DNA from: Paracyclopina nana
Taxonomy: Eukaryota > Arthropoda > Copepoda > Cyclopoida > Cyclopettidae
Direction: 5' to 3'
NCBI GenBank assembly: GCA_019096065.1
Contig: JAGUCH010000002.1
Location: 10,366,501-10,430,500, forward strand
DNA: 64,000 nucleotides
Made by a program: the position numbers and the translations under genes
Part shown: in pieces, positions 1 through 64,000 of the stretch
Position numbering within the stretch: the first letter of the stretch is position 1
Layout: each line of letters begins with the position of its first letter
Notes under the pieces: model-generated
Databases searched by the model: none
The model's input: the letters and a program-made list of their open reading frames with translations, nothing else
Told to the model about the DNA's origin: nothing

Positions 1-775
1 ATCGTAGGTGTCTGAATGTTTTCACTTCGGCATATTGGGCATTTGCTTTGCCTTTCTCGAACGTGAGGTGCTTCTGGAGTGGGAATAGCAAGATTATCTG
101 AGTGCTTTCTGCGTTCTCTCCACAGTGATAAAAACTGGAGCGCGAATGACCCCAGGTTCACAGCAACGGATAAATAAGATAAATCTTGGGCTCTTTCAGG
201 TGACGACCATTGAAGTTCCGATCCGTCCAACCAATGCAAGACTGAATGGTACCTGGAATTGACGTATTTACTGGTTGCCTATGTAGGACGAACTCGGAGG
301 AAATCAGTACTTTGACCTTCCAGTTGAATACAGCACTTTCAGCCACAAATCTAGTCCGTCAAAAAGCATTGTGATCATTGGGACAAGTACCCGAACGGCT
401 TCCTTCACGGTGTTCGATTGCACATTCCATTCACCGTAGACAATGAACTTTTCGTAAAGCCACTGCAGCTTTAACTTGATGTAGGGTATCAAGACATGAA
501 CTGCCAATGAGGAGCCTTGTCCACGCCTCTTTCTTGAGAGCCCGTAGAAATGCTCGCTCATCAAACATTCGTGATGGACCAAGGAGTTTCTGTTGAGTAG
601 CCAAACCACCAAAGTGCTCAGCTCGTCAGACATATTCAAAAGCCGCTTGAAAGGCTGCGATTGGACTTGATTAGAAGCAGCAGCAAAACTAAAGATTCGA
701 TGATTAAAATCTGAGCATTCAGCCGGATCTAGTTTACCTAGCTAGGTGCTTTAGGGACGGTATCAACGAAGCCAT
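1..775 (-). CDS. PEX12: PEX12 peroxisome assembly RING protein (partial, C-terminus off the left edge)
   Basis: RING E3 component of the peroxisomal membrane complex that ubiquitinates and recycles the import receptor PEX5. Exons on the minus strand are 775-738, 688-317 and 252-1; junctions are phase 2 and the frame stays open for 220 residues. Introns are 49 and 64 nt. Recognisable PEX12 landmarks are SEHFYGL, then LIPYIKLKLQWL, a hydrophobic helix around LGSFALQFLSLW, the linker LAIPTPEAPHV, and CPICRSEN, which is the start of the degenerate C-terminal RING. The N-terminal leader is shorter than in vertebrate PEX12. I chose the ATG at 775 because the 38-nt first exon splices in frame to exon 2. 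The rest of the RING lies before base 1. It is divergent to the dehydratase gene. Identity is by remembered family motifs, not a search. Confidence 0.85.
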
Positions 776-1005
776 CAACCCATCTGAAGCGAGCAGAACG
801 TAAATCGGTGGCCTCTTGGGGTCGAAATTGGAATTGGTGAGGGGTGACCAAAACATGGTTAGCGGCGCATGGGGCTGCTGCGTTATCGCACAATCCTATC
901 AGTCAACTAGCGGAAGAAAACGCTTGATTGTCACTCAACCTACCAAGACCTTTAGCCTGGCGTACTGTTGTGTACGTGTTCAGTGGCTGTTAAGCAGCAA
1001 AGAAA
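776..1005. promoter_or_regulatory. Shared divergent promoter between PEX12 and the dehydratase
   Basis: The two start codons lie 230 bp apart on opposite strands, so both 5' UTRs and core promoters must sit in this gap unless non-coding first exons exist elsewhere. I see no clear TATA box. The bidirectional role is inferred from the layout. Confidence 0.5.
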
Positions 1006-2500
1006 ATGGACAATCTTCTTACTAAGGATGATTTTCGAAGAGCCCTTGAAGTTGTCGGATCTAGCTCCTTGAATATCTGGCCCACGCCCACCATAGAAGT
1101 TGCTAATCATGAGAAAAAGTAAGTTAAAGTAGAGCCATTTCATATGTGCCCATATCCGCAAGCCTTTCAACAGATTCTCCATGTTTGAAACGGGCCTGGC
1201 TTTGCCACCATGCGCGGTGTACTTAAAGCTTGAGAGCATGCAGAACATCAATTCTTTCAAGATCAGAGGCATTGCTAACCAATTCGCTGCCAAAAAGGTT
1301 GACGAGGGAGAAGCAGCTTGTCACTATGTCTGCAGGTATTTGACGCCTAGATGGCTGGGGTGGTTTTTTCTAAATGGTGGTTGCAGGCAATTACGGCCGA
1401 ACCTTTGCGTATGCATCCCATGCTCTTGGCATGCGCAACAATTTAGTTCTGATGCCTGACACGACTCCTGCATACAGAGAGCAGCTCGTGCGGAAGTACG
1501 GAGTAGCCGTCAAATTGATGCCATCTCCGCAACTTTTGGACGGGATAAGACAAGTACTCCTAAGCAATGCCTTTCTTTAAAATTAGCTATTTCAGTACGA
1601 AACTTTGCGTTGCAAGTTCCAGCAGAACGGTTACACTTTCATGCACCCGATCGATGACCAAGACCTCATCGCGGGCTACGGCACTTTGGGCTGTGAGATA
1701 TTGAAAGATGTCCCCCAAGTTGACTTTATTCTCGTCTGTTGCGGGGGCGGTGGCCTGCTTGCTGGAGTCGCCTCATATTTGTCCTACTTTGCGGACAAAA
1801 AAGTACGCATTTTTGGCGTCGAGCCAGAAACTGCCTGTGGAATGATGAGCTCGCTTCAGGTGAGCAAAAAGTAACCGATTTTTGTGAGAATCACGGAATG
1901 CTCTTTGTTTCCTAGGCAGGGTACGCAGTTGAGTGTCCAGGTGCCAAGAGCATTGCCCATGGCCTTGCTCCTCCATTGGCAGGGAAAGCTGCGTTCAACC
2001 ACATCCAAAGATTCGTCGAGGATATTTTGTTGGTGACTGATGATGATCTTAAGTAAGGATTCACCTTCCAGTGCTTTGAGTCCGTACATGGTCACAGAAT
2101 GGATTTTTTGGCAGTGGAGGTCCCTTAAGAAACCTATACAGTTATGCAAGGGAAACTTAGCATTCAGTGAAATCAGCAATTTAGCTAAACTCTTCAATTT
2201 TATCTGAGTATTTACGCATATATGTAATACATGACTTTGTTATTTTGAAAACTAGATTTGCGGTCAAATGGGCCTTCAACAATGGCTTGGTTGTCGAGGC
2301 CTCTGGGGCTGCCAGCCTGGCAGCATTTTTAACTGGAAAAGTATGTTGAGCCCTTCTCTAGCCAAGCTATAGTATAGTATCTTCATTTCTAAAAGCTGGA
2401 AGCCAGAGTCGAGCCGGACGCGTTGAAGGGGGCCAACGTGGTGATCGTGGTGACTGGAAGTAACATCAGCCCGGAGGAATTGATCACTTTGGACGTTTAG
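1006..2500 (+). CDS. PLP-dependent L-serine/L-threonine dehydratase (fold type II; serine racemase family)
   Basis: Likely deaminates serine or threonine to a 2-oxo acid plus ammonia using pyridoxal phosphate, in the cytosol. Exons: 1006-1118, 1174-1335, 1387-1553, 1596-1859, 1916-2052, 2256-2340, 2396-2500. About 344 residues, normal for the family. The PLP lysine lies in SFKIRG (from about 1253), the phosphate-contact motif is SAGNYG (split by the intron at 1336-1386), and the glycine loop is GGGGLLAG (about 1744). SIAHGLAPPLAGK and VVVTGSN are also typical. Introns are 42-56 nt except one of 203 nt. The summed exon length is one base over a multiple of three. Between SFKIRG and SAGNYG the reading frame must shift by one base near 1303-1320, so this is either a sequence error, a real lesion or an unusual splice. 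All other junctions are in frame. Resembles invertebrate threonine ammonia-lyase-like enzymes more than mammalian serine racemase; the substrate is not proven. Confidence 0.83.
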
Positions 2501-2507
2501 ATATCTC

Positions 2508-2513
2508 AATAAA
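2508..2513 (+). terminator. Poly(A) signal of the dehydratase gene
   Basis: AATAAA lies 8 bases after the TAG stop at 2498-2500, the expected place for a very short 3' UTR. Confidence 0.7.
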
Positions 2514-2689
2514 GGTGTCATGATTTCTTTCATTTGAGCATATTAGCTAGATAAAGGTAGTGCGCATGATCTACTCTGCCAGCTGCTTTCTCCTCTCGCT
2601 CCGTGAATTATTAAGCAAGCAGGACTTGAGGTAACAGGTAATAATATACAAGGCTGAGCAGTTGGATTGTTGCAGCCCAAATCAGAGCT

Positions 2690-5563
2690 ATGGCCGTTTT
2701 CAATGGATCGTTGAACAAGTCAGTCCTTGACAGGTTTATGGCGTTGGACCTATCCGGCAGCAGAAAGGTAGTTACCATTATTCCCAGGATCAGGAGTGAA
2801 CATTTGGCATATTGCAGACGCAGTGCATGTACATATGGATCGATGGGACGGGCGAGCATCTGAGGGCCAAGACCAGGACGGTGGACTTTGTGCCCAAGGA
2901 GCCGAAGGAGCTGCCCATTTGGAACTTTGACGGGAGCTCCACGAGCCAGGCCGAGGGCTCGAACTCGGACGTGTACCTTTACCCGATCGCACTGTACAGG
3001 GACCCGTTTCGCTTGGGCGAGAACAAGCTCGTGCTGTGCGAGACGTACAAGTACAACAAGAAGCCGACTGAGACCAACCACCGCAAGTCGTGTCTCGACG
3101 CCATGGAGAGGGCCAAGAACGAGCACCCTTGGTTCGGCATCGAGCAGGAGTACACGCTCTTCGACCAAGACAACCACCCCTTCGGATGGCCCAAGAACGG
3201 CTTTCCCGGCCCCCAGGGCCCCTACTACTGCGGCGTGGGGGCCAACAGGGTGTATGGCCGCGATATCGTCGAAGCTCACTACAGGGCCTGCCTGTACGCG
3301 GGGGTCAGCATCGCTGGCTCCAACGCTGAGGTCATGCCGGCACAGTGGGAGTTCCAGGTGGGGCCCTGCGAGGGCATCCAGATGGGCGACGACCTCTGGC
3401 TGAGCAGGTTCCTTCTTCACCGCACCGCCGAGGAGTTTGGCGTTGTCGTCTCCATGGATCCCAAGCCGATGAAGGTGATCTTTACACTTAATTCAATCGA
3501 GCATCCAAATAACTCATGACATGCACAGGGGGACTGGAATGGCGCCGGAGCCCACACCAACTTCTCCACGCAAAAGATGCGCGACGAGGGTGGCCTCACC
3601 GAGATCGAGCGGGCCATTGACAAGCTCTCCAGGCATCACATTCGACACATTAAGGCATACGACCCCCACGAAGGTAACCGAAACAAGCCTTCTATAAATA
3701 ATATATAGTGTACGCGCGTACAGCCTCTTCCGGAGACATACCAGTTTGGAAAGCTTTTTCCACATCTCTTGCTCCCATGATAAAAATTAGTTAAAATGAG
3801 GATTGTAGGTTGTTTTAGGGGCTTTTTTCGGGACTTCGAATCCAGATTTTAACAATTATTTGGAAACAGTAATTCTTGAATTTGTCGCACTATCTGTATT
3901 CAAAGGTCTCAGGACTTTTGCCCTTGGCCGTTTGCCCTTGGTCTATTTGCCCTTGGCCGTTTGCCCGTAGAGACTTTTGCCCATGAGACTTTTGCCCCTG
4001 GGAACTTTTGCCTGAGGCATATTTGCCCTTGAGACATTGCCCTTAGGGACGTTTGCCTTTGGGGACGTTTGCCCTTGAGGACGTTTGCCCTTGGGGACGT
4101 TTGCCCTTGGGGACGTTTGCCCTTGGGGACTTTTGCCCCTGAGGACTTTTGCCACTGGGGACTTTTGCCCCTGGGGACTTTTGCCCCTGGGGACTTTTGC
4201 CCTTGGAGACTTTTGCCCTTGGGGACTTTTGCCCTGGCCTTGGAGACTTTTGCCCTAGGGGACATTTGCCCTTGGGGACTTTAGCCCTTGAGAACTTTTG
4301 CCCTCCTAAACTTTTGCCCTTTGTGACATTGGCCTTTTGGGACTTTTGACTGTGGGTATTTTGGTTGTGGGGACTTTTGCCCATAAGGACTTTCTTTTGG
4401 TTGCTTTTACTATGTCCAGTAGATCAAAGGGCCTTGTGCACGCACACGGACAAAATTCAGATTTAATTTTCATTATTCTCTAATTGTAGGTTAAAAGCAA
4501 ACTATCAGAACTTCAAAAAAGTCTGAAAAGGGCAAAGGTCCCCAAGGGCAAATGTCCCCAAAGGGCAAAAGTCCCCAAGGGCAAAAGTCCCCAGGGGCAA
4601 AAGTCCCCAGGGGCAAAAGTCCCCAGGGGCAAAAGTCCCCAGGGGCAAAAGTCCCCAGGGGCAAAAGTCCCTAGCAAAAAAATTTAATTAACGTCTAGCA
4701 CCTACAGATTTCTTCTTTGGGGAATGAATAATATCAATGACCTCTCTGAAAAAAGAAGATCAAACTTTTTTATTTCATAAGGAAGTCAGTGAAATGCACT
4801 TAAATAGTAGAGATATTGGATGCCAAATTTATTACAGAAAATTAATTGAATTGGAAGTAATCAATTTTTAGCTTGGCTATATCTCCGTTTCTGTTCATCC
4901 TAGCGATTTTACTATCAAATAACCAAAGTTTTTTTTGTTTATTTTAATGGGGGTCATTGAAGATGAGCCCTTTTTGCATTAAACGTTTAAAAAATTATGT
5001 TACTGGAAGCGATGGGCCAGGATTTTTATTTTATCGCCAAATGAGCCCTTGGGACTCATGCTTTCAGAAAATATATAATTCTTGGGTGTTGTAAATAATT
5101 TGGGCTATATAGGTCCTTTGTCAAGTCAAGAGCCAATAAGGAAAATCAGCATAACCAGGAGACGTAACTTGACTTTTTAACATAGTCAGATCACAGCTAG
5201 CTCGCGCGCTCAGCTCAACCTGACTTAACTGGTTCTTTACCGTTCTATACTATGCTGATTATATTTGTATGTTATTTCAAAATTAGGCAAAGACAACGAA
5301 CGAAGGCTGACTGGACTTCACGAAACGTCCTCTATACACGACTTTTCGGCTGGAGTGGCCAACCGAGGCTGCTCCATTCGCATTCCAAGAGACGTGGCGG
5401 AGAAACGATGCGGTTACCTCGAGGACCGGAGGCCATCCTCTAATTGCGACCCCTACCAAGTAGGACTTTTAGATCAAAACCATCGCTAAAAACATAGTAT
5501 TAACAATCATTTTCTTGCCAGGTTACCGAAGCTCTGGTAAAAACTTGCTGCCTTGATGAATAG
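2690..5563 (+). CDS. GS: Glutamine synthetase (type II, eukaryotic)
   Basis: ATP-dependent ligation of ammonia to glutamate; nitrogen assimilation and ammonia detoxification. Exons: 2690-2767, 2818-3474, 3529-3673, 5287-5459, 5522-5563; all junctions are in frame (phases 0, 0, 1, 0) and the product is 364 aa, close to the usual ~370. Landmarks: [23 protein letters not shown], the metal/substrate segment [43 protein letters not shown] and [12 protein letters not shown]. The C-terminus stops at CCLDE, a few residues short of vertebrate enzymes. A plausible splice acceptor just before the ATG (ending about 2674) suggests a non-coding first exon. Intron 3 (1,613 nt) is far larger than the others (50-62 nt) because it holds a fold-back element, an old repeat and a decayed MITE. 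Confidence 0.97.
3906..4675. repeat. Fold-back element FB1: inverted arms of 16-bp tandem units
   Basis: Left arm (about 3909-4385) is a tandem array of the 16-mer GGGGACTTTTGCCCTT with variants; right arm (about 4545-4672) is the same unit in reverse complement. Between them is a unique spacer of about 150 bp containing CTATGTCCAGTAGATC. The same spacer, reverse-complemented, sits between arrays at 19.8-20.4 kb, so these are copies of one mobile element. It lies inside glutamine synthetase intron 3. Long open frames in the arrays (SPQGQK-type peptides) come from the repeat itself. Confidence 0.85.
4676..5129. repeat. Old dispersed repeat in glutamine synthetase intron 3
   Basis: AT-rich sequence with diverged similarity to 24090-24480: both carry TTTTTTATTTCATAAG near one end, a GGCCAGGATTTT block, CCTTGGGAC and TTCAGAAAATATATA in the same order. 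No coding potential seen. An ancient interspersed element of unknown class. Confidence 0.5.
5130..5262. repeat. Decayed copy of the AGCCCGG MITE family
   Basis: Contains GGAAAATCAGCATA, GGAGACGTAACTTGACTTTT, the AGCTAGCTCGCGCGCTCAGC core and a final CTATGCTGATTA, as in the intact 154-bp copies at 44277-44430 and 55744-55897. The terminal CCGGTTCCAAC repeats are lost, so it is a truncated relic. Confidence 0.75.
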
Positions 5564-5942
5564 GCTCTTGACCTCAAATTGCAACACGTGCATGCACGGC
5601 TTTGTATCAGACCACTTATGTATTCCTTGTACGCTAGCAAAGAACGTAATTAAACGTATCCAGCATTGGGTCGTGTGACATTCGATTTACCTAAAATGGC
5701 CGAAGAAGTGTAATGACTGACTCTCAGAGACTGGGTATATACCCTATAACGTAGCGCTTCTATAACAAGTGACGAAGGACCTAATGATAGGGTGAGAGAT
5801 AAAATTACAAAATTTCCGTCTCGAACTGACATAATGGACGGCCCTGTACGTAGTGTTATATACTAAAAGTGCTTTAAAAACTGAGCCACTTAGTACTTCA
5901 GAGCCAACTTAACATTCTGACTAAGTAGAGCTAGATCTCTAA
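5564..5942. other. Intergenic stretch after glutamine synthetase, nothing recognised
   Basis: About 380 bp between the glutamine synthetase stop and the outer MITE at 5943. It should contain the 3' UTR. There is no AATAAA; AATTAAA near 5648 could act as a variant signal. No gene or repeat recognised. Confidence 0.4.
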
Positions 5943-6711
5943 TGCCCTGTTCATGTAAAGAATGCCTTAAGGTATGTAAAAAATTATCATAAGGAAAAGT
6001 GAATCCGTTGCTGACTTCCACTCTACGAGTTCAGCTTGGGGCCGAGCAGTGTTTTTAATGGCAATTTTTGCTATTTGTCTCATGGTTTTCAGCAGAGACT
6101 TATATAGAAAGAGAAGTGCTACTTCTTGCATTCTCACTGCACGCGAGCGCGCGCCAAGTGCTACAAGTGATTTTAAAAACATTTGGGTCAGCTTTTCTAA
6201 TAAAATAGTCAGGGGGCTGCAATGATCCAGAAAGGAAAACGCCAACTGGCACCTCTGTTTTACAACTTTTAATTCCTAATAGTTGTGAAAATATTTATAA
6301 AAGACAAAAGATAGCCCTAGCAAAATTGAGCACCTCGTAAAATAGGACTATTTTGGCTTAGTGGACTCATTTAGGAGTTATTAGCAACCAAAAATCTGCC
6401 CCGGCCCAAATTCAGGCAGCTGCGACCAAAATTCTATTGTAGTCTCTTTTCGGGCATGCAGCAGATCTGCCCCTTAAGCCGCGCCCAGTAGCTCTTCTCT
6501 TGTTATATAAAGGGCGTTCTCATATTCAAAGATTTGTCTGGTTGAATAAGTTCGCCAGTCGACCTGACTTGATTAGTCCAGTACTGCAACAATTTTTTTG
6601 CCATGTACCAAGCAAATTGGTCTGGTCAACATAGCTTAACCAGGCTTAGCAGCTTGGCTGAGCAAAGCAAAACAAACAGTAAACAGTTGTAAAAATCATA
6701 ACTAGCTAAAA

Positions 6712-7857
6712 ATGTGCGATCTCAAATTCTTGGACGATTTGGAGTGCTTCGAAGCTCTAGAGAACGACTTGGAAGAAATCGATCGCGAAAATGGAGCAGT
6801 TGGTATTACCAATACATTGCCTCGACGAGCTGTAAGAGATCAGCAGAACCCTCTTGAATATTTTTCTAATCGTGAATTCAAAAGTCATCTTGGCTTTACA
6901 AAAGAAGGTTTCCAACATATTTTGGGCATATTTGGCCCAAAACTTTTATCAAGGAAGAGGAGGGATGTCCAAGTACCCCCATTGCTAAGACTTGCTACAT
7001 TTTTGTGCTACTTGAGATCAAACGGATTTTACAGGACTGTCTCTGCTTTGACATTCATTCAATTGAGTGTGGCAACCATTGAAAGGGTGGTTAATAATGT
7101 TGCTCAAGCAATCGCAGATGAAATGAAAACGTATGTTTGCTTCCCAGATGTGTCAGAACAAAAATACATTTCTGCACGTTTTTATGATGATTACCAATTC
7201 CCAGGGATCATTGGTGTGATTGATGGCTCTCAGATCAGGATATCTAAGCCTAAGTTTGTGGACAAGGTTTTGCAGCCAAAGTTCTATAATCGTAAGGGAT
7301 TCTACAGTTGGAATTGCTGTGCTGTAGTTGATGACAAGCTCAAGTTCAGATGGATTGTGTGCAAACATCCAGGATCCTGTCATGACTCTCGAATTTACAA
7401 TGAGTCCAATTTAAAAGCCTTGCTTGAATCACAATTCAATGAAAAATTCCCATTGTTTTTAATCGGTGATGAGGGCTTCCAAAATCAGAAGTCTCTTCTG
7501 GTGCCAATAAGAGATGATCGTGTGCAAAATGAAGCTCAAAAAAAGTTCAATGACTGTTTGAGAAAGCCCAAAGTGAAGGTCGAAAATGCATTTGGTTTAT
7601 GGAAAGGTCGATTTCCAGCATTGCTTTATGGTCTCAGGAAAGAAAAGATGGAGAATTCTCAAGCTACTGTCTATGCTAGTGCAGTTCTCCATAATATTGC
7701 TATTGATCTACATGAGGCAAGTGAAGTGGACATTGATCTACAAAAAAAATTTGATGAGTTAATGACTCGTTTGGCACTTTCAAGCATTGCAGAGGATGGC
7801 TTGGCAGAAGAAAACAAGTTTGTGAGAAACCTCATCATTCGTCGTCATTTTTCTTAG
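6712..7857 (+). CDS. Harbinger transposase (DDE_Tnp_4 nuclease), intact
   Basis: Single-exon 381-aa ORF, the usual length for Harbinger transposases. An N-terminal helix-turn-helix-like region (about residues 60-140, FTKEGFQHILGIFG... then FLCYLRSNGFYRTVS) precedes an RNase-H-like nuclease. Catalytic acids are visible: D in GVIDGSQIRI, D in IGDEGFQ, and E in VENAFGLWKGRF. FYNRKGFYSWNCCAVVDD is also typical. It acts in the nucleus on the element's terminal repeats, normally with the accessory protein encoded on the other strand. No frameshift or stop. The ATG lies about 200 bp inside the left end of the transposon. Confidence 0.94.
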   Translation: MCDLKFLDDLECFEALENDLEEIDRENGAVGITNTLPRRAVRDQQNPLEYFSNREFKSHLGFTKEGFQHILGIFGPKLLSRKRRDVQVPPLLRLATFLCYLRSNGFYRTVSALTFIQLSVATIERVVNNVAQAIADEMKTYVCFPDVSEQKYISARFYDDYQFPGIIGVIDGSQIRISKPKFVDKVLQPKFYNRKGFYSWNCCAVVDDKLKFRWIVCKHPGSCHDSRIYNESNLKALLESQFNEKFPLFLIGDEGFQNQKSLLVPIRDDRVQNEAQKKFNDCLRKPKVKVENAFGLWKGRFPALLYGLRKEKMENSQATVYASAVLHNIAIDLHEASEVDIDLQKKFDELMTRLALSSIAEDGLAEENKFVRNLIIRRHFS

Positions 7858-8243
7858 TAAAATAAATGCAGCAATCACCTTTTAAAACTCTGGGTTCCAT
7901 TTTTCATCATTGTATATAAATATTTCTACTCCATCGATTTCAGAAATCACGTGACACGACGCTGTTAGAAATCAAGGTGTGTTGAGCTCTGATTGGCCAA
8001 TTATTACAGATGACCGGCCTACGTAGATTACATTAATATTTTCATTGGTTCTAGCAAAAATAGTTAAGACAATAGTAGAAAAGGATGGCTGATGCAAATG
8101 TAAGCCCAGTACAAATTGTAAATGATGCTAACTAAGGTGTGGATGTATATAAAAATTAATTTTATTAAAACAATGCATAGAAATTTCATAGGAAAATTGC
8201 TCCATTCCTTAAATATCAATACTGCTGTGATGTCCTCTGTTGG

Positions 8244-10483
8244 TTAAATCTGGCTGGCATTGCTGTCAAACACTTCATCAGAGATTGCACCTAAATAAAA
8301 AATGCATGAAATGTCCTTTTAAATAAAAGATAAGCAGTAAATACCATTATAAAAATTGATGTCTGACAAGATTGCTGAGTCCAATCTCCGAATTGAAGCA
8401 GAGCTTCCACTACGAGAAATGTTGTCACTCCTTTCACTTCTCCCACTCCTTGAGCTTGCAACAAAGCTACTTCCCATCCTCATTGCAAACATTTTTTTCT
8501 CCTGCTCAAGCCTCAATTGAAAAAGTTGCTCCTCTCGATCATTTTTCCTTGCATTATTTTCCAGCTCTTGTTTTTTCAAGTCTCGTCTGAAACAAGCTTC
8601 TTCCAACTCGGCAGTTAAGATCTTGATTCGGATATGATGCTCAGCTTGGCATTGCTCTTCCTCATACCTTGATTTTCTCATCAAATAATCATTTACGGAC
8701 TCCTCACGCATGACTTCTGCTGTCCTAATTTTGGTACGAAGGGGAACAACCTTGGCCCTGGACATTTCCTCCGTGGTAGCAGTGGCAGTAGTAGTTGCAG
8801 GAGTTGGGTCCTGAGCAGGTGCTGGAGTAGCGGCCGGAGTAGCGGCCGGAGTAGCGGCCGGAGTTGCGGCCAGAGTTGCGGCCGGAGTTGCGGCCGGAGT
8901 TGCGGCCGGAGTTGCGGCTGGAGTTGCGGCTGGAGTTGCGGCCGGAGTTGCGGCCAGAGTTGCCACAGGAGTTGCGGCTGGAGTAGCGGCCGGAGTAGCG
9001 GCGGCCAGAGTTGCGGCCGGAGTAGCGGCGGCCAGAGTTGCGGCCGGAGTTGCAGCCGGAGTAGCGGCTGGAGTAGCGGCCGGAGTAGCGGCTGGAGTAG
9101 CGGCCGGAGCAGGTGCCGGAGCCGGTGCAGGAGTAGCGGCCGGAGTAGCAGCCGGAGTAGCGGCCGGAGTACCTGGCCGGAGCCTGTCAGGAGTAGCGGC
9201 CGGAGTAGTGGCCGGAGTAGCGGCTGGAGTAGCGGCCGGAGTGCATGGCAGAGAAGAGGCTGGAGTGAATCCCAGAGTCAAAGTGGCTGAAACAAGAAAG
9301 GCTCACTTACTATTTGTTTTGGTTAACTTTTGAAGCAGTATGAGATCAGCGGCTGGCATTATCTTAGTACATTGTTCAAGTTTGTTTACAACTGGATTTT
9401 TTTCGTCAAACAAAGATGGGACCGTGAAGCTCCTAAAAAATATTTTATAAAAAATAATTTTTTTTCTATCACAGGGGAATTTGAAGGTGATTTAAATTAA
9501 ACTGAATTCCATGAGCAGGCACTCAGTTTATATTTTACCTTCTTTAACTGTTTCTTTGAATGGTTTAAGAAATTATTAGCTTTACTAAGTCTAGTGAGCA
9601 TCATAGGCCCATACTTATTATGAAGGATGATCAAAGCAACGAATTTTTTTATAGTTTTTCATCAAATAGTAGACCTGTAAATTTGCTGTTTTCTTTCCAA
9701 CATGTCAGCCATTCTTTTACCTGAATTGATCTCCTTTTTCCTCTTTTTGGTGATCGTCACAGTGGTGGCATTCTCTTGCACAATCTCCTCATCGCTGCCT
9801 TCAGAGCTACTTAAATCAGGAATGCCATCATACTCATTTGCATCCTGAAATTTAGAATATATTTAGAACTAAAAATTGACTTTCATATATTGTCATAATC
9901 TTGCTTACATCTCTTTGTTTAGGCCTTTTTTCAGCCTTTTTTCCTGCAACAATTTTCTGAGATGCAGTTGAAGGTCCTGGAACTCCAAGCATGGCATCTG
10001 AATCCCATTGTGTGGCAAAAGACAGGTCACCCTCACCCATGTCACATAGTTGTTGCAGCTCATGGATGGTCATTTGAACCTTTGATCTGGGTCCACCTCC
10101 AGTTGCCACCTCAGCAGCTTTTACTCTCGTCCTTTTTGATTTTAGCATCTTTTTCCTGAAAAGTCCATTAACAATTTCTTTACATTTGTAATTTACAAAG
10201 ACTTCACGTTTGTAAAAATGATGTTTAAGAGCCAATCAAAAAAGGGGCCAATTTTACAAACATCTATTAATTTGTGTCAAAACTGATAGTTCTACCTGTA
10301 ACTATATTTCCTGGAGAGTTTTCTGCCACAAATTGATTGACCAGTTCTTTTACAAAACTCTTTGGAAATATCTGTCCATATTTGGTGAAGCTTTTGAGGA
10401 TTTTTTTCTTTAGGTACGCCATATATTTTGGCCAATTCCACCAGCTCGTCCATTTCAGCCTCCCTGTCAGCCTTGTGATCCAT
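8244..10483 (-). CDS. Harbinger accessory Myb/SANT-like protein (spliced)
   Basis: DNA-binding partner that in known Harbinger elements brings the transposase into the nucleus and onto terminal repeats. I reconstruct exons 10483-10296, 10155-9909, 9844-9675, 9432-9311, 9259-8345 and 8290-8244; all junctions agree in phase and give 562 aa. N-terminus (residues 1-62) is a trihelix/SANT-like fold with [14 protein letters not shown] and [11 protein letters not shown] basic and acidic middle ([22 protein letters not shown]) follows, then a long Pro-Ala-Thr tandem repeat, then a charged coiled coil ([17 protein letters not shown]) and a Ser/Arg-rich tail. The start of exon 5 is ambiguous: 9286 would imply a 24-nt intron, 9259 a 51-nt intron; both keep frame and I prefer 9259. 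Confidence 0.8.
8817..9250. repeat. 12-bp minisatellite coding a PAAT repeat
   Basis: Tandem GGAGTAGCGGCC/GGAGTTGCGGCC units inside exon 5 of the accessory gene. On the minus strand every unit reads Pro-Ala-Ala-Thr, giving about 130 residues of P/A/T. The purine-pyrimidine variants mostly hit third codon positions, so the peptide is conserved through the array. Confidence 0.9.
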
Positions 10484-11561
10484 TGCCTGATGATTTTAGC
10501 TCAAATGATTCCAAAAATATTAGAATGAATTTTGGTACTTACCAACAATTAGAATTGTGAGATGAGAATTACTTTTTGGAGCAGCTGAAATTTGGCTGAG
10601 GTCTCGTATGAAACATCTAGCCACAAACTGAGATTTGTGCCTTGGTGTGAGCAAATAAATTATGTGAGATCGAAAAATATTGGTTTGGTGATCAAAATCA
10701 TCTTGCTTAACCAACTTGGTTCAGTGCTAGCAAAATAAACCTAGGTAATCATGGCAATTTGCGTAGTGATTACGTGAGAACGCAAGCTATTATGTCTGAG
10801 CAAAAATCCATTTTTGTTCAACTAAAATGAATTTTGGTCTAACCAAAAATCGATATGAGAACGCCCTTAAGTCTCTGGTTTTCAGCATATTTCAAAACAA
10901 ACTATCTTTCATCAAGTTTCTTTGATAAAAGATGAAATTTAACTTTTGATTTTGCTCATAAGGACTGAAATGTGGAGCACTTAATAGCCAAAATTAGATT
11001 TGTTTACTTTCAAGTTGGCTTAAAGTCGATCTGATTTTTTTAGTATCAGCTGGCGCTTGTCATAAGACAATTTTTCTCCTTTCCTTGAGGTGTTTTTCGT
11101 GCATTTTCCTAAGGAGTTTGGGGCGTACATGAACAGAACATAAAGGTAGGTATGCCTGGTATGGCATCTCCAGGAAATTGTTCATAAACAAAATCTTAAA
11201 AGAATCTCTAAAGAATCCTTAGTAAGTCACGGCACTCTTACGCAATCTCCGTGGCACAGTGGGTTTATTTGCCGATTTCACGCGCACGGAAAAAAGTCGC
11301 GAAATCAACGGCCATAAGCTAAAAATATTGCATCCTGGCACCCGGGAGAGCAAGTAAGAGCAGCCAATAAGCCAAAGGCGTAAAGTTGCTAGATTCGCAG
11401 CGCCATCTAGCCAGGAAACTTGAGCAAGTACATTTGACATGGCTGCACTACATAGGCGAACACAAATGGGCTATTTTTTGGCTTTGGGTGCACTAATTCC
11501 AAAAACTTTATTGATATCACATAATCTATGGATAAAATGGCACCCTTTCAAGCCATAAAAC

Positions 11562-12190
11562 CAGAGACTTAGATTACTAGAGAAGCGAAATTACGTGACG
11601 TCATAGGGGGTGCGTGCCTCTTTTTTGGGACGCTCCAAAAGAGAATACAATGGCTTTTTGGCGCTGGCTGCCTGAGTTTGGGCTGGGGCTGACTTTTCAT
11701 TCCAAATATTTCAGAAATGATCCATTTGTGATCAATGTCAAGTATAGTTTGAATGTAAGTTGACCAAGTGCCTCTAACTTTTATTTTCAACAGTTTTAAG
11801 GTTCTTATTGAAAGTTTCAATATATTTAAGAATCATTTTTTTGGTACAGCCATTTTATCGTTCCCGGCCCGAGCATTCCTGGAAATGGCCAAACACTTTC
11901 GATTTTTTAACATATATGATCAAACTTGCGAATCTGGTTACTCTGGTATCATTTGACGGAAAATCTCGGCTCTAAGGAAACCAAGGCAGTATGTCTAATC
12001 TCTTTCTGATATAGCACTGATTTTGGCGTTACTCTAAATGGGATTTTTACTGTCAAACAAATGCCGAGTGTGGCATTTTTTGAAAGTACACGTCTACATA
12101 AAAGTGATGAAAAAGATAACTTATTGACGCGTAGCAGAAAAGTGGAATGTTTACATTTTTACTTCGCTTCTCTTATAATCTAAGTCTCTG
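11562..12190. mobile_element. hAT-type MITE (CAGAGACTTAGATTA termini)
   Basis: 629 bp with inverted ends CAGAGACTTAGATTA / TAATCTAAGTCTCTG and a perfect 8-bp duplication CATAAAAC (11554-11561, 12191-12198). Same family as 6093-10877 and 29253-30378. Non-coding. Confidence 0.88.
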
Positions 12191-12381
12191 CATAAAACTA
12201 TATGCAACTGACACAAAATTCCAAGTTTTTCATTGCTGAAACCGATTTTTTCTAGCCTGGTTCCGCTGATGAGCCAATCAAATTGCCGCTCCTGATCACG
12301 TGACAAGTTTCGCGCGCGACAGTTTTTCCAAATATACTTGCCCAAAAAGCGCCATCTAGCGAAAAAGTTTGTCCCTCCAAT

Positions 12382-13153
12382 GCACAGTGGGTTTATTTGA
12401 CGATTTCACGCGCACGGAAAAAAGTCGCGAAATCAACGTAGCATCCCTTTCTTATTGGCCTAAAAATATTGCATCTTAGCACCCGGGAGAGCAGGTGACC
12501 GCAGCCAATTCTGGTGGATAATCATTTTATGCTATTAGTTTGACTTCCCTGACTGTGTCACTCAATTGGGAAAAGCTTGCCTCAAGCTTTGATTAATGCC
12601 AAATCATATCTAGATGGCGCTGCACTCGTACACAGAGGGCACTTCAGATCAAAATGACGTCATAATTTGGGTGCGAATAAAAGCGGGTGCGTGATTTCAT
12701 CAACGCGGGCCGGCGTTTCAACCTCGCACATTGTGTGTGTTAACGGATGACAGATTCCGCAATGGGCTGTTTGATTCCGAAAAAAGTCCACAAACAGAGT
12801 TATTTCAGAATGCAACTAGCGCCATCTGAACCGACTTTGTAGCATTAATCTAAGCTCAAGACAAGCTTTTCGCAATTGGAGTCGTTTGGAATCAAAAGTT
12901 ATGGAAGCCTCAATTTTTGCTCAATTTGTGCAAAATTGCTGTTCTATCAAAATTACCCAAGCCATTTATAGCCCAAAATTTATTGTTTCTGAGCCTAATT
13001 TGAATTCTTATCTGTCAATTGACACTAATTTGGGCTCTTTTGGTAGCCTAGAAGTCAAACAAATTAAAAGCTGAAAATTACTGCTAAAATCGGAAATCTG
13101 TGTTTTGGCGGAATTTCTCTTGCGCGTCAAATCGGCTTTTTGATCCACTGTGC
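12382..13153. mobile_element. TIR element with GCACAGTGG termini (inner copy)
   Basis: 772 bp, ends GCACAGTGGGTTTATTTG and CCACTGTGC, flanked by AAT duplications (12379-12381, 13154-13156). It sits inside an older member of the same family. Non-coding. Confidence 0.7.
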
Positions 13154-13592
13154 AATGGCTTATTCTGGTGGATAATCAATTTATGCTACAAGTTTTACTT
13201 CCCCGACTTGGTCTCTCAACTGGATTCGTTTGAAGTCAAAAGTTGATGGAAGATTCAATTTTTGCTCAAATTATGCAAAATTGTGGGAAAAGCTTGCCTC
13301 AAGCTTTGATTAATGCCAAATCATATTTAGATGGCGCTGCACTCGTACACAGAGGGCACTTCAGATCAAAATGACGTCATAATTTGGGCGCGAATAAAAG
13401 CGGGTGCGTGATTTCATCAACGCGGGCCGGCGTTTCAACCTCGCACATTGTGTGCGTTAACGGATGACAGATTCCGCAATGGGCCGTTTGATTCCGAAAA
13501 AAGCCCACAAACAGAGTTATTTCAGAATGCAACTAGCGCCATCTGAACCGACTTTGTAGCATTAATCTAAGCTCAAGACAAGCTTTTCGCAA
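12568..13592. repeat. 308-bp direct repeat pair, offset 717 bp
   Basis: 12568-12875 and 13285-13592 align without gaps and differ at only five sites, all C/T transitions. Three of the five are CG in one copy and TG in the other. Each copy carries one block of the GCACAGTGG element. Confidence 0.92.
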
Positions 13593-13987
13593 AAAATTGT
13601 TTATTCTGCGCCAAATTTGAATCTTTATCTGTCAATTTTTATTAATTTGTGCTCTTTAGATAGCCTAGTCATGCAAATTAGAAACCGGAAATGGTTGCTA
13701 AAATAGGAAATCTGTGATTTGACGTAATTTCTCGTGTGCGCAAATCAGCTCTTTGATCCACTGTGCGTGGGAAATTCATTGCAACGTCTCTACAGATAAT
13801 CACAATTGGCATTGCTGGCAAATGGGACACTATGATTTGAAACAAATGAGGCATTGCTTATTTTGACTATAGGGCTACCCAATTTTTTTTGCTCAGCTCT
13901 TCGGAGGCCCCAAAGGGTCGCAAAAACACTTAAGATTTTTTCTCAGCGTGGCCGGGAAGTACCTCAAATCAAGGATTTCTTTCTTCT

Positions 13988-14056
13988 TTGCCACCCGCCC
14001 TAACCTCAGACAGTTAGATCAGCATTCCAATACTCTAACCACTGAGCTATGGAAAC
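13988..14056 (-). repeat. tRNA-like relic 1 (possible SINE head)
   Basis: On the minus strand it reads TTTCCATAGCTCAGTGGTTA followed by AGAGTATTGGAATGCTGATC, a good tRNA 5' half with A box TAGCTCAGTGG. The B box is degenerate (CTGAGGTTAGGGCGG), so a functional tRNA is unlikely. Confidence 0.5.
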
Positions 14057-14128
14057 ACCATGAAAATTGCATGCTATGTATAGGACTTTACCATAATTTA
14101 AGCCAGATAAAGTAATAAAAAAAGTTAA

Positions 14129-14200
14129 GGAATGACTGGGGTTTGAACTCTAGACTGCTAAATAAAGAGCCGAGCGCTTTAACCATTGTGCCATAGGAAC
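14129..14200 (-). repeat. tRNA-like relic 2 (possible SINE head)
   Basis: Minus strand has A box TGGCACAATGG with TTAAAGCGCTCGGCTC after it and B box AGTTCAAACCCC, about the right distance apart for a tRNA. The two ends do not form a proper acceptor stem. Same strand and about 70 bp from relic 1. Confidence 0.5.
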
Positions 14201-14379
14201 ACATCTGAAAGGGATCTTAAAGGTCTAATTAATTGCTCCCAAACCACTGGATGCTAGCTAATGAGAGCCAGTGATATTCACATAGCAACTAAAAACAAAG
14301 CAGTATTTTCTAGGGCACGGGGCAGCCTAGTAACTTCATTAAAACACTCAAAAATCGTATTACAGAATATAAAATTGTA

Positions 14380-14567
14380 TATTTTGAGCTGGGGCACGTA
14401 AAATTGGGTCATTAAATAGCTGACCTCGGATTTTAAAATGGAAAACCACTTGTACAATTAGAGCCCTCGCAGGCTCGGGCTAGTAAAGCTGTTCTCAAAT
14501 TTTCCCATTTTAATATCCTCGCTCAGCTATTTAATGACCCTACTTTTCGTGCCTCAGCTCGAAATAA
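14380..14567. repeat. Imperfect hairpin MITE-like element
   Basis: Two arms of about 60 bp: TTTTGAGCTGGGGCACGT...GGTCATTAAATAGCTGA and its inverted counterpart TCAGCTATTTAATGACC...CGTGCCTCAGCTCGAAA, around a short CTCGCAGGCTCGGGC loop region. No coding potential. Confidence 0.6.
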
Positions 14568-14960
14568 ATAACTATAATGACACACCTTGTTAAGGCAAAA
14601 ATCCTTCTATTGCTCTCTCTCTCTCTAAAGATTTTTCTATGTAGGTACCACTTCATCTATGCTCATATTAAAAAGCTTGGAATGCTTAATAACTATGCTG
14701 AAAGGTCGACTGCGTTTAAGTAGACTGCTTTTAGATGGACTGCATATAACCAGATTTGCGTTAAAGTGGACTATGTTAAGGAGGATTTGCGGTTGGTTAG
14801 TACATTCAGCATAGAAACTACATTGACAGAATAGGGACAGCATCTGTACCAGACCAGGAATAGAATCTATAGCTGATATATATACCAGAATATAACTAAA
14901 GCTGAACTTGAATTTGTTGAAACTAACACTGAATTTGGGATATACTAAGGACCAAGCTAT

Positions 14961-15150
14961 TACTTCAGGACTTGGCCAATACTTCAGGACTTGGCTGAAA
15001 CTTCAGGACTTGGCTGAAACTTCAGGACTTGGCTGAAACTTCAGGACTTGGCTGAAACTTCAGGACTTGGCTGAAACTTCAGGACTTGGCTGAAACTTCA
15101 GGACTTCGCTAAAACTTCAAGATTTGGCTGAAACTTCCGGACTTGATTGT
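14961..15150. repeat. 19-bp tandem array
   Basis: About ten copies of AACTTCAGGACTTGGCTGA, nearly identical in the middle and degenerate at both edges. The array is bracketed by an inverted pair, AGGAATAGAATCTA (about 14859) and TAGATTCTATTCCT (about 15336), so it may be the inside of a TIR element. Confidence 0.85.
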
Positions 15151-15710
15151 AACTTCAAGTCATTGCCTCAGTACTTGGCTGACATAAAACATGTCTAAGA
15201 CTGCTTGACTTGTTTTATACCTTAGGACTTCAGGATATCTTGTGTGACTAGGTTGATATCAATAACATTCATTACTTAGCTGATTTCTTTACCTGAAGTA
15301 TACACTGACTTTGCTGGCCTAGTTTCAGTTTTGTAGATTCTATTCCTGTTCTATCTTTGTAGCAGATGAAAGTACCAGTATGATGTAGATACTCTTCCTG
15401 CTCTGTTACCCAGTAGATCCTATTGTTGTTCTGTCACAGCTGCACAGTAGTTTCTTATCCTGGTATGTCATGGCAGTAGATACAATTCCGGGTCCGTAGT
15501 AGATCCTAAGGTAGGAGCCCGATCATGGTTTCTCGGTAAAATTACTAAATACCAAATAAAAAAATAGCATAACATAATAAAATAATAATAAAATAAAATA
15601 ATAAACGGTGGAACAAAAATGGGTACATATTGTGCTACCGTAGAATAGGGCTCTAGAAATTCCTCCGCGACTTCGTAGCACTACGTTATAGGGTAACCCA
15701 TAGAGAAAAT

Positions 15711-16079
15711 TAGTGATGGAACGAGTCGGAAAATTTGGGTTCGAGCGAGTTCCGAGCTGCTGAAACTTTTTTCGAGCGAATTCGAGTTACCACTAATGGA
15801 AAACGAGCTCGGTCGAGTTAGCAATTTTCAAAAACCGAGTTACTTCGAGTTTCAAGATTGCTTCATAACCTGCAGTGTTAATTTGAGTTTTATTATCTTA
15901 TAGCTAGAAAAATTTTGTAGCTTCAGCTCGTTTGACTTTCGAGTTCGCCAAAATAGCTTCCGAGTTTTCCGAGTTGTCCCGAAATATTTTTCGAGCGAGT
16001 TCGAGTTAAATTCTTATGTAGTCCGAGTCGAGTTGGCCTTTCGAGTTACCGAGTCGAGTTCGAACTCGTTCCATCACTA
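15711..16079. mobile_element. hAT-type MITE with a CGAGTT-saturated interior
   Basis: 369 bp, termini TAGTGATGGAACGAG / CTCGTTCCATCACTA, perfect 8-bp duplication GAGAAAAT (15703-15710, 16080-16087). The interior is packed with CGAGTT/TCGAGC motifs. Shares only its ends with 28332-28820. Confidence 0.9.
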
Positions 16080-16131
16080 GAGAAAATCAGCTGTACTCAT
16101 TTGGAACAGTTTACTTAGTAAAAATCGGTCT

Positions 16132-17022
16132 CAAGACTTTTGCCCCTAGCTGTTTACCCCTGATATGTTTGCCCCAGGCCGTTTGCCCCTGTAAAAGTTT
16201 GCCCCTAAGATTTTTGTCCTTAGAGACAGTCACCCCCAAGACATTTGCCCTTTAGATTTTTGCCCCTAGACAAGTTTGCCCTATGGATTTTTCCCTGAAG
16301 ACACTTGCCCCTTAAATGTTTGCCCCTGGATATATTTGCCCCTTGGATTTTTGCCCCTTGGATTTTTACCCCTAGGGATGTTTGCCTCAGGCACTTTTGC
16401 CCCAAGAAACCAGTAAAATTTTGCCCTTGGGAATTTTGCGCTGTGTTATTTTGCTCGTGGCTAGGTTGCCTCTGCACTGTCAATGTGAGTTGACAAATTG
16501 TCCAATTTGAAGCGATCTTTCAGCAGCAATTGGTCAATAACAACGGGCTAAAATAAGTCATTTTAGGGATAAGATTATATATTGCCTCAATCCAATCAGC
16601 TTACTAAAAAATTCATAAAACTATTATTTATAAAAAGCAGAAAAAATTGATTGTTTTGGATAGGATCAGGTTGGTTAGGACGGAGTTGAAGAAGGTTTTC
16701 TCTTGTAAAATTATTATAAATGCAAATCATCAGGAAGTAATCATGTGAAAATATTGTGGGCAACCATCTTGGAGGCAAAAGTCCAAGGGGCAAAAGTCTA
16801 AGGGGCAAAAATACAAGGGGCAAATATATCCAGGGGTAAACATATAAGGGGCAAGCGTCTTGAGGGGCAAAAATCCCAGGGGCAAACATGTCTAGGGGCA
16901 AATGTGTCTAAGGGCAAATGTGTCTAAGGGAAAATGTCTTGGAGGCAAAAGTCTTTAGGGGTAAAAATCTTAGGGGCAAACATCTTACGGGTAAATGGCT
17001 AGGGGCAAACGGCTAGGGGCAG
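16132..17022. repeat. Fold-back element FB2: inverted arms of TTTGCCCC-type units
   Basis: Left arm about 16137-16470 (TTTGCCCCTNNA units), right arm about 16770-17020 (GGGGCAAA units), with a 300-bp spacer unlike that of FB1/FB3. Units are more degenerate (16-18 bp), suggesting an older or separate family. Confidence 0.75.
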
Positions 17023-17044
17023 AGTAGACAGCACGTAGACCAGA

Positions 17045-17455
17045 GAGTAAGAGCGGGTTGTAGCCAGATTTTTCGCAAAAATAGCCACATTTGGCTATCT
17101 TAGAAAAGTGACTAAAAATAGCCACAAATTGGCAAAAAATAGCCAGTTTTTTGGGGTTTTTTCTAGGTACTGATAATTATTTTGAGCATTTGATCCAATT
17201 TTCGGCATTATTCTGGACGAAACAATAATTTGCATCGTATTTTGGTGGCAGAAGTTTCAAAAATAAAGTCAGCCATTTTTGCATCTTTAACTTTTTCCCC
17301 TGCTTATTTGAAGATTTTCAAGCGCTTATTAAAGTAAAAATATCAAGTTTTCGGGCTTTTATAATAGCCACAAATGGCAGTATGGCTATTCGGCCTAAGC
17401 CACACTTGGGCCAAAAATGGCCACTTTGGCTATAAATGGCCAGATCTGACGGTCA
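17045..17455. repeat. TAGCCA/TGGCTA motif-rich element
   Basis: Begins near GTTGTAGCCAGATTTTTC and ends near AAATGGCCAGATCTGAC. Both flanks are dense in ATAGCCAC and TGGCTAT while the middle is AT-rich and plain. Ends look inverted but no target duplication is clear. Confidence 0.55.
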
Positions 17456-18211
17456 GCTGCAAAGACAAAGCAAGCAAAACAATTTGGGGTCAATTATCGT
17501 TGGAGGGATGCCATTTTTTCGGTAGTGAAGTTGATTGAGCAGCAGCAACACGGTCCGAGTTGTTTTAGAAAAGTATAGCTAGTAATCAGTTTTTGTGTCA
17601 GAACTCAGAATAGAACTGTATCGTGATCGTTAAGCGGAGTGAAATGAGAGTGACTCATTTTTTCGATCCTACTTTACGACTGCCTGTAGACTCAGCTGGT
17701 TCCTTCGAATGAAGCCAGTAAATCTCGGTCCGAGTCAAGGCGTGCCTTTCGAATCGTTTCCGCCGTTTTCGGTAAGTTTGCCCAACATTTTGGTCATTCT
17801 GTTTGAGTACATCGTTCGCCTCGATTGGAGCATTCGAGAATGTTTCATTGTTTGGCAAATTGTTTGGTCTCGAAAAAAAGCCAGCTGGATCTCCTGATCT
17901 TGCTTTCACTTGATGGTAATTGAGATGCATCCCCAGTTACTAGCCAAGATATTATGGAAGGCGATGATAATGTCTGGGATTCTAGATTGTTTATGTAAGT
18001 TTTATGAGATGAGTGAAACAAGTTATATTTTCACGAGAAGCGCCGAGCTCAAAGTTCGTGATGGTGTCGCGAGCGGGGGCCAGATGCCGATATATTTCTC
18101 TTGGCACTCACGTTCTTCGCCATTTGAATTCGTCCCAAGCTACAGCTCAGTGCTACTTATTTCGTTTGGGCATTATTATTCCGACGCATGTCAACTGCCT
18201 AGCTTATTCCA
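17456..18211. promoter_or_regulatory. Upstream region of the giant lipid transfer protein gene
   Basis: About 750 bp before the start codon, free of recognisable repeats and therefore the likely promoter plus 5' UTR. A donor-like CG|GTAAGTTTG near 17770 could end a non-coding first exon. No TATA box assigned. Confidence 0.35.
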
Positions 18212-21200
18212 ATGAAGCCCCACGCCGCATCACGGGCTTTGGCATTGCTATCAATATTAACCGCTGCCCGTGCAAGTGAGTAGCATGCTCTCCAAGCACC
18301 AGCTGCAAATCATGCCTCGTTCCCTTTAGGCCCCATTCTGGAGCCGCGCCGGGATGCGGAGCGACCAGGCTGTTTCCAACGCCATTGTTTGGCCGACGAC
18401 GGGTTGGGAGGATTCCAAGTGGGCAAGACCTACTTGTACAGCTACGGCGTGACCACCCTTTCGGAAATGCGAGGCGCTTCCCACCAGCGGGCCAAGCTTG
18501 ACCTGAGTGCCAGGGTAGCCATTCGCGCTGACTCCCCGTGCGAGTACACAGTTGAGGTAACGTAGCGGTAGACGGACGGATTGCAAGTCAATTCGCGCTT
18601 CCTCTCGCAGGTGGAGAAAGTCGCATCGGAAGGAGACCACGACGTGGACGCGCTTGAGGCTGTTCGGCACCACCCGATCAGGTTTGCCGTGGAGGGCCAG
18701 ACCATCGTGGAGGTGTGCAGTCATCCGCGTGACCCCGACTGGGTGGTCAACGTGAAGAAGGCAGTCGTGTCTGCCTTGCAGCTGAGCGTGAACCCGCGGC
18801 TCCAGCATAGGGGAAACGTGACCGAGGTAGGCAGTTCACTTGTTCGTCCACGATCATTGCCACACTCGAGTCTTTAGACCGACGTCGTGGGCACTTGCCT
18901 CACCGAATACGCAAGAACGCTGGAGTCACTGCTGCCTCGCGGCAGGATTGCCTATCGGAAAACCAAGTTCATGGAAACCTGCGAGAATAACCAAAGATTG
19001 TTCCAGTTTGCCCTCAACTTACCGGACGTGAATGTTCAAAATCTCCCTCTCTTGAAGTGAGTGGTCGCCGGCAACGTTCTTGCTGACGTGCTGACATGCA
19101 CGTGCTTTCATTTCAGGAGCGAACACGTCTGCGATGCATCGATGGACAGCAATGGTCTGATTGTCTCGTCCGAATGTCGCGAGTCCCATAGGTTCCAGCC
19201 CTTCAGCTCGAGGACTTCCGGCGCCACCACGCATGTCACGCAAAGTCTCGCCTTCATTGAATCCTTGACCCGCGATCATGCGGTTTCCCTCGAGTCGGGC
19301 CTTGTCTCCAACCTCGAGTATTCGCATCCAGACGCGGGAGTCGGCAATCCCGAAAGTGAAGCTCGGTCCATCCTCACCCGTTTCTCCGCCTCCCCCGAGC
19401 CCGCCAAGGCCGAACTTTTCATGAGCCTCGTCCATTTACTCCGCCGCCTTAGCTACCCAGAGGTGGCGCGCGTATTTTACGGAACGAGCGGCGACGCTCG
19501 AAAAGTGCTGCTTGACGCCATTCCGCTCATCAAGAGCGAGGCTGGGGTTGCACTCATGGCTGAGGTTATGCGAAACAAGCTCGTCCCCCTCTCGGAGCTG
19601 GATGCCTGGTACTCTACTTTGTCATTCTACAAAAATCCAACAAGGGCCATGATAACTGCCGTGTCCGTAAGTAGAACAATGCTATCTATCATATCCAGAC
19701 CTGGGCGTGATGGATTGAATCAGAAAAAGTTGCCTTACTTTTTGGTGCTCAACACTCAATAGAAAACATGTTCATGGCGGCTGCGTCCCGTTTGCTCTTG
19801 GCCATTTGCTCTTGGCCATTTGCTCTTGGCCATTTGCCCATTAAACTTTTGCCCTTGGGGACTTTTGCCCTTGGGGACTTTTGCCCTTGGGGACTTTTGC
19901 CCTTGGGGACTTTTTCCCTTGGGGACTTTTGCCCTTGGGGACTTTTTCCCTTGGGGACTTTTGCCCCTGGGGACACTTGCCCTTGGGCTACCTTTAGGGA
20001 CAATTGCTCTTGGGGACCTTTGCCCTTTTTGGACTTTTTTGAAGTTCTGATAGTTTGCTGATGGTTTGGTGATAGTTTGCTTTTAGCCTACGATTAAAGC
20101 ATAAAGAGAGGTAAATCTGAATTTTGTCCGGTGTGTGGGTACAAGTCCATTTGATCTACTGGACATAGCAAAAGTAACCATTAGAAGAGTCCTCATGGGC
20201 AAAAGTCCCCACAGCTAAAAGTCCATATTGGCAAATATCACAAAGGGCAAAAGTTTGCAAGGGCAAAAGTTCCCAAGGGCTGAAGTCTCAAGGGCTTAAG
20301 TCCCAAGGCAAGGGCTAAAGTCCCCAAGGGCAAGTGTCCCCAAGGGCAAGTGTCCCCAAGGGCAAGTGTCCCCAAGGGCAAGTGTCCCCAAGGGCAAGTG
20401 TCCCCAAGGGCAAGTGTCCCCAAAGGCAAAAGTCCCCAAGGAACTGCTTACAGTTAGCATCCCCAAAAGGTTTTATATCGTTTTCTCATAATTATTTTCT
20501 TAAAAGTGGGATTTTAGCTAGCTAAGCTGATTTGTCTTACTTACTAACAAGTCATCCAAGTCCACTCCATCTCAACTTTTTGTTTTGAGGTATCAGAGTG
20601 TTGAGCATCTATATTTTTTCTGATTCGATCAAGAGCCTGCCTGCAGCATAGGAACTTTCCCTCTAAGTGTCAAATTAAGGCCTATTTCACTTTTGAGTAA
20701 GCTGGCCAGCGAGCCAGTGCGTATACTACAAAATATACTACATCATAACTGGAATTATTGTCATGGTGTATCCTACTTGAACATACAAAATGCACTGCAT
20801 GGAACTATTACATAGATGAGCTAGGATTGTTCAAAGAAAATTGGAACAACCTTTTTTTACTCAACCAAGTCTTATTTGATGAGTCGAATATTATAAAAGC
20901 GCTTGAAAAGCAAAGTTACAAGTTTTGCAAACTAGCTCTCAAGTCCTGCTTTGATAGTCTTGCTTTGTAAGCAAAGTCTTGTTTGCTCAATCAAGCCTTG
21001 TTTGATGAACCAAATCTGGTCTACTCAGCTAAGTCTTTCTAGACGATTTTTTCTTGGTCACGCAAGTCTTTCTTTTTAGTCAAGGCTCTTACATTAAGCA
21101 TTGCATTTGAGTGTACGAAAAAAAGAGGGACCAAAAATCTGAGAAGAAATTTGAGAAGATTCCTCCTCTCATCTCATGGCTCCAAATAAATTTATTGTAC

Positions 21201-24200
21201 TTGGTATACATAGTTTTATGCAAAAGCCGTAGATATATCAGTCTTATACCAAAGCTGTTAGAATATGAAGACCCATGTTAATATAATAACCCTAGCACAA
21301 AAGAAGCGCAATTTCGCATTAGAAAAAAACCGGGGAGGCAGCTCGCAATTGCAACTGGTACAGTCTAAGTTTAGTACAGTCCATTTTACGAATCATTAGC
21401 TCTAAATACGAGGCTTTTTGGCGGGTCTGTATAAATATAGATGCGTTAGATGATTTAGATGACTTAGATGATCATCTTTGTCATCTATATTTGTACCGTT
21501 TTTGGTCCAAATATAGATGATCTTTGCCAATCGTCATCTATATTTGTACCACCAATCTCCTGCACTTACAAGATGTATAAATATAGATAATTTTTTACTG
21601 TCATCTATATTTGGATTAATTTAGATGATTACAATTAGCTATGATGAGATAATTTAAAGCTTTAAAGCTTACATTAAGCTCGGCCCAAAATATTTTTAAA
21701 ATATATTCTACCTGCCAATTGACCAAACTACTACATAAAAACCTAAATTAAAGAAATTAAAATTAAGAGTTTCATAAGAATTTCCGAAATAAAAGGTACT
21801 TTCCAAATTTTTCCAACTTTTTGAATGCTTTTTGGAACAAAAATCAAGTGAAATATTGAACTTCTGGCTCAAAATGTTTCAAGCTTTTTTGCCCTAAAAA
21901 ATTAGAGCTATTATTTTAGTTCTTTGTATTTTTAGTTATTCTTGGATTTTCCTTACCATGAAATGAAAAGTAATTATAATTGTTCTGATTATTTTTCATA
22001 AACCTGGTTTTAAAAGAGACATGTATTTATTATAAGGAGCAATATTTCAAAAGACATCATATTTGCTTGAGCCAGGGCTATCTCTAACGAGCAATCCTGA
22101 CGGAACTAAGTCATGTTTAATCACGAAACTAAATTAAGCTTTTTCGTCCTCACCTAGTTGGCGCTGCAGTTGCGCTAGAACCAAGATGATCTATAATGTA
22201 AGGTGACCCCTTATCTCAGCTGTACTTCTACACTTCATCTGACTATGCTATGGAAGGGCTTCTGACGAAAAAAGTAGAGTTCTATGAATTGTGAGTTTCA
22301 CGAAAAAGCTGTCAGATGATAGAAAACGCCATATTTAAGCAATTCTTGAAGTATAAATTCCATGTCTGGTAAAGCTGATTAACAGGCTCCTCCCACTCGA
22401 GCACTAAAAAATTGGCGCTAAAATCTAAATTTGAATTTCCCGCTTTTTCATTGAAGCAAGCAGCATAAGCGCCACCGCACAAATGACGAAAGAACTAAAA
22501 TAAGTTTAGTGAATTAACTTGCATACTTCCGTCTAGAATTGTCATAGTGGATGGCCCTGGCTAGAACATTAAAAAATGCGGGAAATTCAAACTGAAAATC
22601 TGGCTTAACTTGTGCGCCGGCGAGTACTCCTTTCACATGCCCACAAGCGCTACCAGACAAATCCAAAATAAAATTAGCCTATCACAATTACTGGCTTTTT
22701 TAAAGAGATTTTGGCATTAAATATGATTTCCACTGCAAAAACTATAATGAAAATCCACAGATCTACCTAAAATTTCGTCTTGAAGCTTACCACAGCGTAG
22801 TCACTCGATTAGTAACAGTACAGCTGCCGTAAGAGCTCACCTTATTAGCATAGATCATCTTGGCTTGAGCTTGGTTTAAGTCTAAAATCATCTCTATTTA
22901 GTCCAGACATAGATGACTGATCGAAGAATCATCTATATTTATACCGCACTTGAGCGCAGGCATGTAGCAGTCCAAATATAGATGAGGATTGTCAAAAATC
23001 ATCTGTAAATGGTACAAATATAAATGACAAAGATGGTCATCTAAATCATCTAACGCATCTATATTTATACAGAGCGCTTTTTGGCAGTCGTTTTGTAGGA
23101 CCAAATACGATCCGACTTGGTGGTTGTTCCGATACGTTCTAGAATAATTCGTTGAGTGTTGAGGCTAAATAGTCTCACAAAGCTTTAATTAAACGTTGAA
23201 ATACAAGGCTCGCAAATTCGTCTAATATTAATACATTGCATTCAAAAATGTTCCTGGAGTTAAGTTAATACATTTTTAGTGACTACAAGCAAACTTTTAC
23301 CGAAAGGCCAAAATGAGAACTTATGTTAAGCAACGTAAGGCAGCAAAAAAATCAAAGCCGGCCATCAATTGGAATATGGCTTTTCTTATTTTGGCCTCTA
23401 TACTGAATAGTGTGATTGGCAAAAAAGCCAGACAAAAAGCCAGGCAAAAATTGGCCACTTTCTTTTGTGCTATGGTAGTTTTATTAATAGTGATAATAGT
23501 GCTTTCTGTTGTTTCAAACACATTAATGCTTGTTCGGTCCTTGAACTTAGAGGACTTGTTTTCTGGCTCTACACGGACTTTGATATTTGGCTTGATTTAG
23601 AGCTTAGAGAAACTAGTTTGAAGCATTTACAAATTCTATTGGGGATCTTGACTATGTAAAGACATCTTTTTTATTATTATTATTACACTGCACAATTGTG
23701 ATAAGAAATGGAATGAATTTGGTAGAGCGAGAATTCAAGAATTCATTTAGGGCCAAATAAGTAAAGAAAAAAGTTACTGAAAAAGAGGAGACATAAATTC
23801 CAGGATTGCTGCTGAAATAAAGAGAGGATATGGTGTTCCCATCTCCAGTATTTGATAATAAAGTTGAATTCCAGTTGGAAGGGGACAATTGGTTTTTTTA
23901 TCACAACTTTTAGCCTGAAAAAATAGAACAAAGACAGCTTTACTCAAAAAATTTTTGAGAAACATTTGGGAATTTTTCTGTTAGGCATGATTCACTTTCC
24001 GCTCTATGGAAACCCATGCTTGTTTTGGTTATGATGACCCAACCAGAAATTCAGAGCCCTCATACGCCAAAAAACCCTCAGTGAAAGTTGTACTTTTTTT
24101 ATTTCATAAGCTATTCGCTAGAATGGTCAGGGAAGGAAATATGGAGTGCCAAACTTTATATTAAATTGTGACAAATGTTCTGCTACTTGAAAAATTGTCC

Positions 24201-27200
24201 CTCTGTATCTCTTTTCCTGGTCATCCTAGCAACTTGCTTATGAAATAAAACAAAAAGTTAGCCCTTTCGATTTTATGAGGGGTCTTTGAAGCTCTCTTTG
24301 GCGAAATAAGCACGTCGAAGAGAGCTAGAGGTTTTTTCAGATTTTATGTTATGAGGAGGGATAGGCCAGGATTTTAAAACTGCCACCAAATGAACCCTTG
24401 GGACATAGCGTTCAGAAAATATATAGGTTTAGGGGTGGTTGACGAAGTCTAGGTTAGGTTTTCTCTCAAGTCAATGTGATGTCACATTCGATTTTTCTCA
24501 ATTTTTTACATAGGTGGTACGGATGTTAATGTTACATGACGACATAAACTCAACTTGGGTAAAACGAAGGAGTGCTAACACGTTATGCAGTAACTTTCAG
24601 AAAACTTGGGAACATTTCTGGTTCGTCATGATGTCTACTCAATGTGGCTAAGCTTTTCCCTTGGAATACCATGGATCCGATAGTTTCCTACGATTATTGT
24701 GTCTCATTCGATGCTATTTTCGCTTGGATGTCTATATATAAGGCTTTCATTCGAGGACTATTTCATTGCTAGGTATTTGTTGACGGAGAGACTCCCCCCA
24801 AATCTGCTCTCATGGGTGTGTCAACCTTGGTGCAAAGTTTCTGCTTGAACCGAGCTGGATGCCAAGACTTGCCTGAAATCTCCGAAATTGTCAGCAAGTT
24901 TGAGCGGCTCCTGGGCAGCCAGTGTCACAGCATGGGGGTTGAAGAAGAGGATTCGGTCATTCTAGCGCTGAAGGCTTTGAAGAACATCGGCCACCTGGAG
25001 AGGTCCCACGAGATTCTGGAGAGGTGCTACAGCGATTACACCAATTCCATGTTCATCCGATTGGCCGCACTTGACACAATCCGACGAGTGTCTTGCGTGA
25101 GCCCGTACGATTTTGCCAGCAAGCTCTTTGAAACATTTTCGGCTCCGTCCGGTGACTCCGAGCTCCGAATTGGCGCCTATTTGGCTCTGATGCCGTGCCC
25201 CAATAAGGCCACAGTAGACGCTGTCAAGGAGCTACTCACCCATGAGGAGGTCAACCAGGGTATAGTCATGACATGTACCTTGTAGTGGGTCATTTTCAAT
25301 TGCCTTTTTTCTGCCTAGTTGGCTCGTTCGTGTGGACCCATTTGACCAACATGCAGGAGACCAAGAGTCACTTCGGCCACAAGCGCGAGCTCAAGGCTCT
25401 CATCGGCGATGGTTTCTTGCGCAACAAGTGGAAGACGGACGTGCGTCAGTTTTCACGCTACTTTGAGGCCTCCTACTATTGGCCCGAATTGAAGGCGGAG
25501 GCCGCCCTCGACGGACAGCTTATCTTCTCCCAGAACAGCTACATCCCAAGATCAGCCCTGGTCAACGTCTCGGCCAGCCTTTTCGGCCAGAGCGTTAATC
25601 TTCTCGAGTTCGGTGGCAGAGCCGAAGGCTTCGAGGATACCATTGAGAGCATGATCGGCCCCAACGGCTACTTTCGCGATGACACCTTTCACAAGTTGCT
25701 CTCGAGCTTGCGACAGAAGCGAAACTTGGCTGACTTTCAGGCCACCTTCAACCAGGACTTGCAAGGGGAGCCTCAGGCAAAACTGTTCATGCGCGTCCTG
25801 GGCAAGGAAGCACATTACCTCTCCTTTTCCGGGCTGCCCGACCTTCTTGGAGGGCTGGCCTCGACCTTCCCAGATTTTAGCCGCTCCTCCATTTTCCTTG
25901 ATGGAAAGATCGTCGCCCCCACGGTTGGTGGTCTCCCGTTGAGCCTGGGCGTGAACGGGACCTCGACGGTCAGCCTCAAGTCAATGTACACCGCCGACGT
26001 CGGCGGCCTCTTCACCACGGGCGTTGGGTCACTCACTGTAAAGGTGTACCCCTCGGCAACGGTGCGCGTGGCCGGTGTCATGTCCGTTGATGCTCGGTTC
26101 GCCACTGCAGGACTCAAGTCCGTCTGTCGCCTCCACACCTCCACCTTCATGGACGCCAAAGTGGAGGTGAGCGGCTCGAAAGTGGCAAATGTGGACGTGA
26201 ACATGCCGAGAGACACTGTGGACATTGTCGATGCCACCGTCGACTTTTTCGCCCTCGCCAACGGCAAGGAAGAGGCCATCGTGAGCAGAAACCAAAGGAA
26301 CGAGTACAAGGGCTGCACGCCTAGCCTTGTCACCGATGTGTTCGGTGTCCAATTGTGTGGCTCGGCGGTGTTCTACGACAACCTGGATGACAGCCTGGAC
26401 TTGCTCTTCGCCGGTCCCTTCTTCCTGAACGCTCAACTCCACAAGATGGACGAATTCTATAAGTACACGTTCCGCTATGCGTGGGACGATGAAGGCGAGG
26501 GGTGCTCACTGAGAGCCTTTTTTGACACCCCTGGCTCGAGGGTGAACCGCAAGTCCAACGTAAACTTGGTCTACAGCCCGCGCTCTCTCACAGTGGACGT
26601 GGAGGTGCCAATTCGCAACACCGCCTTCCACTTCGTGCACGATTGGAAGGAGCGTAAGAAGATCACCAAGGCGTCGCTCTCCGTCAACGATGAGACTATT
26701 TACAGCTCGTTTTTTGCCTACAAAAATCCACTGCCCTATGCGCACGAGGCGCACGCTATGGTCTCATGGCAGGGCTCCGAAGTGCTGCAATGGAAGGGTG
26801 AGTTGGATCTCAAAGATGCCAAGCGAACTTTCCTCAGCGATCTCCGATGGGGCATCCGTGCTCAGCCGGTGCTGGCAAGAGGTAGCGATTGAGGTTCAAT
26901 CATCACCTCTTCCTTCTATTTTTTGCCTCGCAGGAGAAATCACTTTGCAAGAGGACCACTGGCTAGTGGATGCCGCGGTAGACTCGCGATTGTTCAGCGT
27001 AGAAGTGGCTGTCATTTTTCATCATACGGACGCGTCATTCAATGCCAAAGGGGACCTGTCCTTTGCCGTCAATGGAGGCGATAAGCATGTAGTCAAGGTT
27101 GACAGTTACTACAAACTGGACACCTATGGGGTGCTGGACAAGCACGCGTTTTTTCTCCACATCAATGTAAGGCGAAATGTAGAAGCACTAATTAATCAAT

Positions 27201-30200
27201 GACATCTCTTTTTTTGCAGCCTCTCGGGTACAGCAAGTGGAACTCGGCCGTTAATTGGGAAGTGAATTTGAGCCCCAACTATTTGCACAATAACATCAAA
27301 GCTAGATACGGTCATTCTTCTTTTTCCACCGAGCAGCTATTTTCAAATCAAGCTCTCGTCAACTACCAGGAACTCTTGCTAAAGGCGTCATTTCAGTTGC
27401 CCGACATTGGCTTCGACTATCTGGCTGATTTTGAGCATCGATTGTCGCCAACAGAGAATAGTAATCGCCTCACCGTTCGCCTGTTTCCATGGGTTGACCT
27501 CAACGCGTTTGTTGGTCAACACTTTGACGAAAGCGGCTACAAGATGAAGGCTGGCTTGAAAGCCTCCGAGGTGAATGTTGAAGGAGGTCTGGAACTAGCA
27601 AGGCAACTACCCAAAACGGTCAACGGACGAGCATACGTCCAGTGGAGCGAATCCAACATAATTCGGGGTGATTTTGAGTTGAACGAGAGGAAGGCAGCAG
27701 ACGTTGACTACGTTATCACCGCAACGTTGACCATGCCTCATGGGCCTCCGATTAATGCTTCAGGAAGTGTTCAAATCACCGCTAATGCCTTCAAAGCAGG
27801 CTTTGCTTGTGGGAGGGGATCATCAGAGCTCGGTGCAAGCGCTTTGCTGCAGCGGTCCAAGGCAGGAATGTTGCTCAGAGGCAATGCTCGAACAGCTTCA
27901 ACTTCCTACGATCTATCAGTCACAGCTGAGACTGGCGATAGTGCGCAAAGGTTATCAGTGTTCCTCAACGCTGGGGTCGAGTATGTCTTCAATATTGAGG
28001 TAAGACCTTATGTGCTTGATAATGGCGCAGTTGCGGAGCACACCAGCGATTATGCAATGACAATTGATGCTTTAAGCTTGAAAAAGCTTGTTAACAATTT
28101 TTGAAAGTATGGGATCGCTTGAAGACTAAACTAAAAGAGCACTCCATCGCTTCCGGAAAATCTTCACAACCAAGGCAGCTACATAGCAATTCGTAATTTG
28201 CCAAAAAATGACCTCCCCCTGTTGAATTTTCAAAACTTCAAAATCAAAAAGCATCGAATCATTACGTTTCATGTACTACGTAATAGGGTGAACACTGAAC
28301 CGTAGAGAAAATCAGCTGCACTCATTTTGTTTAGTGATGGAACGAGTTTCAGCTTGGCTTGAAAGCTTGAAGCTAAAACCCAGCTTGAGCTATATAAGCA
28401 AAAAGCTTGGGATCGCTCGAACCAAATTTTGAAAAGCTTGAAAAAGCTTGAACCCAAAAATGCAAAGCTTGAAAAAGCTTGACACCAAAAAATTTCAAAA
28501 CTTTATCCATTTTTTATCAAAACAAAAAAGGGCAAATTTTAAAATTAGCACATACTCGAGGGAATGAAGTACTTAATCAAAGTTAAAGCTATTTCTGTCT
28601 TTATTTGCTCTTTTTGGGTAATTTTGCCAAATCTGGCGACTAATCGCCATTTTTATGTCAAAATACTACAAAAGTGAAAAGCTTGAAAAAAGCTTGAAAT
28701 GTGAAATTTCGAGCTTGAAAAAGCTTGATAATAATTTTCAAAAGCTTGGGATCGCTCGAACACATTTCTAAAAGCTTGAAGCTTGATCAAGCTGAAAATT
28801 TCCGGCTCGTTCCATCACTAATTTTGTTAAATTCGCTTCATAGAAATCCCCAGGAACTGAACGAAATGGGGTCAGCTGATGTCTCTACGCGTAACCCTCT
28901 AACGCAGTAAAACGAAGTCCCGCAGGAATATCAAGAGCCCTAGTCCAAACAGCTGAAAAAGCGTGAAAGTGCTGAATTTCGTAAATTGCAATATAATTTG
29001 AAATTTTCCGCCTTATTCTCGACCAATCAGAGAGCAGAATAAGAAAATGTTTGCTTTTAAAAACTTTTTTCTTCGCGTAATGAGTTATTTGGACTTTTTT
29101 TTGCATTGTTGGCTGTTTTATATTACTTTATATTTACCTGAGTACCCAAAAAAAGGGTTTTTCGACTCTTCCGTTTCATGCGTAACCAGCTGTCCTACTT
29201 TACAGTGGCGCCATCTAGCATGATTAATTTCAAAATCAGCTCTTATTGTAGGCAGAGACTTATATAACAAGAGAAGTGCTACTGGGCGAGGCTTAAGGGG
29301 GTGCAGATCTGCTGCACGCCTCAAAAGAGACTACAATGGAATTTTGGTCGTGGCTGCCTGAATTTGGGCCAGGGCAGACTTTTGGTTGCTAATAATTCCT
29401 AAATGAGTCAACTTAGCCAAAATACTCCGATTTTACGAGTTGATCAATTTTGCTAGGGCTATATTTTGTCTTTATTAAATATTTTCTCAACTATTAGGAA
29501 TCAAAAGTTGTAAAACAGAGGTGTCAGTTGGCGTTTTCCTTTCTGGATCAAAACAGCCAGCTGACTATTTTATTAGAGCAGCTGACCCAAACGTTTTCAA
29601 AATTACTTGTAGCACTTGGCGCGCGCTCGCGTGCTGTGAGAATGCACGAAGTAGCATTTCTAAACCTCTCCATTCCTTTTCTTAAAGACTGGTCAACACT
29701 AGGTCGACTGGATATAAAAATTGCAAAGGTCAAACTTATGTACTTGAGGTTGTGTGACGTGTATATTTTTAAATTTGCGTTCACTTAGATTTTGACCTTC
29801 GCGATTTGCTCAGCAGCGTGCGCTGGAAATCTTCCGCTCTCTATGATATCCAGGCGAACTAGTCAACACCGTCTGAGTCTTGCGGGCACGCGTTAATCCG
29901 TCTGTAGTACAGGGAAATGAGTGGAAGATGTAATGAAACGGGTCAATACTTTTAAGGCCCAATAGGAGGTATCTGTCTTGTGACAATTCTAAAGTAAATG
30001 CAAAGGTGATACAGCAAAAGATTACAAAGCTTCCAATTTTTGAAGGCACAAAGTCACCTAGGTTTTTTTCTTGGTTTGTAACAAATTAGGCAATAAGGTC
30101 AAAAGCTCAGGACTGGTAAAGACAACTTGAGATAACATTGTTCTTTCATGTCTGTCAGGGCAAAGGGGCGATAAGAAAAAGGGAAAAACTTAAAAAAAAT

Positions 30201-33200
30201 CGAGTTCTCATCTGCCTTTGAAAAGATTTCATTTTGATGAAGGTTTTTCATTTTGAAAAAAATTAATGCGTTTTTGCAACGCCCCTTCTAGCTCAACTTT
30301 TTCCCTGTCAATTTGGCTGACCAGTCTTTAGAAAAAGCATGGAGAAATTTAAGCATTTCTCTTTCTTTGTAAGTCTCTGATTGTAGCTAAATTTCTCCAT
30401 GCTTTAAAGGAATGGAGAGGTTCAATTGTAGCGTCTAGACTGTAAGCATTTAAAACTTTTAAAGAGCAGCTACGGCCGATGGGCCTCATTATGGCAATGG
30501 TAATATTATCGATGGTTGATTTTCACTGGCTGATTTATGGGACCATCACTATTCCTTGAGAGCTTTGTTTATGGCAAAATGTAAAAAAGTAAAAGATGTT
30601 ATACCGGTATTTCATCTGTCTATCAACATACAGTCTGACCTTAAATAGTTTCCTCTTATAAAAATCATTTATGAATCTCAGTTTTTGAAGTGCCACTAAA
30701 GTCCTTTTTTTAGGCAAGCAAGAATCTTGAAAAAGTGTTGCTTAACTGCTCATGGGACGCAAAGAATTATGCCTCTAACCGTGTAATTGTGACAAGTCTT
30801 TGGAATGCTACATCCATTATGGCCGAGTGGGTTATTTTGGACCACAAAGGCCTCGTGACCTCAGCTTTTGGAGATAATTCAATAGTGGTGAATGCACGTA
30901 GCGCCGATCACCAGCTCAGCTTTATTAGCAGCTACGTTATGGAACCAAACAACTTGGGAGGCGTGATTTCACTCACGTCCACAATACCTCATTTGGAGGA
31001 TGCTCACTTTGACTTTCATCATAGAGTATCGTCAACTGGCAATGCTGATGTGCTATCTTCTCAGGTGCTTGACTTTTTTCCCTTGTTTGGCTGCCGTTCG
31101 TTTTTTATATGCCCCCCATTACTTAGATCGTGCTGAAACTCAATGCCCACGAAATGAACGCATACTTGTCGGGCGAAAAAGATGCTCACCGTGGGCTTGT
31201 GGAGCTGAGGACGACCTCGTCATGGCGCAAGCTAGATGGGCTTCTGGCAAGGCTTGAAGGTTCGAAAACGGCCAAAAGTCTGCGGTCATCAGTGATGATG
31301 GCATATTCTGGGGAAACAGCGCATTTGGAGCTGGACTTCAATCATGACAAGTCCAAGGTGGGATCGGTCAAGCTTGCTTCCACTTTTGATGCTGTGCAAA
31401 GCGTCAATTTGGGCTATCAAGTGGACCTTGGCAGACATTTGGCTCTATCTACCCACGCCTCCTGGAATGAAGACGATTTGGCTCGGGTCAGCTTGGAGGG
31501 TCAAGTCGTCTGGCCAACGCTTGACGTAAATTGCTCTGCATTTATGAAGCCATCCCACACCTTCTCTGCCACCACGCGCATCAACGTGAGCAACGAGGAA
31601 GCCCTGCTGTTTGCACAGGCAACGTATGGCACCAGTCTTCAAGCTGAAGTCCACGTTCAGCATCAATTAGACCCTCCAACTCTGCACGTGGCTGTCCAAA
31701 TTGAGGACGGCCTTTACTCGGGCCAAACATTGGCAGCTGCGCTTACAATGACTTCCCTCCAAGACCAGATGAGCGTAGATTCGTTTTGCGATTTAAACCA
31801 TGCTCGTATCGCGAGCGTTCACTTGAACGGCTCTTACATGTCATTGTCCGATTATTCAGTCAGTCTGAGTGCAAAATTGATGAACGCCACCTACACCTTG
31901 CATGGCATGCGCGACAACGTTCGAAAATTGCACTTTGATGGCAAAGTGGTGAAAAGAGAGTTGACTACTTCCCAGCTCATGGTTCTCCTTGAAAATGAGC
32001 CTGCAACGAAGAAAGTGCATGTGAGCGCATCTCATTCCAACCGAGCTTCCAGATTCCTTATGCACCATGCAATTGCAAACGATGAGCACACCTCAAACCT
32101 TTTGATTGCAACAACTAATGAGACGCTTGAGCTCTCGCTCAAGACGCTCTTTGGTGCCTTGCCATCTGGACAAAAAGTGAGTAGTAGCCTTGTTATAAAG
32201 TCGCCCGTCGCTCTTCAGTTCTTGTCCGCTCGGAGTGAATTTGTACAATTGGGGAATGCCGTCTCCTTCCTCCTTGATGCTGAGGCAGATGGCGAGAGAG
32301 GTCAGGTGGATCTGGGATTCACCACCCGTCGTCAAACCTACGCCGCCTTTTGTCGCACTTCCGGCATTTTTGGCGACGCCAAATTGAATGTAGATGCTAC
32401 TTCTGATTCGTCCCTTAAGAGCTTCAATGTCACGCTTGCGAATAGCAGCCAAGAAACGGCTTCCCTTCACACTACTCTTACGAATGGGCGATTATTTGCG
32501 GCTTATTCTCAGGCTGGTCAAACCGCTTTGGAAGTAGACGCTCTAAATCAGCCCATGGACAACGGCCTGGCGAAAGCTAGCATTGTGATCTCTCACCAAT
32601 CACGAACTTGGTTGCGTGCAGCTGTGGATTTGTCTGTTAGAGCGACAGAAGCCAAAATCCTTGTCAAGAGTTTTTGCCCTTGGATGTTCAGCCCCGAGTA
32701 TGAGGCCCTTTTTGAGGCTGAACCAAATGCCATGAAAGTAAAGGGATTAGTGCGTGAGATAGGCGATGGAGGAATTGCCAAGAACATAATGAACGCTGCC
32801 CTTTCATGGAATCGAGAAGACGCCACTTACTCGTTGATTGTTGACTTACCAATGTTCAAGGTTTTCACAGCTGTGGACGCAACCAGCCTTCAATGTCGGG
32901 TGGAGGCAGCTTCTGGAAAAATGCTGCACCTTGACGGTAGCTACATCAGTGGCACCATTGCAACAATTTCCATGGCTACTATAAACTGGTCCCCATTCGA
33001 TGTCAAACTCGTTGCTCAGTATGACCAGTCTGTCAACAGCTTTGACTTCACCTATGGCCAAGGCCTGAAAACGTTCTCCTTCAACGGCCGAGTGAGCGCA
33101 AATGCCAACAAGCATGAGCTGATGACCGAATTAAGGAGTGACTTCATCGCTGGCTTCCATAATTTCAGTGTGAAAGGATACTTGGACCGCTCCAGCGCTG

Positions 33201-36200
33201 ATCTGATTACTGCTTCTCTAATTGGGTTTAGCGGTACCCATGTGAGTGACAAACTTGAACTCAATGCCTTCTTGTCTCCCACTCAAGGCAATGCCTCTTT
33301 GTCAGCTCGTTTGCCATCCTTTGGAATAGAAGATCGAGAGCTTTTTGCCCAATTCTCAAGGCAAGAGCGAGTGAGTTTCGTTCAGGTGATGGACAATGAC
33401 CGTGAATTCAAAGTAACCCTTGAAAATGATGGAGAGGACATGCTCGACATCGAAATCACAACGCCATGGCCTGCATATGGTCATGTTCAAATGCACTATG
33501 CCTTCATCAGTAACGGTCCAGAGAGAAAATTAGAAGCTTTCATCAATGCAAATCAGGCGAATGTACTTGCTGTGAATGTGCTCTATGGCATGCAGCGAGA
33601 GCTTGAGTTTAAAATGGCCGCACCTCCATTTGGATTGAATTTAGAGCTGGTCTACTTGTTAAGGCATTTGGGTCTCTTTCATGCATCATTCTCCTTTAAC
33701 AATTTGATACACTTTGGTGTGGAGAACAAAGCTTATGAGCATGCCACTCTAGCTGCAAGGATTGCATGCCACAAGCCATTTTTGGTTAGCGCTGATTATA
33801 GATGGAAGAATGGAGCTAAGGAAGGTCAATTCGTAGCCTCCATTGAGTATGGTGGGAATTCACTTCATCATACGACCATGGCCATTGTTCGGAATGAGTT
33901 CAGTGCAGGCCTTGACTTGACCACCTCAAGCCCCTGCTTGAGCAAGCAAGAACTGAGAATGGCTTCTCATCTGCTTTTTGACAAGTCCAAAACTTTGGCA
34001 AACTTCTCTCTGCTGCATGGCAATACCTATGTCTCATCTGCATCCTCATTTTTTATGACTGTGGATGCTTTCAATGGAGAATTGAGATGGAACAGTAGCC
34101 TTGAAGGGTTTGAGTCAGTCCGGGCCAGAGCCAAGTACAACATTGCAACTGAGCCAACAGCATCCGTGTCTCTTGAATGCAATGGAGTGCCTTACTTCTT
34201 GAGCACTAGAATGAGCTTGAAAAATGTAATCCCCACTATTAACATTGCCACCTCCTTTAAGGGATACGAAAAACTGGTCTTCTCTGGGACCTTCTTACGA
34301 GCACAGAACAAAGTTGAGCTGGATTTTTCACTTGACCAGAATGGAATGAGGGCCTTCATGATGGCCAATGTATTGAAACTGTCTTCTGACTGGTCCAACT
34401 TTGAGGTCATTTCTCACATTGTGGCACCCGTTCTCATCTCCGACGGATTGGAGCTTGAGTGTGGCTGGAAGTACAGCAATATTGACTTCAGTGCCTTCAA
34501 GGTGAAATGGACAAGTGAAAAGGAGAGGTACTACGTCACAGGAAGGCTATCTTTAATTGACCAAGAGTTTGAAATCAGTGCGGCCACTCCTTTTGACGGT
34601 TTCGAGACATTAGCCCTCTCTGGGAAGCTGGGATCAACTACCCTTGGAAAGAATTTTGGGGTAAGTTATGAGCACAATGCTGTGCGTCGAGAAGCAAGCC
34701 TTTCATTTGAGAAGGATGATCATAATGTAGCCACCATTCGCATGAGAACACCTTTTCAAGGCTTCCAATCAGTCAAGCTGCGTTCTCAAATGCTGGCTGA
34801 TATGGGACGCACACTTGATTTTGGCTTCGAAAACCAAGGAGATGAGAACAATTTCGGGTTAGGCCTTAAGTATGACTTTTCCCGTGGCTTGTCTAGTGGC
34901 CTCTTGTTGATGAAAGCCAAGCTCCAACCGCCCCTTGGCGACCTGGTGCAAAAGCTTACTAGTTTTGAAGCCAAACTACAATATAATGGTGTTGATGGTA
35001 ACTTGGCAAATGGCATGGATATAACTTCTTACATACATTTGGATGAAAACATGCTTGCTTCTGCTAAAGTTTCTCATGATGGCCAGACATTGAGAGCAGA
35101 TGTTGAGGCAACTGTAATGACTCCCTGGTCACTTCATTTGAAAAGTGACTTTTCCTCTCACTTCATGGCATCTTATGAAAAGGTAGGCTCAAGCATGAGC
35201 CTTTCTGGAGCCAGAGTGGGCAATGGAAACTTTGACATTGCTCTAAAAACTCCCACTCAAGGGTATGAGTCTGTCACTGCCACTCTTCGATCAGAGGGAA
35301 CTAGGTCTGTTGTCACAGTATTCAGGAACAACGACAAACTCAGCACCTTCACGATAGACGCAGATGCATCATGGGCTGACAAGAAGGCTCGTTTGTTTAT
35401 GAAATGGGAGGCTCTTCAGAGCTTATGGACCGAATTGAATATAGAAGCTGACAGTGAAAGGATAGAGTTGTCATTGATGGCCCCTAATAAGAATTGGGCT
35501 GCCTCGCTACACCACAAGGATGATGGGGAAAAGAACTCGATTGTGCTCAATGCATCCCTCAACAAGGAAACATTCTTCTACTCCTCAGAGCGTATCTGGA
35601 AAAGTGGCCACATAGTTGGCAGCTCAAAATATCTGACTACCATGAACTTTTTTGACACAAAGCAGCAAGATTCAACCTATGACATAAAGTATTCAAAGGA
35701 TTTCAGCACACCTTTTGAGCTTAGCTATGAGTCCACAACTGATGGTGCTTCAACGTTTCGGCTTTCACTATACCTTGATATCCAACCCTATCAACAGGTT
35801 AAGTTTGAGGGTTCCATTATAATTCCTGAGTGGTCAATTGATAGTAAATGGACTCTTTTGGGCAAGACAGATGGCGACACTTTTGCTTCAATTGACGGTA
35901 CCTACAACACGATTAAAGTGAGCGTCAAGCTGGAAAGAGCGCCCCATAAGTTGTCCTTTGAGGCTTCATCTAGCATAGCAGGATTTGAGGAATTAGAGCT
36001 GGAGTTGGAATGGATGAATGAAAATGAATCGACTATAGTTGATTACTCAGCTGAGCTTAATGACATAAAGCTTGTGCAGGGTCAGGTCATCTATGATTTT
36101 CTATCAGCAGCACCAAGGTTCAAGATAAGTGTTCAATTGGATGAAGACAACCAGCAATCTGTTGAAGTGAAATGGATTGCGAATGATGGCAACGAGTTTG

Positions 36201-39200
36201 CATTGCATGCTTCCAGTGAAGGTGTTTTTGACACCTCAAGTATTGATTTGAAAGGAACTTCAGATGATGGCTTGGCTAACTTTGACTTTGCCTTCAAGTC
36301 CCCTGGATCCATTGTATTTTTTGGCAAAATAGACTTTGTCATAAAGGCTGCAGCTAAATACAGTAGTGAAAGTTTTGGATTAAAAATGTTGGTGAAGAAT
36401 TGTGGTGTGCTATACAAAGGAAAACTGGATTTATCTCATTCTGGTCCCATGATTGGGAAGAGCCAATTGGTGGTGGAATTTCCTAGCAAGAAGATGGAAC
36501 TGGCTGCAGAGTATGACTTTTTAAGCCAAGAAAAAGTGCTCTCAGCTAAGCTTAAGTATGGCAAAGAAGCGCTTTTTGAATTTTTAACTAGCATTGACTG
36601 GTCTTTTGAGGCATCCAATGTTATCGTGAAAGGTGTGTTCAATCAAGCAAAGATGGAGCTGAAGTTGAAAAGGTTGGGTTTTAAGCAGATAGTGTTCACA
36701 GTGAATGCTCTGGGAACAGTGGCTACTTTTGAGGCCCTCAATGAGATTCGTTCTCACTATGATTTTGACATCAAGACAAGGCTATCGGGCAGTTCAAATG
36801 CCATTCCAAAGATTGCCTTTACCCTTCACAGTGAGCAAGGAATTGGAGATGGTGATTTGTTTGCTAATGGAAAAATTGAATACATCCGATTCCCTGTTAG
36901 CTTCAACTTTGCCTACAAGAAAGCTGGTCATGTTTTTGACTTGACAGTATCCTCAGATCAATTGGCTGATATAAATGGTAAAATCTCATATGGACTAAAA
37001 AATGGCGGCAAAGAGTTAGCAATACAATGGAAGCAAGATAATCTACTGACTGTATTTGAAACCATCAGCACAAGCAGTCACCCAGTTGTGTTACAGTATG
37101 AAGAGAACTTGCATGGCTCTCATGGAGAGCTCACATTTGATGGCAATCATGGCTCAGTTACTTTCACTGATCAAATGGGACAGTATAGCTCAACAGTGGA
37201 TGCAGAATTGGTATCAAACAGTGAGGAGGACGGTTTTACTTTCACCTTGCAAGCAGCCTCGAAACTTCTTCCACGACCTTTTATCGTGCTCTTGACTGTT
37301 GTGTACCCGTTCACTTGGAAGCTGAATATGGAGCTGCCAGATGGCAATGTTGTTAAGTTCGATGGTAGTGTGAAAGTGGATTTTTCCCACTTGGTCTTCT
37401 CCGTCATGGCAAGTGATGTTGAAGCTGTTCTGACCATAAATAACCAAGACGAATCCAAAAGCATACACTTCTTGTATGGGGACTCTATTGCGCTCACTGC
37501 CAGCCTTCTTCCTTCTACAATGGCGCTAAGCTGGAAGTCCGTCTTTACAGAAGAGCTTGTGTTTCATCTTGACTTCACAAATGAAGACGCAAAACTGAAA
37601 CTTAATTATGGAACTGAGCTGATTGTAGGTGTTGATAAAACAGCAGACATTTGGTCATTTAATGCTGTTGTTGGTGTCAATGTATTAAGATTGACTGTTC
37701 ACTTTAAGGACAGTACTTTGGCTTTTTTGTGCAAGGCTGCTGGTATGGAAATTCAGGTGAATTCAGTTGTTTCTGGATCTGGAGTGACTATGGAAATTCG
37801 AGAACCTTTCACTAGTGTTGGAAAAGTTAACTTAAATGGAGATTGGGTGGCTACTGATCAAGGATTCAAAGTGTCAGCCTCTGCCAACGTTGAGGGAATT
37901 CACTATGCCCTCAGTGGAGAACTTGACATTGGACAGGGAATCTTATCGGCTGAATTATCCCATGGATCAGAGGCATGGACAGTGGTGGGACACGCATCTT
38001 CTAATGACCTCAGCAGATCTGTATCCATAGCTGTCTCTGGCACAAACTTTCAGCCTATAGAAATTAAAGCACTGTATGCCTATGAAAGCAACCATTTCAA
38101 TGCCAGCCTAGTGTGCATCATGCCTCAATTTGTGAAACTGTTGGAAGTTAGCCTAGAAGCTGCCTACAGTTTGCCTATAATGGTGACTCTTAAGTCTCAA
38201 GTCGAGGGCAACTCTGGTCGTATTTTTAACCTTCAGGCTGAATTTGGTCTCTCTGAAAACTTCTCAGACTTGCGAGGTAAACTTCTCATATTCTGCCCGC
38301 CATTGGGCCTTGAGAAGGACTTCAAAGCTGAATTCGCCTACAGAGCAGTGTCATTGCTTGACTTTGAATTCATAGCTGGTGCAAATGTGGGTGATCCGTA
38401 TGAAGCTAAACTAAGGTTTCACCTAGAAGAACAATCTCTCGATGGCTTGATCGCTTTGATTTGGAGAGAGCAGTTAGCAAACATTAAATTTGGCGGCCAT
38501 TATGCTGAAAGTGATATTTTACATGAATTTGATGCTCACATAAACAGCCTCAGCCTTGTTGGTGGGCGAAGCAAATCAGATGGAAATGTGACTGTGGCAG
38601 TGAGTAACGCTGATGCATCACTTTTGCCAAAAAAATTCAATGCTGTCTTGGAATTTTTACCTGGCGAGGGCCTCTCAATTCACGTCACTGTTGATGGAGA
38701 AGGGCACTTATCACTCTTGGGAAAGCTGAGCGAAAAATCTTCCATTTTTGGTTCCTTCAGCCTGCAATCGGACAAGCATAAGATTCATCGATCATCAGAG
38801 GTCACCATCAGGTATGGAAGCCTTGGGCAAATCGAAATAACCTATGGAGGCTTTCCGAAGCACAGTTTGCGGCTGGAGCTTCAGAATGGCAGTTCACGCA
38901 TTGCAAGAGCAGTAGTTCACAGTCCTTCGCATGGCACGTACGAACTATCGTTGAGCCAGAATATGCAAAGTGGAGTGTTGGTGTTAGCCACGGCAGGCAA
39001 TAACGTGCACAAGCTCACTTATTCCGTTGAAGTAGAGGAATGGTTTGCATTCAGCGCCCGATTGGACAGTCCTCTACTCTCTGAAGGCAGTGCTCATCTT
39101 CAAATTACCCTAAATCCGAAAGCCAACATTTACATGAGCAAGCTGGCGCTCAACAACCGCCACTTTCTCTCTTGGTCGCTAAGCTTTGATGAGCAAAGCA

Positions 39201-42200
39201 TTGACGGTAGCTTGGCGTTGCAATCGCCAATTCTGCCTTTCCCTCCAGTGGAGGCATCGCTGCGAGCCAAATATTCCAATCTTTTGTTTAAAGTGCAATG
39301 CTTTGGGGAGCACATACTAGAAGCTCAATTTGACCGACTGAGCCAGTCAGCTAAGGCTCGTTTCTCATCCCCTCTAATTCCTGATAAAGAGTGCTCATTC
39401 TCTGCTTCTCTCTCAGAGGCGGGAAATTTTGATGCTGTACTTCATTTTGCTGGGGATGCATTGGAAATCAACGCCTTTGCGCATCTCGAAGCGGGGCACA
39501 ATGTATCAGCGTTGTTTGTGCATAGACGTCCCTTGGGGCGCGGCGATACCGCTACTCTGAAGCTGGGATATGCATTTGCCTGCTACAAGGATGGTCTCGT
39601 GCATGTAAGCGGCTACATTGCATCCACTCATCAAGTCATTCCATTCCTGGAATTTACCCTTAATTTGGAGGAGTTAGAGAATGGACAGCGTTACAGAGGA
39701 ACTGTCATTGCTAAGAGTGCCTCGGCATATGAAGCTGTCTTAAGCTGGCCAAAAATAGCTTCAAGATCAGACTTTGCACTACTCACCATTTCTTCTTCGA
39801 ACTGCCATAGCGGCTACCAATTCAAGTTGAGTTGGGACCTCGACCAGAGCAGTGCTCTCATCATCTCAATGAATGGCCCGGCTCATGAAATTGTGGTGGC
39901 TTCAATTGTGGCAACCAGCAGCCCGATCAAGGTTACCATGGAGATAAGTTCCACTGTTAGCTTTATTCCATCGAAGGCAGCAGTGGTGCTTAAGATTGTT
40001 GGCAACTCTACAGTTGGGACTCTGTCATTGCTAACCTCTTGTAACAATGACGAAGCCTTGTTTGAGCTACACCATACCCTAACAAGTGAGAAAGTTTGCA
40101 TTCAGGGCAAATTTGTGACTCCTCAGCACAAGTACAAGCTGCAACTAGGGTATGAGAATTCTGCTAGAAAAATGCTGAGGGCCCATGTGGAGCATCCAGG
40201 CGCACAATTGGGCATTCAAATGGAATATTTCTTCTCATCATTGCTAGACTTTATTGTGGAGGCAAAAATAGATTTGCCCATTCCCATACTCAATGCAACA
40301 TTTGTCAAACTTGGACACTCATACTCTGAAAGTGAGCATTACTTGGCAATTGGAGCTGGGAAGCAGGATTTTGGTCTACTTGCTGAGTCGAGGTTGAAGC
40401 TAGCGCAGTTCTCAGCTGATCATGATTTTGAGGTCTCGTTCAAAAACTACTCACTTGCCTCGCATCTCCATGCAGACATGATTGGCATGGAAATTGAGGC
40501 CAGGTTCAACTTGAGATGTTCTCCTGAATGCCAATTTGAGACCAACTTGAAGGCCACCTTGGAGCAGCTAGGATTGGATGCCGAGTTTAGCATTGCCTAC
40601 AACCATGAGCCTAGGCTCGTCCTTTTGAAAAACTTGAACACTCGCACGATTTTGCTCCATGCTAAGAACATATTTTCTAGCGTTGAATTCAAGACAAGTG
40701 CCTTTCTTGGCGATGCATCATGGCAAAGTAGCTCGGAAGTGATTTGGGACACTTCGAGGCCAGATGAAACAAAAGAGGCAATTTCCTTTGGCTTCTGCAA
40801 AACTGAAGTGGCTCGTGAGTTTGCTGCCAGCATCACTTGGAGAACCAAGACTATTGATGCATTTTCCGCCAAGTCTGTGTGTCCATCCTCTGGAGATTGT
40901 TCGGCTTCATTGTCACTGCATCATGACAATCGCAAAATGTTTGCTATTGACTTTCATTCAAATTCAGGCACTTCCACTCAGGTACACTAGGGCTTTTCTC
41001 AGACATTTTTCTATTTTTTTTAGACAATATCTATTGCTATAGGATGCGCACGATACCAAAGTAGCTTTTGTTCTCCCAAGCCATGTCTTTGAGTATTATC
41101 ACCTACGAAAAAAGAGCCCAACTGGTATTTTCATCGAGTCTCGCCTTCTTCATGGAAAATCATCAGATTTTCTCAGAGGAGTGACATATGCATTCAGCTG
41201 TGATACCATCGATGGAAGCACTGCTTTTTCCAGCATGGAGTTGCGCCTCATTGGTAAAACCAAGCAAACTTTTTCTGCCATGTATCAAACAAAAAAGGAA
41301 TTCTGGCGGTCTTTGAAGCTGAAGTCTGTCAATGACGCGGATCCCGAGTTGACACTGCATCTCGAGGTAAGAGTTTCAGAGTACAATAATGCTCTGTTTG
41401 TCTGTTAAAAAACTCCTTTGTCTAGAAAAAGGAGCACTGTAAGTATTTTTAATTTCTGTAAAACCGCCTTTTTGGAGTGGGGATTTGAGGACTTCCTAGG
41501 GTTGGTAAAAGGCCAACTTGACAAGCTTAGGAGGCAAATAGCTCAGCAACTACTATGTCGATTGGCACCGGTAGGACTCACTAAAAGAGCCTAAAAAAGC
41601 CACCATGCCAAATTTCAACTTGATAACTTCCACCCAAAGGCTGACTTTACCTGCCCAAAAAGACAAGCTAAATGCCTAGCTTTGCTCAAAAAATGTCCTC
41701 CATTATACGGCCCCGCCGGAACCTTAACTAATTTGGAACGCATTTGTAGGTGCACATTGGCTCAGTCTCTTCTGGAGATTTCATAGTGGTATTGCCACAG
41801 TATCGATTCATATGTTGTTCCATCGCAATCTGCTCAGTGCATAAGATACGATAATGACCGTGGCATGGTCGCTATGAAATCTCCAGAAGAGACTTAGCCA
41901 TTGTTACGAATCCTACCTTTGATGCCAATAATACACTCAGTATTTGCTGAGATATTAGCCTCCAAAGATCATGGCTTAGCTTGCCTTCGACAATAGGAAA
42001 TCGGCCTAATGTCTTTGTTGCTTGTGCAAGGCCAAGGGAATCTAACGAAAGGCTCCATATCTTCTGCGTCTTTGATCGTAGCATGGTTGCGGTTGTTATC
42101 GGTTATTACTATTAGCTGAGACGGTCGAGCAGTACATAAGCTCTGACCATATAATTTCCATGATTTTGTTTGATCTAGTGCAAAGCGGCTTGGGCAGCCT

Positions 42201-45200
42201 AGACGGCTGGGTCAACTTTGATGAGCTCATGCTCACTTAGTGAGCAGTAGAGTGGACCGCAAAATTTAAGGCATATCTTGCAAAAAATTGAGCCAAAATA
42301 TCCTTCCAAAATTTAATTTTAGCCAATGCTTGAAATGTTGGGGGAAACAAAAGTAACAGGATTATACACCTCTAGGCTGTCGGATAACACTCATTATTCT
42401 CAAGCCTAGAGGTGTATAATCCTATATTATTTACTGACGAGGTTGCGATGTCAGTAAATAAGAAGCGATAACAACCGCAACCATGCTACGATCAAAGAAG
42501 CAGAAGATAATGAGCCTTTGTTAAAAGATTTTCTAAAATGGCAAAAATAGATTTCTCTACTTTGGAAGCTCATAACTCAGAAATGAGGAAGTATTGAGCC
42601 GATTGGAACCAAATTGGGAGACATTTGCTTTCCTAATTCACATGGCCATTTTGTAGCGACCCTGTCGGTAGGCCGGTCAATTTTTCCTTTTCGAGATGAC
42701 CGTCCGTTCTTAGTTCTTAGTCCCAAGGCAGCAAACTACGTGCATGCAGCCCTTTAGAGCTGTAGGCTTCGAGACAAAATTTTATTTGAATTCTGTAGGT
42801 TTCACTTCCAAAAATTTCCATAACCCAGAGCTGTACAGATAAGAGTATAACAAACCGAGCAGCTAATAGTAAGTGATGGAAAAATAAAATGCTACAAAAG
42901 AAGGCAAAAAAACAACTTTGATGAAGAAAAAATTGTCAAGGAATTAAGTAATTGTGAAATAAGTACTTAAATATGCAATTAAAATTGAGTTCTGATTGAT
43001 TAATATTTTGCATTTGCTTTGATTTTTTAAATTTCTGCCAAAGTTGCATGAAGTGGAGCTTTGAACTATCAGTGGCTTTTTATGAACAAATTCTTGTTTT
43101 GTTCCAAGAAGTGCCATAATTGCAGTACAATTGGTCCCTAAAAGGATGTGTCTGAAACACTGCCATCCCACCTCAGCAGCCATTATGAAAGTAGAGCTAA
43201 TTCTCACGCTATTGGCCGCCCATTTATGATTTTTGAAAAGTAAACAAATGTTTTTTGCATATTTTCTCCTTCAACTGACCAAGAAAAGAGCTGTGACTAA
43301 GCTTGTAGCTCTTCCAATTATTTAAGGATTTGTTTGGGACACTTTTGGATTTGGTCAATTTTCATGAAAGTCAAGACAATTGCTTCATATCCAGAAACCT
43401 GTCTTTGTCATGACAGATCGAATTATGATGAAAATTGCCTTATATTTGGTTGATCAGATAGTTAAAGAGTTTACTACAAATTCGTAACTTTTGAGTATAT
43501 AATTCAAAATTGGACTCTTTTTTTTTTGATAAAAAAGCCAATTTTTTTTATTTTCACCTAAAAGAAATGCTGTTGTTCATGCTACAGTTTTTGTACTGGC
43601 ATGGAATGTTGGCCAACTGTCTTGGTTTTCTGAAAATAGGTCTTGCAAAATTGGATTCAAAAGGATGAATTACAGGTTTGAAATGTCTTTAATGTGTGTC
43701 ATTACAAAGAGAATAAAATACTTCTTTAACTAATTTAAGGAAACTCAATTTTTGAGTTTCTGGACGAAACCTTATGTTCAGCAAAAGCTGAGTAAGCTGT
43801 TCACAAAACCCTCTCTTATTTACCGACCCTGCCATAACCCACATTAAATTATCAAAAAGTGCCTAAATTGCAAACTCTTTGAGAAAGAACCCAGGACTTA
43901 TCTGGGAGCTCTAAACGGCTGCATGTGCGTAGTTCGCTGCCTTAGGAATAAGAACGGACAGTTATCTTGAAAGGGAAAATTGACCGGCCTACCGACAGGG
44001 TCGCCACAAAATGGCCATGTGAATTAGGAAAGCAATAAATTATTGCTATGTGTTGTGAGTAATTGAAAAAGGCAAGCAGATAAAAAAGATGTTTTTGGTA
44101 TGAATTTTCATTTTCTGATCGCCCTTTGGGATAAGCTACCTGTCGCCAAAATTGTGTCATTCATTTTGCAACCATCCAAAAGATGTACCTGTCGCCAAAA
44201 TTGTGTTTAAATCATCCCTTAAGGCCACTCGCCGCCGCGCTGTTAAGGTCCGCGAGTGGTTAAATAAACCTGATTTAGCCCGGTTCCAACAAGGAAAATC
44301 AGCATAGTCAGGAGACGTAACTTGACTTTTTAGCATAGTCAGGTCACAGCTAGCTCGCGCGCTCAGCTCGACCTGACTTAACTGGTTTACCGCACTGCAC
44401 TAAGCTGATATCCCGTGTTGGAACCGGGCTATTAATTAGTTCCTTTTTGATTAGCTCCCCGTCCATAAAAAACATCTCAATGATAACTCCGCATATTATG
44501 GCTTAGATCATTCTAATGTATCATATATGTGAACCGTTTAAGATGTAATTTTACTTAAAATTACAGGCTCTGCTTGATATGAATATCCTAAGCCTTAAGG
44601 ATAGGGGATTTGACTTCAATGTCAATTACGTAATTGGAGCTTCGACTGGAGATACTTTCGCCATCTCAGGATTTATGACGGATGCCGCAAAAAAGAGTTT
44701 TGCGCTCACATTGAAAAACAGCAGCACGATCTACAAAATATTAGTAAGTTTAACATGCCCAAGTTGATCTACCACATGACCTTTTTGAGTGAAAATGTTC
44801 ACGTAACAGGTACTGAATACCGAACACAAACGCAACGCACGCTGCTTTAAGAAATACTTTTGAGAACAGTAATAATGGAATGACTCATTCAAATTGCAAG
44901 ATGATCCATAATGTAAGGTAGAGCGAGAGATTTTGATGAGAGTTCTCAACAACAGCTGAACTTTTTTGAGAAAACATTTACTAAGGTACAACTCAAACTA
45001 CTACTCCTATGGGAACGAAAATTTGAGGGGTTCATGGTTTCTCGGTAAAATTACCTAATACCAAAGAAAAAATAGCATAACACTCACGCACAAAAAAATT
45101 GGCACTAATGCCCCGTTCATCTACGACGACTATTAACTTTAGCAGTCTTACAAAACATTGTCGTTATTCTATAACGACAAAAATTGTGTTAAGTCAGCTT

Positions 45201-48200
45201 AAGACCAGTTGTTAGCTTACGAATCAGGTTAGCGCGAAGGTCAAGTTAAGCGCATGCTGGCTAGTGCTGACAAAATCAATTTTTATTTGCCTTTGTTTAT
45301 GGGCTAACCTTTCAACCTTCCTTTGGTTTAGTCCGTCCTAACGTAAGGATGAGTCTTACAGCAAGTAAAGCCGGCCTGCAAGGGCTGACAAAAACATTCT
45401 ACCAGGTCTATCATTTCAGTGGATTCTTTCGAAAGCTGCATTAGTTTGGTCAATCCTAGAAGGATTGCTTATCTAGCACCAGTCCTTACGAGCTACGACA
45501 GCTAATAGAAATTCGTGGAGTTAAGACAGCTTTTTTCGTTAGTTGGGACAAGTAAGTTATGAAAAAATAGAGTAGATGAACAGGGCATAAAATCTAAATT
45601 TGAATTGCTCGCTTCGCACAATTGACGACAAAACTAAAAAAAAACCAAAGTTTGGTGGACCCTCCAGGGCGTTCCCGTATTGGTGGGTTTTAGGATCTAA
45701 AATCAAAGTGGGTTTTACGATCTAAAAAATTGGGTTTTAAAGCCTACAGATTTGGCATCAGGGTATTAAGATCTAAGTGGAAAAATCAAATAAAGTTCAT
45801 TATGGGTTTTAATATCTAAAGGCTAGGGTTTTAATAACTAAAGGCCTAGGTTTTATTATCTAACAGAACAAAAAAATATTCTCAAAACCATTTAGCCAAC
45901 TAAAACCTGAGAAAGCATTACATGAAAATTAAATGCTAAATGCTTAAATGCTATTAGTGAAGTTTTGATAATTGACATTTAATGTTCCAACATTTTAGAC
46001 TTTAAAACCCACGCCTTTAGATCAAAACACCCAGGTACAACAAAATGATGCTTTTCCAATGTAGATCTTAAAACCCAGGTGACTAGATCTTAACATCCAG
46101 TTGTTAGGCTTTAGCATACAAATCTTTAGATCTTAAAACCTAGGAGAAAAAAAGCTTAGGCTTTAAAACCCATCTTTATAATAGATCCTAAAACCCACCC
46201 CTATTTTAGGCTTTAGTGACTTCTCCCGTTAAGTTTAGTTCAGTTCTGTTCCCAGATATTTATGCTGGTAGAACTTAACTTTGCTTGATTTGGCTAGAAC
46301 AAGCTGAACTTAACTGATCAAGCAAGGTTGCTGTTTTAGCAAAGTAACTTGACTATAAATTCGAATATGGGATCGCCCTTCCCGCCCTGTCACATTGTAT
46401 TTGGAGGAATCGCGTAACATTCGTTCTCGAATCGGGAACCAAAGTTCTGGTGGGGTAGGGGTTCCAATAACGGGCTTCCTTTTCGACCTAATATCGCACC
46501 TCCATTTTATTACTGGCAACCTCAAAATTATTGTCTTATTCTTTTGGTTCTGTTTAGGGTGAGCTTGATATGGATTCTTCCAGAGGCGGATTTTCAGTGA
46601 CTAGAGATGAGTTTGTGGTTGGGACAATTAATGGCGCTATGAATACGACTGTACCGTCGGTATCGTTTGAAGCAGAGTTAGGCGGAGGGAACGTTCGCGC
46701 CTACGCAGGACTGACCGAGCCCAACCTGATTGAAATTTTCGTCCGAGGCTCTGGTTCGCCGTTGCATCAGGAGTCCATTGAAATGGTGGCGAGTGTTGGA
46801 TTATCTCCGAATGGACGGACACTCACTTCGAACATGACCTGGACTCCGCTCGCCCATGAGAGGCTCATTGAAGTGACGCCTTTCTCCCTCGACCCAACTG
46901 TAATTTTGCCACCTCAGCTGCGCAATATCAGCTCCGTCGTTCGAGCAATCGCAAAGAACTCGTGGGCAACGAGCATTCAGGACCTAAGAACCAGTCTGGA
47001 GTGGGATGGGGCCATCTATGAAAATGTGCTCGCCGACCTCAATCACAATCTGAAGAGCCTTCACGTGGCCGAGCCTCTGGATGCAGTCATCAAAAGCTTT
47101 AGCGACAGCATAGCTCAATCTTTGCAGCTCATGTAAGTTAACTTGCTTTTGCCCGTCGGATATTTTTTCACCCTTTTCCCCTTACTTGAGACGTGGTCCA
47201 CGTAATACTCCTATTGCACTCCCTATTATGCCTTCCACCATTTTGCATGCTTGCCCTTTTTCCATTTCCTCCTTTCGCTTTTGATTATTCCATCATAGCC
47301 TTTTAAGGGTTTAAAAAGCAAACGTAGCCTGATATGGTGCTGGTGCGTTACGACAAAACCGAGCACGAGGACATTTGCCTCTAAAGGACTTATGCCTCCA
47401 TGTAGCTTTGTTCGACGTGCTTTGATCGTAACTACTTTGATTTCAGCACTTCGGTGATGAAAATCGGATTTCAATCTTTGGACAGACTTGTTGAATTCTG
47501 TGGACGAACCCTACCTGAATTGCTTGATTGTACTGCCAACTTTCTCGGAGATCTTCTCCGTGATTCTGGAGGCTTCATTCGTAGCGTCTTCGAAAATATG
47601 GCTTTCAAGGTCAACGTTGAACTTCCCGATGAGAAGTTAAGAATGATCGTTGTGGCAGCGCATGATGCTCTTTTGTGGGTTTCTCAAGGCTTTGGCGACT
47701 TGAAGAACGATCTTTCAAATGCGGGTGGTGAACAGCTGAGCCTTGCTTGGGTCAACACTAGAAGAGAAGTTTGGAAATATCTAAAAAGCATCGAGGAATT
47801 GGCTCTGGTGATGGACGTTTATTATGAGTACCAAAGCTGGTTGGAAGAGGTGCATTTTTCCGCTAAAATTGACATGGCTACGCGAGAGCTTGAGAGGTGA
47901 GCATTTTTGGCAAGTCTGCCCGCGATCGGTTTTTGCCTATGGAGGAATATTCCATCATAGCCTTTAAAAAAAGCAAAAGTAGCCAGATATGGTACTGGTG
48001 CGTAACGACAAAACCGAGCAGCTATCGTCATTATGCTCCATGTTTGCAGATGTGTGAGCAGGACGTTGGCGCAGATGAGCTCCGCCAAGGCAAGTGCGCT
48101 GGGTTGGTGGTCGTGGTGGATGGACGAGATGACGAGCTATCCGCTGATAGCCTACGCCGGCTCAGTGGGGCGAAAGGCGTTGAGGGTGGCCCATGGGTTG

Positions 48201-51200
48201 GTGGAGGAGTATGGGTTGGGCAGCGGCGTCCGCTCGCTGGCGAGCCGCGCGCTGGGGCAAGCGGAGGCTGTCTGCTCCGTCGTCTCGCGCCTCGTGGACG
48301 TGGCGTTGCACCGCGAGGCCCTCGTGGACTACGACTTCGCGTTCGATTTGTCCGCCGGCTACGCGCGCTACGCCCAACTGTTGCCTTTCCAGTGGTACAG
48401 GTTCGGCGAAGCGCCCGACCTCGCCAAAGCCATCGACCTGCTGACGACGGCCGACCATCACCGCCTCGACTATCTCGCCTTCCAGCACGAAATTGTCGAG
48501 CTGGTGGGCGTGGTGAGCCAAGCCTTGGACTCTCACCACCTCATCCCGCCCTTCTCCGCCTCCGCCCTCTTGGCCGGGGACGCCCACATCGTGACCTTCG
48601 ACCAGAGGTTCTATGACCTCTCGCCCGCAGCGGGCTGCTCCTACTTGTTGGCCTCGGACTTCTCGCAAGGCCGGTTCAGCGTGATTGCCAAGTACGACGC
48701 GCAAATGAGGCGTAGCGCCGTGGACGTGGTGAGTGACGGCCGCACCATCAGCGTGCACACCGCCAACAAGGGGGAGGACGTGATCAAGGTGACCGTGGAC
48801 AAGCGGACGACCGAGCTGCCGCTCGCCTTCGACCGCACCTTCGCCTACCGCAGGGAAGGAGCCGTCGTCATCGAGGTGGCCGACGGGCTGAAGGTGATTT
48901 GCGGCCCCTTCAACGTCTGCTCTTTCACCCTCAGTGGGTGGCAGTTCGGCAAGACTGGCGGCTTGCTTGGCACCTTCGACAACGAGCCCGCCAACGACTG
49001 GATGACCCCAAGGAGGCAGCTGACACCCGACCTCGGAGCTTTCGCGTCCTCGTGGTCGCTCAATGCCTGTCCCCCTCAACCGAGCAAGGAGGTCGTGACC
49101 AACCGCCAGGTGGACGAGGTGGAGGCTTGCGAGGCAGTGTTTAGCCGCAACGACTCCGCGCTGATGCCGTGCTTCGCCGCCCTCGATCCGCACCCCTTCC
49201 GCCGCATGTGCCTCAGCGACATGAAGGGCGTGAAGAACGAGGCCGTGAAGAGCGGTGGTGTGTGCGGGGCCGCGGCCGCCTACATCCAACAATGCCGCCT
49301 GCTCGGGGTCGAGCTGTGGATGCCGAGCGCGTGCGTGCGCTGCGACAACTCCCTGCACCACGGCGAGTCCTCCATCTACGAGAACAACAGCCCAAAGTCC
49401 GCAGACGTGGTCTTCATCGTGCAGCAGTGCTCGGCCTCAGCCGACCTCGCGCAGCTCCCGCACCTTATCGACACTTCCTTGACAGCCAAGGGCCTCGTCA
49501 ACAACAGATACGCCCTTGTCGGATTTGGAGGAGGCAACCAATTAGACCAGCCACTCATTTTCACCTCGGGCAGCAGGGTTTTCAATCGCCCGCTCAAAAT
49601 GGGCCTCGCCTTGGCTAAGTAAGTCTGCAAATAAGTATGATTAAGCAGTTTAGGATGGAGCTGACCGCGCGACCCACTATACTTATAAGCATAAGTGAGC
49701 TAGTGTCCACACTTCTACTGATTTCCTTGTTGATCCCGGTCTTATGCAAACATGGCTTTTTAAATCGCAACGTAATTGTCTGTATGGGAATCGAATCGAC
49801 ATAGTTTTTGCGTTTTTGCAAAGCCGGCTAAGCTAACGTGACGTCATGAGCGGACGATCTTTGTTGATCTGCTTCTCAATAGAGCTACAAGCAGTGAACT
49901 AATTAATAAGAGGCCTAATGTACTGTTCATCTACCGTTCCTCTAGGAATGCATTATGACAAAACCATGCATAATGACAGCTCTACGCAGCTGGTTTATGT
50001 ACTGAGAACTTCTTTGCGCAAAGGAATTTCGAGTTCCGATTCCTTAAGGAGTTTGTAGATGAACAGAGCATTAAAGCTATTTTTTGCATTCATGATATTA
50101 CTGGTCGACCAAATTTCAGTTTTTAGGCCTTTTTAAAGCTATTTTTTGCATTCATGAATTTCTGGTCGGCCAAATTTCAGTTTTTAGGCCAACTTTCTCT
50201 GATGATGAAGCCACTTTCAAAAACGTGAATGTGTACACTGTTGTGTGCTCATCTGAAGTAACTTGACAGATTCTCCTAAGATCAGACCAAGGATCAGTCA
50301 ATCACACAACTAAATAAGGAGATTAAGTGGAAGGGTGGGGAAATGCTAGGTAAGCTAGCAAAGTGACAAATAAAATTAACTCCATGGCCTACTTCTAATG
50401 CTGTGTTCACCTACCAAGGAATTTTTTTCCTTCCGTTAAATTGCGTTTTACTTAAGCTTCCTATTTCAGAACTGATCATTTTAGGGCGTTCTCATATCGC
50501 AGTTTGGTCTAACCAAAACTGATTTTAGTTTAACCAGACTGAACCACGCTGACTAATGCTCTGTTCATCTAGAAACTCCTTAAGGAATCGGAACGCGAAA
50601 TTCCTTTGAAGGAGTTCTCACTACATAAGCTAGCTGCGTCGAGTTGTCAGTTTTGGTTAAACTAAAGTGCGATATGAGAACGCCCCTTTTACTCACTTTT
50701 CATAGCTTCATTCAAGCCACTTTTCCGACCTCTTTTGGACATATTAGCTAGAAGTGTTTTGATTAATCAGAAGTACGAAAACTTAAGCATTTCCTTTAAG
50801 GATGTCGTAAGATTTTAAGGAAACGAGGCATAGATGAACAACCTATAAGCCTGTACTATAAAACAAAAAATGAAGCTTTTCAATATCTTTTACTTCTCAA
50901 AATAAAATTTGCTTTGTAACAATGGGATGATCTTTGGAAAAAAGGCTTGAAAAATTACATTGCTCACAATTAGATTCAGTCAATATGATGTTTAATTTGG
51001 TCGTTCAAGCACATGCAGTGATACGCCAAATCAGCCTTGATCACCTTTACTATTCGGTAGAGTCCATCTACATGAACCTATTTAGATTAAAAATGTAACA
51101 TTACTGTCCTGATGACTTGTGTTCTAGAAATTACTCCGCCCACTACGCTCCACTACGTTATAGGGTAACATACACAGAAAATGAGAGGTTTCAGTGATTC

Positions 51201-52969
51201 TTCATTTGGAAACCATTCGGAACAGCTGTCAGCCAGGCCGGTTGTGGCCGGGCGAATCAGTACATAAACTAGCTGCGTAGAGCTGTCATTCTGCATGGTT
51301 TTGTCATTATGCATTCCTAAAGGAAAAGCGCCATCTATTGAAATGATACCGCATTTAGCAATGATTGTTGAGATCTTGGGTGAGCACATTAACGTCGACT
51401 TTAGAGTTGTTTTTACGTCGAATGAATGAGTTGTAATAGCGATGCCATTTGACGACTCATTAGCGAAAAACCCTATGGGAACACGTAAACAGGTCCCATA
51501 TCTATCCTGCCGGCGAATTACATAACATTTTGGAGGTCCGATTGCTGCCTGCATCAGATCTACAATTTCTAATGAATCAGTTTTTCTCATTGATTTTTTT
51601 CACAAGGAGGGATTTTAGCCCGGTTCCAACACGGGATATCAGCATAGTATAGTACGGTAAACCAGTTAATGCCCTGTTCATCTACAACGACTATTTCAGT
51701 CGTAACTTTAGCAGTCTTACAAAAAATTGTCGTTATTCTATAACGACAAAAATTGTCTTAGGTCAGCGTAAGACCAGTCGTTAGCCTACGTATCAGGTGA
51801 GCGCGTTAGTCAAGTTAAGCAGCATGCTGGCTAGGGCTGACTAAATCAATCTTGATTTGCCTTTGCCCAAGGGCCAACCTTCCACCCTTCCTTTGGTTTA
51901 GTCTACCCTAACGTAAGGACAAGTCTTACAGCAAGTAAAGCCGGCCTGCTAGGGTTGACTAAGATATTCTACTAGGTCTATCATTTCGGTGGATTCTTTC
52001 CCAAGTTGCATTAGTTTAGTCAATCCTAGGGGGATCGCTAAAATAACACCAGTCCTTACCAGCTACGACTGCTAATAGAAATTCGTGGAGATACGACAAC
52101 TTTTTTCGTTAGGTAAGACAAGTAAGTTACGAAAAAGTTGAGTAGATGAACAGGGCATAAGTCAGGTTGAGCTGAGCGCGCGAGCTAGCAGTGACCTGAC
52201 TATGCTAAAAAGTCAAGTTACGTCTCCTGACTATGCTGATTTTCCTTGTTGGAACCGGGCTTTTGTCAAGCGTAACTTGTTCTTAGGGAAAGAAAGTACA
52301 TATTTTATTGCAATTTGGCCTTATTTTGATCCTATAATCTCAGCAAAATACAAGGATTTTCGCTTCACTGCCCTATGTAGTGAACCCACCGCCAAGTTGA
52401 CTAAAATGAAAGTTCTACTATCTTTCAGCCTAAAAGATGATGGTCCCGAAAAGGTGGACGTTGGTCAAGCACTTCATTTTGCTGCCAGGTTGAACTTTCG
52501 CCCTGGCGTCATCAAGACCTTTGTGGTAGCTACCTGCAACAGCTCCAACATGTTGTCTGCTAATGAGTATGGTGACGCCATGACCATGCTCACCGAGCAA
52601 GGGATTGTGGCTCATCTGGTGACCCCTCTGAGCCTCAAGACGGGCATATTTGGTTTTTCGCGCAGTGGAGTGATCCGAGGCAGCGGGCTCGATGAAGATT
52701 CATCCCAGCGGCGAGCTCTCAAGGTGCCAAAACAGTTGCTCACCACTCTGGTACAAGATGTCAACGGAGTTGTCTTTGACTTGGACAGGCTTCGCCGGCA
52801 ACAGAAGCGAGCTTCCAACGCCTTCACCAAGGCCCTCGCGACTCTCACTAAACCGTTGGAGTGTCAAGTGTGCGACTGCCTTAGCGGCGCAGACGCCTCA
52901 GCCCGGCTAATGTGCCACAAGTGCATCCTTCCCTCCATTGATCTTGTCCTTCAGGACATGCAAATGTAA
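18212..52969 (+). CDS. Giant large lipid transfer protein (apolipophorin-like), about 6,062 aa
   Basis: Secreted haemolymph lipoprotein scaffold of the vitellogenin/apolipophorin/apoB superfamily. Seventeen exons, all in phase: 18212-18275, 18330-18556, 18611-18826, 18878-19056, 19117-19666, 24773-25259, 25319-26881, 26934-27166, 27220-27999, 30714-31064, 31127-40981, 41043-41366, 44567-44743, 46558-47132, 47447-47896, 48050-49618, 52381-52969. Residues 1-21 are a signal peptide ending TAARA. Vitellogenin-N follows (YLYSYGV near residue 57; VGSFVWTHLTNM near 574). R-N-Q-R near residue 897 is a minimal furin-type motif. Residues ~1100-5000 are amphipathic beta-rich lipid-binding sequence. C-terminus: vWD (~5518-5690, GLLGTFDNEPANDW), C8-like cysteines (~5704-5773), a vWA-like fold (~5794-5960) lacking a DxSxS metal site, and a final Cys cluster (CQVCDC, CHKC). 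Typical apolipophorins have about 3,300-3,700 residues. Exact exon joins are my inference. Confidence 0.9.
19793..20441. repeat. Fold-back element FB3 in lipid-transfer-protein intron 5
   Basis: Left arm about 19800-20035 (GGGGACTTTTGCCCTT units), right arm about 20190-20440 (CAAGGGCAAGTGTCCC units). Spacer 20040-20185 is the reverse complement of the FB1 spacer. It sits about 130 bp after the donor at 19667. Confidence 0.85.
20442..21412. other. Part of lipid-transfer-protein intron 5, little recognised
   Basis: AT-rich sequence. Between about 20820 and 21090 the words TCAA/CAAGTC(T) TTGTTTG recur loosely, as if from a decayed repeat. No gene seen. Confidence 0.35.
21423..23075. mobile_element. 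TIR element with ATAGATGAT-rich arms and a 10-bp duplication
   Basis: Ends CTGTATAAATATAGATGCG... and its inverse ...CGCATCTATATTTATACAG, arms of about 150 bp saturated with ATAGATGAT/ATCATCTAT. Flanked by GCTTTTTGGC on both sides (21413-21422, 23076-23085). A 9-10 bp duplication fits Mutator-like elements. The interior (about 22180-22500) is related to DNA around 44800-45100 and 45588-45660. No transposase ORF. Confidence 0.75.
23086..24772. other. Rest of lipid-transfer-protein intron 5
   Basis: Contains an old repeat (24090-24480) related to glutamine synthetase intron 3. A 95-aa ORF at 23313-23600 with one hydrophobic stretch has no supporting context and I do not call it. Intron ends in TTGCTAG before 24773. 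Confidence 0.4.
28332..28820. mobile_element. hAT-type MITE with an AAGCTTGA-saturated interior
   Basis: 489 bp, termini TAGTGATGGAACGAG / CTCGTTCCATCACTA, perfect 8-bp duplication ATTTTGTT (28324-28331, 28821-28828). Interior carries many AAAAGCTTGA units on both sides. In intron 9 of the lipid transfer protein gene. Confidence 0.9.
29253..30378. mobile_element. hAT-type element (CAGAGACTTATATA termini), Harbinger-free copy
   Basis: Left end at 29253, right end AAGTCTCTG at 30378; flanks ATTGTAGG and ATTGTAGC (7 of 8 match). Bases 29253-29680 match, inverted, the hAT element at 6105-6510 and preserve the site where the Harbinger inserted there. The middle (29790-30060) is unrecognised. In intron 9 of the lipid transfer protein gene, 335 bp before exon 10. 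Confidence 0.75.
31127..40981 (+). other. 9,855-nt single coding exon of the lipid transfer protein
   Basis: Exon 11, 3,285 codons without a stop, more than half the protein. Beta-rich, low in cysteine, with a recurring T/S-P-x-x-G-[FY]-E motif (34.1-36.0 kb). Its central part is visibly more AT-rich than the exons at either end of the gene. Confidence 0.9.
41759..41899. mobile_element. 141-bp hairpin MITE (GGCTNAGTCTCTTCTGG termini)
   Basis: Inverted ends GGCTCAGTCTCTTCTGGAGA / CTCCAGAAGAGACTTAGCC with ATT duplications (41756-41758, 41900-41902). Same family as 54977-55122. In intron 12 of the lipid transfer protein gene. Confidence 0.85.
42061..42506. mobile_element. TIR element containing a perfect 21-bp hairpin stem
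   Basis: Inverted ends CTTCTGCGTCTTTGATCG / CGATCAAAGAAGCAGAAG. Inside, at about 42358-42425, AGGATTATACACCTCTAGGC and its exact inverse form a stem around a loop of roughly 25 nt. Non-coding; class not assigned. Confidence 0.65.
42625..44040. repeat. Inverted pair of about 125-bp arms, 1.4 kb apart
   Basis: 42625-42753 and 43916-44036 are inverted copies (for example GGTAGGCCGGTCAATTTT and AAAATTGACCGGCCTACC). A third, solo copy lies in the Cdc20 intron at 62465-62570. The DNA between the arms is AT-rich with no gene seen. Probably a non-autonomous TIR element. Confidence 0.6.
44277..44430. mobile_element. 154-bp MITE, AGCCCGGTTCCAAC family (intact)
   Basis: Termini AGCCCGGTTCCAAC / GTTGGAACCGGGCT; interior has GGAGACGTAACTTGAC, a GCTCGCGCGCTCAGC core and GCTGATATCCCGTG. 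Flanks TTT and ATT only partly match. In intron 12 of the lipid transfer protein gene. Confidence 0.85.
45109..45587. mobile_element. MITE, TGCCCTGTTCATCTAC family
   Basis: 479 bp, inverted ends TGCCCCGTTCATCTAC / GTAGATGAACAGGGCA style (left base changed), duplication TAA on both sides (45106-45108, 45588-45590). The uninterrupted target survives at about 22400-22430 (GGCGCTAAAATCTAAATTTG). In intron 13 of the lipid transfer protein gene. Confidence 0.88.
45682..46200. repeat. Element with GGGTTTTA/ATCTAAA-saturated inverted arms
   Basis: Left arm repeats GGGTTTTAGGATCTAAA-type words; right arm repeats their inverse (GATCTTAAAACCC). Outer ends GGTGGGTTTTAGGATCTA / TAGATCCTAAAACCCACC. No clean target duplication. 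In intron 13 of the lipid transfer protein gene. Confidence 0.7.
47287..48020. repeat. Homologous ~75-bp segments in two consecutive introns
   Basis: 47287-47365 (intron 14) and 47949-48020 (intron 15) share ATTCCATCATAGCCTTT, AAAAAGCAAA, GTAGCC and CTGGTGCGT...ACGACAAAACCGAGCA in the same orientation. The intervening exon 15 is unique. Confidence 0.8.
48050..49618 (+). other. vWD / C8-like exon of the lipid transfer protein
   Basis: Exon 16, 523 codons, very GC-rich. Begins in a Trp-rich helical segment (ALGWWSWWMDEM), contains the full vWD (AGDAHIVTFDQRFYDL to SLNACP) and the C8-like cysteine set (CEAVF, PCFAAL, MCLSD, VCGAA, QCRLL, ACVRC), and ends inside the vWA-like fold, which is completed by exon 17. 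Confidence 0.85.
49919..50071. mobile_element. Diverged short MITE, TGCCCTGTTCATCTAC family
   Basis: Ends TGTACTGTTCATCTACCG and TGTAGATGAACAGAGCA, left flank TAA. About 150 bp. In intron 16 of the lipid transfer protein gene. Confidence 0.65.
50399..50845. mobile_element. Diverged MITE of the TGCCCTGTTCATCTAC family, host of a Harbinger MITE
   Basis: Left end TGCTGTGTTCACCTACC, right end ATAGATGAACAACCTA, duplication TAA (50396-50398, 50846-50848). Interrupted by the element at 50483-50686. Confidence 0.6.
50483..50686. mobile_element. Harbinger-derived MITE sharing the AGGGCGTTCTCATAT termini
   Basis: 204 bp; AGGGCGTTCTCATATCG at the left, CGATATGAGAACGCCCC at the right, TTT duplications (50480-50482, 50687-50689). 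Subterminal GGTCTAACCAAAA matches the right end of the full-length Harbinger (6511-10867). Likely mobilised by that transposase. Confidence 0.88.
51617..52261. mobile_element. AGCCCGGTTCCAAC MITE split by another MITE
   Basis: Termini as in 44277-44430, duplication TTT (51614-51616, 52262-52264). Removing 51670-52157 leaves a standard-length copy. Its right end lies about 120 bp before exon 17 of the lipid transfer protein. Confidence 0.88.
51670..52157. mobile_element. Nested MITE, TGCCCTGTTCATCTAC family
   Basis: 488 bp, perfect ends TGCCCTGTTCATCTAC / GTAGATGAACAGGGCA-like, TAA on both sides. The empty target CCAGTTAAGTCAGG is seen, inverted, in the intact host copy near 44385. Confidence 0.9.
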
Positions 52970-53172
52970 CCTTACCTCCTGTTTTTTGGGCACTGGCCAC
53001 AAATACACACACACACCAGAGTTTTGACTACCTCCCTCGCATGTTATGCAAGCAAGTTATTTACCATGCATTGTATCGTTCTTAGTTATCGTTTGCGTTG
53101 TTGGGATTGAGTAATGTGTCAAAGGGCACACCCCTCACGAAGACTGAAATAAGTTTCTTGAGGCGGAGCACT

Positions 53173-53178
53173 AATAAA
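53173..53178 (+). terminator. Poly(A) signal of the giant lipid transfer protein gene
   Basis: AATAAA about 200 bases after the TAA stop at 52967-52969, giving a short 3' UTR. Confidence 0.6.
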
Positions 53179-53324
53179 GTTATGCTCTTTTCTCAGAGGA
53201 CTTAAGTATCCAAAAGGAAACTATCAGTTGTTTGGGAGGTACTGGCCCTAAAAGATTTTTTTCAAATGGCTGTAGATCCTGTTGAGGGAAGAGGTTCCAA
53301 ACACGTACTCATAAGTGCCCGCAG

Positions 53325-53422
53325 TCATTGAAAATTACATCTTACCTGATCTTCTGCTCTGCGTTCAGAACTACACAAGGCTAGCTCAGCAAGTCTTGGA
53401 GGAAAACTTACCAACAAACAAG
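53325..53422 (+). pseudogene. Isolated exon-like fragment, possibly FANCI C-terminal
   Basis: A 98-nt open stretch between a CGCAG acceptor and an AAG|GTAAAA donor. It reads VIENYILPDLLLCVQNYTRL then AQQVLEENLPTNK. The pattern P-D-L-x-x-x-V-x-N-Y resembles the C-terminal segment of Fanconi protein I as I remember it. No flanking exons of such a gene are visible on either side, so it may be a fragment, or an exon of an unrecognised gene. Confidence 0.25.
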
Positions 53423-54639
53423 GTAAAACAAAGCCACGTTAGAAAATTCGGTCAAAATGCCCAGGAAGTGGATTTAAATATAGAAAATTGTTTGCAAGTC
53501 ATCGAATTGTTCCCAACCATTTTAGGCCATATAGATTACATCAATTCCCAAGAGCTGACAGGCTTTATTCGGCTTTAAAAAAGCAGTCTCAGAGCAGCTG
53601 GTTGATCAATAAAAGCACAAAATGGGCACGGTTGGTAGATAATGTGACGACATTCTTCACTTGAGCCTCAATGGCGACAACGAGCTCAGCCTCCTTTTCA
53701 GCCTCAGCGGTGACAAACGGTCCATCCTTTTCCAAAGATTGGCTAGATCGAAGGGCTCGCTCATCAAGCCATAATTATGGCGAGGATAGCGATAGGCGGG
53801 AATGTCCATGTCAGCAGCGGCTCTGGAGAAGGGCAGAGGAATTAGTGATCGAGATTAGCAACCGCTCATGCGTGCTCACAAGCTGGCGGACTTAAATTGG
53901 CCAAACCGGAAGCTTAGAACTGCTGGGGAGATGACCAAAAGGGTGCATAACCACACGAGCATGGCTGTGGACTGAGGTCCATCGCATAGGCCATTATCCC
54001 TTTTATGCTCGGAAGGCTGCTGTCAATACTTAGCAATCAGAGGCATTTTCAAGATGATGAGCTTTCTCGATCTTGCGAGCTTTCATTGGTCAATTGCTGT
54101 TTATTCAGTTTGAGCATCAAAGTTGATCCTAAACGGCTTTCCCTATCTTGCGGCCTAGCTGGAGGACCCCCGTCACCTGCTTTTAACAAGCTCTAAGTAC
54201 ACGACGGCCGCCGTGCGCGCTATACCCAGCCAATTCATACGTGCGATCTCACTTAGAAAGTCAGCAGACACTATACGAGCATAAACTAACAATCTCATCT
54301 TGACTAACGAAAATTGATTCGTTGCATACTCAGCTGGATTTCACGCCAACCAAGAGACAATGAGATAACGCAATGGTAAGCTTTCATTCTCTCATATTAC
54401 ACAGCAATGTCTCTTCAGTGAAATTATCTTAACATCGAAACTCTACAGTGCGTTTTTTAAAAAAGGTGCAAAAGCTAAACTCCAGAATCTGTTGCTGTTC
54501 TACTCCTCTCATCTAGCTTAAAGCAACAAGCAAAAATAAACAAGGCGATTTGGCAAGACAGATTTGGTCGATTGACGATAGCATATAAGCTTGACTCAGC
54601 ATCTCAGTATGATTACCTCCTGCCATGCCTTGTTCTTGC
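53423..54639. other. Intergenic DNA, nothing recognised
   Basis: Unique-looking sequence without convincing ORFs. A run of short open frames near 53670-53900 has no splice support. Confidence 0.35.
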
Positions 54640-54965
54640 ATAAAGAATGCCTTTGAAAAAATTGGCTTGAGGAAAAGTTCATCTGCTGCTGACTGCCTCT
54701 CTACGAGTCCAGCTTGGTGCCGAGCGGCGTTTTTTAATGGCAAATTTTGCTATTTTGTCTCATCTTTTTCAACATTTTTCACAACAAACCAGCTTTCTCC
54801 ACAATTCTTTATTACAGTCTATCTATCTTCTGATTGAGCTGAAAGTGTCTAAAATGCGGCACACTTATTTGCCAGAATTAGATTTGTTGACTCTTAAGTT
54901 GGTACAAAGTCGATCAGAATTTTTTTTCTGCATCAGCTGGCACTTCGTATTAACCCGTGTTTCAG
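54640..54965. repeat. Hat-free relative of the outer nest MITE
   Basis: Colinear with 5958-6085 plus 10886-11060: AAGAATGCCTT, the TACGAGTNCAGCTTGGNGCCGAGC block, TTTTGCTATTTTGTCTCAT, then AACCAGCTTTC, AATTAGATTTGTT and ATCAGCTGGC. It crosses the hAT insertion point without interruption, so it shows the empty site. Confidence 0.75.
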
Positions 54966-54976
54966 CACAGACAAAA

Positions 54977-55122
54977 GGCTTGGTCTCTTCTGGAGATTTC
55001 ATAGTGACCAAGCCACGGTCATTATCGATTCTTATGTAGTTCCATCGCAACCTACTCAGTACATAAGAAACGATAATGACCGTGGCTTGGTCACTATGAA
55101 ATCTCCAGAAGAGACTAAGCCA
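54977..55122. mobile_element. 146-bp hairpin MITE (GGCTTNGTCTCTTCTGG family)
   Basis: Inverted ends GGCTTGGTCTCTTCTGGAGA / CTCCAGAAGAGACTAAGCC, AAA duplications. Almost the whole element folds back: TTTCATAGTGACCAAGCCAC and CGGTCATTATCG have inverse copies on the other side of a ~35-nt loop. Confidence 0.88.
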
Positions 55123-55743
55123 AAGATCATAAGGATAGTAAAGATAATTGATCTTTATGATCTATAAATGGACATTTCCAGGTGAAGAAATCGGTAGTTG
55201 ATGCTTAGGTCACACTCAGTCAGAATAATCTATAATTGAATAATTTAAGATCATTATTGTCTCTACACAGTTCAAAACTAAAAATCTAGGGTAGTTATGT
55301 GATAAGTATTTAATCAATTTTTTAAAATAGTACTTGTTTACACCAAGTATGCCATTTTTAATGTTCACTTATTTACATTTTGAATGTCTGAGTGTTAAAA
55401 AAAATACTTTTTTTTATACATTAACACCAATTTTTTGGTGTTCACTTATTTACCTTTTGAATGGCTGAGTTTTAATAAATGGCCTATTTGTTAGAGTAAT
55501 GACTCATTCCTTAAATTTCTATCAATTTACCCGTCAAATTGCATAATTGAAGGGAGTTATCACTTCTCAGTTGATAATTAATCCCTAAAACCCCACCAGA
55601 ATTTTAGTTACTGATTCGGGTCTGAATAGTTCCCGAATTGACAAACTGAGCTTTTCGGGAGCTTTTCATTCATGAAAACTTCTTGAGTGCTTGGGAACAA
55701 ATCAGGAACTTTAAGGTCAGTAACTTTTCAACTACTACTCAGT

Positions 55744-55897
55744 AGCCCGGTTCCAACACGGGATATCAGCATAGTATAGTACGGTAAACCAGTTAGGTCA
55801 GGTCGAGCTGAGCGCGCGAGCCAGCTGTGACCTGACAGTGCTAAAAAGTCAAGTTACGTCTCCTGACTATGCTGATTTTCCTTGTTGGAGCCGGGCT
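55744..55897. mobile_element. 154-bp MITE, AGCCCGGTTCCAAC family (intact)
   Basis: Same length and layout as 44277-44430 but opposite orientation; duplication AGT on both sides (55741-55743, 55898-55900). Confidence 0.9.
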
Positions 55898-55959
55898 AGT
55901 ATGAAAAGTTATTGATTGCTCGTCCATATAGGTTTTTTCCGCTCTGTAAATACTTAGAT

Positions 55960-56870
55960 CACAAAGATACTATAGATAGTTAAGATCCCAAATCTTTGGG
56001 ATCTATATGTTGACAATTTTATAAACACATAGATCTCTGTTGGGCAAAGGGGATCTATGTATTGACAGTTTTCCCAGCTACGAGATGGTGGTCAACAATT
56101 AGATCCTCTTCAGGGAACAGAATCTAAGGATTGACATTTAAGATCTGTCTGGGCTCAACGCAAATTCATTAATAGACTAGGGTAGTACCAAACTCATTCA
56201 ACGTATATATTTGCTTTATTTCCAACTCAAAATAATGGGAAAAGCACTGATAATAATATTTTTGTAATAATTGTTGTTTGGCCAGCCTTAATCTCTCTCT
56301 TTTGGCTTGAAGATGATCTAGCCTATTCTTATAGGCATGTTCAACATTAGTTATCTGTAGCTTACTAGTGTTAAATTCTTTACAGTCAGTTAAAAGGATC
56401 AGGCACAATTCACTAACAATACTTGCATCCGTGATTGGAATAGGCTGAAGCCTTCTGAGTATATTTAATACTACTACTAGGAAGAAGCTTCACTTAAGTT
56501 CACCAAGAATGTGGCAGATGATTTTGTAGACTTGATTCTGAAAAATAAATGAGCTAGATTTTTCAAATAGTTTTGAAGTAGTTTATGACAGTATCTATTT
56601 GAAATGATTTTGATCTAGTTTACCCTAAAATTTAGTTCTGACTTTGTAGAGTCTATTAGGATCTTTAGATGTCAATACTTAGATCTTCATTGGTCAAAGA
56701 GGATCTATATTTTGACTACCAATTAATTAGCTGGAAATGTGTCAATATATAGATCCTCTTGGACCTATGAAGATCTAAGTATTGACAAAATTGTCAATAC
56801 ATAGATCATAAAGATCCCGGATCTTTGCTATCTATAGGATCTTTGGGATCTAAAAATCCATGGACCCGGT
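55960..56870. repeat. Element with GATCTA-saturated inverted arms
   Basis: Left arm (about 55966-56150) and right arm (about 56650-56860) are inverted and made of GATCTATGTATTGACA-like words and GATCTTTGGGATCTA palindromes. Between them a 79-codon minus-strand ORF (56169-56408) is rich in Lys, Arg, Leu and Gln but unlike any protein I know. Confidence 0.65.
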
Positions 56871-57247
56871 TTTTTCGCTTATGAACAGTCAAATGAAAGA
56901 TCACCGAGTAGTATGAAAAAATGAAATTTTATCATGTCTGTTCAATTGATGGATGAATAAAAAGCTATCTTAAGTTGAGAATGGTGCCGTAAATTCTAAG
57001 GCTCTCAAAATTGCAAAAAAACGTAAACTCCTCATTGAAATATTGTTACTGTTTAGTAAAATATTATGCCGTCGTTTGCGCTGGAACCGAGCCTTACAAG
57101 TATTATTAGGCATTCCCTTTTTCATAGGGATTGAACTGGTTGAGTCGGCAGAGTTCCCTTTTGTTGGTCATGCATAGATCATCTTGGGTCATGCATGGAT
57201 GGAACAACATCTGATCTAGTTCATTTGACATTTTTGCTCAATTTCAG

Positions 57248-57598
57248 GATATGGACAGCGGGGATGACTCGGGAGGGGGCGACATGGATGTCATGGATCT
57301 CTCCATGATGGACAGCGCCGGCGGCGGAGGAGGTGGTGGCCTCGGAGCCCTCTCCCTGGCCACCAAAGGAAAACTGGACAATTTGAAAGTGCAGACGCTG
57401 CTTGCGCTGCAGGAGCTCGGCATTGTGATTGCTGTGGCGTTTATGGTGGGCGGCATATTTATGCTCATGATTTTTGTGGAGAAAATTTGCGACTCCGCGA
57501 TGGCCGAGTACCAGAAGAGGTTCGGCAGCGGCGAGGCGGAGGCGGACATCGAGGACCCCGCCGCTCTGGTGGGGACGTTCAAGCGCTACAAAAACTGA
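57248..57598 (+). CDS. Small single-pass membrane protein, unrecognised (last exon)
   Basis: 115-codon ORF (ATG at 57251) right after a TTTCAG acceptor, with AATAAA 20 bases after the stop; upstream exons, coding or not, were not found. N-terminal 45 residues are Asp/Met/Gly-rich (DSGDDSGGGDMDVMDLSMMD, then a Gly run). A basic/amphipathic segment leads to one hydrophobic helix (ELGIVIAVAFMVGGIFMLMI, about residues 65-84), followed by a charged tail ending FKRYKN. High GC and third-position bias set it apart from the AT-rich surroundings, supporting real coding. Function unknown. Confidence 0.6.
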   Translation, partial: DMDSGDDSGGGDMDVMDLSMMDSAGGGGGGGLGALSLATKGKLDNLKVQTLLALQELGIVIAVAFMVGGIFMLMIFVEKICDSAMAEYQKRFGSGEAEADIEDPAALVGTFKRYKN

Positions 57599-57618
57599 AT
57601 GCAGGCTGTTATTCCGTG

Positions 57619-57624
57619 AATAAA
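57619..57624 (+). terminator. Poly(A) signal of the small membrane-protein gene
   Basis: AATAAA 21 bases after the TGA at 57596-57598. Confidence 0.7.
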
Positions 57625-58021
57625 TCGAAGCCGTAGAAAGCGATCGGACGTACGCTGGCTTTCGTTTGCGCGTGCAGCAGGCTCATCGAGCGGTACACGC
57701 GCGTGAGTCAGTGTCGTCGCACCTTTGCTCGCAAACGAATCACCTGCCAACTAGCGAAGCTTTGCCAATGCAAACGCATATTGTCTGTCTTCTTAGTGCC
57801 CACTCGTTCGTTTCATCCTCGATCGCGTGACAAGTTGAGCGAAGGTATTGAGCGCACCTGACCATCCTCAGCCAGGGAACCACGCCCGTGCATCCTGCTG
57901 CAAATTAGAGAAAGCCGCTGCACGGGAAAGTCGGTGAAAATTGTGGGAGCGCTGTCGTCGTGGGATGCCCTACTTTCTAACCTCGACGGCCAACCCCAGC
58001 TCACCCAACAGTTGGGTCAAC

Positions 58022-59996
58022 ATGGAGACGGAGAGCGTGGTGTCGGTCAACTCGGACTACGATCGCCTCTTCCGCCTGACCAGCTACCGCCCGCTCAACC
58101 AGCCGCATGTGAGCTCGCCAGAGAGCGCGCATGCTGCCACGCTCGGACGATTGCCGCACATTTCCCTCAACAGAAACTTGAACCAGCTCAATCTGGGCTT
58201 GGCCCCGAGGGCCAGCAGGTAGGCGTTCCTTAAACACTCTCAATCCACCACCAGCAAGTACGCTTTGTCATATGGCGCAGCTCGTTGTCGCAGCCACCGC
58301 CGACCTCCGGCCTATACAGTCCCGGCTGCGGAAAATTGCCCCTCACGGCCACCGCATGGCGAGCTCCTCGCCAAGCCAAGGAAGACGGGCAGGCGGTTGA
58401 CAGCTTCAACGACCTTCACGACATCGAGTGGAGCCCGGCCGATCCATCGAGGCCAGCAGCCAAGGTGGAGAGATGCGGCCCGTGGCGATGGGCAGCGGCC
58501 GCCCTCTCTTTGGCGGCCTTCCTCAGCCCTCTCGCCATGCTCATCCTTCCGCAGACAAGTCTCATGGGCCTTCGGGAGAGTCAGAAGAGGTGCGAGGTCG
58601 ACTGCTCGGGGCTGCTGGCGGGGCTCGCGTTCAAGCTGGCCATTTTGCTCGTGGGCTCGTGGGCCCTGTTCGCGAGGCCCTCGAAGGCCACCCTGCCCAG
58701 GCTGCACTTGTACCGCGCCACCGTCGCCACCCTCCTCTCCCTCTTCATCTTCACCTTCTGGCTCTTCTACGCCGTGCGGGTGGTCTACGAGCACCACCGT
58801 CGCATCAAGTACGAACAGGTGGTGCACTTCGCCTCCTCCATGGTCGACACCCTCATCGCCGTCCACTATTTGGCCGTCATTCTCATGGAGATGAAACACG
58901 CTAGCCCACGGTAAACGCTCTGCGCGCAATTGAGCTAGTGCACCGAAAAAGTGACATGTATTCCTAGCTGCTCGTAATTTTCAATCATCCTCTTCCACCT
59001 GCAGAAAATTGCATGGGCTGTTCTGCAGATCTTTTTTAAAGCCTTCTCGAATTCCTTTTTTGGTGCGCTATATTCGGACCCCAATAAAACGTTACAGGTA
59101 TTCCATCAAAATCCTCCGGTCCCCCGATGGCGAGGCCAAATCCTACACCATTGGCGACATGTCCATTCAATCGGCTGCCGCCTGGGTGCTTGAGAAGTAC
59201 CACACGGATTTCCCCATGTGCCACCTCACGGCAGAAGAAGGCACCACCACCTACAATTTCTTCGAGCCAGCAGACCTGGTAAGGCAAATTGTACGTACCA
59301 TGCATCTCCATAATCTCCCCTTAGGCTAGCAACTATGCGCGCATGTCCAGTCCCAACGGCAGAGCTCAGCACTCGGACTACGAGCGCAAGCTGAGACGAA
59401 GAAGGGAGAAACTGGTGGCGACCGCAGAATCGGCTTTCGCTCATCTTGGCCGCTTGGCACACCAGAGCTCAGGTAGCACTTAGAAACTCTTAATTTCAAA
59501 GCTTACTTTTTCCATCATCTGCATTAGCCAAAGGCTCCATGATGAGCGCCAATGAAGCGGCCAAAACCATTTTCGCAACCATCGCCAAGCCGCTGCTCAA
59601 GTTTTTGCGCACAACTCATCAGCAATCGCGCCACAGCATGGAGGAGATTCTCGGCCACTTGGAAAATTGCCTCAGCCACCGCATGTCTGCAAGGGCTTTT
59701 CTTGAGCGCTACACAAGCCCGGCCATCCCGATTTGGAAGGTAACATAGCATAGATTTCCCGCTCCCATCGCATCCTCATCCTATTTTTGCAGGACGAGGA
59801 GAGCCAGGCGTGGAGCGTGATGTGCGACACATTGCTGTCGCGTCACCTCACTCCCGGAACCACTTTCCAGCTGCGACAAGGCGAAGTGTCCTTGCTCTGC
59901 CAAATACATCGCATGCCTCACTTCCTCGTCTACGAGCAGGGTCAGGGCAGCAAGTACCTATACTTTTACAAGACATTCTCAGAGTCCCCAGTTTGA
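58022..59996 (+). CDS. Vang: Van Gogh / VANGL planar cell polarity membrane protein
   Basis: Core planar polarity protein: a four-helix plasma-membrane protein that recruits Prickle and opposes Frizzled/Dishevelled. Exons: 58022-58218, 58281-58910, 59098-59278, 59325-59472, 59528-59739, 59793-59996; all in frame; 523 aa (VANGL2 is 521). Starts METES, like the vertebrate MDTES. Four hydrophobic helices lie at about residues 145-250, with AFKLAILLVGSWALF and VDTLIAVHYLAVILMEM highly typical. The cytoplasmic part keeps RSPDGEAKSY, MSIQSAAAWVLEKYHTDFP, EAAKTIFATIAKPLLKFLRT and MSARAFLERY. The C-terminus, SESPV, fits a class I PDZ-binding motif. An in-frame ATG at 57965 could add 19 residues. Introns are 46-62 nt except one of 187. 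The N-terminal Ser/Thr cluster is shorter than in vertebrates. Confidence 0.95.
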
Positions 59997-60743
59997 TTTG
60001 AATACATCCTGAACGATGCTTTATTTGCTTTCGCGTCATCACTCGACGTGCACAATGTCAGGGGGATTTCCTCCGAGGCTGTCCACTCTCTGTGGAGGAG
60101 ACGGCACGGTTGCTGCTGCTGCTGTCGAGTCACACTCCAAGTTGGGCTTGGACAGGTAAAAGATCATGGCAAACCTTGGCGGAAGAGAAAAAAATACGCT
60201 GAAAACTTTTTTAAAGCGAGAAAACTGACAATTGAAACTTTTACAATGACCACTTCTTGATAGAATAATCTGCTCATCTTAGGTTTGTTCTTAGCTCTCA
60301 AATAAATCCAGGCTTTCTAATAAGAGACTTCTAAAAACAAAAGTAGCTTAGTTGCATGAAAGGCTGATTTTTCTTGAAATAACCAATTTAATGTTACTTA
60401 GAGTTATCTTACTTAAATCTAGATCATTTCATGCTAAATGAGCTAGTTGTGTTATCAATTTTCTGATTTTCATACATGCTTATTGGATTTTCAACTGCAT
60501 TACCTAATTCTCAATGAACTTTCTGTAATTCATCTATTGTATAGAAAGTCCATTTGATTGTCAGGTAGATTGTAGGTTTTTAGACTATTCCATATGAATG
60601 AACTTCTCTTATTTAGACAGCGTCAACCGTACATACAATGATTTCAGAACTTTTAATGTAAGAAAAGATTGGCGACATGCAACCATTAGGCAATGAAAAC
60701 AACTAAACAATCCTTTTTTTGGCTGGATTGCTACAGCATCGAC
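59997..60743. other. 3' UTR and intergenic space between convergent genes
   Basis: About 750 bp. AATAAA at 60301-60306 is the likely Vang poly(A) signal. The remainder is AT-rich; nothing else recognised. Confidence 0.5.
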
Positions 60744-61115
60744 CTACTTGTCGTCGCTCGATCCTTGCTTCAACGGGATGCTGTGCTGTTGAGGGGCGTA
60801 GAGCACCTTGTATCCGCGATCCTTGGCAAGAATATTGATAACTGACATGGGATTGAACTTAGGCCCCTTCAGAACGAATCGGCCATCCTCGGGATCTAAT
60901 TGGCAGGGCGGCTCACTTCCCCTATACTGCTTCTCGATTGCCTTTTGATCGCCCACGTCTAGTCCTGCAAAATTAAGACACACTGTGGGAAAAGCGTTTT
61001 CTCGCAAAACTCTCGCCAGAGTATACTGACCTGACACAAAGATGATATCCGATTTGTAGCTCAGTTGGGGATATCGCCTCTGCTCAGCCACCAAAACTGC
61101 GTAAGTCTCGCTCAT
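60744..61115 (-). CDS. Small two-exon protein, 101 aa (possible GFRP-like)
   Basis: Exons 61115-61031 and 60964-60744; the 66-nt intron keeps the frame open if retained but has good splice sites (CAG|GTCAGT, TTTTGCAG). Product begins MSETYAVLVAEQRRYPQLSY and ends KQGSSDDK. The segment NPMSVINILAKDRGYKVL has the shape of the C-terminal part of GTP cyclohydrolase I feedback regulatory protein (PPRIVLDKLERRGFRVL type), and the size is near that family's ~85 residues. The N-terminal half does not clearly match, so the identity is a guess. The gene itself is well supported by frame, splice sites and codon pattern. Convergent to Vang, tandem with Cdc20. Confidence 0.6.
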   Translation of the reverse strand: MSETYAVLVAEQRRYPQLSYKSDIIFVSGQYTLARVLRENAFPTVCLNFAGLDVGDQKAIEKQYRGSEPPCQLDPEDGRFVLKGPKFNPMSVINILAKDRGYKVLYAPQQHSIPLKQGSSDDK

Positions 61116-61296
61116 GGTGCCAATCAATGAAGCCCAACAACAGCTGACGGTCGTTCAGAAAGGGACTGCTGATGCATCTGCGACTTTCTACATTTACTTC
61201 ATAGCATAAAGTACTAAAGCGTTTATTAATAACTCATACCATCGTAACTAATATCTATCATCTCATAAATATTTAACAATTCGTAACTGTTTGCAT

Positions 61297-64000
61297 CTAC
61301 CGAATGCTCCTCATGAGCTTGCCACCTTGAGCCACTTGTCCTTTTGTTCGAGTTACTTTCTTGCCAAGATTTGACTTGAAGCACTTCCACAGCCGGAGGG
61401 TCTCATCAGCCCCAGCAGAGACCTGAAAAAACAACAACAATTGAGCAAATGCAAGATCAGGCAGGCGGGGAAAAATCTTACAATGGTGCTTCCATCCGGG
61501 GATATTGCTAGGTGAAGGACCCTTTCCACATGGCCAAGCAACTCTGCTGTTTTGGTCTGCAAAAGTGGAAAAAACCGTTGATTAGATCTCTCTGCAAAAA
61601 ATAATGTACTATCATCGCTGCACCAGAGTAGGGTACTTCCAAATGGTGACCTCGTTATTTGAGTAGCCGTGAGCCGACACCAGCTCCTTGTACTCGCTAG
61701 CCCAGAGCAACGAGCACACCTGGGACTTGGTGTCGACCGAATTTAGCATGACGCCGCTAGAAGCGTTCCAGATTTTGATGCAGCGGTCAGCGGTGCCACC
61801 CCCACTGGCCAAAATATTGGACTGCCACGAGCACCACGAAAGAGCTTTCACCGCTGCCTGATGTTGCCTGCATGAATCGAAGTTCGACCATCATCACTCT
61901 TTTAAGCACTTAGGAGATAACCTGAGAGAAAAAAGCGGCTCCGTCGACGCGGGATTGTGGCCTCGAGAGGAAGACCAAATATTGAGGAGGTTGTCGTTGC
62001 CACCAGAAGCCAGCAGCTTGCCATCAGGCGACCAAGCCAATCCGCACACCTCCTGATCGTGTCCAGATAGCCTACCCACCAAATGATCCGCCACTCTTAC
62101 GTCACTGTGGTGGATAGACGAAGATCTGGAGCCGCTTGAGATGACATGCTGAAAATAGTACCATTCAGGGCTATTACAATTGATAAAATGACAAGAGCAC
62201 TAGGTCCATGACCAATTTTTTTCCCACCCTTATCACGCTAATACCCCAGCTTAAGTCCAAAAGAGCGCACCGTCAAATAATAGGGCTACGCGCAATACCT
62301 TTCAAAAAATAGATAATGATTCTGGAGACTAAAATATATTTCCTCATTATACAAATCCCAGAGGCACCAGTTTAGGTGTTCAAGGCGAAAGAGCTGCGAC
62401 GACCATACACCTTGAAATATTCAAGCGGAGCGAGAGTGAGGAGCAGTGATAGATAAAATATAAAGGTCTGCATGTACGTAGTTCGCTGCCTTAGGAATAA
62501 GAACGGAGGGTCATCTTGAAAGAGAAAATTGACCAGCCACAAAATGGCTATGTTAATCAGGAAAGCAAAAAAAAATTGCGATGTCTTGTGAGCAATTGAA
62601 AAAGGCAAGGAGCAAGATTTTTCATTTTTCTGATTGCCCTTTGGGATAAGCTAGAATTGTTAGGATTGCTGCTTGACTTTGTACAGGCTTCTTCACTTTT
62701 TTTCTGTGAAATACGAATAAAGCACTAAAAAATCAAACAGTATCTTTCTACAAAAAAGAAACATAACAAACACCACATAGCCCACACTTTTCAAATTACT
62801 TTTTCGAAAAAAGCCATAAAAATGTAAGCGCAAATATTGTTTTCCCTTTATAACATGGCTAATATGAGCGCTCGCTTCCACAAAAACCAAGATCGTCCGT
62901 TCTTATTGACATCATGATCATAACATTACACTGCCCACTTGTGATAATGCATGGGAAGTTTTGGGTGGGGAAAGATTTTATGATCATTTTGGCATCAAAA
63001 GTGTAATGCTCAATTTAGGGCCAAATTAGTAAAGAAGTAAATAGAGCATTAGCTGAAAAATCTGTAAAATAAATTCAAGGATTGCATTGCTCCAAAAATA
63101 AACTCCGACTTACTTTGGCATTGTAGACTTGGAGGAGCTAGCCTACTGCGCAACTATCACACAACCTGGAAGACTTCTCAACATCAAACTGTACCTCTGC
63201 TAGTAACCTCAGTAATCTTAGCTTTTGTACATGCTGTCAGCTTCTAGCCAAATAGATCAGTTCACCACCGTAGTTCACCTCGTTCGTTCGTTAATTAATT
63301 ACAACGTCCTTCTTATCCAAGACTTTTGTTTTACCCTGCGCAATTAAAATGAAGTTGTCCAGTAACTTAGTATTGGTCAGTCAACCTTCCTTTCACTACC
63401 CCACCCCTCAGATTAATGTGAGCTGCAATTTGCCCACAAACCTTGCGGAACTTTATGTTATGATTCAAGTGAGTGGTTAAAAAATGCACACGTTACCTCG
63501 TTCCATGAAAGTGATCCCACTCTGTCGACATGTCCCGTCATGGTACGTAGCTTCTTCGTTTGCTCCACATCCCAAAGGGCCACGTTGCCGAGCGCATCCC
63601 CCACGGCAAGCAAGTTGCCCTCCTTGATCCATCGAACGGAACAAACATAGTCCTCTGGGGCCTCAAGTTGACAGAGCTGCTGTATTTCTCCGCTGCTAGC
63701 ATTCCATAGATAGACGTGAGAGCCGAGAGCCACGGCAAGCAGATTGCCGCTCGACCAGTCCAACAAGTTCAAGTAGTAGTCATTGACGATGTCTGGCGCG
63801 TCCAGGATTCGGTCGGGAGCCTGGGGTATGTGCCTGGAGCACAGAGCAAGAGGTTTTTTTTCTTGGCTTGCAGCTGGGGAAGCAAAGGCTGCCTTAGGAG
63901 TCCTCGATCTAAAGGCCATCACCTTGGCCTTATCAACGGCCTCCGCTCCTCCGTAGAGACATTCGGCCATTTGGCGTTGAAATTGCAGCTTACTCGGCGA
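61297..64000 (-). CDS. CDC20: Cdc20/Fizzy, APC/C co-activator (partial, N-terminus off the right edge)
   Basis: WD40 activator that brings substrates to the anaphase-promoting complex and is the target of the spindle checkpoint. Exons on the minus strand: 64000-63497, 62148-61922, 61867-61624, 61556-61482, 61422-61297; all in frame, 391 residues in the window. Key matches to Cdc20 rather than Cdh1: RHIPQAPDRILDAP, NDYYLNLLDWSSGN, WIKEGNLLAVGDA, SLSWNE, SGSRSSSIHHSDVRVA, GHDQEVCGLAWSPDGK, SGGNDNLLNIW, WCSWQSNILASGGGTADRCI, SQVCSLLW, YKELVSAHGY. It ends MRSIR with the C-terminal Ile-Arg tail that docks on the APC/C. KAKVMAF before the propeller corresponds to the KILR-box region; upstream destruction and C-box motifs are outside the window. 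Intron 1 here is 1,348 nt, others 54-65 nt. Confidence 0.96.
62149..63496. other. Large Cdc20 intron with repeat relics
   Basis: Holds a solo copy (62465-62650) of the inverted arm found at 42625-42753 and 43916-44160. Also contains CACTGCNCANTTGTGATA, CATTTAGGGCCAAAT and CCAGGATTGC-like blocks shared with 23690-23810, so a second old repeat lies at about 62935-63085. No gene seen. Confidence 0.5.

Follow-up and report, generated by a model that had tools for sequence, protein, structure and literature searches.

The locus and its gene model

The window, that is, the whole stretch of DNA that was analyzed, comprises 64,000 nucleotides of the genome of the copepod Paracyclopina nana (GenBank assembly GCA_019096065.1, contig JAGUCH010000002.1, positions 10,366,501 to 10,430,500 of the forward strand), and coordinates refer to it unless another contig is named. 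A hand-finished gene model encoding an apolipophorin-like protein occupies positions 18212-52969 of the forward strand. Pieces of neighboring genes were recognized for a glutamine synthetase (2800-3519, forward strand), a Strabismus protein (58234-58914, forward strand) and a CDC20/Fizzy WD40 protein (63458-64000, reverse strand). On the forward strand at 6706-7857 lies an open frame of 383 amino acids with a DDE_Tnp_4 domain, which we take to be a Harbinger-like transposase. Minisatellites with units of approximately 14-31 bases were observed at 3912-4671, at 16139-17021 and, within intron 5 of the model, at 19791-20441. In the intron 5 minisatellite a 16-base unit (ACTTTTGCCCTTGGGG) precedes an array of the complementary unit, and the two could therefore form a large hairpin.

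The model was built from open frames, reading of the sequence and a splice-aware Viterbi path, with exons 12 and 13 added by hand. It comprises 17 exons, 18,141 nt of coding sequence and 6,046 residues. The start at 18212, the stop at 52969 and the 17 in-phase exons are those proposed in an earlier, sequence-only reading of this DNA, and the totals given there (18,189 nt and 6,062 residues) were nearly reproduced, the model being 48 nt shorter. All 16 introns are GT-AG with fitting phases, and the single stop is terminal, with none internal. The introns range from 51 nt to 5.1 kb, nine of the 16 measuring 51-62 nt; genes of this kind, which combine such introns with one 9.9-kb exon, are easily split in two during annotation.

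All exons lie on the forward strand. Exon 1 (18212..18275) holds the start codon and a hydrophobic, signal-peptide-like start (MKPHAASRALALLSILTAARA), in agreement with the signal peptide claimed earlier, and was also recovered by a scan for signal exons. The Vitellogenin_N domain begins in exon 2 (18330..18556; hand model, Pfam and Viterbi path) and is followed through exons 3 (18611..18826) and 4 (18878..19056), both present in the hand model and the Viterbi path, into exon 5 (19117..19666), which in addition gave a Vitellogenin_N match in the genome search. The late part of this domain lies in exon 6 (24773..25259), recovered by the hand model, the genome search and the Viterbi path. Exon 7 (25319..26881, with an alternative end at 26797) encodes the open beta-sheet domain PF09172 and a furin-type RQKR motif at residues 706-709. 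Exon 8 (26934..27166) belongs to the hand model and the beta-rich exon 9 (27220..27999) to both the hand model and the Viterbi path; exon 10 (30714..31064) has a coding score in addition to these two. Exon 11 (31127..40981) is a giant exon of 9,855 nt encoding the amphipathic beta middle of the protein in a single open frame, whose length of 3,285 codons is far beyond chance. It is followed by a bridge exon, exon 12 (41043..41366), which has a coding score and shows no amphipathic beta pattern, and by exon 13 (44567..44743), an uncertain exon with a coding score only. Exons 14 (46558..47132; beta, then helical) and 15 (47447..47896; an amphipathic helical region) were identified by coding score and Viterbi path, and exon 16 (48050..49618), with the VWD and C8 domains, by Pfam, the genome search and the Viterbi path. 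Exon 17 (52429..52969) carries a C-terminal domain and the stop codon, and a poly-A signal AATAAA (53173..53178, forward strand) lies 204 nt past the stop.

At penalties of -8 and -6, and with its two ends fixed as those of a single gene, the Viterbi path gave 16 exons encoding 5,959 residues. The coding statistics used were trained with exons 7, 8, 12 and 13 held out and the remaining exons included. Fifteen of the 17 exons, including exons 8 and 12 that had been held out, were identical to those of the hand-finished model; the two differences were the end of exon 7, placed at 26797 rather than 26881, and the omission of exon 13. Laxer penalties (-5 to -3) added small pieces which appear spurious. 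Without exons 12 and 13 the protein would have 5,879 or 5,851 residues, and the splice variants computed therefore place its length at 5,851-6,046 residues.

Domains and family placement

Pfam searches of the translation matched Vitellogenin_N (PF01347) at residues 50-583 (2e-67, profile positions 1-589 of 590), the open beta-sheet domain PF09172 (DUF1943) at residues 618-878 (4.3e-50; 5.2e-51 by the DNA reference) and, near the C-terminus of the protein, VWD (1.9e-15) and C8 (2.8e-5). Vitellogenin-N, vWD and C8, all three named in the sequence-only reading, were thus recovered. The giant exon 11 matched no Pfam family above cut-off, and NCBIfam gave nothing in the three exon pieces searched. 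A further domain of that reading, a C-terminal vWA to which exon 17 would contribute, found no support in the sequence. The last 301 residues gave no hit in Pfam and none in the PDB, each searched up to E 10, a range in which HMMER's filters drop most Pfam matches above about 0.1. A vWA profile was also made from nine of the 11 vWA matches of this genome, translated and aligned (L020 and L027 were left out), and with it 31 of 200 shuffled copies ranked above the real C-terminal segment. The C-terminal domain, which is encoded across exons 16 and 17, is possibly a degenerate vWA fold, and the term vWA was absent for large lipid transfer proteins (LLTPs) among the matches listed in the open-access literature.

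When the N-terminus was compared with solved structures, apoB-100 was the best match (113 bits), followed by lipovitellin (66 bits), and bee vitellogenin was unmatched. Six N-terminal pieces were placed in an unrooted tree, with no MTP among them and with the C1 locus described below left out, as its first piece failed to translate cleanly; the tree grouped the gene with apoB-100 against lipovitellin, bee vitellogenin and two vitellogenin genes of this genome on C7, with support of 99.4/100. Plain identity does not favor apoB, as it amounted to 22.5% with apoB-100 (559 positions) and 23.2% with lamprey lipovitellin (608 positions); it is the model-based tree that does. The domains, the furin-type site and the tree together support placing the predicted protein in the apoB/apolipophorin branch of the large lipid transfer proteins and bear out the apolipophorin-like identity first proposed. 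That the protein is instead a vitellogenin or a clotting protein is hardly credible. Both of these likewise have the LLT module and a VWD according to the available text of a comparative report (PMC1783640), and the identity to lipovitellin is as high as that to apoB-100; against them stand the length of the protein, apoB as its best solved relative, the strongly supported tree and the occurrence in this genome of two vitellogenins apart from it. DUF1081 is reported to be typical of the APO family (PMC1783640, available sections). This domain (PF06448), expected after the LLT module, gave no match genome-wide up to E 10, where no positive control matched either, and none in four exon pieces; it is not named for the mud crab dLp/HDL-BGBP precursor in the available sections of the report on that protein (PMC8416765).

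Profile searches of the genome, which were run exon by exon and give counts that are lower bounds, found four Vitellogenin_N loci: the one studied here, two on C7 and one on C1. A VWD match lies at the 3' side of all four, and three other VWD matches over cut-off were distributed over two sites, one at C1:16.61 Mb and the other at C2:4.79 Mb. Of the three genome loci in the tree, only the studied one groups with apoB. The two vitellogenin genes (C7:2498554-2500581 and C7:5191876-5194344; L011-L014) are 2.7 Mb apart and share 22.6% identity across the 756 N-terminal positions aligned; against solved structures the gene at C7:2.50 Mb matched bee vitellogenin (163 bits) and left apoB unmatched. 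The locus at C1:788718-793312 (L015-L016) holds a VWD-bearing large lipid transfer protein, the fourth found in the genome. Its matches among solved structures were a weak one to lipovitellin (24 bits) and one to dibilinoxanthinin, a pigment protein (E 0.016), with none to apoB or bee vitellogenin, and thioredoxin-like open frames were noticed by eye upstream of the locus. MTP_lip_bd was not found in the genome, in a search in which no positive control matched, and no COX1 was detected in the assembly. Across the 92 Mb and 10 contigs of the genome the Chitin_bind_4 cuticle family gave at least 80 matches, an abundance which points to an arthropod genome.

One gene or two

Exon 11 is followed almost immediately by an in-frame TAG (40988-40990), which ends nine bases past the exon 11 donor. 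The donor concerned, at 40981, has a weak score (0.5), and upstream of the exon 12 acceptor that is used lies another AG. Gene-model scores for one gene versus two genes split at 40990, computed with no charge for gene borders, were 1780.4 versus 1781.0 at a penalty of -8 and 1810.4 versus 1809.0 at a penalty of -6, and so do not separate the two arrangements. A split is thus a serious alternative. Were there two genes, the first would end at this TAG and encode an apolipoprotein of 4,837 residues without VWD, and the second would encode a protein of approximately 1,040-1,210 residues with VWD and C8. The position of the stop and the lack of any preference in the scores are in keeping with such a split, as is the absence of the beta pattern from exons 12-13, which break it to a degree that none of the giant exon's 624 windows reaches. 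So are two published cases. In the salmon louse, LsLp1 (1,714 aa, no VWD) and LsLp2 (2,153 aa, with VWD) are reported as two genes 16 kb apart, an APO-type chain and a VWD-bearing chain in one neighborhood as at the present locus, where we infer a single gene (PMC8545670, available sections). The length of 4,837 residues is also close to that of the mud crab precursor (4,831 aa), for which the domains LPD_N and DUF1943 are named (PMC8416765, available sections).

The signals expected at the ends of two genes argue otherwise. The first AATAAA or ATTAAA past the stop at 40990 lies 1.9 kb downstream, compared with 204 nt past the stop at 52969. A scan of 40991-46557 for a signal-peptide-like first exon of phase 0, the phase needed by exons 12-14, found none. 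Run in all phases, the scan recovered three of the four first exons of known loci at a likely donor and gave one hit in a 16.2 kb control; it also returned one candidate in intron 9 (28564-28617), which was taken as chance. A hemolymph protein needs a hydrophobic signal at its N-terminus. Among the ATG starts in 40991-48600, 107 were scored and 30 more gave no path, and the only one whose N-terminus is hydrophobic scores 111-115 units below the best. Exon 12 itself also speaks for continuity: it follows a 61-nt intron, of the commonest class in this gene, and was recovered by the Viterbi path despite being held out of training, with the ends fixed as one gene. Its coding score was reached by 1 of 3000 null windows; for its first half alone the figures were 9 of 3000 null windows and 4 of 52 stop-free ones, and for exon 13 they were 11 of 3000 and 7 of 58. 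With the gene-model scores level, it is the position of the poly-A signal, the absence of a second signal peptide, the ATG scores, and the coding score of exon 12 together with its 61-nt intron that tip the balance. Exons 1-11 and 12-17 would accordingly be joined in one transcript, and a split into two genes is improbable. We consider it probable that a single gene encodes the precursor of a circulating lipophorin scaffold, a protein of the apoB/apolipophorin-II/I family, of approximately 5,960-6,046 residues.

Length, lipid-binding middle and proposed working

In proteins of the apolipophorin-II/I type a furin site of the form R-X-[KR]-R is expected at about residue 720. The RQKR of the single-gene precursor lies at residues 706-709, and the pattern occurs elsewhere only at 5987; in shrimp apolipocrustacein (apoCr) a furin site is reported at 725/728 (PMC1783640, available sections). 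Cleavage at RQKR is predicted to yield an N-terminal product of 688 residues (22-709; 76.7 kDa) and a remainder of 5,337 residues (588 kDa). The corresponding insect chains are given as about 80 kDa for apoLp-II and about 240 kDa for apoLp-I (PMC8545670, available sections), so the predicted N-terminal product is of normal size and the excess lies in the apoLp-I part. The insect precursor, of about 3,300 residues as described in the available text (PMC1783640), shares with the present one the LLT module, a furin-type site soon after the N-terminal part and a long middle. Its VWD near the C-terminus would have a counterpart here as well, a VWD being present at our locus, if exons 1-17 belong to one transcript.

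The sequence-only reading had placed the extra length in the lipid-binding middle, which agrees both with the normal size of the N-terminal furin product and with an amphipathic beta pattern running through the giant exon. The proportion of beta-amphipathic hydropathy windows was 0.29-0.33 across the four parts of this exon versus 0.14-0.18 in shuffles, and residues 5131-5500 were alpha-amphipathic (0.39 versus 0.17 in shuffles). An AlphaFold2 prediction made with no alignment for 1,000 residues from exon 11 had a mean pLDDT of 33 and was unusable. The middle of human APOB is likewise encoded by a giant exon. Among solved structures the N-terminus has its best relative in apoB-100, a protein described as a globular N-terminal part passing into an amphipathic beta belt (PMC12419007, available sections). 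ApoB-100 differs in being shorter (4,563 aa) and in having no VWD, as far as the available sections of PMC8545670 describe it.

The great length, the APO type and the common N-terminal domains are shared with the crab dLp/HDL-BGBP precursor as the available sections of its report present it (PMC8416765), and would suit a crustacean-type precursor that is cut mid-chain into three subunits, one of them binding beta-glucan. While the crab protein has furin sites at 2,990 and 4,096, however, the two R-X-[KR]-R patterns found here, near the two ends of the chain, leave none near either position. The locus also has a VWD, a domain reported to be absent from the crayfish protein (PMC8545670, available sections). 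A precursor of this kind is therefore very unlikely.

The protein had been ranked among the largest of its superfamily. This stands against the known lengths compared, including apoB-100; the yardstick then applied to arthropods (3,300-3,700 residues) was too low, since it missed the crustacean precursors, such as that of the mud crab Scylla paramamosain with 4,831 residues (PMC8416765, available sections). ApoCr has about 2,600 residues (PMC1783640, available sections). No LLTP longer than the present one was found among the matches listed in the open-access literature. The gene belongs to a known family, in which it is unusually long, and its interest lies in its length alone. A crayfish precursor is reportedly of 4,889 residues (Stieb et al. 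2014). If exons 1-17 form one transcript, the size range of the family, whose members transport fat in animals, is widened by about a quarter over the crab precursor, with growth confined to the lipid-binding part, and how particle size relates to belt length becomes testable in a living animal.

Most likely the protein serves as an ordinary lipophorin scaffold, and the working proposed here rests on established knowledge of the family. The precursor chain would enter the ER by its signal peptide and probably be secreted. The N-terminal lipid transfer module (approximately residues 50-880) would take up lipid with the help of MTP and nucleate the particle, which the long amphipathic beta middle (approximately 880-4835) may wrap as a belt. 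Furin would cut at RQKR into chains resembling apoLp-II (about 77 kDa) and apoLp-I (about 588 kDa), and the C-terminal helical region and VWD-C8 would be left exposed for protein contacts. It is conceivable, though doubtful, that this is the longest apoB-superfamily protein on record, with an unsplit precursor of some 6,000 residues, an apoLp-I chain of about 590 kDa, a belt that far exceeds the one of apoB-100 in length, and a hemolymph particle of unusual size or lipid content; if so, nature would offer a test of whether particle size is set by the length of the belt.

Comparison of the middle (residues 881-5160) with itself by blastp gave only the diagonal up to E 1. By eye, a T-P-F-x-G-F-E-like motif was noticed in exon 11, and as the pattern [TSA][PST][FILT].G[FY][EQ] was chosen after looking it serves as a lead only. 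A profile made from its copies found no seventh copy above 4 bits. Exon 11 contains six copies, whereas 500 shuffles gave 0.028 on average and never more than 1; the six copies lie at 34094-35989 (residues 2540-3171), are spaced by 52, 112, 54, 167 and 240 residues, the first four spacings being near multiples of 55, and are perhaps a worn repeat of the belt.
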